This document shows, piece by piece, positions 1 to 46,500 of a stretch of DNA of 46,500 nt. This stretch comes from Alloalcanivorax mobilis (GTDB lineage Bacteria > Pseudomonadota > Gammaproteobacteria > Pseudomonadales > Alcanivoracaceae). Each line of letters starts with the position of its first letter. Positions within the stretch are counted from its first letter, which is position 1. The notes under the pieces are model-generated. The model ran no database searches and was not told the DNA's origin. It saw only the letters and a list, made by a program, of their open reading frames with translations. The stretch covers positions 1 through 46,500 of the forward strand of contig NZ_NMQZ01000042.1 in assembly GCF_002864685.1 (NCBI RefSeq), read 5' to 3'. Made by a program: the position numbers and the translations under genes.

Positions 1-452
1 TGTGGGAGCGGCCCCCGACCGCGAACCGAGCCGAAGGCGAGGCGGACCTAACAGCGCCGATTCGCGGTCAAGGACCGCTCCCACAAAAGACCCCGCCAAT
101 CCGGCACAAGCCCCGCTACAGAGCCGCTGTGGGAGCGGTCCCCGACCGCGAACCGAGCCGAAAGCGAGGCGGACCTAACAGCGCCGATTCGCGGTCAAGG
201 ACCGCTCCCACAAAAGACCCCGCCAATCCGGAACGAGCCCCGCTACAGCGCCGCTGTGGGAGCGGTCCCCGACCTCGAACCGAGCCGAAAGCGAGGCGGA
301 CCTGGCGGTGCCGATTCGCGGTCAAGGACCGCTCCCACAAAAGACCCCGCCAATCCGGAACGAGCCCCGCTACAACGCCGCTGTGGGAGCGGTCCCCGAT
401 CGCGAACCGAGCCGAAGGCGAGGCGGACCTGGCAGCGCCGATTCGCGGTCAA
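1..452. repeat. Four tandem 127-bp REP/BIME units
   Basis: The motif TGTGGGAGCGG begins at 1, 128, 255 and 382, giving an exact 127-bp period. Each complete unit holds a REP-like arm (TGTGGGAGCGGTCCCCGACC), an inner segment, and the inverted arm GACCGCTCCCACA, then a spacer of about 40 bp. The two arms form an 80-90 nt hairpin of BIME type. The fourth unit breaks off after GCGGTCA near 452. Unit 1 may be cut by the window edge. The arm resembles Pseudomonas REP sequences (TGTGGGAGCGGGCTTGCTCG type). No tyrosine transposase (RAYT) gene is present in the window. Confidence 0.9.
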
Positions 453-519
453 TCAAACCCCGGCGCGAGCCCTGTTCCCTTCATCCCGTTTCCTGCTCCC
501 TGCTCCCCCATCAAGCCCC

Positions 520-549
520 AAAAAAAAGGGCACCCGAAGGCACCCTTTT
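520..549 (-). terminator. Rho-independent terminator of the first liv operon
   Basis: On the minus strand an AAAAGGGUGCC arm pairs with GGUGCCCUUUU (two G-U wobbles) around a UUCG tetraloop closed by C-G, followed by a run of eight T. It lies 17 bp after the stop of the binding-protein gene, so it ends the livHMGF-binding protein transcript. Confidence 0.9.
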
Positions 550-565
550 CCTATCCGACTGACGG

Positions 566-1732
566 TTACTTCTTCAGTTCGGACATGCGGTGCAGAACCA
601 CTTTGCCGTCTTTGACCTCGGCGATTTGCGGATCGGCGTTCAGGTCGCCCTGAGCGGAGATCTCGTGCACGTCGTAGGGGTTGAACTCGCCGGGCAGCTT
701 GTTGAGCGCGGCGGGGATGGCGGCGCGGATCTTGGCGGCGTCATCAACGCTGCCGGCTTCCTGCATGGCCTGGGCGATCAGGTGCAGCGCGAAGTAGTTG
801 TAGGCGGTTTCGGAAGTGGCCACGTTTTTGTGGTCCTTCTTGTACTTCTCTACAAACTGAGTCGCGCCTTTGGTGTCGTAATCGGCCAGCGGAACCACGC
901 CCACGGAGCCTTCCAGGGATTCAATACCGCCGGAAACCTTGGCGACTTCGTCGATCTTGGCCTGGTCCATCAGGATGAAACCACCCTTGAAGCCCAGTTC
1001 GCGGGCCTGACGGGCCACCAGACCGGTGGGCTCGGAGGCGCCACCAATGAACATGACGTCCGGGTTGGCGGACAGCGCCTTGCTCACGCCGGTGTAGAAG
1101 TCGGCGGACTTGTTGTAGTCCATCGCGTTGTTGGAAACCACTTCACCACCGAGCTTTTCCCAGGCCGGAACGAATTCCTTGGTCCAGTATTTGGCGTAGT
1201 CGTGGGTGGCGTTGGCCACCGCCAGTTTCTTGCCGAAACGCTCCATGGTGATCTTGGAGAACGGCTCGATGTAGTCGGTGAAGTTGGGCGGGATCTTAAC
1301 GGTGAGCTTGTTGCCCTTGGCGGTTACCGCCGGCACCGAGGTGTAGGACATGACGATAAAGCCGTCACGCTCGTTGAACGCCTGCAGCGCGAAGGTGCCG
1401 CCGGAGTGCGGGGTAAAGATCACCGGTGACTTGTACTGCTGCACCAGACGCTTGCCGTTCACGGCCGCCTGGCTGGGCGAGTATTTGTCGTCCAGGCTCA
1501 CCAGGTTAATGGTGTAGGTCTCGCCGTCGACTTTGAAGCCGCCAGCGTCGTTGATGTCCTTGGCGGCCATTTTCAGGCCTTCAAGGGTGTTTTCACCGTA
1601 CAGCGCGGCGCCGCCGCTGAGCGGGCCGGTGAAACCGATGGTGACTTCTTCGGCGGCCTGCGCGGCACCGCTGATCGTCAGGGCAATGGCGCTGGCCGCG
1701 GCCAGACGTCGGAACGTTTTCATCAGGGTCAT
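566..1732 (-). CDS. ABC transporter substrate-binding protein, HAAT family (LivK-like), system 1
   Basis: Periplasmic binding protein of a branched-chain amino acid/amide-type importer, 388 aa. The start is ATG at 1732: it has GGGAGAG about 5 nt upstream and gives a normal signal peptide (basic MKTFRR, hydrophobic core, cleavage after AQA near residue 26). A longer in-frame reading to 1852 would bury the signal. The mature part starts AEEVTIGFTGPLSG and has the Peripla_BP_6 pattern, including the early GGAALYGENTLEGLKMAAKDIN helix. It is the last gene of the operon livH-M-G-F-binding protein, 116 bp after livF, and is followed by a terminator. Position beside an acyl-CoA ligase suggests a carboxylate or aromatic/aliphatic acid substrate rather than leucine, but this is inference. 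The leader carries AACAACAA. Confidence 0.93.
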   Translation of the reverse strand: MTLMKTFRRLAAASAIALTISGAAQAAEEVTIGFTGPLSGGAALYGENTLEGLKMAAKDINDAGGFKVDGETYTINLVSLDDKYSPSQAAVNGKRLVQQYKSPVIFTPHSGGTFALQAFNERDGFIVMSYTSVPAVTAKGNKLTVKIPPNFTDYIEPFSKITMERFGKKLAVANATHDYAKYWTKEFVPAWEKLGGEVVSNNAMDYNKSADFYTGVSKALSANPDVMFIGGASEPTGLVARQARELGFKGGFILMDQAKIDEVAKVSGGIESLEGSVGVVPLADYDTKGATQFVEKYKKDHKNVATSETAYNYFALHLIAQAMQEAGSVDDAAKIRAAIPAALNKLPGEFNPYDVHEISAQGDLNADPQIAEVKDGKVVLHRMSELKK

Positions 1733-1746
1733 GGATACTCTCCCAC

Positions 1747-1757
1747 TTGTTGTTGTT
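1747..1757 (-). promoter_or_regulatory. AACAACAA leader motif (possible Hfq/Crc site)
   Basis: The minus-strand leader of the first binding-protein gene reads AACAACAACAA 14 nt upstream of the start and just before the Shine-Dalgarno sequence. It fits AANAANAA, the catabolite-activity motif bound by Hfq/Crc in Pseudomonas. The second binding-protein gene has the same motif at 45862-45871. Function is inferred only. Confidence 0.4.
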
Positions 1758-1848
1758 CGAACCAGTTGTAATAAATCAACTATCGACGGATAAGGAAACA
1801 TCTTGAACATATCGTTGGTCCGTTTCCTCATTTTTTTCTCTTTTCGGG

Positions 1849-2542
1849 TCAAGCGCCGATGTAGGCCTTGCGCACCGCTTCGTTGCCGAGCATGGCGTCA
1901 CGGTCGCCTTCCATCACCAGGCGACCGTTTTCGATCACGTAGGCGCGGGTGGCGATTTTCAGGGCAGCGAAGGCGTTCTGCTCGGCGAGCAGCACCGTGG
2001 TGCCTTCCTTATTGATTGCCTGAACCGCCTCGAACACCTGCTTGACCACCAACGGCGCCAGACCCAGCGACGGCTCATCCAGCATCAGCAGCTTGGGCCG
2101 GCCCATCAGGGCACGGCCGATGGCCACCATCTGTTGCTGGCCACCACTGAGGGAACCGGCGGCCTCGTCCTTCTTCTCTTGGAGAATCGGAAACATCTCC
2201 ATGACGTGGCCAAGGGTCTTTTTCATGCCGGCTTTGTCGCGGCGGTGCACATAACCGCCCAACATCAGGTTCTTCATCACCGACATTTCGGGAAACAGCT
2301 TGCGGCCCTCCGGGCACTGCACCACCCCGGCTTCCACCAGCGACGACGGTTTCTTGCCGGTCACGTCCAACCCGTTCAAGGACACCTTGCCGGCGGAGGG
2401 CTTAAGCAACCCGCTGATGGTGTTGAACAGGGTGGTCTTACCGGCGCCATTGGCGCCCAGCAGCACCACCAGTTCGCCCGGCGCCACCTGCATGGACACG
2501 CTGTCCAGCGCCTTGAAGCTGTCGTATTTGGCGTCGACGTTT

Positions 2543-2556
<14 letters not shown>
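1849..2556 (-). CDS. livF: HAAT ABC transporter ATP-binding protein LivF, system 1
   Basis: Cytoplasmic ATPase subunit of the importer, 235 aa, normal LivF length. Walker [10 protein letters not shown] is at residues 34-42, signature LSGGQ at 136-140, Walker B LLMLDE ending at Glu161. The H-loop position is Gln (AEQNAF), as is usual for LivF. Its start overlaps the end of livG by 14 bp, indicating translational coupling. All its own nucleotide-binding motifs are canonical, unlike its partner LivG, whose signature is degenerate. Confidence 0.95.
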
Positions 2557-3302
<746 letters not shown>

Positions 3303-3310
<8 letters not shown>

Positions 3311-4343
3311 TGTTGCCGGCCTCCCGGTTCTTGTCGTCCTGGTCGTCCTCGGTGACCCGGGACAGGGTTTTGTGCGCCGGCGAACGGCGCGCCGCGCGAC
3401 GACCGCGCCAGGACAGGAACGAGCCGATAATGCCCATCGGGAAGAAAATCACCAGCAGCACCAGCAGCGGACCGAACACGATCATGCGGTACTCTTCCAG
3501 CGACTGCAGGAACTGGGTCAGCCACATGATGATCAGGGTGCCCAACAGCGGCCCCATCAGGGTGCCGATACCGCCTACCAGCATGTAGGTGATCAGATCG
3601 AAAGTGTGCTGGATTTCCGCCTCGGCGGGGCCGATAAAACGCACCACGCCGGCGTACAGGCCACCGGCGCCGGCGGCGTAGACGGTGGAAAGCACGAACG
3701 CCAGCACCTTGTTGCGCATCAGGTTGATGCCCAACGATTGCGCCAGATCGTCGCTGGTGCGGATGGCGCGGAAAGTGCGGCCCACCAGCGAGTTGGAAAT
3801 GCGGCTGCACAGCCAGATCGCCAGTACCAGGAAGAACAGCACCAGGTAATAGAAGGGAATGGTTTCGGTGAAATCGATCAGCCCGAAGCCTTCCGGCGGC
3901 GTGATGTTAATGATGCCCAGGGAACCGTGGGTGACTTCTTCCCATTTATCCAGCAGCAGGTAAATGATGTAACCCACGCACAGGGTAAAGATGGCGAAAT
4001 AGTGTTCCTTGAGGCGCAGCGACACCACGCCCACCAGGAAGCCAAACACCGCGCCGGCGACCATCGAGGCCACGAAAGCGGGCCAAAATGCCCAGCCGTG
4101 ATCGACGGTCAGGATCGCCACCACATAGGCGCCAATGGCGAAGAAGCCACCGTGGGCCAGGTTCAACTGGCCGCAATAGCCGGTGATGATGTTGAAGCCG
4201 TAGGCGGCGATGGCCCAGATAAACGCCAAAGCCATGACATAGATCTGGTACTCGTCGCCAGCGACGAACGGAAACACCAGCGCCAGCGCGATCAGCAGGA
4301 TCTTCATGGCGGGGCTGACGAGAAACTCAACCAGGCGATTCAT
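3303..4343 (-). CDS. livM: HAAT ABC transporter permease LivM, system 1
   Basis: Inner-membrane permease, 346 aa, with the LivM landmark NIITGYCGQLNLAHGGFFAIG near residues 50-70 and the EAA-like loop RTFRAIRTSDDLAQSLGIN near 190-205. Multiple hydrophobic segments span the protein, and a charged tail (RGRRAARRSPAHKTLSRVTEDD) forms the cytoplasmic C-terminus. The start ATG shares one base with the livH stop, so the two permeases are translationally coupled. Confidence 0.95.
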
Positions 4344-5206
4344 CAGCGCACCCCCTTGGTGAACAGGCCGGTGGGTTTAACCGAGAGGATAAACACCAAC
4401 AAAGCGAAGGCGATCAGGTCCTTATAGGTGCCGGAAATGTAGAAACCGCCAAGCGCTTCCGCGAACCCGATGATCAGCGCACCAATGATGGCGCCAGGGA
4501 TGCTGCCCATGCCGCCGAGAATAATGATCACGAACGCCTTGGTCAGCAGCAGGTGCCCCATCGCCGGGTACACCAGGTTGATCGGCGCGAACAGGCTGGC
4601 GGCCACGGCAGCCAGGCCACCGGCAATGGCGAACGTCATCATCGCCACCCGGTTGGCGTTAATGCCGACCAGGAACGCCCCTTCGCGGTTCTGAGCCATG
4701 GCGACGATGGTCGAGCCGGTCATGGTTTTCTTCAGATACAGGTGCAGCAGCCCCATCAGGCTGAACGCGGCGACGATGATCAGCAGACGCTGGGCGGGCA
4801 GCGTGATGTCACCGAAGTGCAGGATCGAGGTGTAAGGCGTGGGCATGCGGCGGAAATCCGCGCCCCAGTGCATCTGCACCACCGCCTCCAGAAACAACAT
4901 CACGCCGATGGCGGCGATCTTGTCGTGGATCGGCGGTGCGTGCCGCAACGGGTGAAAAATAAGGCGTTCGCAAAGAACGGAAATCAACGCCACCACACCG
5001 GCGGCGGCGATCATGGCAACCCAATAGTTGAGCCCCATATCCACCATCACGAAATAGGATATGTAAGCCCCCACCATATAGAGCGCGCCATGGGCAAAGT
5101 TGGGAACGTGCAAAATGCCATACACCAAGGTCAGACCCAGGGCCACGAGCCCATAGATACTGCCCAGGGTGAGGCCATTGAGCACTTGCTGGAAAAACAG
5201 GTCCAA
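4343..5206 (-). CDS. livH: HAAT ABC transporter permease LivH, system 1 (TTG start)
   Basis: Inner-membrane permease, 287 aa from a TTG start at 5206. The TTG is chosen because AGGAGG lies 7 nt upstream and the resulting N-terminus (DLFFQQVLNGLTLGSIYGLV) matches LivH proteins. A longer reading to 5290 would add 28 unrelated residues and run into a hairpin. Landmarks are GLTLVYGILHVPNFAHGALYMVGAY near 30-55 and GLVGI-type EAA loop AMAQNREGAFLVGIN. It is the first gene of the operon, and its leader contains two terminator-like hairpins. The rare start may lower expression of the permease relative to the binding protein. Confidence 0.93.
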   Translation of the reverse strand: MDLFFQQVLNGLTLGSIYGLVALGLTLVYGILHVPNFAHGALYMVGAYISYFVMVDMGLNYWVAMIAAAGVVALISVLCERLIFHPLRHAPPIHDKIAAIGVMLFLEAVVQMHWGADFRRMPTPYTSILHFGDITLPAQRLLIIVAAFSLMGLLHLYLKKTMTGSTIVAMAQNREGAFLVGINANRVAMMTFAIAGGLAAVAASLFAPINLVYPAMGHLLLTKAFVIIILGGMGSIPGAIIGALIIGFAEALGGFYISGTYKDLIAFALLVFILSVKPTGLFTKGVR

Positions 5207-5265
5207 GGCTGAGCCTCCTGTAGTTGTTATGAGCCAGCCCACCGAACAGCGATGAACGACCCATG

Positions 5266-5318
5266 AAAAACGGACCAGGGTCCCATCCACGGCAGCCGGC
5301 CGCCGTGAGGTCCGTTTT
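5266..5318 (-). terminator. Terminator-like hairpin in the livH leader
   Basis: Perfect 10-bp arms AAAACGGACC (5309-5318 on the minus strand) and GGTCCGTTTT (5267-5276) enclose an inner hairpin CACGGC/GCCGTG. T-rich sequence follows on both strands. On the minus strand it sits about 60 bp upstream of livH. It could end read-through from the ligase gene or act as an attenuator. Confidence 0.6.
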
Positions 5319-5334
5319 CTTTCTGCGTTGTTAT

Positions 5335-5360
5335 AAAAAGGCGCCCAAAGCGGGGCGCCC
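5335..5360 (-). terminator. Rho-independent terminator between ligase and livH
   Basis: On the minus strand GGCGCCC pairs with GGGCGCC over a 6-nt loop and is followed by TTTTT. It lies 229 bp after the ligase stop and 129 bp before livH. It ends the ligase transcript or, if livH transcription begins upstream at the 5403-5432 promoter-like site, sits inside the livH leader. Confidence 0.75.
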
Positions 5361-5402
5361 AGTGCTCTCCCGAACGTCTATACAGAACGTTTCAGAGTGG
5401 GA

Positions 5403-5432
5403 GACGCTAACAGTGGCGACCATTAGCGTCAA
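5403..5432 (-). promoter_or_regulatory. Palindrome overlapping a promoter-like sequence upstream of livH
   Basis: Perfect 8-bp arms GACGCTAA (5403-5410) and TTAGCGTC (5423-5430) are separated by 12 bp. On the minus strand TTGACG (5427-5432) is followed after 17 bp by TAGCGT, a good -35 with a weak -10, so the arms lie on both promoter elements. TTAGCGT also occurs twice just upstream of the ligase gene (7283-7289, 7318-7324). A repressor or activator site is plausible; no regulator is assigned. Confidence 0.4.
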
Positions 5433-5437
5433 TATGC

Positions 5438-5450
5438 GAAATAACATTCC
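5438..5450. promoter_or_regulatory. GGAAT-N3-ATTTC motif upstream of liv operon 1
   Basis: The minus strand reads GGAATGTTATTTC. It is one of a set of 13-bp half-palindromic motifs found upstream of several catabolic units here, and lies just upstream of the promoter-like TTGACG. Candidate IclR-type operator. Confidence 0.4.
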
Positions 5451-5588
5451 ATTTTTTGGACTTTATCTGGCCTCAAATGACCGGAAACGCCCCATAAGAA
5501 TGGCAAACGAGTCGGACCTCGGAGACCGGGGCGGACGCCGAATAACGATGCACCCGATCAGCGCCCACCCTTGCCTCCACGGCCACCT

Positions 5589-7265
5589 TCAGGCCTGCTT
5601 CTCTTGCTCGGCCCACTCCTGCTCCTGCATCGCCCGCCACATCACCTTGCCGGTGGGCGAACGGGGCAGCTCATCGCGAAACTCGACGATCTGCGGGACT
5701 TTATAGGCGGCCATCTGCTCTTTGCACCAGTCGATGATGTCCTGCTCGGAGACCTTCCCTTTCTCGCTGCTGGTCAGCACCACACAGGCTTTCACGGTCT
5801 CGCCACGGCGCTCGTGGGGCGAGGAGATCACACAGCTTTCCTGGATCGCCGGATGCCGGTACATAAGGCTTTCGACCTCAGCGGGCCAAACCTTGAATCC
5901 GGAGGCGTTGATCATGCGCTTGACGCGATCGACGATGAAGAAATAGCCCTCTTCGTCGTAGTAGCCCATGTCGCCGGTGCGGAAGAAGCTTTTGCCGTCG
6001 ATCTCGATGAAGGCTTTCTTGGTTTCCATCGGCCGGTTCCAGTAGCCCTGGAAGATCTGCGGCCCATGGGAGACGATCTCCCCGACTTCGCCCACGCCCA
6101 TCTCTTTACCGCTGTCCACGTCGACAATACGGGAATCGACATCGAACACGGGGATGCCCAGACACTGTTTCTTGGGCTTGTCGGACGGATTGATGTGGGT
6201 GGCGGCGATGGTTTCGGACAGGCCATAACCCTCGATGTAACGCAGCCCGGTCAGCTTGAACAGCTTGTCGGACACCGCTTCCGGCATGGCCGCGCCGCCA
6301 CCGCCGATGTTCTTCAGGCTGGAGAGATCAAACGATTCCACATCCGGGTCGGAGAGCAGGTCAATCGCCATGGTGACGATGTTGGTCCAGCTGGTGACCC
6401 GGTAGCGGCCGATCAGCTTGGCGGCGGTGCGGCGGTCCCAGCGGGTCATCAGCACAATGCAGGAGCCCATGTAGATCGGGCCGTTCATGGCGCCCTGCAT
6501 GCCGGTAACGTGGAAGTAAGGCAGGGTCGACAGGGTCACCCCTTCACGGCCGCCGCCGCTGCGCCATTCGGCGCCGTGCACGCAGGTGGCCATCACCGAA
6601 CGATGGGTATGCATGCAGCCCTTGGGCGCGCCGGTGGTGCCGGAGCTGTAGGGAAACACCGCCAGGTCATCCGGGCCCACCAGCAGCTCGCCCGGCGCGT
6701 GGCCGGCATTGAGGGCGTCGTTCCAGGCGATCACGCCCTTGCCGGACACCGGCTCGGCCGGGGCCTGCACTTCCGCGGGCAGAGTCAGGTCGGTGTCGCT
6801 GGCGATGTAGTCGCTGTAAGCGGCCACGATCACATGTTCCAAGCGCTCATGGCCGATCAGCGTTTCGATCTGGGAGAACACTTCCTGGCTGCACAGGCAA
6901 ACGCCGGCCTGGGTATCTTCCAGATAGTGCTCCAATTCCGCTGTGCGGTTCATCGGATTGATAGGCACAACAATCGCGTTGGCGCGCAGAATCGCGTAAT
7001 AGCCGATGATGAACTGGGGCGCGTTCTGCATAAACAGCAAAACGCGGTCACCCCGCTCCACGCCGAGATGCTGAAGCTCACCGGCCAGAGCATCGACCTG
7101 GCGCTTCAATTCGCCGTAGGTAATCGGCTGATCGTAGTAAATGATCGCGTTCTGATCCGGATAGCGCAGCGCGGAAATATCCAGGTTGCTATAGAGGCTG
7201 GTTTCCGGAAGCGTCAGCTGATGGGGCAACCCCTCCGGCCAGACGGCAAAATGCCGATCAAACAT
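5589..7265 (-). CDS. AMP-dependent acyl-CoA ligase (fatty acid-CoA ligase family)
   Basis: Acyl-CoA synthetase of the ANL superfamily, 558 aa, activating a carboxylic acid to its CoA thioester with ATP. The phosphate-binding loop is YSSGTTGAPKG near residues 205-215, A5 is GYGLSET, A7-A8 is FFRTGDMGYYDEEGYFFIVDR, and the C-terminal catalytic lysine motif is SPTGKVMWR. The start ATG at 7265 has GGGAGAG upstream. The gene lies upstream of the liv operon on the same strand, which suggests import followed by activation. Chain-length class cannot be set from sequence; the length and motifs fit medium/long-chain FadD-like enzymes. Its upstream region carries a GGAAT-N3-GTTTC motif. Confidence 0.9.
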   Translation of the reverse strand: MFDRHFAVWPEGLPHQLTLPETSLYSNLDISALRYPDQNAIIYYDQPITYGELKRQVDALAGELQHLGVERGDRVLLFMQNAPQFIIGYYAILRANAIVVPINPMNRTAELEHYLEDTQAGVCLCSQEVFSQIETLIGHERLEHVIVAAYSDYIASDTDLTLPAEVQAPAEPVSGKGVIAWNDALNAGHAPGELLVGPDDLAVFPYSSGTTGAPKGCMHTHRSVMATCVHGAEWRSGGGREGVTLSTLPYFHVTGMQGAMNGPIYMGSCIVLMTRWDRRTAAKLIGRYRVTSWTNIVTMAIDLLSDPDVESFDLSSLKNIGGGGAAMPEAVSDKLFKLTGLRYIEGYGLSETIAATHINPSDKPKKQCLGIPVFDVDSRIVDVDSGKEMGVGEVGEIVSHGPQIFQGYWNRPMETKKAFIEIDGKSFFRTGDMGYYDEEGYFFIVDRVKRMINASGFKVWPAEVESLMYRHPAIQESCVISSPHERRGETVKACVVLTSSEKGKVSEQDIIDWCKEQMAAYKVPQIVEFRDELPRSPTGKVMWRAMQEQEWAEQEKQA

Positions 7266-7553
7266 GCCTTTACTCTCCCTTATTAGCGTTAGGGCGTGCC
7301 CTGGTTAGTCGCGTCGGTTAGCGTCGGAGGCGACCAGAGCCGCTTTATTGCGCCCCGTGGCGCAGACCGCCACCGCGAGTGGGCGCTGGTGAAAACACAA
7401 ACACAAAGAAGGAGGCCACGCCGAAGCCCCGCTCCGGCCTGTCTCCAGGGGTTTATCCAGGGAACCAAAGCGACCGTCAGTGAGGCGACGCTGCGGGGCC
7501 GCAGGTTCGGCGGTCAATCTGACACGGCACCCGGAGAGCGTCAATACTATTTC

Positions 7554-7566
7554 GGAATATGGTTTC
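7554..7566. promoter_or_regulatory. GGAAT-N3-GTTTC motif upstream of the acyl-CoA ligase
   Basis: Reads GGAATATGGTTTC. The wider match ATTTCGGAATA-N2-GTTTCATT is shared with the site at 21720-21732, about 290 bp upstream of the ligase start here and 67 bp upstream of an SDR there. Candidate IclR-family operator. Confidence 0.45.
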
Positions 7567-7702
7567 ATTTCCGACGGATCCCGGCGCGCAGCCGGGATCG
7601 GCGGTGAAATCGCGGAGACGATGCCCTGACACTACCCCATCCGGGCGGCTTTGCATTGTATAAAACAGCCGCGCTCGCCGGAGCGGGAAGTTGGGTAAAG
7701 CC

Positions 7703-7729
7703 GATTCAGGATTCAGGTGCAGGATACAG
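7703..7729. repeat. GATTCAG/GATACAG heptad run
   Basis: Units GATTCAG, GATTCAG, a 6-bp GTGCAG and GATACAG in tandem, followed by CGCGG. The same arrangement occurs at 38149-38169 and the flanking GC-rich sequence is also similar, so this is a dispersed element. Confidence 0.6.
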
Positions 7730-7818
7730 CGCGGAAGGGGCGCGGTGTACGAGAGACCGTGCCCGCGTTGCGACACTGGCAAAGAGCAGGCCCAGCCAGC
7801 GCCCTGCTTTGATTTTCA

Positions 7819-7903
7819 TGTGAGAGCGGCCCTGACCGCGAATGGCGCTATTAAGCCCGCCTCGCCTTACAGGCTCGGTTCGCGGTCAAGGACCGCTCCC
7901 ACA
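7819..7903. repeat. REP pair (BIME-like)
   Basis: TGTGAGAGCGGCCCTGACCG at the left and GGTCAAGGACCGCTCCCACA at the right form an inverted pair of the same family as the 1-452 array. Confidence 0.8.
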
Positions 7904-7961
7904 GCGGCGTTGTAGCAGGGTTTGGTCTTATTCTGAACACTGAAAACCGATCACCTCCTCC

Positions 7962-8756
7962 CTACAACCGCAGCTCACCCGCCTGGAAGCCGCTGTCGGC
8001 GAGGTTGTCGTCGCATCGGGACGGATGCAGCGGCATGACCGAGACATAGCCGTCGCGCAGGGCCACCACGTCGGATTGCGGGTCGGTGATGGCGCTCGGG
8101 TCGCGCTCGAACGACAACCAGCGGTAGGGCAGACCACGGCCGTCCGTGCCGGCCACCAGGCGCGGGCCGACAATACCGCCGCCAATCTGCCGGGTGATGC
8201 GGCCGCCGTGGATCTGCTCGATGGGCAGTTCCGGATAATTGATGTTCCAGCAGGCTCGGCTGTAGCCGGTGCGATCGGCGCCCTGCTCCCACAAATCGCG
8301 AATCAGACCCGCGGAATAATGACGGGTGGGGGTGAAGTCCACTTGGTCGCGATCGCGGAAGGCCTGGCTCAGGGCGATGCCGGGCAGCCCCAGGTGGGCG
8401 GCCGCCAGCACCGCGCCCACGGTGCCGGAATACATCACCGAATCGCTCAGGTTGGCGCCGCAGTTGACGCCGGAGAGCACCAGATCCGGCGCCGATTCGG
8501 AGAACCATTCCGCCATCGCGAACATCACGCAATCCGCTGGCGTGCCAGACACCGCGAAGCGACGCTCGCCATGGTGATAGGCGCGCAGCGGCGTGTGCAG
8601 GGAAATGCCCTGCCCGACCCCGCTCTGATCGTGCTCCGGCGCCACCACCCAGACTTCGTCGGCCAGCTCCGCGGCGATTTGTTCAGCGATCAACAGCCCC
8701 GGCGCGGCAATGCCGTCATCGTTGGTCAGCAGGATTTTGCGGAAGGGTTTGGACAT
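7962..8756 (-). CDS. surE: 5'/3'-nucleotidase SurE
   Basis: Survival protein SurE, a divalent metal-dependent nucleoside monophosphate phosphatase in the cytoplasm, 264 aa. The N-terminal ILLTNDDGIAAPGL carries the metal-binding Asp-Asp pair. SGTPADCVMFA and LVLSGVNCGANLSDSVMYSGTVGAA-like sequence follow at the usual spacing, with the conserved SGxNxG and YSGTVGAA motifs. Unlike most SurE genes it is not beside pcm, nlpD or truD; here it lies between repeat-rich spacers, next to the kinase-SDR pair, so it may be a second SurE copy with a specialised role. That last point is inference. Confidence 0.93.
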   Translation of the reverse strand: MSKPFRKILLTNDDGIAAPGLLIAEQIAAELADEVWVVAPEHDQSGVGQGISLHTPLRAYHHGERRFAVSGTPADCVMFAMAEWFSESAPDLVLSGVNCGANLSDSVMYSGTVGAVLAAAHLGLPGIALSQAFRDRDQVDFTPTRHYSAGLIRDLWEQGADRTGYSRACWNINYPELPIEQIHGGRITRQIGGGIVGPRLVAGTDGRGLPYRWLSFERDPSAITDPQSDVVALRDGYVSVMPLHPSRCDDNLADSGFQAGELRL

Positions 8757-8796
8757 GATGATTCTCTCGATTCGTTTCTAGCGTCATGGATGTTAT

Positions 8797-8921
8797 GAGT
8801 TGAACGTTACAAGTTAAAAGTTGAAAGGGCGGCTTCGGTGCGGCGTTTGTGCGTGGACACCGCGATCAATGGGGCTGCCCACTGGGCTCGCGTTTCAACT
8901 TTCAACCTTCAACTTTCAACT
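8797..8921. repeat. Heptad-arm inverted repeat, GTTGAAA family
   Basis: Left arm with AAGTTAAAAGTTGAAAGG and right arm with CTTTCAACCTTCAACTTTC enclose a GC-rich core starting GGGCGGCTTCGG. The right end is 4 bp from the stop codon of the kinase gene. Confidence 0.8.
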
Positions 8922-8925
8922 GGCT

Positions 8926-9981
8926 CTATTTATACGCCCTGGCGATCTGCCAGCCGCGTTCGGCCATCAGGCCGGCGCGTTTGCCCACTTCCAGGGCGTC
9001 GCGGTTGCTGGCGTTGCCCTGCAAGGCGCGGGCGTATACGCCTTGCAGAATGGCGGCGGTGCGGAACAGGGCGAAGGCCAGGTAGACCGGCCAATCGCTG
9101 ATGCCGTCCCGGCCACTGCCGAGGCAATAACGTTCCAGCAGGCTGCGCTCGTCCGGGATGCCGCGCGCCGACAGGTCCAGGCCGTCGAGCCCGCGCACGC
9201 CCTGAATGCCGTGGGGCAAATGAAACGGCAGGCAATAGTAGGCCAGGTCGGCGAGCGGGTGGCCGATGGTGGCCAGCTCCCAATCCAGCACCGCCACTAC
9301 TCGGGCGGAATCCCGTGCCACCAACAAATTGCCCAGCCGGTAGTCGCCGTGGGCGATGGCGGCGGAATCCTCGGCGGGAATGTGCTCTTGCAGCCAGTCG
9401 ATCAGATTGTCCATGGCTGGCAGCTGGTCGGTTTGCGAGGCCTGGTACTGGGCGCTCCAGCGCTTCACCTGACGCGCCACGTAGCCCTGCGGGCGGCCAA
9501 AATCACCGAGGCCGGCGGCCTGATAATCCACCCGGTGGAGCTTCGCCAGGGTGTCGACACTGGAATGGTAGAGATCGGCGCGCTGCTCTTTGGGCAACGC
9601 CTCCAACTGCGGGTGGCTGTAGACCCGGCCGGGCACGAAATCCATTACGTAAAAGCTGGTGCCGACCACGTCCTCGTCGTCGCTGAACAAGCGCATTCGC
9701 GGCACCGGCACGTCGCTGTGCTCGCCGAGCGCCTTCATGACCCGGAATTCGCGGTCCACCTGATGGGCGGAAGGCAGCACCTTGCCCGGCGGCTTCTTGC
9801 GCAGCACGTAACGGCGCTCGCCGCTCTCCAGCAAATAGGTGGGATTGGACTGGCCACCCTGGAATTGCCGCACCTTGAGCGGGCCATCGAGCAGATCTTC
9901 CCGCCCCAGACAGTCCGCCAAACGCCCCTCATCAATGCGGTGCGCCTCCAGAACGGGCACCAGCTCCGGCTGACCTTCCAT
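8926..9981 (-). CDS. Phosphotransferase (APH fold), ACAD10/11-type acyl-CoA kinase homologue
   Basis: APH/choline-kinase-fold protein, 351 aa, related to the N-terminal kinase domain of ACAD10/ACAD11 and to LvaA of levulinate catabolism, which phosphorylate 4-hydroxyacyl-CoA. Seen motifs: G-loop QGGQSNPT at 41-48, lysine region YVLRKKPPG at 58-66, catalytic HGDYRLGN at 211-218 and metal-binding DWE at 233-235. ATG 9981 is chosen over an in-frame GTG at 9996 because GAGG lies 5 nt upstream of it. It follows an SDR on the same strand, and a homologous kinase at 27369-28400 also adjoins an SDR, so a duplicated kinase-SDR module is likely. The substrate is inferred from the family, not shown. It is not an aminoglycoside resistance enzyme by context. 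Confidence 0.85.
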   Translation of the reverse strand: MEGQPELVPVLEAHRIDEGRLADCLGREDLLDGPLKVRQFQGGQSNPTYLLESGERRYVLRKKPPGKVLPSAHQVDREFRVMKALGEHSDVPVPRMRLFSDDEDVVGTSFYVMDFVPGRVYSHPQLEALPKEQRADLYHSSVDTLAKLHRVDYQAAGLGDFGRPQGYVARQVKRWSAQYQASQTDQLPAMDNLIDWLQEHIPAEDSAAIAHGDYRLGNLLVARDSARVVAVLDWELATIGHPLADLAYYCLPFHLPHGIQGVRGLDGLDLSARGIPDERSLLERYCLGSGRDGISDWPVYLAFALFRTAAILQGVYARALQGNASNRDALEVGKRAGLMAERGWQIARAYK

Positions 9982-9995
9982 AAGAACCTCGAACA

Positions 9996-10078
9996 CAAGT
10001 TTAAAGTGGAAAGTTAAAAGTTGAAGGACAGACTGGTCTTTGCCCCTTTCAACTTTTCACTTTCTTCTTTCAACTTTG
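9996..10078. repeat. Heptad-arm inverted repeat, GTTGAAA family
   Basis: Left arm has AAAGTTAAAAGTTGAAGG; right arm has CCTTTCAACTTTTCACTTTC. It fills the gap between the SDR stop (10080) and the kinase start. Confidence 0.8.
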
Positions 10079-10079
10079 T

Positions 10080-10844
10080 TTAACAAATCGTCTCGCCACC
10101 GTCGGCGACGATGGTCTGGCCGGTGACATAGCCACTGGCGGCGCTGGCCAGGAACAGGGCCACGCCGGCGATGTCCACCGGCTCACCGATGCGGCGCACC
10201 GGGGTGCGCTCTTCGGCGCGCTGCCGGCGGACCGGATCGTCGGTCAGTGCCTTGGCGAAATCGGTGCGCACCAGGCCGGGGGCGATGCTGTTGACGCGAA
10301 TGTTGCGCGGGCCCCACTCCACCGCCAGGTTGCGGGCCAGCGCCGCCTCGGCGGCCTTGGACACACCGTAGGCGCCAATCACCGTATTGCCACGCAGACC
10401 GGCGATGCTGGAAATAATGATCACGTTACCGCCGCCGACTTTGTCCATCTCGGGCAGTACCCGGTTGCACAGCCAGAAGGTGCCCTTGGCGTTGGTGTCC
10501 ATGATTTTGTCCCAGGCCTCGTCGGTGAGCTCGGCGGTGGGGCCATAGACCGGGTTGGTGGCGGCGTTGCACACCAGAATGTCGATGCGGCCGAACGCGG
10601 CCAGCGTCTCGTCGACCAGGTTCATCAAATCGTCTTTGTTGCCCACGTTGCAGGGCACGGCGATGGCTTCATGGCCTTCCGCCTTGATCGCCTCGCACAC
10701 TTGGTGACACGGCTCCGGTTTACGGCTGGAAATCACTACCTTGGCGCCGGCGCGGGCCATTTCCTCGGCGATCGCCTTGCCAATACCCTTGGTGGACCCG
10801 GTGATCAATGCCACTTTACCGGTCAGGTCGAAAAGTCTGCTCAT
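10080..10844 (-). CDS. Short-chain dehydrogenase/reductase
   Basis: Classical SDR oxidoreductase, 254 aa, NAD(P)-dependent alcohol/ketone interconversion. ATG 10844 is preceded by AAGGAGA. Cofactor motif TGSTKGIG near 17-24, NAA variant CNAATNP in place of NNAG, catalytic Ser in ISSIAG and YGVSK (Tyr-x3-Lys) near 155-159, C-terminal TGQTIVADGG. A run of A bases precedes the ATG. It resembles the SDR at 26472-27236, which also has NAAANP, and both sit beside APH-fold kinases. A role in handling hydroxy/keto acyl-CoA is inferred. The first-gene position gives an SDR-kinase pair transcribed together. Confidence 0.9.
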   Translation of the reverse strand: MSRLFDLTGKVALITGSTKGIGKAIAEEMARAGAKVVISSRKPEPCHQVCEAIKAEGHEAIAVPCNVGNKDDLMNLVDETLAAFGRIDILVCNAATNPVYGPTAELTDEAWDKIMDTNAKGTFWLCNRVLPEMDKVGGGNVIIISSIAGLRGNTVIGAYGVSKAAEAALARNLAVEWGPRNIRVNSIAPGLVRTDFAKALTDDPVRRQRAEERTPVRRIGEPVDIAGVALFLASAASGYVTGQTIVADGGETIC

Positions 10845-10862
10845 TTTTTTTCTCCTTCGGAG

Positions 10863-10917
10863 AGCGACAAGCTTCAGGCCGAGACCAATCAGCTTGTGGC
10901 TTGTGGCTTGTCGCTGG
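10863..10917. repeat. Heptad-arm inverted repeat, AAGCTAC family (short)
   Basis: AGCGACAAGCTTCAGG on the left and GCTTGTGGCTTGTCGCT on the right, upstream of the SDR start. Short and degenerate compared with the elements at 24537 and 25459. Confidence 0.6.
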
Positions 10918-11060
10918 CTATCGTTTTCCAGAAACGCTGCATCGTAGTAAGGTCGGCGTTGCCGTTGTCGGCAATGCGCATACGACGCGCACGGGCGGAA
11001 CATTACGCCGTGCGAGGGGTCAAGGAATGTGCCATGACCGGCGGGTCGCGTCAATTATCT

Positions 11061-11073
11061 GGAATCCGATTCC
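11061..11073. promoter_or_regulatory. GGAAT-N3-ATTCC palindrome upstream of the SDR-kinase pair
   Basis: GGAATCCGATTCC is a perfect 13-bp palindrome 217 bp upstream of the SDR start. It is the most symmetric member of the set at 5438, 7554, 21720 and 30733. It lies close to the end of the TetR gene, so its effect on the SDR promoter is uncertain. Confidence 0.4.
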
Positions 11074-11103
11074 GCAATTGCGCCGAACCCGCGCGAAGTG
11101 CCG

Positions 11104-11739
11104 TCAGGGGCCGGCGATCGAGGGACAATGAGTCAGCGAGTTGATGTAACAATCGACGAAATTCGCCGCCTCCGCCTGTAAATCAAAGGCCTCGGGCAGC
11201 AACAGCCAGACATACAGCAGGCCGGTCATTTGCACATGCAACTGCACCACGGCGCGCTCGATGTCCAGGGACGCCGGCAACTGCCCCCGGGCAATGGCAT
11301 TGCGGAAGGTGCGCCGGGTGCGCTCGGAGCCGTCCAGGAAGGCCTCTCTCTGACGCTCCATCAGCGGGTCGGTTTCGGCGGTGAATTCGCACTTGTGGAA
11401 CATGATTTCGAACACACGACGGCGCCCCGGATCGAGCACCGTCTGGCACAGCACATAGATCATGGCTTCACGAAACTTTCCCAGCGGGTCGGTTTCATTA
11501 GGGTCTTCGGCCCGATTGGCCATCGATTCCATGGGCAGCCGCTGGCGCTCGAACATGGCAGCGAAGACATCGTGCTTGTTCTTGAAGTGCCAATAGATGG
11601 CACCACGGGTTACGCCAGCCTCTTTGGCGATGTCATTCAGCGAGGTGCGCGATACGCCCTTGTCATGAAAAACGCGCTCGGCGGCGTCGATAATCCGTTC
11701 GCGGGTTTCTTGCGCCTCGGCCTTGGTTCTTCGCACCAT
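11104..11739 (-). CDS. TetR/AcrR-type repressor of the adjacent RND efflux operon
   Basis: Transcriptional repressor, 211 aa, AcrR/TtgR/MexR-like TetR family. The N-terminal helix-turn-helix spans about residues 30-52 (SRTSLNDIAKEAGVTRGAIY) followed by WHFKNKHDVF, the family hallmark. The C-terminal domain is the usual multidrug-binding helical bundle. It is transcribed away from the efflux operon, and the shared 187-bp spacer carries an operator matching the E. coli AcrR box at 22 of 24 positions. Regulation by release of the repressor on ligand binding is expected from the family. Confidence 0.93.
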   Translation of the reverse strand: MVRRTKAEAQETRERIIDAAERVFHDKGVSRTSLNDIAKEAGVTRGAIYWHFKNKHDVFAAMFERQRLPMESMANRAEDPNETDPLGKFREAMIYVLCQTVLDPGRRRVFEIMFHKCEFTAETDPLMERQREAFLDGSERTRRTFRNAIARGQLPASLDIERAVVQLHVQMTGLLYVWLLLPEAFDLQAEAANFVDCYINSLTHCPSIAGP

Positions 11740-11794
11740 AGGCGGCTCCTGTGGAAAAACGGTAGAAATACGGTAACGGCAATGGTTGTTTTAC

Positions 11795-11822
11795 TATACA
11801 TACGTTTCTGAATGTATGTATA
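11795..11822. promoter_or_regulatory. AcrR/TtgR-type operator with divergent promoters
   Basis: Perfect 9-bp arms TATACATAC (11795-11803) and GTATGTATA (11814-11822) around a 10-bp centre. Positions 11797-11820 match the known 24-bp E. coli AcrR box except at two central bases. A plus-strand -10-like TATACT (11819-11824) and a minus-strand TATAGT (11793-11798) flank it, so a bound repressor would block both promoters. Confidence 0.85.
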
Positions 11823-11926
11823 CTGATTTATTCTCGTTCGCTGGCCGCCGAGGGTACCGGCCCCGCCCTTTTCAGGGTCCGCCAGACGTTATTAACCCAT
11901 TGATACTAAAGAAGACCGAGGTCTCC

Positions 11927-13192
11927 ATGCGCACAGGTTCGGTTCGTTTCCCACTGATGATACTGATGATGACGGCCCTGGCGGCCTGCGGCAAAGAGCA
12001 ACCCCAGGCGGGCGCTGGCGGTGCCCCCGAAGCCGGCTTTATCACCGTCAAGGCGGAGCCCTTCACTCTGGTCACCGAATTGCCCGGGCGCACCACCGCC
12101 CACCAGATCGCCGAGGTCCGGCCGCAAGTCAACGGCATTATCGAGGAGCGCTTGTTCAAGGAAGGCGAGGAAGTGAAAGCCGGCGAGGCGCTCTACAAAA
12201 TCGACGACAGCCTTTATAAGTCCGATCTGGAAAGCGCCAAGGCCAACCTGGCCTCGGCCCAGGCAACGCTCAAGTCGGTGAAATTGCGCGCTGAACGCTT
12301 CGGCAAACTGATCAAGAGCAACGCGGTCAGCCAGCAGGAAGTGGACGAAGCGCAAGCCGCCTACGGTGAAAGCCGCGCCCAGGTGCAAGCCGCCCAGGCC
12401 GCCGTGGACACCGCCCGCATCAACCTCGGCTACACCACCATCAAGGCGCCGATCAATGGCCGCATTGGCCGTTCCGCGGTCACCGCCGGGGCGCTGGTCA
12501 CCGCCAATCAGTCGGTGGCGCTGTCCACGATTCGCGAGCTGGACCCCATCTACGTGGATCTGACCCAGTCGTTCAGTACCTTGCGCGAACTGCGCTCGGC
12601 GATGGAAGCCGGCAAGCTGCAAAAACTCGGCGACGACAAAGCCCGAGTGACCCTGGTGATGGAAGACGGCACCGAGTACAAACAGCCCGGCAGCCTGCAG
12701 TTTTCCGAGTATTCAGTGGACGAAACCACCGGCTCGGTGACCTTACGGGCGTTGTTCCCGAACCCGGATGGCGATCTGCTGCCCGGCCAGTTCGTGCGCG
12801 CCCGCCTGCCGCAGGGCGAACGCCAGAACGCCATTCTGGTGCCGCAGAAAGGCATCACCCGCGAGCCCAGTGGTGATGCGTCGGCGCTGGTGATCGGCGC
12901 GGACAACAAGGTCGAGAAGCGGCAGGTCACCACCGAACGGACGGTGGGCAATCAATGGCTGGTCAGCGACGGTTTGAACGCCGGCGACAAGCTGATCGTG
13001 GACGGTTTACAGAAACTCGCCCCCGGCGCGCAGGTGAAACCGGTGCAAATGGACGAAGAGAAAGTTACCGCGCCCAAGGGCGAGCCCAAGGACGCCGAAG
13101 GCGAAGATGTGGCCCCCGAGGACGCGCAACAAAACGGTAACGGCCAATCTCAACAGGGCGCGCAGTCCGGTGCCGGTAACGGCGCGGCGTAA
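11927..13192 (+). CDS. RND efflux periplasmic adaptor (membrane fusion) lipoprotein, AcrA/TtgA/MexA family
   Basis: Adaptor linking the inner-membrane pump to the outer-membrane channel, 421 aa. ATG 11927 has GAGG upstream and gives a lipoprotein signal with lipobox LAAC (Cys21). Lipoyl half-motifs ([19 protein letters not shown] and [16 protein letters not shown]) flank an alpha-helical hairpin at about 100-170. The C-terminal 50 residues form a Gly/Gln/Glu-rich low-complexity tail not usual in AcrA. First gene of the tripartite operon, under the AcrR-type operator. Longer upstream readings cross the operator and were not used. Confidence 0.93.
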
Positions 13193-13203
13193 CGGGGAGC
13201 ATC

Positions 13204-16200
13204 ATGGCCAATTTTTTTATTGATCGACCGATCTTCGCCTGGGTGATCGCCATCGTCATGATGATGGCGGGCGCGCTGGCTATCCAGAGTCTGCCGGTAG
13301 AGCAATACCCCACCGTGGCGCCGCCGGAGGTGACCATCCAGGCCACCTACCCGGGCGCCTCCGCGAAAGCGGTGGAAGACTCGGTCACCCAGGTGATCGA
13401 GCAACAAATGAACGGCATCGACAACCTGCTCTATATCAATTCAAAGAGCGACTCCTCCGGCACCGCGCAGATCATCTTGACCTTCGCAGCCGGTACCGAT
13501 CCGGATATTGCCCAGGTACAGGTGCAGAACAAGCTGCAACTGGCCACCCCGCGCCTGCCCTCGGTGGTGCAACAACAGGGCGTGGAGGTGTCCAAATCGT
13601 CGGACACCTTCCTGATGGTGCTGGCGTTCACCTCCAAGGACGGCACCATGTCGCGGGCGGATCTCGCCGATTACGTGGCCGCCAACGTCCAGGACCCGAT
13701 CAGCCGGGTGCAGGGCGTGGGCCAGGTACAATTGTTTGGTGCCCCCTATGCCATGCGCATATGGCTGGATTCCCACAAGCTCACCGAATTCGGGCTGACA
13801 CCGCTGGATGTGTCGCAAGCGATTCAGGTGCAGAACAATCAGATTACCGGCGGCCAGCTGGGCGGCACCCCGGCGGTGGCCGGCCAGCAGTTGAGCGCCT
13901 CGATCGTGGTGCAGACGTTGCTGGAGACTCCGGAAGAGTTCGGCAATATTCTGCTGCGCGTCAATGAGGACGGCTCCAAGGTGCGGGTTCGCGACGTCGC
14001 CAAGGTGGAGTTGGGCGCGGAAAACTACGCCATCGAGGGGCGCTTTAACGGCAGACCCGCCGGCGGCCTGGGCATCAACCTGGCAGCCGGCGCCAACGCG
14101 CTGGACACCGCCGACGCGGTGCGCGCGCGCATCTCCGAGCTGGAAAAATTCTTCCCCGACAATCTGGAAGTGGTGCAATACCCCTACGACACCACGCCGT
14201 TCGTGAAGATTTCCATTGAGGAAGTGGTGCACACCCTGATCGAGGCGATCATCCTGGTGTTCCTGGTGATGTATCTGTTCCTGCAGAACTTCCGCGCCAC
14301 CTTGATCCCCACCCTGGCGGTGCCGGTGGTGTTGCTGGGGACCTTTGGCATCCTGTTCGCCTGCGGCTATTCGATCAACACCCTGACCATGTTCGGCCTG
14401 GTGCTGGCCATCGGCCTGCTGGTGGACGACGCCATCGTGGTGGTGGAAAACGTGGAACGGGTGATGGAGGAAGAAGGCCTCGGGCCCCGCGAGGCAACGC
14501 GTAAATCCATGGGCCAGATCACCGGCGCGTTGGTGGGTATCGCCCTGGTGCTCTCGGCGGTGTTCGTGCCGATGGCGTTCTTCCCCGGTTCCACCGGTGC
14601 CATCTATCGCCAGTTCTCGATCACCATTGTGTCCGCCATGGCGCTGTCGGTGCTGGTTGCGCTGATCCTGACGCCGGCGCTGTGCGCCAGCCTGCTGAAA
14701 AAGTCCGACGCCGATCACGGCGGCGACAAGAAAGGCTTCTTCGGCTGGTTCAACCGCTCTTTCAACAAAGCCAGTGATCGCTACCAGGGCCGGGTGGAAA
14801 AAATTCTCGGCCAGCGTGGCCGCCATATCTTTATCTACGTGGTGATCGTCGGCGTTCTGGTGTTTGCGTTCATGCGGTTGCCGGCGGCGTTCCTGCCCGA
14901 TGAGGATCAGGGCATTCTGCTCAACCAGGTGCAGTTGCCGGTGGGTTCCACCCAGGAACAGACCATCGAAGTGCTGAAAAAGATGGAGCACTACTACCTG
15001 GAAGAAGAGAAAGGCGTGGTGCAGTCCATGTTCGCGGTCGCCGGCTTCAGCTTCGCCGGGCGCGGCCAGAACTCAGGGATCGCGTTCGTGCGGCTTAAGC
15101 CGTGGGAAGATCGTGACCTCAGCCAGGACGGCGTGCAGCAGATCATTGGCCGTGCCATGGGCTATTTCTCCACGGTGCGCGAAGGCATTATTTACGCGCT
15201 CAACCCGCCCGCCATTCCGGCGCTGGGCGTGGCCAGCGGCTTTAACTTCCAGCTTCAGGACCGAAGCGGCCTTGGTCACCAGGCGCTGGTGGACGCCAGC
15301 AACAAGCTGGTCGGCATGGCCAACCAGGACCCGGCGCTCAGCCAGGTGCGCTTCAATGGCTTGCCCGACGCGCCCCAGTACCGGGTCGAGGTGGATCAGC
15401 AGAAAGCGCAGGCCATGGGGCTCAGCATTGAGGATATCAACCGTACCCTGTCGGTGGCCTGGGGCTCGAGCTACGTGAACGACTTCCTCGATCGCGGCCG
15501 GGTCAAACGGGTGTATCTGCAGTCGCAGGCGTCGGATCGCATGCTGCCTGAAGACATCGATGACTGGTACGTGCGCAACAGCGCCGGCGAGATGGTGCCG
15601 TTCTCGAGTTTCGCGGAAGGCAAATGGGATTACGGCGCCCAACAGTTGGAGCGTTACCAGGGCGTCTCGTCGATGAACATCCAGGGCAACGCCGCCGAAG
15701 GCTACAGCACCGGTGACGCCATGGACGCCATGGCCCGGCTGGCCGGCGAGCTGCCCACTGGCATGGGGTTCGAATGGACCGGGCTGTCCTATCAGGAGCA
15801 GGAAGCCGGCAACCAGTCCACGGCGTTGTATATCCTGTCGCTGATCGTGGTGTTCCTGTGTCTTGCTGCTCTTTATGAGAGCTGGTCGATCCCGTTCTCG
15901 GTGATGCTGGTGGTGCCGCTGGGTGTGATCGGCGCGGTGCTGGCCGCCAACTTCCGCGGGCTCGATAACGACGTGTTCTTCAAGGTCGGCCTGCTGACCA
16001 CCGTCGGGCTATCGGCGAAGAACGCGATCCTGATCGTGGAATTCGCCAAGGACCTGGAAGACGAGGGCTATTCGTTGCTGCGCGGCACGCTGGAGGCGGT
16101 GCGCATGCGATTGCGCCCGATTCTGATGACCTCGCTGGCGTTCATGCTCGGCGTGACCCCGCTGATGCTGAGCACCGGCGCCGGCTCCGGCGCGCGCAAC

Positions 16201-16368
16201 GCGATCGGCACCGGGGTGTTCGGCGGCATGCTCACCGCCACGGTACTGGCGATCTTCTTTATTCCGCTGTTCTACGTGCTGGTGCGCCGCATTTCCGGCG
16301 TGCCGCTGGGCGAGCGCCACCAAGGCCCGGCGCAAGCCAACGACAGCCATTCCGGGGAGAATCAATGA
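13204..16368 (+). CDS. RND multidrug efflux transporter, AcrB/TtgB/MexB (HAE1) family
   Basis: Inner-membrane proton-driven drug pump, 1054 aa, full length. Begins [20 protein letters not shown] (TM1). The proton-relay Asp pair is in [14 protein letters not shown] near 405-415 and the Lys in [16 protein letters not shown] near residue 939. Two large periplasmic loops and 12 expected membrane segments match HAE1 pumps. Starts 12 bp after the adaptor stop with GGGGAGC upstream and overlaps the channel gene by 4 bp (ATGA). Likely exports solvents, drugs or hydrophobic catabolic intermediates; exact substrates are not readable. Confidence 0.96.
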
Positions 16369-17822
16369 GCAAGCATTCCACCCTGCCCCTCATCGCCGCC
16401 GCCCTGCTGGTGGGCGGCTGCACCCTGATCCCGGACTATCAAAAGCCGGCCTCGCCGGTGCCCGAGCGGGTCGGCGAAAGCCCGTTCAGCGCCGACCAGG
16501 TGGTGCTGCCGGGTTGGCGCGCCATGTTCGCCGAGCCGGAACTGCAGCAACTGATTCAGACCGCGCTCACCAACAACCGGGATCTGCGGCTGGCGATGCT
16601 GGATGTGGCCGCCGCCCGCGCCCAATATCAGATCGAAGGCTCGGCGCTGCTGCCCGGGGTGTCGGTGGACGGCAGCGGCACCCGGCAACGCACCCCCGGC
16701 GACCTTTCCTACAGCGGCGAATCGACCATCAACAGCGAATACCGCGCCCAGGTCGGCATTACCTCGTACGAGCTGGATCTGTTCGGCCGCGTGCGCAGCC
16801 TCAAGCAATCCGCCCTGGAGAGCTACCTGGCCACGGTGGAAGCGCAGCGCGCCGCGCACATTACGCTGGTCTCCGAGGTCGCCAACGCCTACCTGGCACT
16901 GCTCGCCGACCGGCAACGGCTGCACATCGCCGAAGACACCCTGAACGCGCAGCAGGAATCGCTGCAATTGACGCAAAGCCGGTTCGACCTGGGCCTGGGC
17001 TCGGAACTGGACGTGCGCCAGGCGCAAATTGCCCTGGAAACCGCCCGCGCCAACCGCGCCAGCTTTTTGCGTCAGGTCGCCCAGGACAAGAACGCCCTGG
17101 CAATGATGGTGGGCGCGCCGCTGCCGGCCCTGGCCGGCGACGACCTCACCGGCCCCGGCCTGGCGGTGCTGCCGGAACCGCCGGCCGGTTTGTCGTCCCA
17201 GGTGCTGCTGCAGCGGCCCGACTTGTTGCAAGCCGAGCACAACCTGAAAGCGGCCAATGCCAACATCGGCGCCGCCCGCGCCGCTTTCTTCCCGCGCATC
17301 AGCCTGACCGGCGCCTACGGCAGCGCCAGCTCGGAGCTCTCCGGTCTGTTCGACGGCGGTTCCGAAGCCTGGTCGTTCAGCCCCAGTGTGTCGCTGCCGA
17401 TCTTTACCGGCGGCAGCAACAAAGCCAACCTGGATCTGGCCAAGGTGCGTCGCGACCAGAACGTGGCCCGCTATGAAAGCACCATTCAAACCGCGTTCCG
17501 GGAAGTGGCCGACGCGCTCGATTCGGTGGACGCGCTGAAACAACAGGAGCAAGCGCAAAGCGCCCTGGTGGAGGCCACGCAGCGGTCCGTGGAGCTCTCC
17601 GAGCAGCGCTATCAGCAAGGCGCCGACGATTACCTGGCGGTGCTGGATGCCCGCCGCGAGCTGCTCAGCGCCCGCCAGAACCTGGTGGCGGTAACCCTGC
17701 AAAAGCTCAACAATCGCATCGGCCTGTACCGCGCTCTCGGCGGCGGCGGCCTGCCCGACCAGCCCACCGTGATCGGCCGCACCGACACGCCAGCGAAGCC
17801 GGCGGCGGCGCCTCAGTCCTGA
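16365..17822 (+). CDS. RND efflux outer-membrane channel lipoprotein, OprM/TtgC (NodT) family
   Basis: TolC-like outer-membrane factor, 485 aa, with lipoprotein signal and lipobox VGGC (Cys near residue 19). The mature start [15 protein letters not shown] is typical of OprM/TtgC. Two OEP repeats follow, with [25 protein letters not shown] in the first and [23 protein letters not shown] in the second. Overlaps the pump gene by ATGA, completing an adaptor-pump-channel operon of TtgABC/MexAB-OprM order. Confidence 0.95.
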
Positions 17823-17844
17823 GGCGCTGAACGTCGGGGGGGCG

Positions 17845-17968
17845 GACGCCAGACGCTAAAATCAAAACCGTCGCTGGCGGGCCTGCTCCTACCAACCATC
17901 GCTACGAAGCAGCCCGTTCCCTATTCCCGCCCACCCCACTGAACACTGAAAACTGAACACTGAAAACT
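17845..17968. repeat. Composite heptad element (GACGCTG-type plus GAACACT-type)
   Basis: GGACGCCAGACGCT (17851-17861 region) is followed by AAAATCAAAACCG and, at 17941-17968, four exact heptads GAACACT, GAAAACT, GAACACT, GAAAACT. The same components occur in reverse orientation at 46317-46412. The element fills most of the 273-bp gap after the efflux operon; I see no gene there. Confidence 0.7.
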
Positions 17969-18095
17969 AACCCCCCCTTCCGTAAAAAGATGTGGCAAGC
18001 GCCCCGTCCGCGACCTGCCCCCTGGAAACAGGCCAACCGCGATGACACACTTTGCTGCCCTCGCTGTTACCGCTATCGCTCGACCAGGAGTTCCC

Positions 18096-18722
18096 ATGTT
18101 CAACGAAATGATGGCCGCCCTTGTTTACACCTTGCCCAGTGCCATCCCCATGGTGCTGGGCTTTATTTTCGGGGGCATCCTGTTCAATCGGGCGCGCGGC
18201 GCGGCGGTGCTGCTGCTGATCGGTTCGACGCTGATCCTGTTGCAGGGCGTGTTCCAGGTGATCTCACAGACCTGGCTGCTGGCGCTCGCCCGCGACGGCG
18301 TGATCAGCCTTTCCGCCTACGGCGTGGCCACGGGCATCGTCAACACGCTGTTGTACATCGCGATCCTGATATTCCTGATGTGCGCCGCCTTTGCCGGTCG
18401 GCGACCCGCGGCGGCGTCGGCGATGGCAACGGATTATCCCTCGCCCCCTCCGCTCGACGGGCAGACAGTGAAACCGGCTCGCGGCAGCATGGTGCTGGCA
18501 CTGGGCCTGGTGGGCATTGTGTTGTTCGCGCCGTTGGGGATCGCCGCGTGGATCATTGGCCTGAAGGATTTGAGCGCCATGCGCGCCGGGCGCATGGACC
18601 CGGCGGGCCGAAGCCTGACCATCACCGGCACGGTATTGGGCATCGTCGCCACCTTGATCATGCTCGTGGCGGCGGTGTTGTTTGTGTACGCGCTCAGCCA
18701 GATGAACTTCGCCCCTCACTGA
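18096..18722 (+). CDS. Small multi-pass membrane protein of unknown function
   Basis: 208 aa. ATG 18096 is chosen because AGGAG lies 5 nt upstream; the in-frame ATG at 18042 has none. About five hydrophobic segments are visible: two near residues 5-55, one near 85-105, and a C-terminal pair (MVLALGLVGIVLFAPLGIAA and TGTVLGIVATLIMLVAAVLF) flanking a short basic loop GRMDPAGR. The C-terminal pair with the GL-KDLSAMRAGRMDPAGR connector resembles DUF4190-type domains. A Pro-rich linker near 120-135 separates the halves. No function is assigned; it sits alone between the efflux operon and a convergent gene. Confidence 0.8.
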   Translation: MFNEMMAALVYTLPSAIPMVLGFIFGGILFNRARGAAVLLLIGSTLILLQGVFQVISQTWLLALARDGVISLSAYGVATGIVNTLLYIAILIFLMCAAFAGRRPAAASAMATDYPSPPPLDGQTVKPARGSMVLALGLVGIVLFAPLGIAAWIIGLKDLSAMRAGRMDPAGRSLTITGTVLGIVATLIMLVAAVLFVYALSQMNFAPH

Positions 18723-18772
18723 TCCGGCACGACCGGCCGGCGCTCAAGCCGGCGGCCTGCCCGTCGGCGAAA

Positions 18773-19207
18773 TTATTTGAGATGCAGTTCAGTGGCCCGG
18801 GCGATCTGGTCCACGCTGGCTTTGGTCAGGTCCTTATCGACTTCACGGATCACCGCGTTACGGGTGGGTGTGTCCAGTTTCTGGCGCAGCACGCCCAGAA
18901 AACGGGGCTCGGCGATCAGCATCAGCCGGTCCGCCTGGGCCGAGGCGCGGGCGTCCTTGAGGTATTCCGCCACCTCCGAGGCGAAGAAGGCGGCGTGCTT
19001 GTCGGAGGTCGCCTGTTGGTTGCCGGTGGCGCGCTGGGGAGCGTCGGAAGGGCCGCCACTGCGGGTCCCTTTGCCGCCGGTTCTCAGGTCACCGGTGTGC
19101 ATCTGGCTCTGTGGATGCTCAAGCCGGTCGATTTCCCGCAATACGCCGATTTCATGAGCGAAAACGCGAGCGTGAGCGGCGTTACTGGCAACGATATAAG
19201 TGGTCAT
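18773..19207 (-). CDS. Host attachment protein-like (AtsE/eRF1-like fold)
   Basis: 144 aa, resembling the 'protein required for attachment to host cells' family (AtsE of Agrobacterium, PF10116). Start MTTYIVASNAAHARVFAHE is the family hallmark; the centre is a Gly/Ser-rich variable segment (HTGDLRTGGKGTRSGG), and the end has the conserved helix region DRLMLIAEPRFLGVLRQKL and TKASVDQIARAT. The family is widespread in free-living bacteria, related to archaeal release-factor domains, and its biochemical role is unclear. It is convergent with the membrane protein gene and 119 bp from the thioesterase gene, possibly co-transcribed with it. Confidence 0.88.
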   Translation of the reverse strand: MTTYIVASNAAHARVFAHEIGVLREIDRLEHPQSQMHTGDLRTGGKGTRSGGPSDAPQRATGNQQATSDKHAAFFASEVAEYLKDARASAQADRLMLIAEPRFLGVLRQKLDTPTRNAVIREVDKDLTKASVDQIARATELHLK

Positions 19208-19326
19208 GGCGCTCTCCTTGCTGATGCTTTGCTGACAGGGACTTGATCACGGGCGCCGTGCCCGCGGCCCTGTGTTTGCACTGGGGACGGAGATCGCCGG
19301 GATCAAGCCACTGAATGAGCAGCCGG

Positions 19327-19794
19327 TCACAGATGGGTGGCGGGAATCCCTCGGGGATCGTCGCAGCCGCTGCGCAGCCGGAAGGTGCCTTCGCCGAAGG
19401 CGAGCAGGCGATCGGTTTCATCGACGATGTCGACGCTGGTGTTGTAGATGCGGCTGCCGCCAGCGCGCCTGGTGCCAATAGCGCGGATGTAACCACCCCG
19501 GGCCTGGCCGGTGAAGGTGGTGGTCATCGACAGGGTCAGCGCCTTGCGAATGCGGCCCGGATAGGGGCAAAAGGTGCCTGGGCAGGCACCGGCGATATCC
19601 AGCAGGGTGGCCAGCACGCCGCCGTGGATGGCGCCATGCAGATTCAGGTGCCGGTCCTGAACCTGCAGGCCCAGCAGCACATGGCCATCGCGCCATTCAA
19701 GAAATTCAAAGCCGATCAGGGCGGGAAATCCAATGGAAAATTTTTCGTTGGCCATCGCCATGGTGTATTCAGGAACCGGTTCCAGGCTGCTCAT
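19327..19794 (-). CDS. PaaI-type hotdog thioesterase
   Basis: 155 aa hotdog-fold acyl-CoA thioesterase of the PaaI/YdiI group. The signature LNLHGAIHGGVLATLLDIAG near residues 48-68 carries the conserved HGG and the following Asp helix, and the strand ALTLSMTTTFTGQARGG matches the family. Likely releases CoA from stalled acyl- or aryl-CoA intermediates. It lies 76 bp after the IclR gene on the same strand, suggesting a transcript with the regulator. Substrate unknown. Confidence 0.88.
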   Translation of the reverse strand: MSSLEPVPEYTMAMANEKFSIGFPALIGFEFLEWRDGHVLLGLQVQDRHLNLHGAIHGGVLATLLDIAGACPGTFCPYPGRIRKALTLSMTTTFTGQARGGYIRAIGTRRAGGSRIYNTSVDIVDETDRLLAFGEGTFRLRSGCDDPRGIPATHL

Positions 19795-19870
19795 TCATGC
19801 TCTCTGTTTTCGCGTATTACACAGGGCGCGGCCTGGCCCGGCCGGGAGAAGCTCCCGGCCCGAATGCGGC

Positions 19871-20674
19871 TCAAACCTCGCTGCCCTGCACCATCTGGCG
19901 GACCTGCTCGACCACCTCCTTAAGGCGCGGCCCCAGGTTCTCGACCAGAATGCGGCGGCTCAGGCGCAGCGATGAACCTCCGCAATTAAACGGCACCACC
20001 TGGGCACCGTTGTCCAGAATCAGCGGCACCGCCACGCCACTGACATCGCGGTTCCATTCTCCATCGGAGGTGCAGAACCCGTATTTCAGATATTCCTTGT
20101 AGGCGCGCTCCAGGCCTCGCTCCACCTCCGGCCAGTGGTCCGGGTCATGGGCCCGGATCGCCTGATAATGAGGTTCGCGCTGGGCCGGCGCGAGCGCCGC
20201 CAGAAAAGCACGGCCGGCGGCGGAGGTGCCCATCGGCACCCGCGAGCCCACGCTTAACCGCAATACCAGCGGGCCGGAGCCCTGGCACGCCTGTATATAG
20301 GTGATCGCGGCACCGTCGGGCGCGCCGATCGCCACCAGGCAGTCGGTGGCGTCGGAGAGCTCCTGCATAAAGGGGCGGGCGATGTCGCGCACCCCTTCGC
20401 TGGCCAGGTAGCGATAGCCCAGGTCGAGCACCCCCGGGCCAAGCCGGTATTTCTCGATATTCTCGGCGTAGCGCAGATAGCCAAGCTGGGTCAGCGTGGC
20501 GGTCATGCGCGATACGGTGGGCCGGGGGATATTGGTGCGCTTGGCCAGTTCGGCGTTACCCAGGTACTCATCGGAGGGCCCGAAACAGCGCAGCAGCTCC
20601 AGGCCCCGTGCCAGGGCGGTCACAAAATTCCGGTCTTTGTCCGCGGCGTCCTTTCCTACTACGGCTCGTCGCAT
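19871..20674 (-). CDS. IclR-family transcriptional regulator
   Basis: 267 aa from ATG 20674 (GAGGA upstream); an in-frame reading to 20791 adds 39 residues without homology. N-terminal winged helix-turn-helix at about residues 38-62 (LGNAELAKRTNIPRPTVSRM) and C-terminal effector domain with IGAPDGAAITYIQ, GSRVPMGTSAAGRAFLAAL and the late GVAVPLILDNG. The family resemblance is nearest to PcaR/PobR-type regulators of aromatic and fatty acid catabolism. Its neighbours are an SDR and a thioesterase. The 13-bp GGAAT-N3-RTTYC sites in this window are similar in size and symmetry to the E. coli IclR box (TGGAAATNATTTCCA), so it is the leading candidate regulator of the cluster. Confidence 0.92.
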   Translation of the reverse strand: MRRAVVGKDAADKDRNFVTALARGLELLRCFGPSDEYLGNAELAKRTNIPRPTVSRMTATLTQLGYLRYAENIEKYRLGPGVLDLGYRYLASEGVRDIARPFMQELSDATDCLVAIGAPDGAAITYIQACQGSGPLVLRLSVGSRVPMGTSAAGRAFLAALAPAQREPHYQAIRAHDPDHWPEVERGLERAYKEYLKYGFCTSDGEWNRDVSGVAVPLILDNGAQVVPFNCGGSSLRLSRRILVENLGPRLKEVVEQVRQMVQGSEV

Positions 20675-20817
20675 GTCGGTTGTCCTCGGGTCAGGCTTCG
20701 GGATTGAGGGCTGATGTCGGTGTCGCCCCTCGTTGCTATTTTTGTATGCGTCATGTTTTCTTTTTTTATGCACGGCAGAGCCGTCAAACAAAGGCTGAAT
20801 ATAGCAAAAAGCCGACT

Positions 20818-20846
20818 TTTAAAGCAGACCGCCGGCCTGCTTTAAA
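20818..20846. promoter_or_regulatory. Inverted repeat upstream of the IclR gene
   Basis: Perfect 10-bp arms TTTAAAGCAG (20818-20827) and CTGCTTTAAA (20837-20846) around a 9-bp GC-rich centre. It lies 19 bp after the SDR stop and 144 bp before the IclR start on the minus strand. It could be a terminator for the SDR (short T-run only) or an autoregulatory operator. Confidence 0.5.
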
Positions 20847-20864
20847 GATCGCAGGGCATCGTTC

Positions 20865-21653
20865 CTAGTGCTTCATGCCCGGCAGATTGAGCGACGCGGT
20901 GTTGCCGCCGTCCACCGCCAGCGCCTGGCCGGTGATGTAGCTGGCGTCGTCGCTGGCCAGAAACGCCATGGCGGCGGCGATTTCCTCGGGCCGGCCATAG
21001 CGGCGCAGCTCGCAGCGGCTGCCCAGTTTGTGCTCTTTTTCGTTGCTGCGAGCGTAATCGAACACCGGCTTGGTCATGCCGGTTTCAATCAGCCCCGGGC
21101 ACACCGCGTTGACCCGCACATTGTACTGGCCCAGATCGCAGGCGGCGGTCTTGGTCAGGCTGATCACGCCAGCCTTGGAGGCGCTGTAAGCGTTGCCGCC
21201 AGCGCCGGAACGAATGCCCGCCACCGAGGCGGTGTTGACAATGGCACCGGCCCCCTTGGCCTGCATGTGTTTGCCCACCGCGCGAATAAAGAACATCGGC
21301 CCCATCAGATTGACCGCCAGAATCGCCTGCCAGGTTTCCGTGCTGTTGCCGGTCACCGGCGCGTAGTCGCCGCCGGCGATGCCGGCGTTGTTGACCAGTG
21401 CGTGAATAGTGCCGTGGGAAGCGATCACTTCATCCACCAGCGCGTTCACCGCGTTCTCGTCGGAGACATCCACGGGCCGCAATGTCACCTCGGTGCCTTC
21501 GGGCAACGTGGCGGCGGTCTCGTTGAGGCCCTGCTCGTTGCGATCCACCAGTACCAGGCGCGCGCCCTCCGCGGCGAAGCGTGCGGAGGCGGCGCGGCCT
21601 ATGCCACTGCCGGCTCCGGTAATCAATACGGTACGTTGGTCGAAACGATTCAT
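20865..21653 (-). CDS. Short-chain dehydrogenase/reductase
   Basis: 262 aa classical SDR from ATG 21653 (AGGAGAG upstream). TGAGSGIGRAAS cofactor motif near 10-21, NNAGIAGGD near 88-96, catalytic Ser in NTASVAG, YSASK near 158-162, C-terminal TGQALAVDGG. Divergent from the aldehyde dehydrogenase over a 372-bp spacer that holds a candidate IclR-type site. The pairing of an alcohol-type SDR with an aldehyde dehydrogenase suggests consecutive alcohol and aldehyde oxidation, which is inference. Confidence 0.9.
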   Translation of the reverse strand: MNRFDQRTVLITGAGSGIGRAASARFAAEGARLVLVDRNEQGLNETAATLPEGTEVTLRPVDVSDENAVNALVDEVIASHGTIHALVNNAGIAGGDYAPVTGNSTETWQAILAVNLMGPMFFIRAVGKHMQAKGAGAIVNTASVAGIRSGAGGNAYSASKAGVISLTKTAACDLGQYNVRVNAVCPGLIETGMTKPVFDYARSNEKEHKLGSRCELRRYGRPEEIAAAMAFLASDDASYITGQALAVDGGNTASLNLPGMKH

Positions 21654-22025
21654 TATTCTCTCCTGTATGGGCGCTTTTTTTGGCAAGATGACATGAGGCG
21701 CCACACCGGTCAAGATTTCGGAATAGCGTTTCATTAAACAGTGAACATCCGGACAAGGCGGCGCGGATCGCCGAGCCGCCCGTTCGTGATGGTACTGATA
21801 GTGCTGATGGTGCCGGCGCGGCATCCGCCTTCACTCCGGCGGCGCCCTGCCCGGCGCCAGGCTGGCGGCCAGGGCTGTTTCTTTACATTAAGCACGGTTG
21901 AAAGTGGTGCCCGTTAGCGCAACGTCTGAGGCAGGACCCGACGGGCTCACCGACCAGAACAGCGATTGACGGTGGCACCGATCCCACTCATTTCAAACCA
22001 CGGCATTTCTCGGGAGATTAATCAG
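21654..22025. other. Divergent spacer between SDR and aldehyde dehydrogenase
   Basis: 372 bp with no gene. It holds the 13-bp motif at 21720-21732 and otherwise no promoter element I can place with confidence. Confidence 0.6.
21720..21732. promoter_or_regulatory. GGAAT-N3-GTTTC motif in the SDR/aldehyde dehydrogenase spacer
   Basis: Reads GGAATAGCGTTTC, extended ATTTCGGAATA-N2-GTTTCATT exactly as near 7554. It is 67 bp upstream of the SDR start, in typical operator range. Candidate IclR-family site. Confidence 0.5.
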
Positions 22026-23456
22026 ATGAACAACCTAGCCAAGTTCTACATCAACGGCGCCTGGGTAGCGGCCAGCGACGACGCCCGCCTTCACCCGGTC
22101 ACCAACCCGGCCACCGAGGCCTCCGAGGGTGATATCTCCCTGGCCGGCAAGAAAGACGTGGACCTTGCCATTCAGGCGGCGCGCGACGCTTTCGAATCAT
22201 TTTCGCAAACGCCGCTGGACGAGCGCCTGAAAATGCTGGCGCGGATATTGGAAGTGTATCAATCCCGTCTGGACGATATGGCGGACGCGATCAGCCGGGA
22301 AATGGGCGCGCCACGTCACACCCTGGCCGCCAAGGTGCAGGCGCCGATGGGCATGGGCCACGCCCAGACCACGCTGGAGGCGGCCAAATCGTTTGAATTC
22401 GAACAGCAACTGGGCCGCGCCCGTGTGCGCCGCGAGCCGGTCGGCGTGGTGGCCATGATCACCCCCTGGAACTGGCCCATGAATCAGGTCATGTGCAAGG
22501 TTGCCCCGGCCATTGCCGCCGGCTGCACCATGGTGCTCAAACCCAGTGAATTCGCGCCGCTGTCCGCCCATGTGCTGGCCGAAATCATTGACGAAGCGGG
22601 CCTGCCCAAGGGCGTGTTCAACATGATTTATGGCGATGGCGCCGAGGTCGGCCCGATGCTCTCTTCCGATGCGCGCGTGGACATGGTCTCGTTGACCGGT
22701 TCCACCCGTGCCGGCGCGTCGGTGAGCAAGGAAGCGGCGGACACCTTCAAGCGTATTTCCCTGGAGCTGGGCGGCAAGTCCGCCAACGTCCTGCTGCCCG
22801 ATTGCGACCTGGAAAAAGCCGTGACTCACGGTGTGCAGTCGATGATGAACAACACCGGCCAGAGCTGTAACGCACCGTCACGCATGTTGGTTCAGGAAGG
22901 TCAGCTCGAACAGGCCGAGGCCATCGCCGCCAAGGTCTGTGAAAGCATCACCGTGGGCGACCCCCAGGATAAGAACAACCGCCTGGGCCCGATCGCCAAC
23001 GAGCGTCAGTTCAAGCGGGTGCAATCAATGATCGAAAAGGGCATCGAAGAAGGTGCCAAACTGGTGTGCGGCGGGCCCGGCAAACCGGAAGGCCTGGATA
23101 AGGGCTTCTACGCCCGGCCGACGGTGTTCAGCGCGGTCAACAACGACATGGTGATCGCCCGGGAGGAAATATTTGGCCCGGTTCTGGTGATGATTCCCTA
23201 CAAGGACGTGGACGACGCGGTGAACATCGCCAACGACACCGAGTACGGGCTGTCCGGCTATGTCTATGGCGCCACCGAAGAGGACGCCGCCAAGATCGCC
23301 ACCCGCCTGCGCACCGGCATGGTCCACCTCAACGGCGCCCAGCTTGACCTGCCCGCCCCGTTCGGCGGCTACAAGCACTCCGGCGTCGGCCGTGAGTGGG
23401 GCGTGTACGGGCTTGAGGAATTCCTTGAGACCAAATCGGTGTTTCATACCGCCTAG
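22026..23456 (+). CDS. NAD(P)-dependent aldehyde dehydrogenase
   Basis: 476 aa from ATG 22026 (GGGAGA 9 nt upstream); a reading to 21966 adds 20 residues. Oxidises an aldehyde to the acid. Conserved pieces: TPWNWPMNQVMCKVAPAIAAG near 150-170, catalytic Glu in LELGGKSANV near 250, catalytic Cys in NNTGQSCNAPSR near 284, and EEIFGPVLVMIPY near 380. Residue layout fits the broad-range aldehyde dehydrogenase family rather than CoA-acylating enzymes. Convergent with the SMP-30 gene. Confidence 0.93.
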   Translation: MNNLAKFYINGAWVAASDDARLHPVTNPATEASEGDISLAGKKDVDLAIQAARDAFESFSQTPLDERLKMLARILEVYQSRLDDMADAISREMGAPRHTLAAKVQAPMGMGHAQTTLEAAKSFEFEQQLGRARVRREPVGVVAMITPWNWPMNQVMCKVAPAIAAGCTMVLKPSEFAPLSAHVLAEIIDEAGLPKGVFNMIYGDGAEVGPMLSSDARVDMVSLTGSTRAGASVSKEAADTFKRISLELGGKSANVLLPDCDLEKAVTHGVQSMMNNTGQSCNAPSRMLVQEGQLEQAEAIAAKVCESITVGDPQDKNNRLGPIANERQFKRVQSMIEKGIEEGAKLVCGGPGKPEGLDKGFYARPTVFSAVNNDMVIAREEIFGPVLVMIPYKDVDDAVNIANDTEYGLSGYVYGATEEDAAKIATRLRTGMVHLNGAQLDLPAPFGGYKHSGVGREWGVYGLEEFLETKSVFHTA

Positions 23457-23462
23457 CAGGGA

Positions 23463-23560
23463 AAATTGAAAGTTAAAAGTTGAAAGTTAAAGGCGGCTCC
23501 GTTGCGACGACATAGCTACCGGGCCGCCCCTTTTGACTTGCAACTTTCAACTTGCAACTG
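23463..23560. repeat. Heptad-arm inverted repeat, GTTGAAA family
   Basis: Left arm GTTAAAAGTTGAAAGTTAAA, core beginning GGCGGCTCCG and ending GGGCCGCCCC, right arm CTTGCAACTTTCAACTTGCA. It spans the gap between two convergent stops, 6 bp after 23456 and 5 bp before 23566. Confidence 0.85.
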
Positions 23561-23565
23561 CTTTT

Positions 23566-24486
23566 CTATTTATTCAAAAAATTCAACGCCAGGCCGGGCC
23601 GTTCCCAGGGCATGGACACCAGTTTGCCGGCGCTGGAGAGCGTGATGTAGGCGGTGCGCAAATCCTTGCCGCCGAAACAGATGTTGGTGGTGACCAGATC
23701 GTCGGTGGGCACGTGGCGGATGCTGCTGCCGTCCGGGGAGAAAATGGTGATCCCGGAGTGGTAGATGGTGGCTACGCAGATGTTGCCGTCGGCGTCCACG
23801 GCGAGGGAATCGAAGTAGCTGAATTCGGTGGGCTGGCCCACCAGGCGCCCGGGCATGCGCGGCCCCGGCGGGCGCGCCACTTCGCCTTCACCGACGATGT
23901 CCATGGCCCAGAGGCGGCCCGGCAGAGTGTCCGCCACGTAGACGGTTTTTTCGTCCGGCGACAGGCCCACGCCATTGGCGGTGGGAATCGGGAACACCGC
24001 TTCCCGGATCAGGGAGCCGTCGATTTTGGCGTAATACAGCCCGCCCCGGTCCTGGCTGCGACCACGCCCTTTGCCCAGGTCGGTGAACCAGAAACCGCCG
24101 TTTTTATCGAACACGATGTCATTGGGGCCCTTGAGCGGCTCGCCATTGACCTCGGTATAAAGCACTTCCACCTTGCCGGTGTTCAGATCGATGCGCTCAA
24201 TGCGTCCGCCGGAATAATCCTCCGGCATATCACCGGGCAACAGCAGCCCGTCTTTCTCGTGAAACTGCATGCCACCGTTGTTGCACACGTAGCAGGCACC
24301 GTCCGGGCCGATCGCGGCACCGTTGGGCCCGCCACCGGGCTCGGCGATGATTTCCTTGGCGCCGTCGGGCAGCACCCGGGTCAAACGTCCGGCGGCGATT
24401 TCCACCACGATCACACTGCCATCCGGCATCGCGATCGGGCCTTCCGGAAACTTCAAACCGTCGGTAATCACTGAATACTCGGACAT
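23566..24486 (-). CDS. SMP-30/gluconolactonase-family protein
   Basis: 306 aa six-bladed beta-propeller hydrolase of the SMP-30/LRE family, a metal-dependent lactonase. Early metal Glu in GLKFPEGPI, then GGGPNGAAIGPDGACYVCNNGG near 53-72, GPNDIVFDKNGGFWFTD near 115-131 (metal Asn and Asp region), NGVGLSPDEKTVYVADTL near 160-177 and a DSLAVDADGNICVAT near 205-220. Lactone hydrolysis in a catabolic route (for example after Baeyer-Villiger or hydroxy-acid cyclisation) is likely; the substrate is unknown. Start 24486 has GGGAGAG upstream. Confidence 0.9.
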   Translation of the reverse strand: MSEYSVITDGLKFPEGPIAMPDGSVIVVEIAAGRLTRVLPDGAKEIIAEPGGGPNGAAIGPDGACYVCNNGGMQFHEKDGLLLPGDMPEDYSGGRIERIDLNTGKVEVLYTEVNGEPLKGPNDIVFDKNGGFWFTDLGKGRGRSQDRGGLYYAKIDGSLIREAVFPIPTANGVGLSPDEKTVYVADTLPGRLWAMDIVGEGEVARPPGPRMPGRLVGQPTEFSYFDSLAVDADGNICVATIYHSGITIFSPDGSSIRHVPTDDLVTTNICFGGKDLRTAYITLSSAGKLVSMPWERPGLALNFLNK

Positions 24487-24536
24487 CTGGCTCTCCCGTT
24501 ATTTTTTTGCCGCTGGACGCCTGAAAAGGGCCCCTT

Positions 24537-24638
24537 GCTTGAAGCTACAAGCTCCAAGCTTCAAGCTACAAGCTACAAGCTACAAGGCGGCGCTGTAGCT
24601 TGGAGCTTGTAGCTTGTCGCTGTTGTAGCTTGTCGCTG
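24537..24638. repeat. Heptad-arm inverted repeat, AAGCTAC family
   Basis: The left arm has six consecutive 7-bp units: AAGCTAC, AAGCTCC, AAGCTTC, AAGCTAC, AAGCTAC, AAGCTAC. A GGCGGCG core follows, and the right arm repeats GTAGCTT/GTCGCT units. The right end abuts the SDR stop codon at 24639. Confidence 0.9.
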
Positions 24639-25439
24639 TTACGGATTTTCGTTGAACATGGCGATGCGGCCGCCGTCAACGATCAGGTCGTGGCTGTTGA
24701 TGAACGAGCCTTCGTCGCTGGCCAGGAAGATGGCGGCGAAGGCGATGTCGTCGGCCAGCCCGGAGCGCGGCAGCGGCGTGGCTTTGGCCAGGTTGGCTTG
24801 CAGCTTGGCCATTTTTTTGTCGTTCTCTTCATCGCTGAGGGATTGCGCGCGCTGGGAGCCGCCCCAGAAGATCGGTGTGGCCACCGCACCGGGGGAAATC
24901 GCGTTGACGCGAATGCCATAGGGGCCCAATTCCGCGCCGGCCAGGCGGGTCATGTGCGCCACCGCCGCCTTGGCGCCGGAGTACAAGTAACCACCCTGGT
25001 TGCGTCGATGGCCGGCGATCGAGGCGTTGTTGATGATCGAGCCGCCGCCGCCGTCTTTCATCACCCGCGCCGCGTGCTTGATGCCAAACGCCGGGGCGCC
25101 CACCAGCAAGCGCATGATGCGGGCGAACTCATTCTCGTCAAAGGATTCACTGCTGGTGCGATCACCGGCCCCGGCGTTGTTGAACAGGCTGTCCAGACGG
25201 CCGTACTTTTCAACGGTGAAGTCCACCAGCGCGGCGATGTCCTCTTCTTTCATCACATCGGTGCACTTGAACACCGCGCGCTCGCCCAGCTCCTTCGCCA
25301 GCGCCTCGCCCTTCTCCTCGGAACGACCCGCCAGCACCACGGTGGCGCCTTCTTCGATATAACGCCGCGCCGTGGCTTCACCAATGCCGCTGGTGGCGCC
25401 GGTGATGATGGTAATTTTATCCGCCAAACGATTAGTCAT
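24639..25439 (-). CDS. Short-chain dehydrogenase/reductase
   Basis: 266 aa classical SDR from ATG 25439 (GGAGA upstream). TGATSGIGEATARR near 11-24, NNAGAGDRTS near 87-96, SIINNASIAGH with catalytic Ser, YSGAK near 155-159. A segment rich in charged residues (RAQSLSDEENDKKMAKLQ) near 205-222 forms the substrate-loop region. C-terminal NSHDLIVDGG. First of three tandem SDR genes transcribed with the kinase and dehydrogenase upstream. Confidence 0.9.
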   Translation of the reverse strand: MTNRLADKITIITGATSGIGEATARRYIEEGATVVLAGRSEEKGEALAKELGERAVFKCTDVMKEEDIAALVDFTVEKYGRLDSLFNNAGAGDRTSSESFDENEFARIMRLLVGAPAFGIKHAARVMKDGGGGSIINNASIAGHRRNQGGYLYSGAKAAVAHMTRLAGAELGPYGIRVNAISPGAVATPIFWGGSQRAQSLSDEENDKKMAKLQANLAKATPLPRSGLADDIAFAAIFLASDEGSFINSHDLIVDGGRIAMFNENP

Positions 25440-25458
25440 GATTATTCTCCAAATAGAA

Positions 25459-25545
25459 AGCGGCAAGCTACAGGCTACAAGCCCCAAGCCCCAAGCCAGA
25501 TCAACGCACGGCCGGCCTGTCGCTTGTAGCTTGCAGCTTGTCGCT
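25459..25545. repeat. Heptad-arm inverted repeat, AAGCTAC family
   Basis: Left arm GGCAAGCTACAGGCTACAAG with further CCAAGCC units; right arm CGCTTGTAGCTTGCAGCTTG. The end overlaps the SDR stop codon at 25544-25546. Confidence 0.85.
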
Positions 25546-26326
25546 AAAAAGCCGAAACACCGCCGTCCACGGCGATGGCCTGGCCATTCATATAAGTGTT
25601 CGCCGGCGACAACAACATCATCATCACGGCGACGATTTCCTCGGGTTGGCCGACCCGTTTCATGGGTGAGCCGGCGGCCATCATCGCCAGGGTCTGGGCG
25701 GCGCTTTCATCGGAGGCCAGACCGTTGTTGCCTTCCAGCATTGGCGTCAGAGTGTAGTACGGGCACACCGCGTTGACGCGAATGTTCTTACGCCCGTATT
25801 CCACCGCGGCGGTGCGGGTCAGCCCGATCACCGCGTGCTTGGCGGCGGCGTAGGCACCGATCTTGGGCGCCGCGCCGAGGCCCGCCATGGAGCTGGTGTT
25901 GACGATGGCGCCGCCACCGTTGTTTTTCATCGCGGCGATCTGATACTTCATGCCGTACATCACGCCTTTCACGTTCACGTTGATCTGCTGATCAAGCAGT
26001 TCGCCGGTGAGCTCATGAATCGGCACGAAACCGTGGGCGATGCCGGCGTTGTTGATCGCCAGATCCAGACGGCCGTACAGTTGCACGGCGGTGTCCACCA
26101 GCGCCCGGCAATCCTCTTCGCTGGACACATCGCAACACCGCGCGGCGGCGCTGATGCCCTGCGCTTCCAGGTCGGCGGCGACCTTGTCCAGCTCGGCGGC
26201 ATTGATGTCACCGATCACCACACGGGCGCCGCGCACACCCAACTCCCGCGCCAACAACTTGCCAAAACCACTGGCCGCGCCGGTGATCACGGCCACCTTA
26301 TCGGTGAAATCCAGTAGTGGGTCCAT
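25544..26326 (-). CDS. Short-chain dehydrogenase/reductase
   Basis: 260 aa classical SDR, ATG 26326 with GGAGAG upstream. TGAASGFGKLLARE near 15-28 (Phe in the usual Ile position of GIG), NNAGIAHGF near 92-100, NTSSMAG with catalytic Ser, YAAAK near 160-164, C-terminal NGQAIAVDGG. Middle SDR of three; sequence differs clearly from its neighbours, so this is not a recent duplication. Confidence 0.9.
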   Translation of the reverse strand: MDPLLDFTDKVAVITGAASGFGKLLARELGVRGARVVIGDINAAELDKVAADLEAQGISAAARCCDVSSEEDCRALVDTAVQLYGRLDLAINNAGIAHGFVPIHELTGELLDQQINVNVKGVMYGMKYQIAAMKNNGGGAIVNTSSMAGLGAAPKIGAYAAAKHAVIGLTRTAAVEYGRKNIRVNAVCPYYTLTPMLEGNNGLASDESAAQTLAMMAAGSPMKRVGQPEEIVAVMMMLLSPANTYMNGQAIAVDGGVSAF

Positions 26327-26390
26327 GCAGACTCTCCGAATCAGGGTTGAACGCGGCTGCAGCGAGCGCGCGCCTTAAAGCCCTTCTTGC

Positions 26391-26467
26391 AGAGTTGAAA
26401 GGAGAAAGTTAAAAGTTGAAGCGGCCACGTGACCGCCCTTTAACTTTTAACTTTTAACCTTCAACTC
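26391..26467. repeat. Heptad-arm inverted repeat, GTTGAAA family
   Basis: Left arm GAAAGTTAAAAGTTGAAG, palindrome-like core GCGGCCACGTGACCGCC, right arm TTTAACTTTTAACTTTTAAC. It ends 4 bp from the next stop codon (26472). Confidence 0.9.
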
Positions 26468-26471
26468 GCCG

Positions 26472-27236
26472 TTAGATCGTAAACCCACCATCGACGACCA
26501 CACACTCGCCGGTGACGTAGCTGGACGCTTCGGACACCAAATACAGAACCGTGCCGGCCATTTCCTTGGGTTCGGCGTGGCGGTGCATGGGGATCTGGGC
26601 GATGGCGGATTTGTAGATGTCGTCCTGTTGGAACAGGGCGCCGGCAAACTTGGTTTTGGTCAGGCCGGGCAGCAGCGCGTTGACGCGAATATTGAAGCCG
26701 GCGCACTCCTGGGCGAACGACTTGGTCATGTTGATCACCGCCGCCTTGGAGATGGAATACACCCCCTGGTTCATGCCCGGGGAAAGACCGTTGATGGAAG
26801 CGGTGTTGACGATCGCCCCGCCGCCGTTGTCCTTCATGATCTTGGCGCCTTCCACGGTCATGTAGAAATAGCCGCGCAGGTTAACGTCCACGGTCTTGTC
26901 GAAGGCACTCACCGGGGTGTCGAGAATGTGGCCGAAGTACGGGTTGGCGGCGGCGTTGTTGACCAGGATATCCAGCTTGCCGTGGTTGTCCTTGATGTGC
27001 TGCATGATCGCTTCGATCTGCGCCATCTCACCGATGTGGCAAGCGAACGCCTCGGCGCTGCCGCCGGCGCTCTTGATGGCCTCCGCCACGGTCTGGCAGT
27101 CATCGATCTTGCGGCTGGACACGATCACATGCGCGCCCTGCTCGGCCAGCAGCTTGGCGATCTCTTCGCCGATACCCCGGCTGGCGCCGGTCACCAGCGC
27201 GATTTTTCCGTTCAGATCAAACAGGTTGGTGCTCAT
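26472..27236 (-). CDS. Short-chain dehydrogenase/reductase
   Basis: 254 aa SDR from ATG 27236 (GGAGAG upstream). TGASRGIGEEIAK near 16-28, NNAAANPYFG in place of NNAG, NTASINGL with catalytic Ser, YSISK near 158-162, C-terminal TGECVVVDGGF. Closest in this window to the SDR at 10080-10844 (shared NAAxNP and SSRK motifs). Both lie next to an APH-fold kinase gene, which points to a duplicated functional pair. Confidence 0.9.
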   Translation of the reverse strand: MSTNLFDLNGKIALVTGASRGIGEEIAKLLAEQGAHVIVSSRKIDDCQTVAEAIKSAGGSAEAFACHIGEMAQIEAIMQHIKDNHGKLDILVNNAAANPYFGHILDTPVSAFDKTVDVNLRGYFYMTVEGAKIMKDNGGGAIVNTASINGLSPGMNQGVYSISKAAVINMTKSFAQECAGFNIRVNALLPGLTKTKFAGALFQQDDIYKSAIAQIPMHRHAEPKEMAGTVLYLVSEASSYVTGECVVVDGGFTI

Positions 27237-27251
27237 TGACACTCTCCAAAA

Positions 27252-27363
27252 CAAGTTCAAGGTTGAAAGTTAAAAGTTGAAACGCAGGCGAGTTCGTGCC
27301 ACTCGGCAGACGTATCGCCCGCGCTTCTTTGCTTTCAACTTTTCACTTTTAACTTTTCACTTC
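27252..27363. repeat. Heptad-arm inverted repeat, GTTGAAA family
   Basis: Left arm GGTTGAAAGTTAAAAGTTGA, right arm CTTTCAACTTTTCACTTTTA with further AACTTTTCAC units. It ends 5 bp before the kinase stop codon (27369). Confidence 0.85.
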
Positions 27364-27368
27364 TCGTC

Positions 27369-28400
27369 TTATGCCCCTTCGCGCACGATTTGCATGGCCA
27401 TTTGCGAGAGCGGTTCCACCACCTGGCCGGCCCAGCTTGCTTTTTTGCTGGAGGCGTTGCCGTCCAGGGCGCGTTTGGCCACGCCCTGGGCGATGGCGGC
27501 GAGCCGGAAGAAGCTGAACGCCAGATAAAATTCCCAATGGTCAATGTGGCTGATGCCGCGCCGTTCACAGTAGGCCGCCACGTACTCTTTTTCCGTGGGG
27601 ATGCCCAGGGACGCGCGGTCCTTGCCTTGAAGGCCGGACAAATTACCGCCCTCCGGCGGCATGCGCAGCTGCATGCACTGGTAGGCCAGATCGGCAAGCG
27701 GATGACCGAGCGTCGACAGCTCCCAATCCAGCACCGCGATCACGCGCGCTTCGCTGGGGTGCCACATCATGTTGTCGAGCCGGTAGTCGCCGTGCACCAG
27801 GGAGATCTGGCCATCGTCGGCGGGCTGGTTCTGCTCGAGCCAGACCATCAGGTCTTCCATGGCCTGAATGTGCCCGGTCTCCGAGGCGCGGTACTGCTTG
27901 CTCCAGCGGCTCATCTGCCGTTCGAAATAGCTGCCCGGCTTGCCGTAGTCGGCCAGGCCCACGGCGTCCACGTCGACACCGTGCAGCGCCGCCAGCACCC
28001 GGTTCATTTCCTGGTACATGGCGGTGCGCTGGGCGTTGTCCACTTCGGGAATCGCCGCGTCCCAGAAGATGCGGCCCTGGCAAAATTCCATGATGTAGAA
28101 CATCGAGCCGATCACATCACGGTCTTCGCACAGATGATGCACCACCGGCACCGGCACATCGGTGTCACGCAATGCGTTCATGACCCGGTATTCCCGATCC
28201 ACCGCGTGCGCGGATTTAAGCAGCTTGCCCGGCGGTTGCCGACGCAGCACATACTCGCCGGAGGCCGCCTTGAGGCGGAAGGTGGGGTTGGACTGCCCGC
28301 CTTCGAATTTGTCCGCGCTGAGCGGCCCCTTGAAGCCGGGCACGTGCTGTTCCAGATAAGCCGCGAGGCGTTCAGTATCCAGGGTATCCACCTGGGACAT
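27369..28400 (-). CDS. Phosphotransferase (APH fold), ACAD10/11-type acyl-CoA kinase homologue
   Basis: 343 aa kinase related to the N-terminal domain of ACAD10/11 and to LvaA. G-loop EGGQSNPT at 33-40, YVLRRQPPGK near 50-59, catalytic HGDYRLDN at 203-210, metal site DWE at 225-227, then STLGHPLADLAY. ATG 28400 has AAGGAGG upstream. It lies directly after an ACAD10/11-like dehydrogenase gene on the same strand, separated only by a 138-bp spacer holding a heptad repeat. This is the arrangement expected if a two-domain ACAD11-type enzyme were split into two genes. Family function suggests phosphorylation of a 4-hydroxyacyl-CoA. Confidence 0.87.
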   Translation of the reverse strand: MSQVDTLDTERLAAYLEQHVPGFKGPLSADKFEGGQSNPTFRLKAASGEYVLRRQPPGKLLKSAHAVDREYRVMNALRDTDVPVPVVHHLCEDRDVIGSMFYIMEFCQGRIFWDAAIPEVDNAQRTAMYQEMNRVLAALHGVDVDAVGLADYGKPGSYFERQMSRWSKQYRASETGHIQAMEDLMVWLEQNQPADDGQISLVHGDYRLDNMMWHPSEARVIAVLDWELSTLGHPLADLAYQCMQLRMPPEGGNLSGLQGKDRASLGIPTEKEYVAAYCERRGISHIDHWEFYLAFSFFRLAAIAQGVAKRALDGNASSKKASWAGQVVEPLSQMAMQIVREGA

Positions 28401-28420
28401 GGGTTAAACCTCCTTGAAAC

Positions 28421-28534
28421 GAAAGTTGAAAGTGACAAGTTAAAAGTTAAAACGCGCGCACACGGTTGAGGATGCATCCTCAACCGTGTGCGCGCTTTGG
28501 TTTTCTTGCAACTTTTAACTTTTAACTTTCAACG
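28421..28534. repeat. Heptad-arm inverted repeat with a perfect 42-bp central palindrome
   Basis: Arms are GTTGAAA, GTGACAA, GTTAAAA, GTTAAAA on the left and their complement on the right. The core 28454-28495 is a perfect 42-bp palindrome centred on ATGCAT, flanked by GCGCGCACACGG. The whole can fold into one long cruciform or hairpin. The end lies 4 bp from the stop of the acyl-CoA dehydrogenase gene. Confidence 0.92.
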
Positions 28535-28538
28535 GGTT

Positions 28539-29747
28539 CTATTCGTACCGCTTCGCCACGTTACGACCAAGCTGCATCATATGCACCTGATCCGGGCCGT
28601 CGGCCAGGCGCAGGGTGCGGGCGTAGGCGAAGAAGCCGGCCAGGGGCGTGTCCTGGCTGAGGCCCACGGCGCCGTGGATCTGCATGGCCCGGTCGACCAC
28701 GCGCAGGGTCATGTTGGGCACCGCGATCTTGATCATGGCGATCAGTTCCTTGGCTTCCTTGTTGCCGTAGCGATCCATGTGATCCGCGGCTTTCAAGGTC
28801 ATCAGACGGGCCTGCTCCACTTCGCAGTAGCTCTTGGCGATGTCTTCGCGCACCGAGCCGTGCTTGATCATCGGCTGACCAAACACTACCCGGCTGTTGG
28901 CGCGTTTGCACATCAATTCGAGCGCGTGCTGAGCGGCGCCGATCAAACGCATGCAGTGGTGAATACGGCCCGGCCCGAGGCGGCCCTGGGCGATCTCGAA
29001 ACCACGGCCTTCGCCGAGAATAATGTTTTCCGCCGGCACCCGCACGTTATCGAAGATCACTTCGGCGTGGCCTTCCGGAGCGTCCACGGAGCCCAGCACT
29101 TGCATGGCGCGCTTGACGGTTACTCCCGGGGTGTTCACCGGCACCAGGATCTGCGATTGCTGCTCATGGCGGTTCGGGTTGTCCGGGTCGGTCTTGCCCA
29201 TCACGATCATGATTTCGCAGGTTTTGCGCATCGCGCCGCTGATGTAGAACTTGCGGCCGTTGATCACGTATTCGTCGCCGTCACGCTTGATCGAGGTTTC
29301 GATGTTGGTGGCGTCGGAAGACGCCACGTCCGGTTCGGTCATCGCGAACGCGGAGCGAATCTTGCCTTCCAGCAGCGGCTCGAGCCATTCTTTCTGCTGC
29401 TTGGCGTTGCCGTATTTGGCCAGCACTTCCATGTTGCCGGTGTCCGGCGCGGCGCAGTTGAACACCTCGGAGGCGAAATGATAGCGGCCCATCTCTTCGG
29501 CCAGCGGCGCGTATTCCAGGTTGGTCAGGCCGGCGGTGAAATCGCCGTGTTCGCGGGGCAGGAACAGGTTCCACAGCCCTTTGGCCTTGGCCTTGGCCTT
29601 CAGCTCGTCGAGAATCGGCGGCGTTTCCCACGGGGTGTTGGCGACCTGCTCGTGGTAGGCGTGCTGGGCCGGCACGATTTCCTTTTCGATAAAGGAACGA
29701 ACCTGGTTGAGCAGGTCCTGGGTTTTTTCCGAATACTGAAAGTCCAT
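28539..29747 (-). CDS. Acyl-CoA dehydrogenase, ACAD10/11-like (LvaC-like)
   Basis: 402 aa flavoprotein dehydrogenase. AMTEPDVASSDATNI near 157-171 and YVINGRKFYISGA near 183-195 are the FAD and substrate strands; RVVFGQPMI and QIHGAVGLSQD are FAD-binding. At the place where most acyl-CoA dehydrogenases have YEG(T) with the catalytic Glu, this protein has LADGPDQVH at 381-389, as in ACAD11-type proteins. In that family the enzyme can convert a phosphorylated 4-hydroxyacyl-CoA to enoyl-CoA. Adjacency to the kinase gene supports this role; an ordinary alpha,beta-dehydrogenase remains possible. Confidence 0.9.
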   Translation of the reverse strand: MDFQYSEKTQDLLNQVRSFIEKEIVPAQHAYHEQVANTPWETPPILDELKAKAKAKGLWNLFLPREHGDFTAGLTNLEYAPLAEEMGRYHFASEVFNCAAPDTGNMEVLAKYGNAKQQKEWLEPLLEGKIRSAFAMTEPDVASSDATNIETSIKRDGDEYVINGRKFYISGAMRKTCEIMIVMGKTDPDNPNRHEQQSQILVPVNTPGVTVKRAMQVLGSVDAPEGHAEVIFDNVRVPAENIILGEGRGFEIAQGRLGPGRIHHCMRLIGAAQHALELMCKRANSRVVFGQPMIKHGSVREDIAKSYCEVEQARLMTLKAADHMDRYGNKEAKELIAMIKIAVPNMTLRVVDRAMQIHGAVGLSQDTPLAGFFAYARTLRLADGPDQVHMMQLGRNVAKRYE

Positions 29748-29802
29748 CTTATTCTCCCTTGAGGGAACCGGGTTCCCAGTCTGTCAGCAATGTGTGGGTC
29801 GA

Positions 29803-30480
29803 TTAACTGTAGGTAATGGCGTCCAAGCGGTCGTCGCGCTCCAGGTGTGGCACCTGGTTGAACACCGAAAGACGGTAGACGTGTTGGTTGAAGAACCCCT
29901 GCGTCACGCTGGAGTTGCGAATTTGCAGGTTCAACTCGACAACGGTGTCGTCGGCGGTATTGAGCATGTGGCGCATCCACATGGCGATGGCACCGCCGGA
30001 ACTGACCACCAGCACCCGCTCGCGGCCGGCGTGCCGCTGGCGAATGTGCTCCATGGCGGCGGCGACCCGGTCGCAAAAGTCGCGCCAGCTTTCTGGCAGG
30101 TTGCCCTGCAGCTGATCCCGGCGCCAGCTCTGCATGGCGCTTTTCAGAACCCGGTAAAACGCCGCCACCGGCGCGCCGGCGGGCGGTGCCTGATCCGGGT
30201 AAGCGCTCAGATAAGCGTCCACGATGGAGTGAAAATGGAATTCGTTGAGGCCGGGGTGCAGCTCCGCCTTGAGACTGGAGCCCAGGCCCTCCTGGATGCC
30301 CGCCCCGGTTTCCACGTGGCGCACCAGATCGCCGGTCACCAGCGCATCGAAGGTCAGCCCCCGCTCACGGTAATGTTCACCCAGCCAGCGCGCCTGCTGG
30401 TGGCCCAACTGCGAAAGCTTGTCGTAGTTGGCGGCCCCGAAGGAAGCCTGACCGTGGCGAATAAGATAAAACTGCCCCAT
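29803..30480 (-). CDS. Histidine phosphatase family protein
   Basis: 225 aa, phosphoglycerate mutase/acid phosphatase-like fold. Start ATG 30480 gives FYLIRHGQASFG, the RHG catalytic motif, near residues 4-15; a reading to 30534 adds 18 residues. Second catalytic His is in VLVVSSGGAIAMWM region, where SSGG replaces the usual SHGG. If that alignment is right, the second His is missing and activity may be altered. It lies 55 bp upstream of the acyl-CoA dehydrogenase gene on the same strand. Could dephosphorylate intermediates of the kinase route; this is speculative. Confidence 0.85.
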   Translation of the reverse strand: MGQFYLIRHGQASFGAANYDKLSQLGHQQARWLGEHYRERGLTFDALVTGDLVRHVETGAGIQEGLGSSLKAELHPGLNEFHFHSIVDAYLSAYPDQAPPAGAPVAAFYRVLKSAMQSWRRDQLQGNLPESWRDFCDRVAAAMEHIRQRHAGRERVLVVSSGGAIAMWMRHMLNTADDTVVELNLQIRNSSVTQGFFNQHVYRLSVFNQVPHLERDDRLDAITYS

Positions 30481-30647
30481 GCCGTTCTCATTACTGGCGA
30501 AATCGATGCAGGACAGCCTAGAGCACCCACCCAAGTTAGTGAAATTGATATTCTGAATCCCGAACTATGCACGGCATTTATGAAGAAGGGGCCGGGAAAT
30601 AACCGTAGGCCTTACCGGGACGGGTGCTTGCGCGTCGTCGATGGGAC

Positions 30648-30720
30648 AGGCTTCAGGCTTCCAGCTACAAGCCAAACCGTGCTGCGGAGCCGCCCTTGCC
30701 GCTTGAAGCTTGCAGCCGCT
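30648..30720. repeat. Heptad-arm inverted repeat, AAGCTAC family (degenerate)
   Basis: CAGGCTTCAGGCTTCCAGCT and ACAAGCC on the left, core GCTGCGGAGCCGCCC, right arm GCCGCTTGAAGCTTGCAGCC. The core resembles those at 31586 and 35452. Confidence 0.75.
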
Positions 30721-30732
30721 CTCCTTTATTTC

Positions 30733-30745
30733 GAAACCCGATTCC
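30733..30745. promoter_or_regulatory. GGAAT-N3-GTTTC motif upstream of the enoyl-CoA isomerase/hydratase
   Basis: The minus strand reads GGAATCGGGTTTC, 53 bp upstream of the plus-strand gene. Matches the sites at 7554 and 21720. Candidate IclR-family operator. Confidence 0.45.
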
Positions 30746-30798
30746 GATATTTTCGATCACCTTGATAACAATCCGAAATCCGGCACGGGGAGAAAACG

Positions 30799-31572
30799 AT
30801 GAGTGAACTGGACCTGAAAAGCGGCTTTATCCGCGTTACCGAGCACGGCAAGTTGCTGGAAGCGACCCTCGACCGGGCCGATAAGCTGAACGCGCTGACC
30901 CTGGAGATGTATCGCGATCTGAGCCGGGTGGTGGACCATTTCCAGGCCCGCGACGACCTGACCGCCCTGCTGATCGATGGCGAGGGCCGCTCGTTCACGG
31001 CCGGCAACGACCTCAAGGATTTCCGCAACGCCGACCCGAAAACCCGCGAGAACGGCAAGCTGAGCCCGGCGATGGACTTCGTGTTCCGCTTACGGGCGTT
31101 GGATAAGCCGGTGATCATGGCGGTGCACGGCAACGCCACCGGCATCGGCACCACCATGCTGCTGCACTGCGACCTGGTGATCGCCGCGGAGAACACCCGC
31201 TTCTACACCGCGTTCATCAATCTGGGCCTGGTGCCGGAAGCCGGTTCCAGCTTTTTGCTGCAAACGCTGGTCGGCCGGCAAAACGCCAACCGGCTGCTGC
31301 TCGCCGGCGATACCCTGAGCGCCGAGGAAGCCGAGCGCATGGGCCTGGTCGCTTATCGGGTGGCCGACGATCAATTGCGTGAAAAAGCGCTGGAACTGGG
31401 CCAGACCCTGGCCGCCAAACCGCCCCAGGCGATCGCTTACACCAAGCAACTGATGCGCCTCCACGACGACGCGGTGAAAGCGCAGATCGAAGCGGAATCG
31501 AAACGCTTCGCCGAGCGCATGTTCAGCGATGAAGTGCGGGCGATTTTTGATAAGTTTTTGAATAAGAAATAA
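30799..31572 (+). CDS. Enoyl-CoA hydratase/isomerase family protein (isomerase-like)
   Basis: 257 aa crotonase-fold protein. Oxyanion-hole motif FTAGNDLKDF near 70-79; second half HGNATGIGTTMLLHCDLVIAA near 110-130. The position of the first catalytic Glu of true hydratases (GGGxE) is Thr here (GIGTT), while the second Glu is kept in LVPEAGSS near residue 150. This pattern is that of delta3,delta2-enoyl-CoA isomerases (ECI2-like). GGGGAGA precedes ATG 30799. Supports entry of unsaturated acyl-CoAs into beta-oxidation. Hydratase in the cluster is then more likely the MaoC protein at 34981. Confidence 0.88.
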   Translation: MSELDLKSGFIRVTEHGKLLEATLDRADKLNALTLEMYRDLSRVVDHFQARDDLTALLIDGEGRSFTAGNDLKDFRNADPKTRENGKLSPAMDFVFRLRALDKPVIMAVHGNATGIGTTMLLHCDLVIAAENTRFYTAFINLGLVPEAGSSFLLQTLVGRQNANRLLLAGDTLSAEEAERMGLVAYRVADDQLREKALELGQTLAAKPPQAIAYTKQLMRLHDDAVKAQIEAESKRFAERMFSDEVRAIFDKFLNKK

Positions 31573-31585
31573 ACACGCGGAACAA

Positions 31586-31670
31586 AGCGAGGCTACAAGC
31601 CACAAGCTACAAGCCAAACAGCGCTACGTAGCCGCCCTTGCCGCTTGAAGCTTGCAGCTTGTAGCCGCTT
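31586..31670. repeat. Heptad-arm inverted repeat, AAGCTAC family
   Basis: Left arm GGCTACAAGCCACAAGCTAC, core GCGCTACGTAGCCGCCC, right arm CCGCTTGAAGCTTGCAGCTT with GTAGCCGC. It lies in the convergent gap after the stop at 31572. Confidence 0.85.
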
Positions 31671-31687
31671 ATCACCGACGGCATGGC

Positions 31688-32320
31688 CTACGCTGTTCCC
31701 TTCACCACGCCGCGCAGGGCAACGTGCACCACGTCCTCGACGATGTCCTGGCGGGCGCCAGGGTGGTCTTCGTAGCGGATGTGGTACCAGTTGATCACCG
31801 AGTTGAGGGCGCCGAGCATCGGTTTAATCACGATGCGCGGCCGCTCGGCGTGCATTGAACCTTCAGCGATGCCCTCTTCGAGCACGCCAAGAAACACGTC
31901 CTCGTAACGCCGGCGGCGGTTTTGCAGGCGGGTGAGCTGGGCACGCTGAGCGGCGGTGGTGTTGATGCGCAGGTGCATTTGCACCCCTTCGGCCACGGCG
32001 CGCTGGAAATGCTGGGTCTCGATCAGGGTGTGCACATGGCAAAGCGACATGCGGGTTAGCCGCTCCAGGGCCGGCGCCAGACGCCGGCACTCCGGCTCCA
32101 CGGTGGCGAACAGGGCGTCCATGCCGCGCTGGTGAATCTGGAAAAACAACTCCGCCTTGGAGTCGAAGTAGTGGTAGACCATGCCCTTGGTGGCGCCAAG
32201 CTGACGGGCGATGTCGTCGATGCTGGTGGCTTTGAAGCCCCGCTCCATGAAACAGCGCGCCGCCGCGTCGAGGATCACCTCACGGGGTTCGGCTGGCGGC
32301 GCCACCTTTACTTGCTCCAT
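31688..32320 (-). CDS. TetR-family transcriptional regulator
   Basis: 210 aa from ATG 32320; a reading to 32365 adds 15 residues. Helix-turn-helix near residues 27-48 (TSIDDIARQLGATKGMVYHY) followed by FDSKAELFFQIH. The C-terminal ligand domain has no recognisable specificity; general shape fits regulators of fatty acid or aromatic catabolism. It is divergent from the paired acyl-CoA dehydrogenase operon, and a palindromic GAAA-N5-TTTC site (32565-32577) lies in the shared 318-bp spacer, so autoregulation and control of that operon are likely. Confidence 0.9.
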   Translation of the reverse strand: MEQVKVAPPAEPREVILDAAARCFMERGFKATSIDDIARQLGATKGMVYHYFDSKAELFFQIHQRGMDALFATVEPECRRLAPALERLTRMSLCHVHTLIETQHFQRAVAEGVQMHLRINTTAAQRAQLTRLQNRRRRYEDVFLGVLEEGIAEGSMHAERPRIVIKPMLGALNSVINWYHIRYEDHPGARQDIVEDVVHVALRGVVKGTA

Positions 32321-32638
32321 CAAAGATCCTCGAATCCCGGCCCGGCAATGGCCAATAAATTGCACCGATCGTGGTCGATTTCGCGCCCTCGGCGCGACGC
32401 TGCGAATGCGGCTTTTTCAACCCGGAATTGTGACAGCCGCCCGCGCCAAAGCCATTGACCGATTGTGCCTCGAAGTGGGGCGTTGATGACACAACTGCCG
32501 CTAACCATGCCGCTTTTCACACTGGACGCCCCGGCGGGTGGCCAACATACTTGCCGCATTAAATGAAAGTCTATTTCAATAACAGCCTGCTGGCCGGATG
32601 CCCCAACCCCGGCCCGGCGGGGTGCCGAGGAGGTAATA
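32321..32638. other. Divergent spacer between TetR and the dehydrogenase operon
   Basis: 318 bp without a gene. The only element I can place is the palindrome at 32565-32577, about 60 bp upstream of the dehydrogenase ATG. Confidence 0.55.
32565..32577. promoter_or_regulatory. GAAA-N5-TTTC palindrome upstream of the paired dehydrogenase operon
   Basis: Reads GAAAGTCTATTTC within TGAAA-N5-TTTCA. Same 13-bp spacing as the GGAAT-N3-RTTYC set, but less similar. It may instead be the operator of the divergent TetR regulator. Confidence 0.4.
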
Positions 32639-33823
32639 ATGTCGGATCTTGAACAGTTCCGCGCCGAAGCCCGGGAGTGGTTGCAAGCCAACTGCCCCGA
32701 GGAAATGCGCCAGCCGCTGAAAAGCCAGGCGGATCATTGCTGGGGTGGCCGCAAATGGAAATTCCAGTCCGAAGCCCAGAAGGTGTGGATGGAGCGGATG
32801 GCCGAAAAAGGCTGGACCGCCCCGCAGTGGCCGAAAGAGTACGGCGGCGGCGGGTTGAGCCCGGAACAAGGCGAAATCCTCAACGAAGAGATGCAGCGCA
32901 TCAACGCCCGTACCCCGGTGAGCAACTTCGGTTTCTGGATGCTCGGCCCGGCGCTGCTGAAATTCGGCAGTGAAGAACTGAAACGCGAGCACTTGCCGCC
33001 GATTTGCCGTGGCGAGATCCGCTGGTGCCAGGGTTATTCCGAGCCGAACGCCGGTTCCGACCTGGCCAGCCTGCAAACCCGCGCCGAGGACAAAGGCGAC
33101 CATTTCCTGGTCAACGGCCAGAAGATCTGGACTTCGTATGCGGACAAAGCCGACTGGATCTTCTGTCTGGTGCGCACCGACCCCAGCGCCACCAAGCACA
33201 ACGGCATCTCCTTCGCCCTGTTCGACATGGACACCCCGGGTGTCACCACCCGCCCGATTGAGCTGATTTCCGGTGAGTCGCCGTTCTGCGAGACCTTCTT
33301 TGACGACGTCAAAGTGCCCAAGCACCAGGTGGTCGGCGAGCTGAACCGTGGCTGGGACGTGGCCAAGTATCTGCTTACCCATGAGCGCAACAACATCGGC
33401 GGCCAGCCCCCGGGTTACCTGCGCGGCCGGGCCCTGGGCCCGCTGGCCGCCGAGCACGTCGGCACCGAACACGGCAAACTGGCGGACGCCGCCCTGCGCG
33501 CCGACATCGCCAATCTCGAGATCGACAACCTGGCGTTCCAGGCTTTGCTCGGCAAGATCCGCGCCGAAGCGGAAGCCGGCCAGGGCGTGGGCGCCCAGTC
33601 CGCGGTGCTCAAATATTACGGCACCGAGCTCAACAAGCGCCGCTACGAACTGATGATGGACGCGATGGGCGCCGAAGGTTTGGAGTGGCAGAGCGAACGC
33701 ACCCGTGGCGGCATGTTCGCCCGCGAATGGTTGCGCTCCAAAGGCAACTCCATCGAAGGCGGCACCTCCGAAGTGATGCTCGGCATCGTCTCCAAACGCC
33801 TGCTTGGCCTGCCAGACGCTTAA
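32639..33823 (+). CDS. Acyl-CoA dehydrogenase, catalytic (alpha) subunit type
   Basis: 394 aa FAD-dependent dehydrogenase. FAD/substrate motif QGYSEPNAGSDLASLQTRAE near 131-150, FLVNGQKIWTSYADKAD near 157-173, and the C-terminal catalytic Glu motif NSIEGGTSEVMLG near 370-382. GGAGG lies upstream of ATG 32639. Followed 13 bp later by a second, shorter dehydrogenase that lacks a catalytic Glu motif. Such neighbour pairs in actinobacterial and proteobacterial steroid and side-chain catabolism form alpha2beta2 enzymes, so a heteromer is likely. First gene of a five-gene beta-oxidation operon. Confidence 0.92.
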   Translation: MSDLEQFRAEAREWLQANCPEEMRQPLKSQADHCWGGRKWKFQSEAQKVWMERMAEKGWTAPQWPKEYGGGGLSPEQGEILNEEMQRINARTPVSNFGFWMLGPALLKFGSEELKREHLPPICRGEIRWCQGYSEPNAGSDLASLQTRAEDKGDHFLVNGQKIWTSYADKADWIFCLVRTDPSATKHNGISFALFDMDTPGVTTRPIELISGESPFCETFFDDVKVPKHQVVGELNRGWDVAKYLLTHERNNIGGQPPGYLRGRALGPLAAEHVGTEHGKLADAALRADIANLEIDNLAFQALLGKIRAEAEAGQGVGAQSAVLKYYGTELNKRRYELMMDAMGAEGLEWQSERTRGGMFAREWLRSKGNSIEGGTSEVMLGIVSKRLLGLPDA

Positions 33824-33836
33824 GGAGTCCTGGATT

Positions 33837-34922
33837 ATGAAACTCAACGACGAACAACAGATGCTGCAGGACTCCGTGGCGCGGCTGATGGCCGACAAGG
33901 GCCCGGTGTCCCGCCTGCGCGAACTGCGCGACAGCAACAACGAAAAGGGCTATGACGAGCCGCTCTGGAACGCCATGGTGGAAGCCGGCCTGACCGGCAT
34001 TGTGGTGCCCGAAGAGCACGGCGGTATTGGTTTTGGTCTGGTTGGCGCCGGTCTGGTGGCGCGCGAGATCGGCCGCAACCTGTCGGTGACGCCGTTCTTC
34101 TCGACCTCGGTATTGGCCGCCACCGCGCTGGCCACCGGCGGCAGCGACGAGCAGCGGCAACAGTGGCTGCCGAAGATCGCCGAGGGCAGCGCCATCGTCG
34201 CCCTGGCCGTGGATGAAGGCGCCAAGCACCGCCCGGACAACCTGAAAGCGACCGTCGAAGGCGGCACGCTCAATGGCGACAAAGTGCTGGTGCTGGACGG
34301 CCACGTCGCCGATCTGTTGCTGGTGGCCGCCGGCCAGGGAGACCAGGCGGCACTGTATCTGGTCGACCCGAAAGCCGAGGGCGTGAGCATCGAGCGCACG
34401 GTGATGGCGGACAACCGCAATGCCGCCCGGATCAGCTTCAAGAATGTGGCCGCCGAGCCGATGGCGAACGGCACCGGCGCTCTGCAAGCCGCCCTGCGCG
34501 CCGGCCGCGCGGTGCTCGCCGCGGAACTTTCCGGGCTGTCCAAGGAAGTGTTTGAGCGTACCCTGGGCTACCTGAAAGAGCGCAAGCAGTTCGGTCGCCT
34601 GATCGGCACGTTTCAGGCGCTGCAGCACCGCGCCGCGCAGCTCTCCGCCGACGTGGCGATGAGCGAAGCGCTGGCTCTGCAAGCCCTGGACGCCTGCGAT
34701 GGCAACGCCGACGACGCCGACATACAGGTGTTCGCCGCCAAGGCCAAGGCGGCCCGCGTGGCGCTGCTGGCCGGCCAGGAAGGGGTGCAGATGCACGGTG
34801 GCATCGGCATGACCGATGAATTCGACATCGGCTTCTTCCTCAAGCGCGCTCGCGCTGGCGGTGAAACCCTGGGCGACGCCAACTACTGCGCCGACCGCTT
34901 CGCCACCCTGGGCGGTTATTGA
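33837..34922 (+). CDS. Acyl-CoA dehydrogenase, non-catalytic (beta) subunit type
   Basis: 361 aa. Recognisable as an acyl-CoA dehydrogenase by VPEEHGGIGFG near 50-60, LKERKQFGRLIGTFQALQHR near 245-264 and VQMHGGIGMTDEFDIG near 316-331. The N-terminal half is weakly conserved and the C-terminus stops at RFATLGGY without the YEG(T)/IEGGT motif that carries the catalytic base. ATG 33837 has AAGGAG upstream; a reading to 33804 overlaps the previous gene. Best read as the partner subunit of the preceding dehydrogenase. Confidence 0.9.
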   Translation: MKLNDEQQMLQDSVARLMADKGPVSRLRELRDSNNEKGYDEPLWNAMVEAGLTGIVVPEEHGGIGFGLVGAGLVAREIGRNLSVTPFFSTSVLAATALATGGSDEQRQQWLPKIAEGSAIVALAVDEGAKHRPDNLKATVEGGTLNGDKVLVLDGHVADLLLVAAGQGDQAALYLVDPKAEGVSIERTVMADNRNAARISFKNVAAEPMANGTGALQAALRAGRAVLAAELSGLSKEVFERTLGYLKERKQFGRLIGTFQALQHRAAQLSADVAMSEALALQALDACDGNADDADIQVFAAKAKAARVALLAGQEGVQMHGGIGMTDEFDIGFFLKRARAGGETLGDANYCADRFATLGGY

Positions 34923-34940
34923 TCCGCTTCGTTTCATTGT

Positions 34941-34967
34941 TCAGGGGGCGGCCCCGCCGCCCCCTGA
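34941..34967 (+). promoter_or_regulatory. Strong intercistronic hairpin
   Basis: Perfect 12-bp GC-rich arms TCAGGGGGCGGC and GCCGCCCCCTGA with a CCC loop, between the dehydrogenase beta gene and the MaoC gene. No T-run follows, so it is more likely an mRNA processing or stability element than a terminator. Confidence 0.6.
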
Positions 34968-34980
34968 CCGGGAGAACAGC

Positions 34981-35448
34981 ATGACAAGAAAAACCATCGC
35001 CCTGGACGATCTGCTGGCCAAACAGGGCCAGGACATTGGCGTTTCCGGCTGGCACGAAGTGCCGCAGGAGCGCATCAACGAATTCGCCGATCTCACCGCC
35101 GACCCGCAGTGGATTCACATCGACGAAGCGCGCGCCGCCAAAGAAAGCCCGTTCGGCGGCACCATCGCCCACGGCTTTCTGACGCTGTCGTTGCTGTCGG
35201 CCATGGCCATCGACGTGTTGCCGACCATCGAAGGTCAGGCCATGGGCATCAACTACGGTTTCGACAAAGTGCGCTTTCTCAACCCGGTGCGCGCCGGCTC
35301 GAAAGTCCGTGGTCACTTCAAGCTGCTCAGCGCCGAACGCCGCAACGACAACCAGGTGCTGTTCCGTTACGGCATCACCGTGGAGATCGACGGCGTCGAT
35401 AAGCCGGCTATTGCTTGTGAGTGGCTGAGCCTGGCGATTCTGGGATAA
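34981..35448 (+). CDS. MaoC-family (R)-specific enoyl-CoA hydratase
   Basis: 155 aa hotdog-fold hydratase. Catalytic region FADLTADPQWIHID near 36-49 holds the conserved Asp and His of the hydratase-2 motif, followed by FGGTIAHGFLTLSLL near 58-72. NodN-like length and C-terminal half (GINYGFDKVRFLNPVRAGSKVRG). ATG 34981 has GGGAGAA upstream; longer readings overlap the preceding gene. Hydrates the enoyl-CoA made by the dehydrogenase pair to the 3-hydroxyacyl-CoA used by the SDR that follows. Confidence 0.93.
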   Translation: MTRKTIALDDLLAKQGQDIGVSGWHEVPQERINEFADLTADPQWIHIDEARAAKESPFGGTIAHGFLTLSLLSAMAIDVLPTIEGQAMGINYGFDKVRFLNPVRAGSKVRGHFKLLSAERRNDNQVLFRYGITVEIDGVDKPAIACEWLSLAILG

Positions 35449-35451
35449 CAG

Positions 35452-35517
35452 CGAGTTAAAAGTTAAAAGGGCGGCTACGTAGCCGCCTTCAACTTTTAAC
35501 TTGTCACTTTCAACTCT
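35452..35517. repeat. Heptad-arm inverted repeat, GTTGAAA family, canonical core
   Basis: Left arm GAGTTAAAAGTTAAAAG, core GGCGGCTACGTAGCCGCC (perfect 18-bp palindrome), right arm TTCAACTTTTAACTTGTCAC. It begins 4 bp after the MaoC stop and lies 14 bp before the next start, so the transcript of this operon must pass through it. Confidence 0.92.
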
Positions 35518-35531
35518 CCAAAGGAGAGATT

Positions 35532-36458
35532 ATGAGCATCAATTTCGATGGCCGCGTGGCGATCGTGACTGGCGCCGGCAACGGGCTGGGTAAATCCCAC
35601 GCCGTGGAGCTGGCCCGGTTGGGCGCCAAGGTGGTGGTCAACGACTTCGGCGGTGCCCGCGATGGCAGCGGCGGCTCCAGTGAGGCCGCGGAGAAGGTGG
35701 TGGCGGAGATCATCGCCGCCGGTGGCGAGGCAATCGCCGATGGCGCCGATGTGTCCAACCGCGAGCAGGTCAACGCTCTGGTCAAGACCACTGTGGACAA
35801 ATGGGGCCGCATCGACATCCTGGTCAACAACGCCGGTATCCTGCGCGACAAAAGCTTCGTTAAGATGAGCGACGACGACTGGGACAAGGTGGTCGCCGTT
35901 CATCTGACCGGTTCCGCCCTTTGCAGCCACGCGGTGTGGCCAGTAATGCGCGAGCAGGGCTATGGCCGCATCGTGATGACCACTTCCACCTCGGGCCTGT
36001 ACGGCAATTTCGGCCAGGCCAATTACGGCGCCGCGAAAATGGCGGTGGCCGGTTTGATGAATACCCTTCACATCGAAGGCGAAAAGTACGACATCCGGGT
36101 AAACTGTGTGGCGCCAACCGCCGCCACGCGCATGACCGAGGACCTGATGCCCAAGGAAGTGCTGGCCCTGCTGGAACCTGGTGAAATCACCCCGGCGGTG
36201 CTGTTTCTGGCCAGTGATCAGGCGCCCTCGCGGCGCATTATCCTGGCCGGCGCCGGTTGTTATGCCATGGTTCGACTGATGGAAAGCGAAGGCATCTATC
36301 TGGATCGTGATCAGCGCACTCCGGACGCCATCGCGGCTCAGTTCGAGCAGCTCGGCGACATGAGCAACGCCCGTGAAATGCTCACCGGCGGTGACCATGT
36401 CACCAAAATCCTGACCAAGGCCGCGCAGGCCAAAGGTATCAAGTTAGGGGGACGCTAG
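35532..36458 (+). CDS. SDR-family 3-hydroxyacyl-CoA dehydrogenase (MFE2-like)
   Basis: 308 aa, resembling the N-terminal dehydrogenase domain of peroxisomal MFE-2 (HSD17B4). TGAGNGLGKSHAVELARLG near 12-30 and VVNDFGGARDG near 36-46 are typical of this group; NNAGILRDKSF near 97-107, catalytic Ser in TTSTSGLYGNFGQ, and YGAAK near 165-169. The C-terminal 70 residues extend beyond a classical SDR. GGAGAG precedes the ATG. Follows MaoC hydratase, giving hydration then oxidation, and precedes the thiolase. Confidence 0.92.
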   Translation: MSINFDGRVAIVTGAGNGLGKSHAVELARLGAKVVVNDFGGARDGSGGSSEAAEKVVAEIIAAGGEAIADGADVSNREQVNALVKTTVDKWGRIDILVNNAGILRDKSFVKMSDDDWDKVVAVHLTGSALCSHAVWPVMREQGYGRIVMTTSTSGLYGNFGQANYGAAKMAVAGLMNTLHIEGEKYDIRVNCVAPTAATRMTEDLMPKEVLALLEPGEITPAVLFLASDQAPSRRIILAGAGCYAMVRLMESEGIYLDRDQRTPDAIAAQFEQLGDMSNAREMLTGGDHVTKILTKAAQAKGIKLGGR

Positions 36459-36600
36459 ACGCTGGACGCCAGACGCTGGACGCTTCAACCCTGCCCTGAG
36501 GTGAATGGCGTGTTTTTCTGTCCGACTGTCGCAGGAAACACACCTGACCTTCCCGGCTACAGATTTTGCGTCCGGCGTCCGGCGTCGAGCGTCAAGCGCT
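36451..36600. repeat. Heptad-arm inverted repeat, GACGCTG family
   Basis: Left units GACGCTA, GACGCTG, GACGCCA, GACGCTG, GACGCTT (36451-36485) overlap the SDR stop. Right arm GCGTCCGGCGTCCGGCGTCG (36569-36588). A short inner inverted repeat GTGTTTTTCTG/CAGGAAACAC lies between. Confidence 0.85.
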
Positions 36601-36637
36601 CTTCCCTAATAACCGACACCAACAAGCGAGACCCATC

Positions 36638-37840
36638 ATGAGAGAAGCCGTCATTGTTTCCACCGCCCGCACCCCGATCGGCAAAGCCTACCGGGGCGCG
36701 TTCAACGATACCCAGGGCCAGGCGCTGGGCGCCCACGCCATCAAGCACGCCGTGGAGCGCGCCAAGATTGATCCGACCAGCATCCAGGACGTGATCATGG
36801 GGGTTGCGCTGCAGCAGGGCAGCACCGGTGGCAACACCGCGCGTCAGTGCGCCCTGCGCGCCGGCCTGCCGACCACCATCGCCGGCATGACCATCGACCG
36901 CCAGTGCTCCTCCGGCCTGATGGCGATCGCCACCGCCGCCAAGGAAATCATTGTCGATAACATGGACGTGGCCGTGGCCGGTGGCCTGGAGTCGATCTCG
37001 CTGGTTCAGAACGACAAGGTCAACAAGTTCCGCGCCGCCGACCCGTGGCTGGTGGAGCACCGCCCGGACATCTATATGTCCATGCTGGAAACCGCCGAAG
37101 TGGTCGCCGACCGTTATAACGTGTCCCGCGAAGCCCAGGACGAATACGCCTACCAGTCCCAGATGCGCACCGCGAAAGCGCAACAGGAAGGCAAGTTCGA
37201 CGACGAAATCGTGCCCATGACCACGATCATGAAGGTCATGAACAAGGAAACCAAAGAGATCTCCGACCAGGAAATCACCCTCAGCAAGGACGAAGGCAAC
37301 CGCCCGCAGACCAAGCTGGAAGACCTGCAGAAGCTGCAACCGGTGTTCAAGGACGGCCAGAACATCAAAGAAGGCCGCTTTATCACCGCCGGCAATGCCT
37401 CCCAGCTTTCCGACGGCGCCAGCGCTTGCGTGCTGATGGAAGCCAAGGAAGCCGAGCGTCTCGGCCTGCAGCCCCTGGGCGCCTACCGTGGCATGGCCGT
37501 GGCCGGCTGCGATCCCGACGAAATGGGCATCGGCCCGGTGTTCGCGGTGCCGAAGCTGCTCAAGCGTTTTGGCCTGACCGTCAATGACATCGGCCTGTGG
37601 GAGCTCAACGAAGCGTTCGCCAGCCAGTGTCTGTACAGCCGCGACAAGCTCGGCATCGACCCGGAGAAATACAACGTCAACGGTGGCGCCATCTCCATCG
37701 GCCACCCGTACGGCATGTCCGGTGCGCGCATGACCGGCCACGCGCTGATCGAAGGCAAGCGCCGCGGCGTCAAATACGTGGTGGTGACCATGTGCGTGGG
37801 CGGTGGCATCGGCGCCGCCGGCCTGTTCGAAGTATTCTAA
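36638..37840 (+). CDS. Acetyl-CoA acyltransferase (thiolase)
   Basis: 400 aa 3-ketoacyl-CoA thiolase, cleaving the 3-ketoacyl-CoA to acetyl-CoA and a shortened acyl-CoA. Nucleophilic Cys in [10 protein letters not shown] near 85-95, NEAFASQ near 325-331, His in [18 protein letters not shown] near 345-362 and second Cys in [16 protein letters not shown] near 385-400. ATG 36638 is the first residue matching thiolase N-termini ([20 protein letters not shown]). Last gene of the operon; a hairpin and then a terminator follow. Confidence 0.95.
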
Positions 37841-37853
37841 AACCGGTTGTATC

Positions 37854-37876
37854 GCCGGGCGCGCTGCGCGCCCGGC
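37854..37876 (+). terminator. GC-rich hairpin after the thiolase
   Basis: Arms GCCGGGCGCG and CGCGCCCGGC with a CTG loop, 13 bp after the thiolase stop. No T-run follows, so it is a weak terminator or a 3'-end stabiliser. Confidence 0.5.
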
Positions 37877-37934
37877 ACCGGCTTGCCGCGTCAGCACTGG
37901 GCCGCGCCGCCCCAAACGGCACGACCGAACAAAA

Positions 37935-38009
37935 CGATGGTGGTCGCGTCATTCGACGCCCCTTCCCCGTATCCACCATCGATGAGGGCCGCTGACGCGG
38001 CCTTTTTTA
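37935..38009 (+). ncRNA. Possible small RNA or 3'-UTR-derived RNA
   Basis: A 9-bp inverted repeat CGATGGTGG (37935-37943)/CCACCATCG (37973-37981) with a C-rich 29-nt loop is followed at once by an intrinsic terminator. Two stacked hairpins ending in a U-run resemble bacterial sRNA 3' ends. No promoter is recognised, so it could instead be the end of the thiolase mRNA. Confidence 0.3.
37987..38008 (+). terminator. Rho-independent terminator
   Basis: GGCCGC and GCGGCC arms (loop TGAC) followed by TTTTTT, about 150 bp after the thiolase stop. Likely end of the dehydrogenase-MaoC-SDR-thiolase operon. Confidence 0.85.
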
Positions 38010-38029
38010 TTTGAAGCCGCGACACGCTG

Positions 38030-38113
38030 GCACGAGCGGTCCTTGACCGCGAATTGGCCGCCAGGCTGGCCTCGCCTTTCAGGCTCGGTTCGCGGTCGGG
38101 GACCGCTCCCACA
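38030..38113. repeat. REP pair (BIME-like)
   Basis: GAGCGGTCCTTGACCGCGAA on the left and GGTCGGGGACCGCTCCCACA on the right form the inverted pair seen at 7819-7903 and in the 1-452 array. Confidence 0.8.
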
Positions 38114-38148
38114 GCGGCGCTGTAGTGGCGGTGGGCGTTCTGAGGAGC

Positions 38149-38169
38149 GATACAGGATTCAGGATACAG
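38149..38169. repeat. GATACAG/GATTCAG heptad run
   Basis: Three exact heptads GATACAG, GATTCAG, GATACAG followed by CGCGG, as at 7703-7729. Confidence 0.7.
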
Positions 38170-38442
38170 CGCGGGGAGAGGCCGTAGCGGGGCCCGGGCC
38201 GTGCCCGCGTGGCGGGGCCGGGAAAATCAAAACCGTCGCTTCCTACAAACCCCCAACCCTCTTTACAGCGCCGCGTGGGAGCGATCCTTGATCGCGAAAT
38301 CTTTTGGCCGAATGGCACAGCGCTTTTGCCCCGCACCTTACCAGGCCGGGACAGGGAACAGCAGGCCTGCACCGAGGTTGATTTCTGGTGTAGGAGCGGC
38401 CCTTGACCGCGAATCAGTTCCGCCAGCCTACCGCCTCACCTT

Positions 38443-39162
38443 TCAGACCTGCCGGTCGCTGCCGCGCTGCTCGCAGATCTCTTTGATGCCGGCGGCCATG
38501 AACGCGGCCATGCGTTGTTTGACGGCGGCGAAGTCGTCCGAGCGGCACAGGCCGCCGGAGAGCTTGTCGATGCGGCCGGTGCGGGCCAGCGTCAGCACCA
38601 GGGCGCCGGTGACAAAATGGTAGCCCCAGAAAATGTCTTCTTCATTGGCGTCGGGGAGCGCTTTTTTTAAAAGACCGATCAGACGCAGTACCACCGGATC
38701 GAAGTGCTGGTCCATCATTTCCGCGCCCCATTCCGGGGTGTTCGCCACCTGGGCGGCGAAGGCGGCGTAGTTGCGCCAGCCCTCGCCACCCTGGATGTAA
38801 AGATCCAGATCGGTATCCAGGTAGGTGTGCAGCGCGCCTTCCACGCTCGGCTCGCCGCCGCAGGCGCGCTCATAATCGTCCAGGGCCTGCATGCGACGGC
38901 CGCTGGTTTCCACCGCGCGGCGGGCGAACACCGCGTCGAACAGCTGTTTTTTGTCGTCGAAGTAGTAATTGATCAGCGTGTGGTGCACACCAATGCGCTT
39001 GGCCACATCTTTCAAGGTGACGCCATAGAGCCCGTGCTTGGAGAACAGGTACTCCGCGGTATCCAGAATTTTTTCGGTGGTCTCCGCGCGACGTTCCGCC
39101 TGGGTGGGTTTTTTACGCGTGGATTTCGCCGCTTGTGCCGCCGGCGATGACTCGGGTTTCAT
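38443..39162 (-). CDS. TetR-family transcriptional regulator
   Basis: 239 aa from ATG 39162, which overlaps the ligase stop as ATGA, so the pair is translationally coupled. The N-terminal 30 residues are basic and low-complexity (AAKSTRKKPTQAERRAETTEK). Helix-turn-helix near 52-72 (YGVTLKDVAKRIGVHHTLINYY) then FDDKKQLFDAVF. The C-terminal domain has no assignable ligand. Placing a regulator downstream of its probable target in one operon is a simple feedback arrangement; the binding site is not identified. Confidence 0.9.
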   Translation of the reverse strand: MKPESSPAAQAAKSTRKKPTQAERRAETTEKILDTAEYLFSKHGLYGVTLKDVAKRIGVHHTLINYYFDDKKQLFDAVFARRAVETSGRRMQALDDYERACGGEPSVEGALHTYLDTDLDLYIQGGEGWRNYAAFAAQVANTPEWGAEMMDQHFDPVVLRLIGLLKKALPDANEEDIFWGYHFVTGALVLTLARTGRIDKLSGGLCRSDDFAAVKQRMAAFMAAGIKEICEQRGSDRQV

Positions 39163-40751
39163 GGGTGGCTGTGCTCCAGTCTCAAACGCATCTTGTCGAT
39201 CTTTCCAGTCGCCGCCAACGGCATGGTCGCCAGACGAATCACCTGGTCCGGCATCCACCAGGGTGCCACGCGCCCCCGCAGTGACGCCAGCAGTGCGTCA
39301 TCACTGATGCTCTGTCGCGCGAGCAGTTCCACCAGCAGCACCGGGCGCTCGCCCCACTGCGGGTCCGGCCGCCCGATGACCGCCGCCTGCGCCACCTGAG
39401 GCAGGGCGCCGACGATGGCTTCGATCTCGGCGGGGTTGATCCACTCGCCACCGGACTTGATCAAATCCTTGGCGCGGCCGGTGATGGTCAGGTTGCCGCG
39501 TTCGTCCAGGCGCGCCAGGTCGCCGGTTTCAAACCAGCCGGCGGCGTCGGTGGCGGGCGTTGCGTGGCCGAAATAGCGTTCCACCACGGCCGCGCCGCGC
39601 ACCCGCAGGTGCCCTTCCACACCGCGTTGTTCGGGCAAGGCGTGGCCCTCGGCATCGGTGAGCAGCAAGTCCACGCCCACCGAGGGACGGCCGGACACCG
39701 CCGCGGTGCGATTCTCATCGTTGGCGGACATCATGGTACCCAGTGGCGACAGTTCGGTCATGCCCCAACTGGTCTGCACAATCACGCCCAGGCGTTTCTC
39801 AAGACGCGCCATCAGCGCCGCCGACAGCGGCGCGCCCCCCACCATGATGCGGCGCAGCGACGGCAGCTCGCCACCGTGTGTCTCCAGATGCTCAACCAGC
39901 CCCAGCCACACCGTCGGCACGCCGGCCGCCACCGTTACGCCTTGCCCGGCGATCAACGCCGCCAGGCTGGCGCCGTCGAGCTGCCGGCCGGGCAACACCA
40001 GGCGCGCGCCCACCGCCGGCGCCGCGAACGGCAAACCCCAGGCGTTGGCATGGAACATGGGCACCGCCGCCAATATTGTATCGGCGGCGCCCAGGCCGAT
40101 GGCGTCGGCCTGCAGCATCTGCAAGGTTTGCAGATAACTGGCACGGTGGGTGTAGGTGACGCCCTTGGGATCGCCGGTGGTGCCGGAGGTAAAACACAAC
40201 CCGCAGGCGGCGGTTTCCTCGAAGCCGCCCCACGGCAACGGCTCGCGGGTGTCGGCGAGCAGCGCTTCCAGCGCCGCCACCGTCACCGCCCCACCCGGCT
40301 CCGGCCAGGCATCGGCCTGACCATCGATGATCAGCACCCGCCTGAGCGACGGTGTCCGGGCGGCGAGCTCGGCGGCCAACGGTGCCAGATCAGCGCTGAC
40401 GATCAGCACACTGGCGGCGGAGCGCGCCAGCATGGCGGCGCTGCGCTCGGCGGTAAGACGCGGATTGAGGGTATGGCAGGCCGCGCCCATGCCCATGATC
40501 GCGTACCACGCCTCCAGGTGTGCCTGGCTGTTCCACGCCAGGGTCGCGACCCGTTCGCCCGGGCGCACGCCCAGCCCGGCCAGCACGGTGGAGAGGCGCG
40601 TGGCGCGCTCGCGCAGGGCGGCGTAGCCGATCCGTTCAATGGCCCCACCGGAACCGGCGGTGACGACCTCCGCGCGCGGGTGCCATTTGGCGGCGTGATC
40701 GAGAAATTTATCCAGGGTCAGCGAGAAGGACTGCATAGCGCCGTCGGTCAT
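39159..40751 (-). CDS. AMP-dependent acyl-CoA ligase
   Basis: 530 aa ANL-superfamily ligase. Phosphate loop [17 protein letters not shown] near 183-199, [11 protein letters not shown] near 325-335, [21 protein letters not shown] near 400-420, and [11 protein letters not shown] near 515-525 with the acylation lysine. Like fatty-acyl-CoA synthetases of the FadD3/DitJ type in size. GGAGA precedes the start. It lies between the thiolase operon and a second HAAT importer on the opposite strand from the former, and forms a two-gene unit with the TetR regulator. Different enough from the ligase at 5589-7265 to suggest another substrate. Confidence 0.9.
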
Positions 40752-40861
40752 GGTGTCTCCGAAGTCAGTGGCGATAAGAGGGCGGAAACGATGCCCGCGT
40801 CGCAGCGGCAGCGGCGGGTTCCCGCCAGGCGCCGGGCCGTTCCATCAAAGAAAAAAAGGCG

Positions 40862-40885
40862 AAAAAAAAGCCCGCCAGCGCGGGC
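40862..40885 (-). terminator. Rho-independent terminator of the second liv operon
   Basis: On the minus strand GCCCGC and GCGGGC arms with a 4-nt loop are followed by eight T, 25 bp after the livF stop. Confidence 0.9.
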
Positions 40886-40909
40886 CAGCACAGTGCCGGT
40901 AAAATTCGT

Positions 40910-41605
40910 TCAGACTTCCAGCCATTCCTTGCGCACGTCATCGTTGGCGCGCAATTGTTCCGGGGTGCCTTCAAAAACAATCTGGCCGTGCCCCATCACC
41001 GACACCCGATGGGAAATGTCCAGGGCGATGGAGAGCTTCTGCTCCACCAGCAGAATCGCCACGCCGGCGTCGGCGATCTGAGCGATCAGCTCGCCGATCT
41101 GCTTCACGATCAACGGCGCCAGGCCTTCGGTGGGCTCGTCGATCATGATCAGTCGCGGATCGCCCATCAGCGTGCGGCACATGGTCAGCATCTGCTTTTC
41201 GCCGCCGGAGAGCACCCCGGCCGGCGCATCCGCGCGGCGCGCCAGGTTGGAGAACATGTCCAGCATCTGTTGCACGGTCCATTTGCCGGGCTTGCGCGTA
41301 TTCTTGATGCCCAGTTCCAGATTCTGGCGCACCGTCAGGGTCGGGAACACGTCGCGGTCCTCGGGCACATAGCCGAGCCCGAGGCGCGCGATGCGGTGGT
41401 TGGGAAAACCGGCGATTTCCTGGCCACGAAAACGCACCGAGCCGATCGGCGGCACTTCCCCCATGATCGCCTTGACGGTGGTGGAGCGGCCGACGCCGTT
41501 GCGGCCCAGCAGTGCCACCACTTCGCCTTCCTGGATGGACAGATTGACACCATTGAGGATGTGGCTTTTGCCGTAATAGGCGTGCAGATCCTTTACTTCC
41601 AGCAT
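40910..41605 (-). CDS. livF: HAAT ABC transporter ATP-binding protein LivF, system 2 (Walker A Arg)
   Basis: 231 aa ATPase subunit. Walker A reads GRNGVGRST at residues 34-42: the invariant Lys that binds the ATP phosphates is Arg40 (codon CGC). Signature LSGGE at 132-136 is near-canonical, Walker B LIMIDEP with Glu157, and the H-loop is Gln189. Together with the altered LivG signature this makes one of the two ATP sites degenerate. Start overlaps the livG stop by one base (TAATG). Last gene of the operon, followed by a terminator. Confidence 0.94.
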   Translation of the reverse strand: MLEVKDLHAYYGKSHILNGVNLSIQEGEVVALLGRNGVGRSTTVKAIMGEVPPIGSVRFRGQEIAGFPNHRIARLGLGYVPEDRDVFPTLTVRQNLELGIKNTRKPGKWTVQQMLDMFSNLARRADAPAGVLSGGEKQMLTMCRTLMGDPRLIMIDEPTEGLAPLIVKQIGELIAQIADAGVAILLVEQKLSIALDISHRVSVMGHGQIVFEGTPEQLRANDDVRKEWLEV

Positions 41606-42354
41606 TACGCCGCCTCCTCGCCCAGATAAGCCTCTTTAACTCGCGCGTCGTTGCGGATCTGCTCCGGTGTGCCGGTGGCGACCACTTCGCCGTACACCAG
41701 CACGGAAATGCGATCGGCGAGCTCGAACACCACCCCCATGTCGTGCTCGACGATCATCAGCGTGCGCTCACTGGCGACCTGGCGGATCAGCGCGATGGCC
41801 TGGCTGGTCTCGCTGTTGCTCATGCCCGCGGTGGGTTCGTCGAGCAACACCACGTCCACCTCGCAGGCGATGGTCATGCCGATCTCCAGGGCGCGCTGGC
41901 TGGCGTAGGGCAAGGCCCCCGCCGGAGCGTCGCGCAGCGCCTGCAGGCCGATCATTTCAAGCACCTGTTCGGCACGCTGGTTCACCCGTTTTATGCCGTC
42001 GGCGGCGCGCCAGAATACGTAGCCGGCGTGCGCGCTCTTGAAGCAGGCGCAGCGCAGGTTTTCGAACACCGACAAATTGACGAACACATTGCTGACCTGG
42101 AACGAACGGGACAGCCCGCGTTGCTGAATTTTGTCCGGGCCGAGGCCGTCGATGCGCTCGCCATTAAGATGAATCTCGCCGCTGCTCGGCGCGAACGCGC
42201 CCGAGAGCAGGTTAAAGAAAGTGGATTTACCGGCCCCGTTGGGGCCGATCACGGCGTGGATCTCGCCTTTCTCCACTTCCAGATCGACACCCCGAATCAC
42301 CTCGGCGGGCCCGAAATTCTTTTTCAATCGACGAATGGAAAGAGTGGACGTCAT
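41605..42354 (-). CDS. livG: HAAT ABC transporter ATP-binding protein LivG, system 2
   Basis: 249 aa from ATG 42354, which overlaps the livM stop as ATGA; a reading to 42432 enters livM. Walker A GPNGAGKST with Lys43, Walker B VVLLDEP with Glu173, H-loop VEHDMG. The signature is LPYAS at 148-152, with Pro and Ala in place of Ser and Gly of the LSYGQ found in most LivG. FKSAHAGYVFWRAADG near 106-120 is the LivG-specific insert. Confidence 0.94.
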   Translation of the reverse strand: MTSTLSIRRLKKNFGPAEVIRGVDLEVEKGEIHAVIGPNGAGKSTFFNLLSGAFAPSSGEIHLNGERIDGLGPDKIQQRGLSRSFQVSNVFVNLSVFENLRCACFKSAHAGYVFWRAADGIKRVNQRAEQVLEMIGLQALRDAPAGALPYASQRALEIGMTIACEVDVVLLDEPTAGMSNSETSQAIALIRQVASERTLMIVEHDMGVVFELADRISVLVYGEVVATGTPEQIRNDARVKEAYLGEEAA

Positions 42355-43616
42355 TCGCTGGCCTCCCGATAGTGTGCGCTGAAACGATGCAGGCCATAGC
42401 CGGTGGCGAGCAGAATCACCACGGCGGCCCAACCCCAGGGGGCGCTCGGATCAACATCGATGCCCAGAATGTGCGCGAACTGATCCCGGCCATGACGCAC
42501 CTGGTAGACCAGCTCGACCAGAGCGATCAGCCCGATTGACATCAATGCCACCGCGCCGGCGCCGCCCAACCAGCCCGGCAACCGGCGGCGCAGATCGCCG
42601 TCATGCCAGGCCTGGCGCACCTGCTCGACGCCGCCACCCAGCCCGCGGGGCGCGAACATCACCACGGCCAGGAACACCAGGCCCACGTACAGCACCGACG
42701 CTTCGGTGAAGTCGATCAGCAGGGAATTCATCAGGGTCACCAGGATGGCGCCGATAATCGGGCCGTAGAACACCCCCAGCCCACCCACGGCGGCCATCAA
42801 CAAGGCCAGCCCCGAGGGCACCAGGCCAAGGGATTCCGGCGTCACGATTTCGTAGTTGACCGCCGCCATGCCACCGGCCAGACCACCGAAGGCGCCGGAC
42901 GCAATCAGCACCATGAAGCGCACGTTGCGTGGCTGGTAGCCGATGAATTGCAGGCGCTCGGCGTTGTCGCGCACGGCATTGGAGAGCCGCCCCAGCGGCG
43001 TGCGTGTGAACGCCCACATGGCAAACACCGCCACCAACACCCAAAACACCATGAACCAGTACACGTCGGCGGGTTGCGCCAGCTCCGGGCCGAATACCTG
43101 GGGGCCCACCATGCGGTCGCTGAACACGCCCGACTCACCACCGAACACCGACGGAAACATTTGCGCGCTGGCGGCCACCAGCTCGCCCAGCCCCAGGGTA
43201 ATCATGGCGAAGGCGGTGCCGGCACGGCGGCAGAACGGCCAGCCGATCACCAGCGCGGCGAGGCCGCCGGCGGCCATCCCCACCAGCGGCAACGCCAGCA
43301 CCGGAACGTGCGCCCACAGGCCTTCACCCGCGTAGGAGGCATCGCCAATGGCGTTCATGGCGTGGATGGCGGCGTAGCTACCCAGCCCGAAAAACACCGC
43401 ATGGCCGAACGAGAGCATGCCGCCCTGCCCCAACAGCATGTTGTAGGACAGCGCGAACACGATATTGATGGCAATCACGTTAACGATGGTGAACACGGTG
43501 CCGCTGCTGGTCAGCAGCGGCAGCACCAGCAACGCGGCCAGACTGATCAGCCACGGGGCGAATGCTCGCCAGCCCGGGCGGGCACGGCGGCGCGGCAAAG
43601 CCTGTGCGTCACTCAT
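42351..43616 (-). CDS. livM: HAAT ABC transporter permease LivM, system 2
   Basis: 421 aa inner-membrane permease from ATG 43616 (GGGAGAG 7 nt upstream); a TTG at 43622 is in frame but lacks a better site. ALSYNMLLGQGGMLSFGHAVFFGLGSY near 55-82 is the LivM landmark; the EAA-type loop is NAVRDNAERLQFIGYQPRNVRF near 210-231. It is about 75 residues longer than LivM of system 1, mostly from a C-terminal soluble segment and a final membrane helix (WGWAAVVILLATGYGLH). Overlaps livH by 8 bp. Confidence 0.94.
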   Translation of the reverse strand: MSDAQALPRRRARPGWRAFAPWLISLAALLVLPLLTSSGTVFTIVNVIAINIVFALSYNMLLGQGGMLSFGHAVFFGLGSYAAIHAMNAIGDASYAGEGLWAHVPVLALPLVGMAAGGLAALVIGWPFCRRAGTAFAMITLGLGELVAASAQMFPSVFGGESGVFSDRMVGPQVFGPELAQPADVYWFMVFWVLVAVFAMWAFTRTPLGRLSNAVRDNAERLQFIGYQPRNVRFMVLIASGAFGGLAGGMAAVNYEIVTPESLGLVPSGLALLMAAVGGLGVFYGPIIGAILVTLMNSLLIDFTEASVLYVGLVFLAVVMFAPRGLGGGVEQVRQAWHDGDLRRRLPGWLGGAGAVALMSIGLIALVELVYQVRHGRDQFAHILGIDVDPSAPWGWAAVVILLATGYGLHRFSAHYREASE

Positions 43617-44553
43617 ATTCAAGCTCTCCCATCAGGCCGCGTGGCCGGAAAATCAGAATCAGCACCAGCAGAATAAACGGCGTCATCGGGGCAATGTTGG
43701 CCAGGGTGATGCCGGTGACTTCACCATAGGGGTCCACACTGAAGCCCACCGTATTGAGCATCTCGCCAATGGACACATCGATGGCAACGAAAAAAGTCTG
43801 CAACAGGCCGATCAGCAGCGAAGCGTAAAACGCGCCGGGCAACGACCCCATGCCGCCCACCACCACCACCACGAACACAATCGGCCCGAGGGTGGCGGCC
43901 ATGCCCGGCTCGGTGTTGAGCAGCGGGCCGCCGATCACCCCGGCCAGGCCGGCCAGGGCGCAGCCGAAGCCAAACACGCCCATGAACAGGCGCGGCACGT
44001 TGTGGCCCAGGTGGCCGACCATCTGGCCATGGGTGAGCGCCGCGCGGATCATCATGCCGACGCGGGTTTTCTTAAGCAGGAACCAGAGCGCCGCGAACAT
44101 CAGAATCGCGATCAGCATGGCGACACCCCGGAACAGGGAATAATCGGTGCCAAACAGGGTAAACAGCGGAGCCTGCATGGATTCCGGCGCCAGATAGGCG
44201 ACCGGCACCGAGCCCCACACCAGACGCACCAACTCATCGATCACGTAAGCCAGCCCGAAGGTGAACAACAATTCGGCGACGTGGCCGTTGGCGTGCACGC
44301 GGCGCAGCCCGTAGCGTTCCACCACGGCGCCAATGGCGGCCACCAGCAACGGTGAGAGCAGCAGCGCCGGCCAGAAGCCGACATGCATGCCCAGGCTGTA
44401 GGCGAAGTAGGCGCCCAGCATGTAGAAACTGGCGTGGGCGAAATTGAGCACGCCCATCATCGAGAAAATCAGGGTCAAACCGCTGGACAGCATAAACAGC
44501 AACAGGCCGTAGAGAACGCCGTTCAGCGTGGAAAAGACGATGACTTCAAGCAC
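43609..44553 (-). CDS. livH: HAAT ABC transporter permease LivH, system 2 (GTG start)
   Basis: 314 aa inner-membrane permease from GTG 44553, with GGGAG 7 nt upstream. FSTLNGVLYGLLLFMLSSGL is followed by the LivH landmark MMGVLNFAHASFYMLGAYFA near 32-51; RAALTHGQMVGHLGHNVPR near 180-198 is the coupling region. Sequence differs strongly from LivH of system 1, so the two importers are not recent duplicates. Confidence 0.94.
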   Translation of the reverse strand: MLEVIVFSTLNGVLYGLLLFMLSSGLTLIFSMMGVLNFAHASFYMLGAYFAYSLGMHVGFWPALLLSPLLVAAIGAVVERYGLRRVHANGHVAELLFTFGLAYVIDELVRLVWGSVPVAYLAPESMQAPLFTLFGTDYSLFRGVAMLIAILMFAALWFLLKKTRVGMMIRAALTHGQMVGHLGHNVPRLFMGVFGFGCALAGLAGVIGGPLLNTEPGMAATLGPIVFVVVVVGGMGSLPGAFYASLLIGLLQTFFVAIDVSIGEMLNTVGFSVDPYGEVTGITLANIAPMTPFILLVLILIFRPRGLMGELEYE

Positions 44554-44565
44554 GAGAAGACTCCC

Positions 44566-44589
44566 GCGGCAGCGGAATTCCGCTGCCGC
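44566..44589. promoter_or_regulatory. Perfect 24-bp palindrome between binding protein and livH
   Basis: Centred on GAATTC, with arms GCGGCAGCGG/CCGCTGCCGC. In mRNA it forms a stem-loop just after the binding-protein gene. Such hairpins in binding-protein operons can protect the upstream message and give more binding protein than permease. Confidence 0.65.
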
Positions 44590-44618
44590 CCAATCTCATT
44601 GAAAAATCCGGAAAGAAT

Positions 44619-45848
44619 TTACTGCTTGGGGCGCCGCATGCGGCATTCCGCCGGCAAGGTGGTGTCTTCGGCTTTGTAGCCAGCCACTTCATGGAAGTTG
44701 AAATCGGTGCCCTCGGCGCCGTACTTCATGCCGTCCTTGAGCACGGACATGTACATCGGCATCTGGATCTGGTGATCCTCGGCGCGCATCGTGGTCTTGC
44801 CGCCGGGGCCTTCGAAGCTGAGACCTTCCAGCGCCATCGCCACCTTGAACGGCTCGATGCTGTTGGCCTTGTCGCCGGCCAGCTTCACCATTTCCAGCAT
44901 GCCGGCCACGCGCGGGTAGTAATCCCAGCCGGTTTGCTTGTACAGCGCCACTTCACGCTCGGCCAGTACCGGGTCGGTAAAGTCGCCGTGCAGTTCGGAC
45001 ATCAGATAGACGCGGTCCACACCCTTTTTACCGACCTGGGTGATGGTGCCCGGAGTGCTGCCGTAGTAGGTGAGAAACGGCACATCGACGCCGTAGTCGG
45101 CGGCCGCTTTGATCAGCAGGTTAATGTCCTGGCCCCAGTTACCGGTGATCACCACATCGGCATCGGCGCCACGGATCTTGGAAATATAGGGCGAGAAATC
45201 CTTCACCTTACCCAGCGGGTGAAACACGTTGCCGACGATTTCAATGTCGGGACGCTTTTCTTTCAGCATTTTGATGGCGCCGTCGGCCACCGCATGACCA
45301 AAGCTGTAATCCTGGTTGATCAGGAAGACCTTCTTGAACTCCTTATGAGAGGCGATCCAATCGGTCATCAGATTCATCTTCATGTCGGAGTGCGCGTCGA
45401 AGCGGAAGTGCCAGAACGAGCAGCGCTCATTGGTGAACGCCGGGTCCACCGCCGCGTAGTTCAGATACAGCACGCGGTCTTCCGGGTTGCGCTGGTTGTG
45501 CTTGTTGATGCCGTTGAGCAGCGCCGAGCCCACCGAGGAGCCGTTGCCCTGGATGATGAAACGCACGCCATCGTCGATGGCTTTTTGCAGTTGAACCAGG
45601 CTTTCCTGGGGATTGATCTTGTTGTCCAGACCGATGATTTCGATCTTATGGCCGGCCATGCCGCCCTCTTGGTTCAGGCGTTCGGCGGTGAATTTCAATT
45701 GCGCCAGGGCCGGCTGCCCCACCATCGCCATCGGCCCGTTAAGCGGGTCGATCAACGCCATGCGCACCGGAGCCGGCTCCGCCGCGCTGGCCACGCTCGC
45801 CAGTACCACGACTGAAGCGGCGAGAGAGTTAAAGAGGGTTTTCAGCAT
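44619..45848 (-). CDS. ABC transporter substrate-binding protein, HAAT family (LivK-like), system 2
   Basis: 409 aa periplasmic binding protein from ATG 45848 (GGAGAGC upstream). Signal peptide MLKTLFNSLAASVVVLASVASA with cleavage near residue 22. Mature start EPAPVRMALIDPLNGPMAMVG, then HKIEIIGLDNKINPQESLVQLQ and YSFGHAVADGAIKML. Peripla_BP_6 type. First gene of the operon binding protein-livH-M-G-F, opposite to system 1 where it is last. The leader has an AACAACAA motif and a strong hairpin. Substrate unknown; long Cys-containing loop (NERCSFWHFRFD) occurs near residue 137. Confidence 0.93.
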   Translation of the reverse strand: MLKTLFNSLAASVVVLASVASAAEPAPVRMALIDPLNGPMAMVGQPALAQLKFTAERLNQEGGMAGHKIEIIGLDNKINPQESLVQLQKAIDDGVRFIIQGNGSSVGSALLNGINKHNQRNPEDRVLYLNYAAVDPAFTNERCSFWHFRFDAHSDMKMNLMTDWIASHKEFKKVFLINQDYSFGHAVADGAIKMLKEKRPDIEIVGNVFHPLGKVKDFSPYISKIRGADADVVITGNWGQDINLLIKAAADYGVDVPFLTYYGSTPGTITQVGKKGVDRVYLMSELHGDFTDPVLAEREVALYKQTGWDYYPRVAGMLEMVKLAGDKANSIEPFKVAMALEGLSFEGPGGKTTMRAEDHQIQMPMYMSVLKDGMKYGAEGTDFNFHEVAGYKAEDTTLPAECRMRRPKQ

Positions 45849-45861
45849 AATGCTCTCCACG

Positions 45862-45871
45862 TTGTTGTTGT
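45862..45871 (-). promoter_or_regulatory. AACAACAA leader motif (possible Hfq/Crc site)
   Basis: The minus-strand leader contains ACAACAACAA 13 nt before the start of the second binding-protein gene. Fits AANAANAA, as does the leader of the first binding-protein gene. Confidence 0.4.
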
Positions 45872-45903
45872 CATGCCGATCAGGTCGACACCGTCACAAG
45901 GAA

Positions 45904-45926
45904 GGCCGCTCGCCAGGCGAGCGGCC
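45904..45926. promoter_or_regulatory. Strong hairpin in the leader of the second binding-protein gene
   Basis: Perfect 11-bp arms GGCCGCTCGCC and GGCGAGCGGCC almost touching, about 56 bp upstream of the start. Not followed by a T-run on the minus strand. It could be a leader structure or a terminator lacking a tail. Confidence 0.5.
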
Positions 45927-46316
45927 CCGAATTTCTGACTGTCTTTTTCCAGGGTGGGCGTCGGCGCCACCTTGCACTCAGCCGGAAGCACCACGTCACC
46001 GTGGCGTCCAACTTATTCACGCTCAAGATAGTTAGTTAGTATGTTGGAGAGAGAAACATCCTGTCCAGCCTCGATTGCCGACACCCCGGCTCCGCTCAAA
46101 AAAGCCGCGATCATTTCTTTTCGGAAGAGCTTAAACGGTTGTTTTAATGGGATTTTTCCCATTCCTAAAGAAGCGCCCTCGAGCGCCCTTTGCCCACCCG
46201 GGAACGGCGCCATCGCACCGCCGACGCCAACGCGTCGATAGGGCCAAGGCGCTATCTGTTACTCGACGTAACACCACGGCGAGCCGTGGAGGTTGGAGGG
46301 GGGGACGTTGGCTTGG

Positions 46317-46412
46317 GTTTTCAGTGTTCAGTGTTCAGTGTTCAGATGGGGCAAGCAGGCCGTGGCGGGGTTTGATTTTGATCTTGGCGTCTGGCGTCTG
46401 GCGTCCGGCGCC
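46317..46412. repeat. Composite heptad element (GAACACT-type plus GACGCTG-type), inverted copy
   Basis: The minus strand has GAACACT three times then GAAAAC (46317-46346), and GGCGCC, GGACGCC, AGACGCC, AGACGCC (46386-46412). Both components and the AATCAAA link between them match 17845-17968 in the opposite orientation. Confidence 0.75.
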
Positions 46413-46500
46413 ACCAAAAATAGGTTCATCGTTCTTTAGCGGGAATTGTCTTTTGGGATCGTGTCCGGGTGGTGCTATTGAGGACGCGGGACAAGGGCGG

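Follow-up and report, generated by a model that had tools for sequence, protein, structure and literature searches.

What are the intergenic palindromes that punctuate this stretch of the Alloalcanivorax mobilis genome (46,500 nt, hereafter the window), and why are their arms built from units of exactly 7 bp? A preliminary description reported around sixteen elements, each with two inverted arms of tandem 7-bp units surrounding a shared GC-rich core, in at least four sequence families. The periodicity of the arms survives a formal self-match scan: counting runs with at least 17 of 21 self-matches at periods 3 to 24, we find 16 runs at period 7 in the window versus 5 at period 14, 2 at period 3, single runs at periods 6, 16, and 21, and none at the other periods, and no period-7 run appears in three order-3 Markov shuffles of the window. 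The host genome is a 4.10-Mb draft, of which we analyzed a first sample of 446.5 kb and a larger one of 846.5 kb. The former contains 56 period-7 runs versus at most 5 at any period that is not a multiple of 7, and the latter, scanned at periods 3 to 14, contains 88 period-7 arrays versus at most 8 elsewhere, with period 14 set aside. The elements of the window, none of which has a strand assigned, are as follows.

8797..8921: family A (GTTRAAA), two arms; 4 nt separate its right edge from the stop of the minus-strand gene 8926-9981
9997..10077: family A, two arms; right edge adjoins the stop of the minus-strand gene 10080-10844
10863..10917: family B (AAGCNNC), left arm weak, right arm clear; lies before a start, an exception, with the nearest upstream stop 185 nt away
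17937..17968: family D (ACTGAAC), single array; a C-like fragment at about 17843-17866 is closer to the stop
23460..23561: family A, two arms; fills a convergent spacer, leaving 3 and 4 nt to the two stops
24537..24624: family B, two arms; 14 nt from a stop
25459..25545: family B, two arms; touches the stop of the gene at 25544
26391..26467: family A, two arms; 5 nt from a stop
27253..27363: family A, two arms; relatives have B, a REP dyad, A with a different core, or neither at this junction
28421..28535: family A, two arms, with a 42-nt perfect core hairpin; common to three other species
30648..30719: family B, left arm degenerate
31589..31666: family B, two arms; in a convergent spacer, with 17 and 21 nt to the stops
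35453..35516: family A, two arms enclosing a core that is a perfect hairpin; follows the stop at 35448
36450..36600: family C (GACGCYR), two arms with a C1 core; overlaps the called stop at 36458
46313..46413: hybrid of a left D array and a right C-type arm

Two arms are present at all seven sites ascribed to family A, including 35452, which our automatic cluster finder overlooked, and at the family C site at 36451. For family B they are clear at 24537, 25459, and 31586, with a weak left arm at 10863 and 30648. Family D is weaker than proposed, 17941 being a lone array next to a C-like fragment and 46317 a D array combined with a C-type right arm. It is borne out that unit length stays constant while the unit sequences differ entirely, so that several unrelated families form one architectural class.

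The four main unit families of the host (A, GTTRAAA; B, AAGCNNC; C, GACGCYR; D, TTCAGTG/ACTGAAC) place fixed positions next to one to three variable ones, the fixed first letters being partly an artifact of how the units were picked. Transitions are the most frequent kind of variant in A, B, and C. Relatives carry additional 7-bp units, namely, ACAGGAT, TTCACTG, ACTCGAA, and ATTAATA-like and GAGCTAT-like sequences. That a 7-mer might supply stops in all frames (7 = 1 mod 3) was rejected on sequence inspection, as B units and most C units are free of stops in the sense arm. Two-arm elements measure approximately 60 to 210 nt. In the 37 found in the 446.5-kb sample, the arms average 4.9 and 5.3 units, or about five, and the lengths of the two arms are uncorrelated (r = -0.02, n = 37 elements); in one extreme case (L077:7274), one arm holds 11 perfect units and its partner few. 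Unit-by-unit matching of the two arms, considered as evidence for structure, failed a within-family permutation test: arms match no better than within-family shuffles, the observed score being reached by 413 of 500 permutations in A, 397 of 500 in B, and 28 of 500 in C. The elements have one polarity, with the same strand of the unit forming the left arm in 45 elements of the 846.5-kb sample, the reverse in none, and 7 unclear (35 of 37 in the first sample).

The claim of a common GC-rich core did not hold. Cores are often GC-rich and palindromic, yet they differ both between and within families, with median lengths of 56 nt in A (n = 12), 13 nt in B (n = 7), and 79 nt in C (n = 17), and among the families compared only C conserves its core over many loci. 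Among the best 30 of 103 pairs, many C pairs and at least one A pair are similar over at least 150 nt, core included and on either strand.

This conserved core is seen in C1, a dispersed family of at least 40 copies (table count, 40 of 155 candidates scored). Of 30 loci entered for alignment, 21 were distinct by genome position; 3 of these had no element call and 2 more no extractable core, leaving 16 aligned copies. In these 16, the heptads and the blocks AAACCC/GGGTTT and GTGTTT-CTG/CAG-AAACAC are nearly invariant, and the stretches between the complementary blocks vary strongly, as does the loop. Double changes affect just 2 of 37 pairs of the C1 consensus, with a covariation term of +1.17 (no shuffle control), and this scarcity points to conservation of sequence rather than compensation. 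Among the 18 C1 loci with an element call, a stop is no more than 15 nt away in 12, and the flanking genes are divergent in 4.

Stop-codon anchoring is a feature that the preliminary description does not contain. Genes were called with a simple custom gene finder, whose stops are more reliable than its starts. Of 76 elements placed in the 846.5 kb, 68 are in spacers (41 tandem, 22 convergent, and 5 divergent), 3 are inside called genes, and 5 are at the ends of stretches. In tandem spacers, 33 of 41 elements are no more than 15 nt away from the upstream stop, a number reached in 0 of 20,000 simulations of uniform placement, which predicts 12.1. Where at least 100 nt of free spacer is available, this is still true of 9 of 17 (1.1 expected). 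Between convergent genes, both edges are within 24 nt of both stops in 14 of 22 cases; a rule that elements always sit snugly between convergent stops (10 of 10 in the first sample) was dropped on this larger count. Among spacers of at least 60 nt, 20 of the 59 convergent ones contain an element, as do 41 of the 226 tandem ones and 5 of the 113 divergent ones (Fisher test, convergent versus divergent, 5e-7).

The elements are predicted to fold strongly. Against dinucleotide shuffles, the mean z score of 33 two-arm elements is -6.7 in A (11 elements), -4.7 in B (7), -9.7 in C (14), and -7.2 in D (1). The fold is no stronger on the strand of the upstream gene (12 of 21, p = 0.30), and because both strands fold equally well, folding does not discriminate between a role in RNA and one in DNA. 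For the element at 28421, a consensus over four species contains 44 pairs, 5 of them with a double change (no shuffle control). No match reaches the Rfam gathering score in the window. At the level of spacers, U-tract terminators accompany elements in 15 of 38 tandem spacers versus 37 of 173 tandem spacers lacking them (p = 0.023), a higher share that fits with transcript ends. In convergent spacers, the share with such terminators is not significantly lower when an element is present (6 of 20 versus 15 of 31, p = 0.25). The idea that heptads replace U-tract terminators, hinted at by a small sample (convergent, 2 of 10 versus 9 of 15), was abandoned on these larger counts, the tandem spacers pointing in the opposite direction.

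What occupies the same junction in related genomes was compared for 13 junctions, using the host and as many as 12 genomes of the genus, in which four query genes show 77 to 88% DNA identity. The content of several junctions depends on the genome and can be one heptad family or another, a REP-type dyad, a plain hairpin, or nothing; the slot classifier used here labels some ACAGGAT heptads as hairpins. At the junction g26472/g27369, family A is found in 3 genomes, B and a REP dyad in one genome each, and none in 8, and in 2 of the 3 genomes with family A the core is unrelated to that of the host. Among the genomes scored as none at this junction, four have only 30 to 34 nt there, and two (143 to 144 nt) show a GC-rich hairpin by eye. 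The convergent junction g30799/g31688 holds B in the host, ACAGGAT heptads in 2 genomes, a REP-type palindrome in 7, and none in 3. At the convergent junction L028 6405/7223, a palindrome is present in all 8 genomes that keep both neighbors (5 of 13 lack that pairing), and a long hairpin common to L102 and L105, both of which the classifier labels REP, has changed on both sides together as judged by eye. Many junctions are empty in relatives, g25544/g26472 scoring none in 9 of 13 genomes, and at two operon-type junctions no palindrome is scored in any of 13 genomes each, one of these showing short inverted repeats. As for a MITE-like origin, occupied and empty junctions were read by eye, the relatives being too diverged for insertion junctions to be called. 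The exchange of unrelated versions at one junction suggests that shape at mRNA ends may outweigh sequence.

Sixty stretches (1.01 Mb) were scanned from 59 genomes of the class, a hand-picked set with many large genomes, relatives from the order, and one genome with family A matches. Period-7 arrays occur in 5 of these genomes, and paired arrays at a stop occur only in L127 (genome G194, the one chosen for its matches) and in L180 (genome G249, with two arms of different units). The family A pattern is found in 7 of 369 class genomes, host included, and the family C pattern in 18 of 46 genomes of the taxonomic family. Within the genus, the C-pattern counts are 598 in the host, 491 in G380, 100 in G373, zero in G371, G375, G376, and G378, and 1 to 12 in the other five. 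Among named loci, 7 of 11 of Alcanivorax type carry elements, compared to 0 of 8 others.

Cyanobacterial STRR are heptad tandem repeats, and by that description alone the host elements are like them. Also among the closest known systems are the Xanthomonas GGGAATC and Nostoc GGGGAYT repeats, which the relevant sections of Rehm et al. 2015 (PMC4692102) describe as intergenic tandem 7-mers with a fixed strand relative to genes; GGGAATC-type heptamers lie mostly behind stop codons, near gene 3' ends, and rarely between divergent genes, and two Xanthomonas genomes contain 70 and 75 close inverted pairs of GGGAATC arrays. The same sections relay, second hand, the idea that 7 nt equals the contact size of a polymerase. 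The host elements share with the Xanthomonas inverted heptads the pairing of inverted 7-mer arrays near stops. They differ in that the single G-rich unit is read there as a G-quadruplex former, whereas the host units have no G-tracts, and multiple unit families, conserved cores, and exchange with REPs are not reported in those sections. The proposed unfamiliarity of the architecture therefore holds with respect to REPs as defined, not with respect to Xanthomonas, where a single-family case is published (PMC4692102). Nor are the elements copies of that published family, since none of the host units is GGGAATC and a pattern of three GGGAATC units matches none of 340 class genomes, host included (it is uncertain whether this set has Xanthomonas members). 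The Beggiatoaceae TAACTGA repeats, likewise abundant intergenic 7-mer arrays, differ in being direct and on the start side: as described in the sections concerned of MacGregor 2015 (PMC4679880), they lie mostly just upstream of start codons, with one inverted case in 170 sets.

REPs, according to the parts of Di Nocera et al. 2013 (PMC3733652) that define them, are palindromes of 20 to 40 bp in species-specific families that adjoin the 3' ends of upstream genes, usually lie within 20 bp of both gene ends when between convergent genes, and have a proposed RNA role; they bear a GTAG or CGTC tetranucleotide tag, and GTAG REPs flank RAYT genes. The heptad elements also adjoin the 3' ends of upstream genes; unlike REPs they span about 60 to 210 nt and have tandem 7-mer arms. 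By inspection, no GTAG or CGTC tag stands outside the stem: right arms of B contain GTAG and arms of C contain CGTC inside the stem units, and the units of A and D contain neither. Of 15 stretches around Y1 (RAYT) genes from 5 genomes, a heptad array is present in 1 (a single family D array 118 nt upstream), and REP-like pairs stand on both sides of the Y1 gene in 4. The elements are not GTAG/CGTC REPs. Mobilization by RAYTs was rejected, as Y1 gene counts (2 to 5 per genome) do not track C-pattern counts, and the copying agent is probably not the resident REP transposase. Literature searches returned no published account of several heptad-armed palindrome families. As far as these searches reach, what is new is the presence of many heptad families within a single bacterial family, of a dispersed family that has a core of its own, and of exchange with REP-type palindromes at orthologous stops.

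Our preferred reading, with a probability of roughly 0.5, is that the elements are REP-like palindromes of gene 3' ends, dispersed and exchangeable, which lengthen their arms by slippage of 7 nt and act mainly as RNA hairpins. Each is a noncoding palindrome with two arms of 7-bp units, inverted in a fixed orientation around a family-specific core. Once transcribed, it would fold, immediately behind the stop codon, into a long hairpin that may mark or protect the end of the mRNA, and would do so on either strand where genes converge, with shape kept rather than sequence. The arms would lengthen and homogenize by slippage in steps of 7 nt, each arm separately; slippage is the most plausible reason for the persistence of heptads, given the uncorrelated arm lengths and the one-sided run of perfect units at L077:7274. 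A 3'-end RNA hairpin is the best reading because it joins the anchoring to stops, the strong predicted folds, and the swapping of unrelated palindromes at one slot. The data show where the elements lie, that they keep one polarity, that C1 is dispersed, and that palindromes are exchanged; from these we infer that the elements are transcribed, fold in the cell, and affect termination or decay. Against it stand the empty junctions of relatives, the absent arm-by-arm match, the scarcity of compensatory change in C1, the equal folds on both strands, the rarity of U-tract terminators within elements, the convergent spacers with elements that are no poorer in such terminators to a significant degree, the 5 elements between divergent genes, and the 3 inside called genes.

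The same empty junctions and missing arm-by-arm covariation are what would be expected if slippage and copying made palindromes widely and selection purged them except behind stops, where they harm neither frames nor promoters and have no RNA function. The range of C-motif counts within one genus (0 to 598) and the scarcity of elements in divergent spacers also favor such tolerated junk, which we nevertheless consider rather unlikely: the preference for stops persists where there is ample room, the core at 28421 shows double changes, C1 conserves complementary blocks, and some junctions, such as L028 6405/7223, are always palindromic.

A role at the DNA level, by cruciform extrusion or by binding of a protein (gyrase, a nucleoid protein, or a transposase) that acts on supercoiling between transcription units, agrees with equal folding on both strands, with the conservation of C1 sequence beyond pairing, and with the elements between convergent genes, where positive supercoils meet. 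We regard it as improbable, as unrelated units in one slot argue against a single sequence-specific binder and tandem junctions lie as near to stops as convergent ones. Ordinary bidirectional intrinsic terminators with incidentally heptad-repetitive stems are very improbable as a general account, because, although 28421 and L018:17461 hold textbook hairpins with U-tracts and family A right arms are U-rich, only 4 of 33 two-arm elements pass a test for a GC-rich hairpin plus U-tract (strict and homemade, and thus apt to miss weak terminators) and B and C units yield no U-tract, so that the elements are mostly not U-tract terminators.

A broader and doubtful proposal is that bacterial 3' ends would be interchangeable slots for whichever palindrome lineage is active. 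Heptad-armed palindromes would be a general architecture that recurs from unrelated sequence because 7 nt is privileged in some cellular machine, be it the step of replication slippage or the register of a protein or polymerase, and would be used as sequence-independent transcript boundaries. REPs and heptamer repeats have so far been described apart, and here they occupy the same stop-codon slots, as plain hairpins also do, and substitute for one another between species. It can thus be tested whether any particular sequence is required at a 3' end or just a hairpin, and why the tandem repeats of some bacteria favor 7.

At the left end of the window (1-452), a 127-bp unit is present in 3.6 copies as an array, and the unit carries REP-type dyads (TGTGGGAGCGGTC...GACCGCTCCCACA), palindromes of a different kind from the heptad elements. 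Further copies are present within the window:

7830-7891, further copy
38034-38108, further copy

Among the spacers compared between same-genus genomes, junction L014 10644/12045 holds a distinct long palindrome (GGTCCCGGACCGTAGCTGGCCAGGGATGGCC...) in three genomes (L094, L095, and L098). At junction g24639/g25544, a CGCTTGCA-like unit with a period of 8 is found in L070, L072, and L075, the host slot being occupied by period-7 arms.

We also observe composite arrangements of heptad units. Two of these are nested: in L025 (4266-4434), a B pair (AAGCNNC) encloses an A array (GTTRAAA), and in L069 (11492-11725) a B arm adjoins an ACAGGAT pair, built from a further 7-bp unit. In the distant genome of the same class, G249, approximately 18 copies of GGTGAAA are followed by a second array of a different 7-mer, positioned at a stop codon (L180:1375-1609). 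Finally, the element at 46313-46413 of the window is a hybrid, its C-type right arm (GACGCYR) being partnered by a D array (TTCAGTG/ACTGAAC), which may be a trace of recombination between families.
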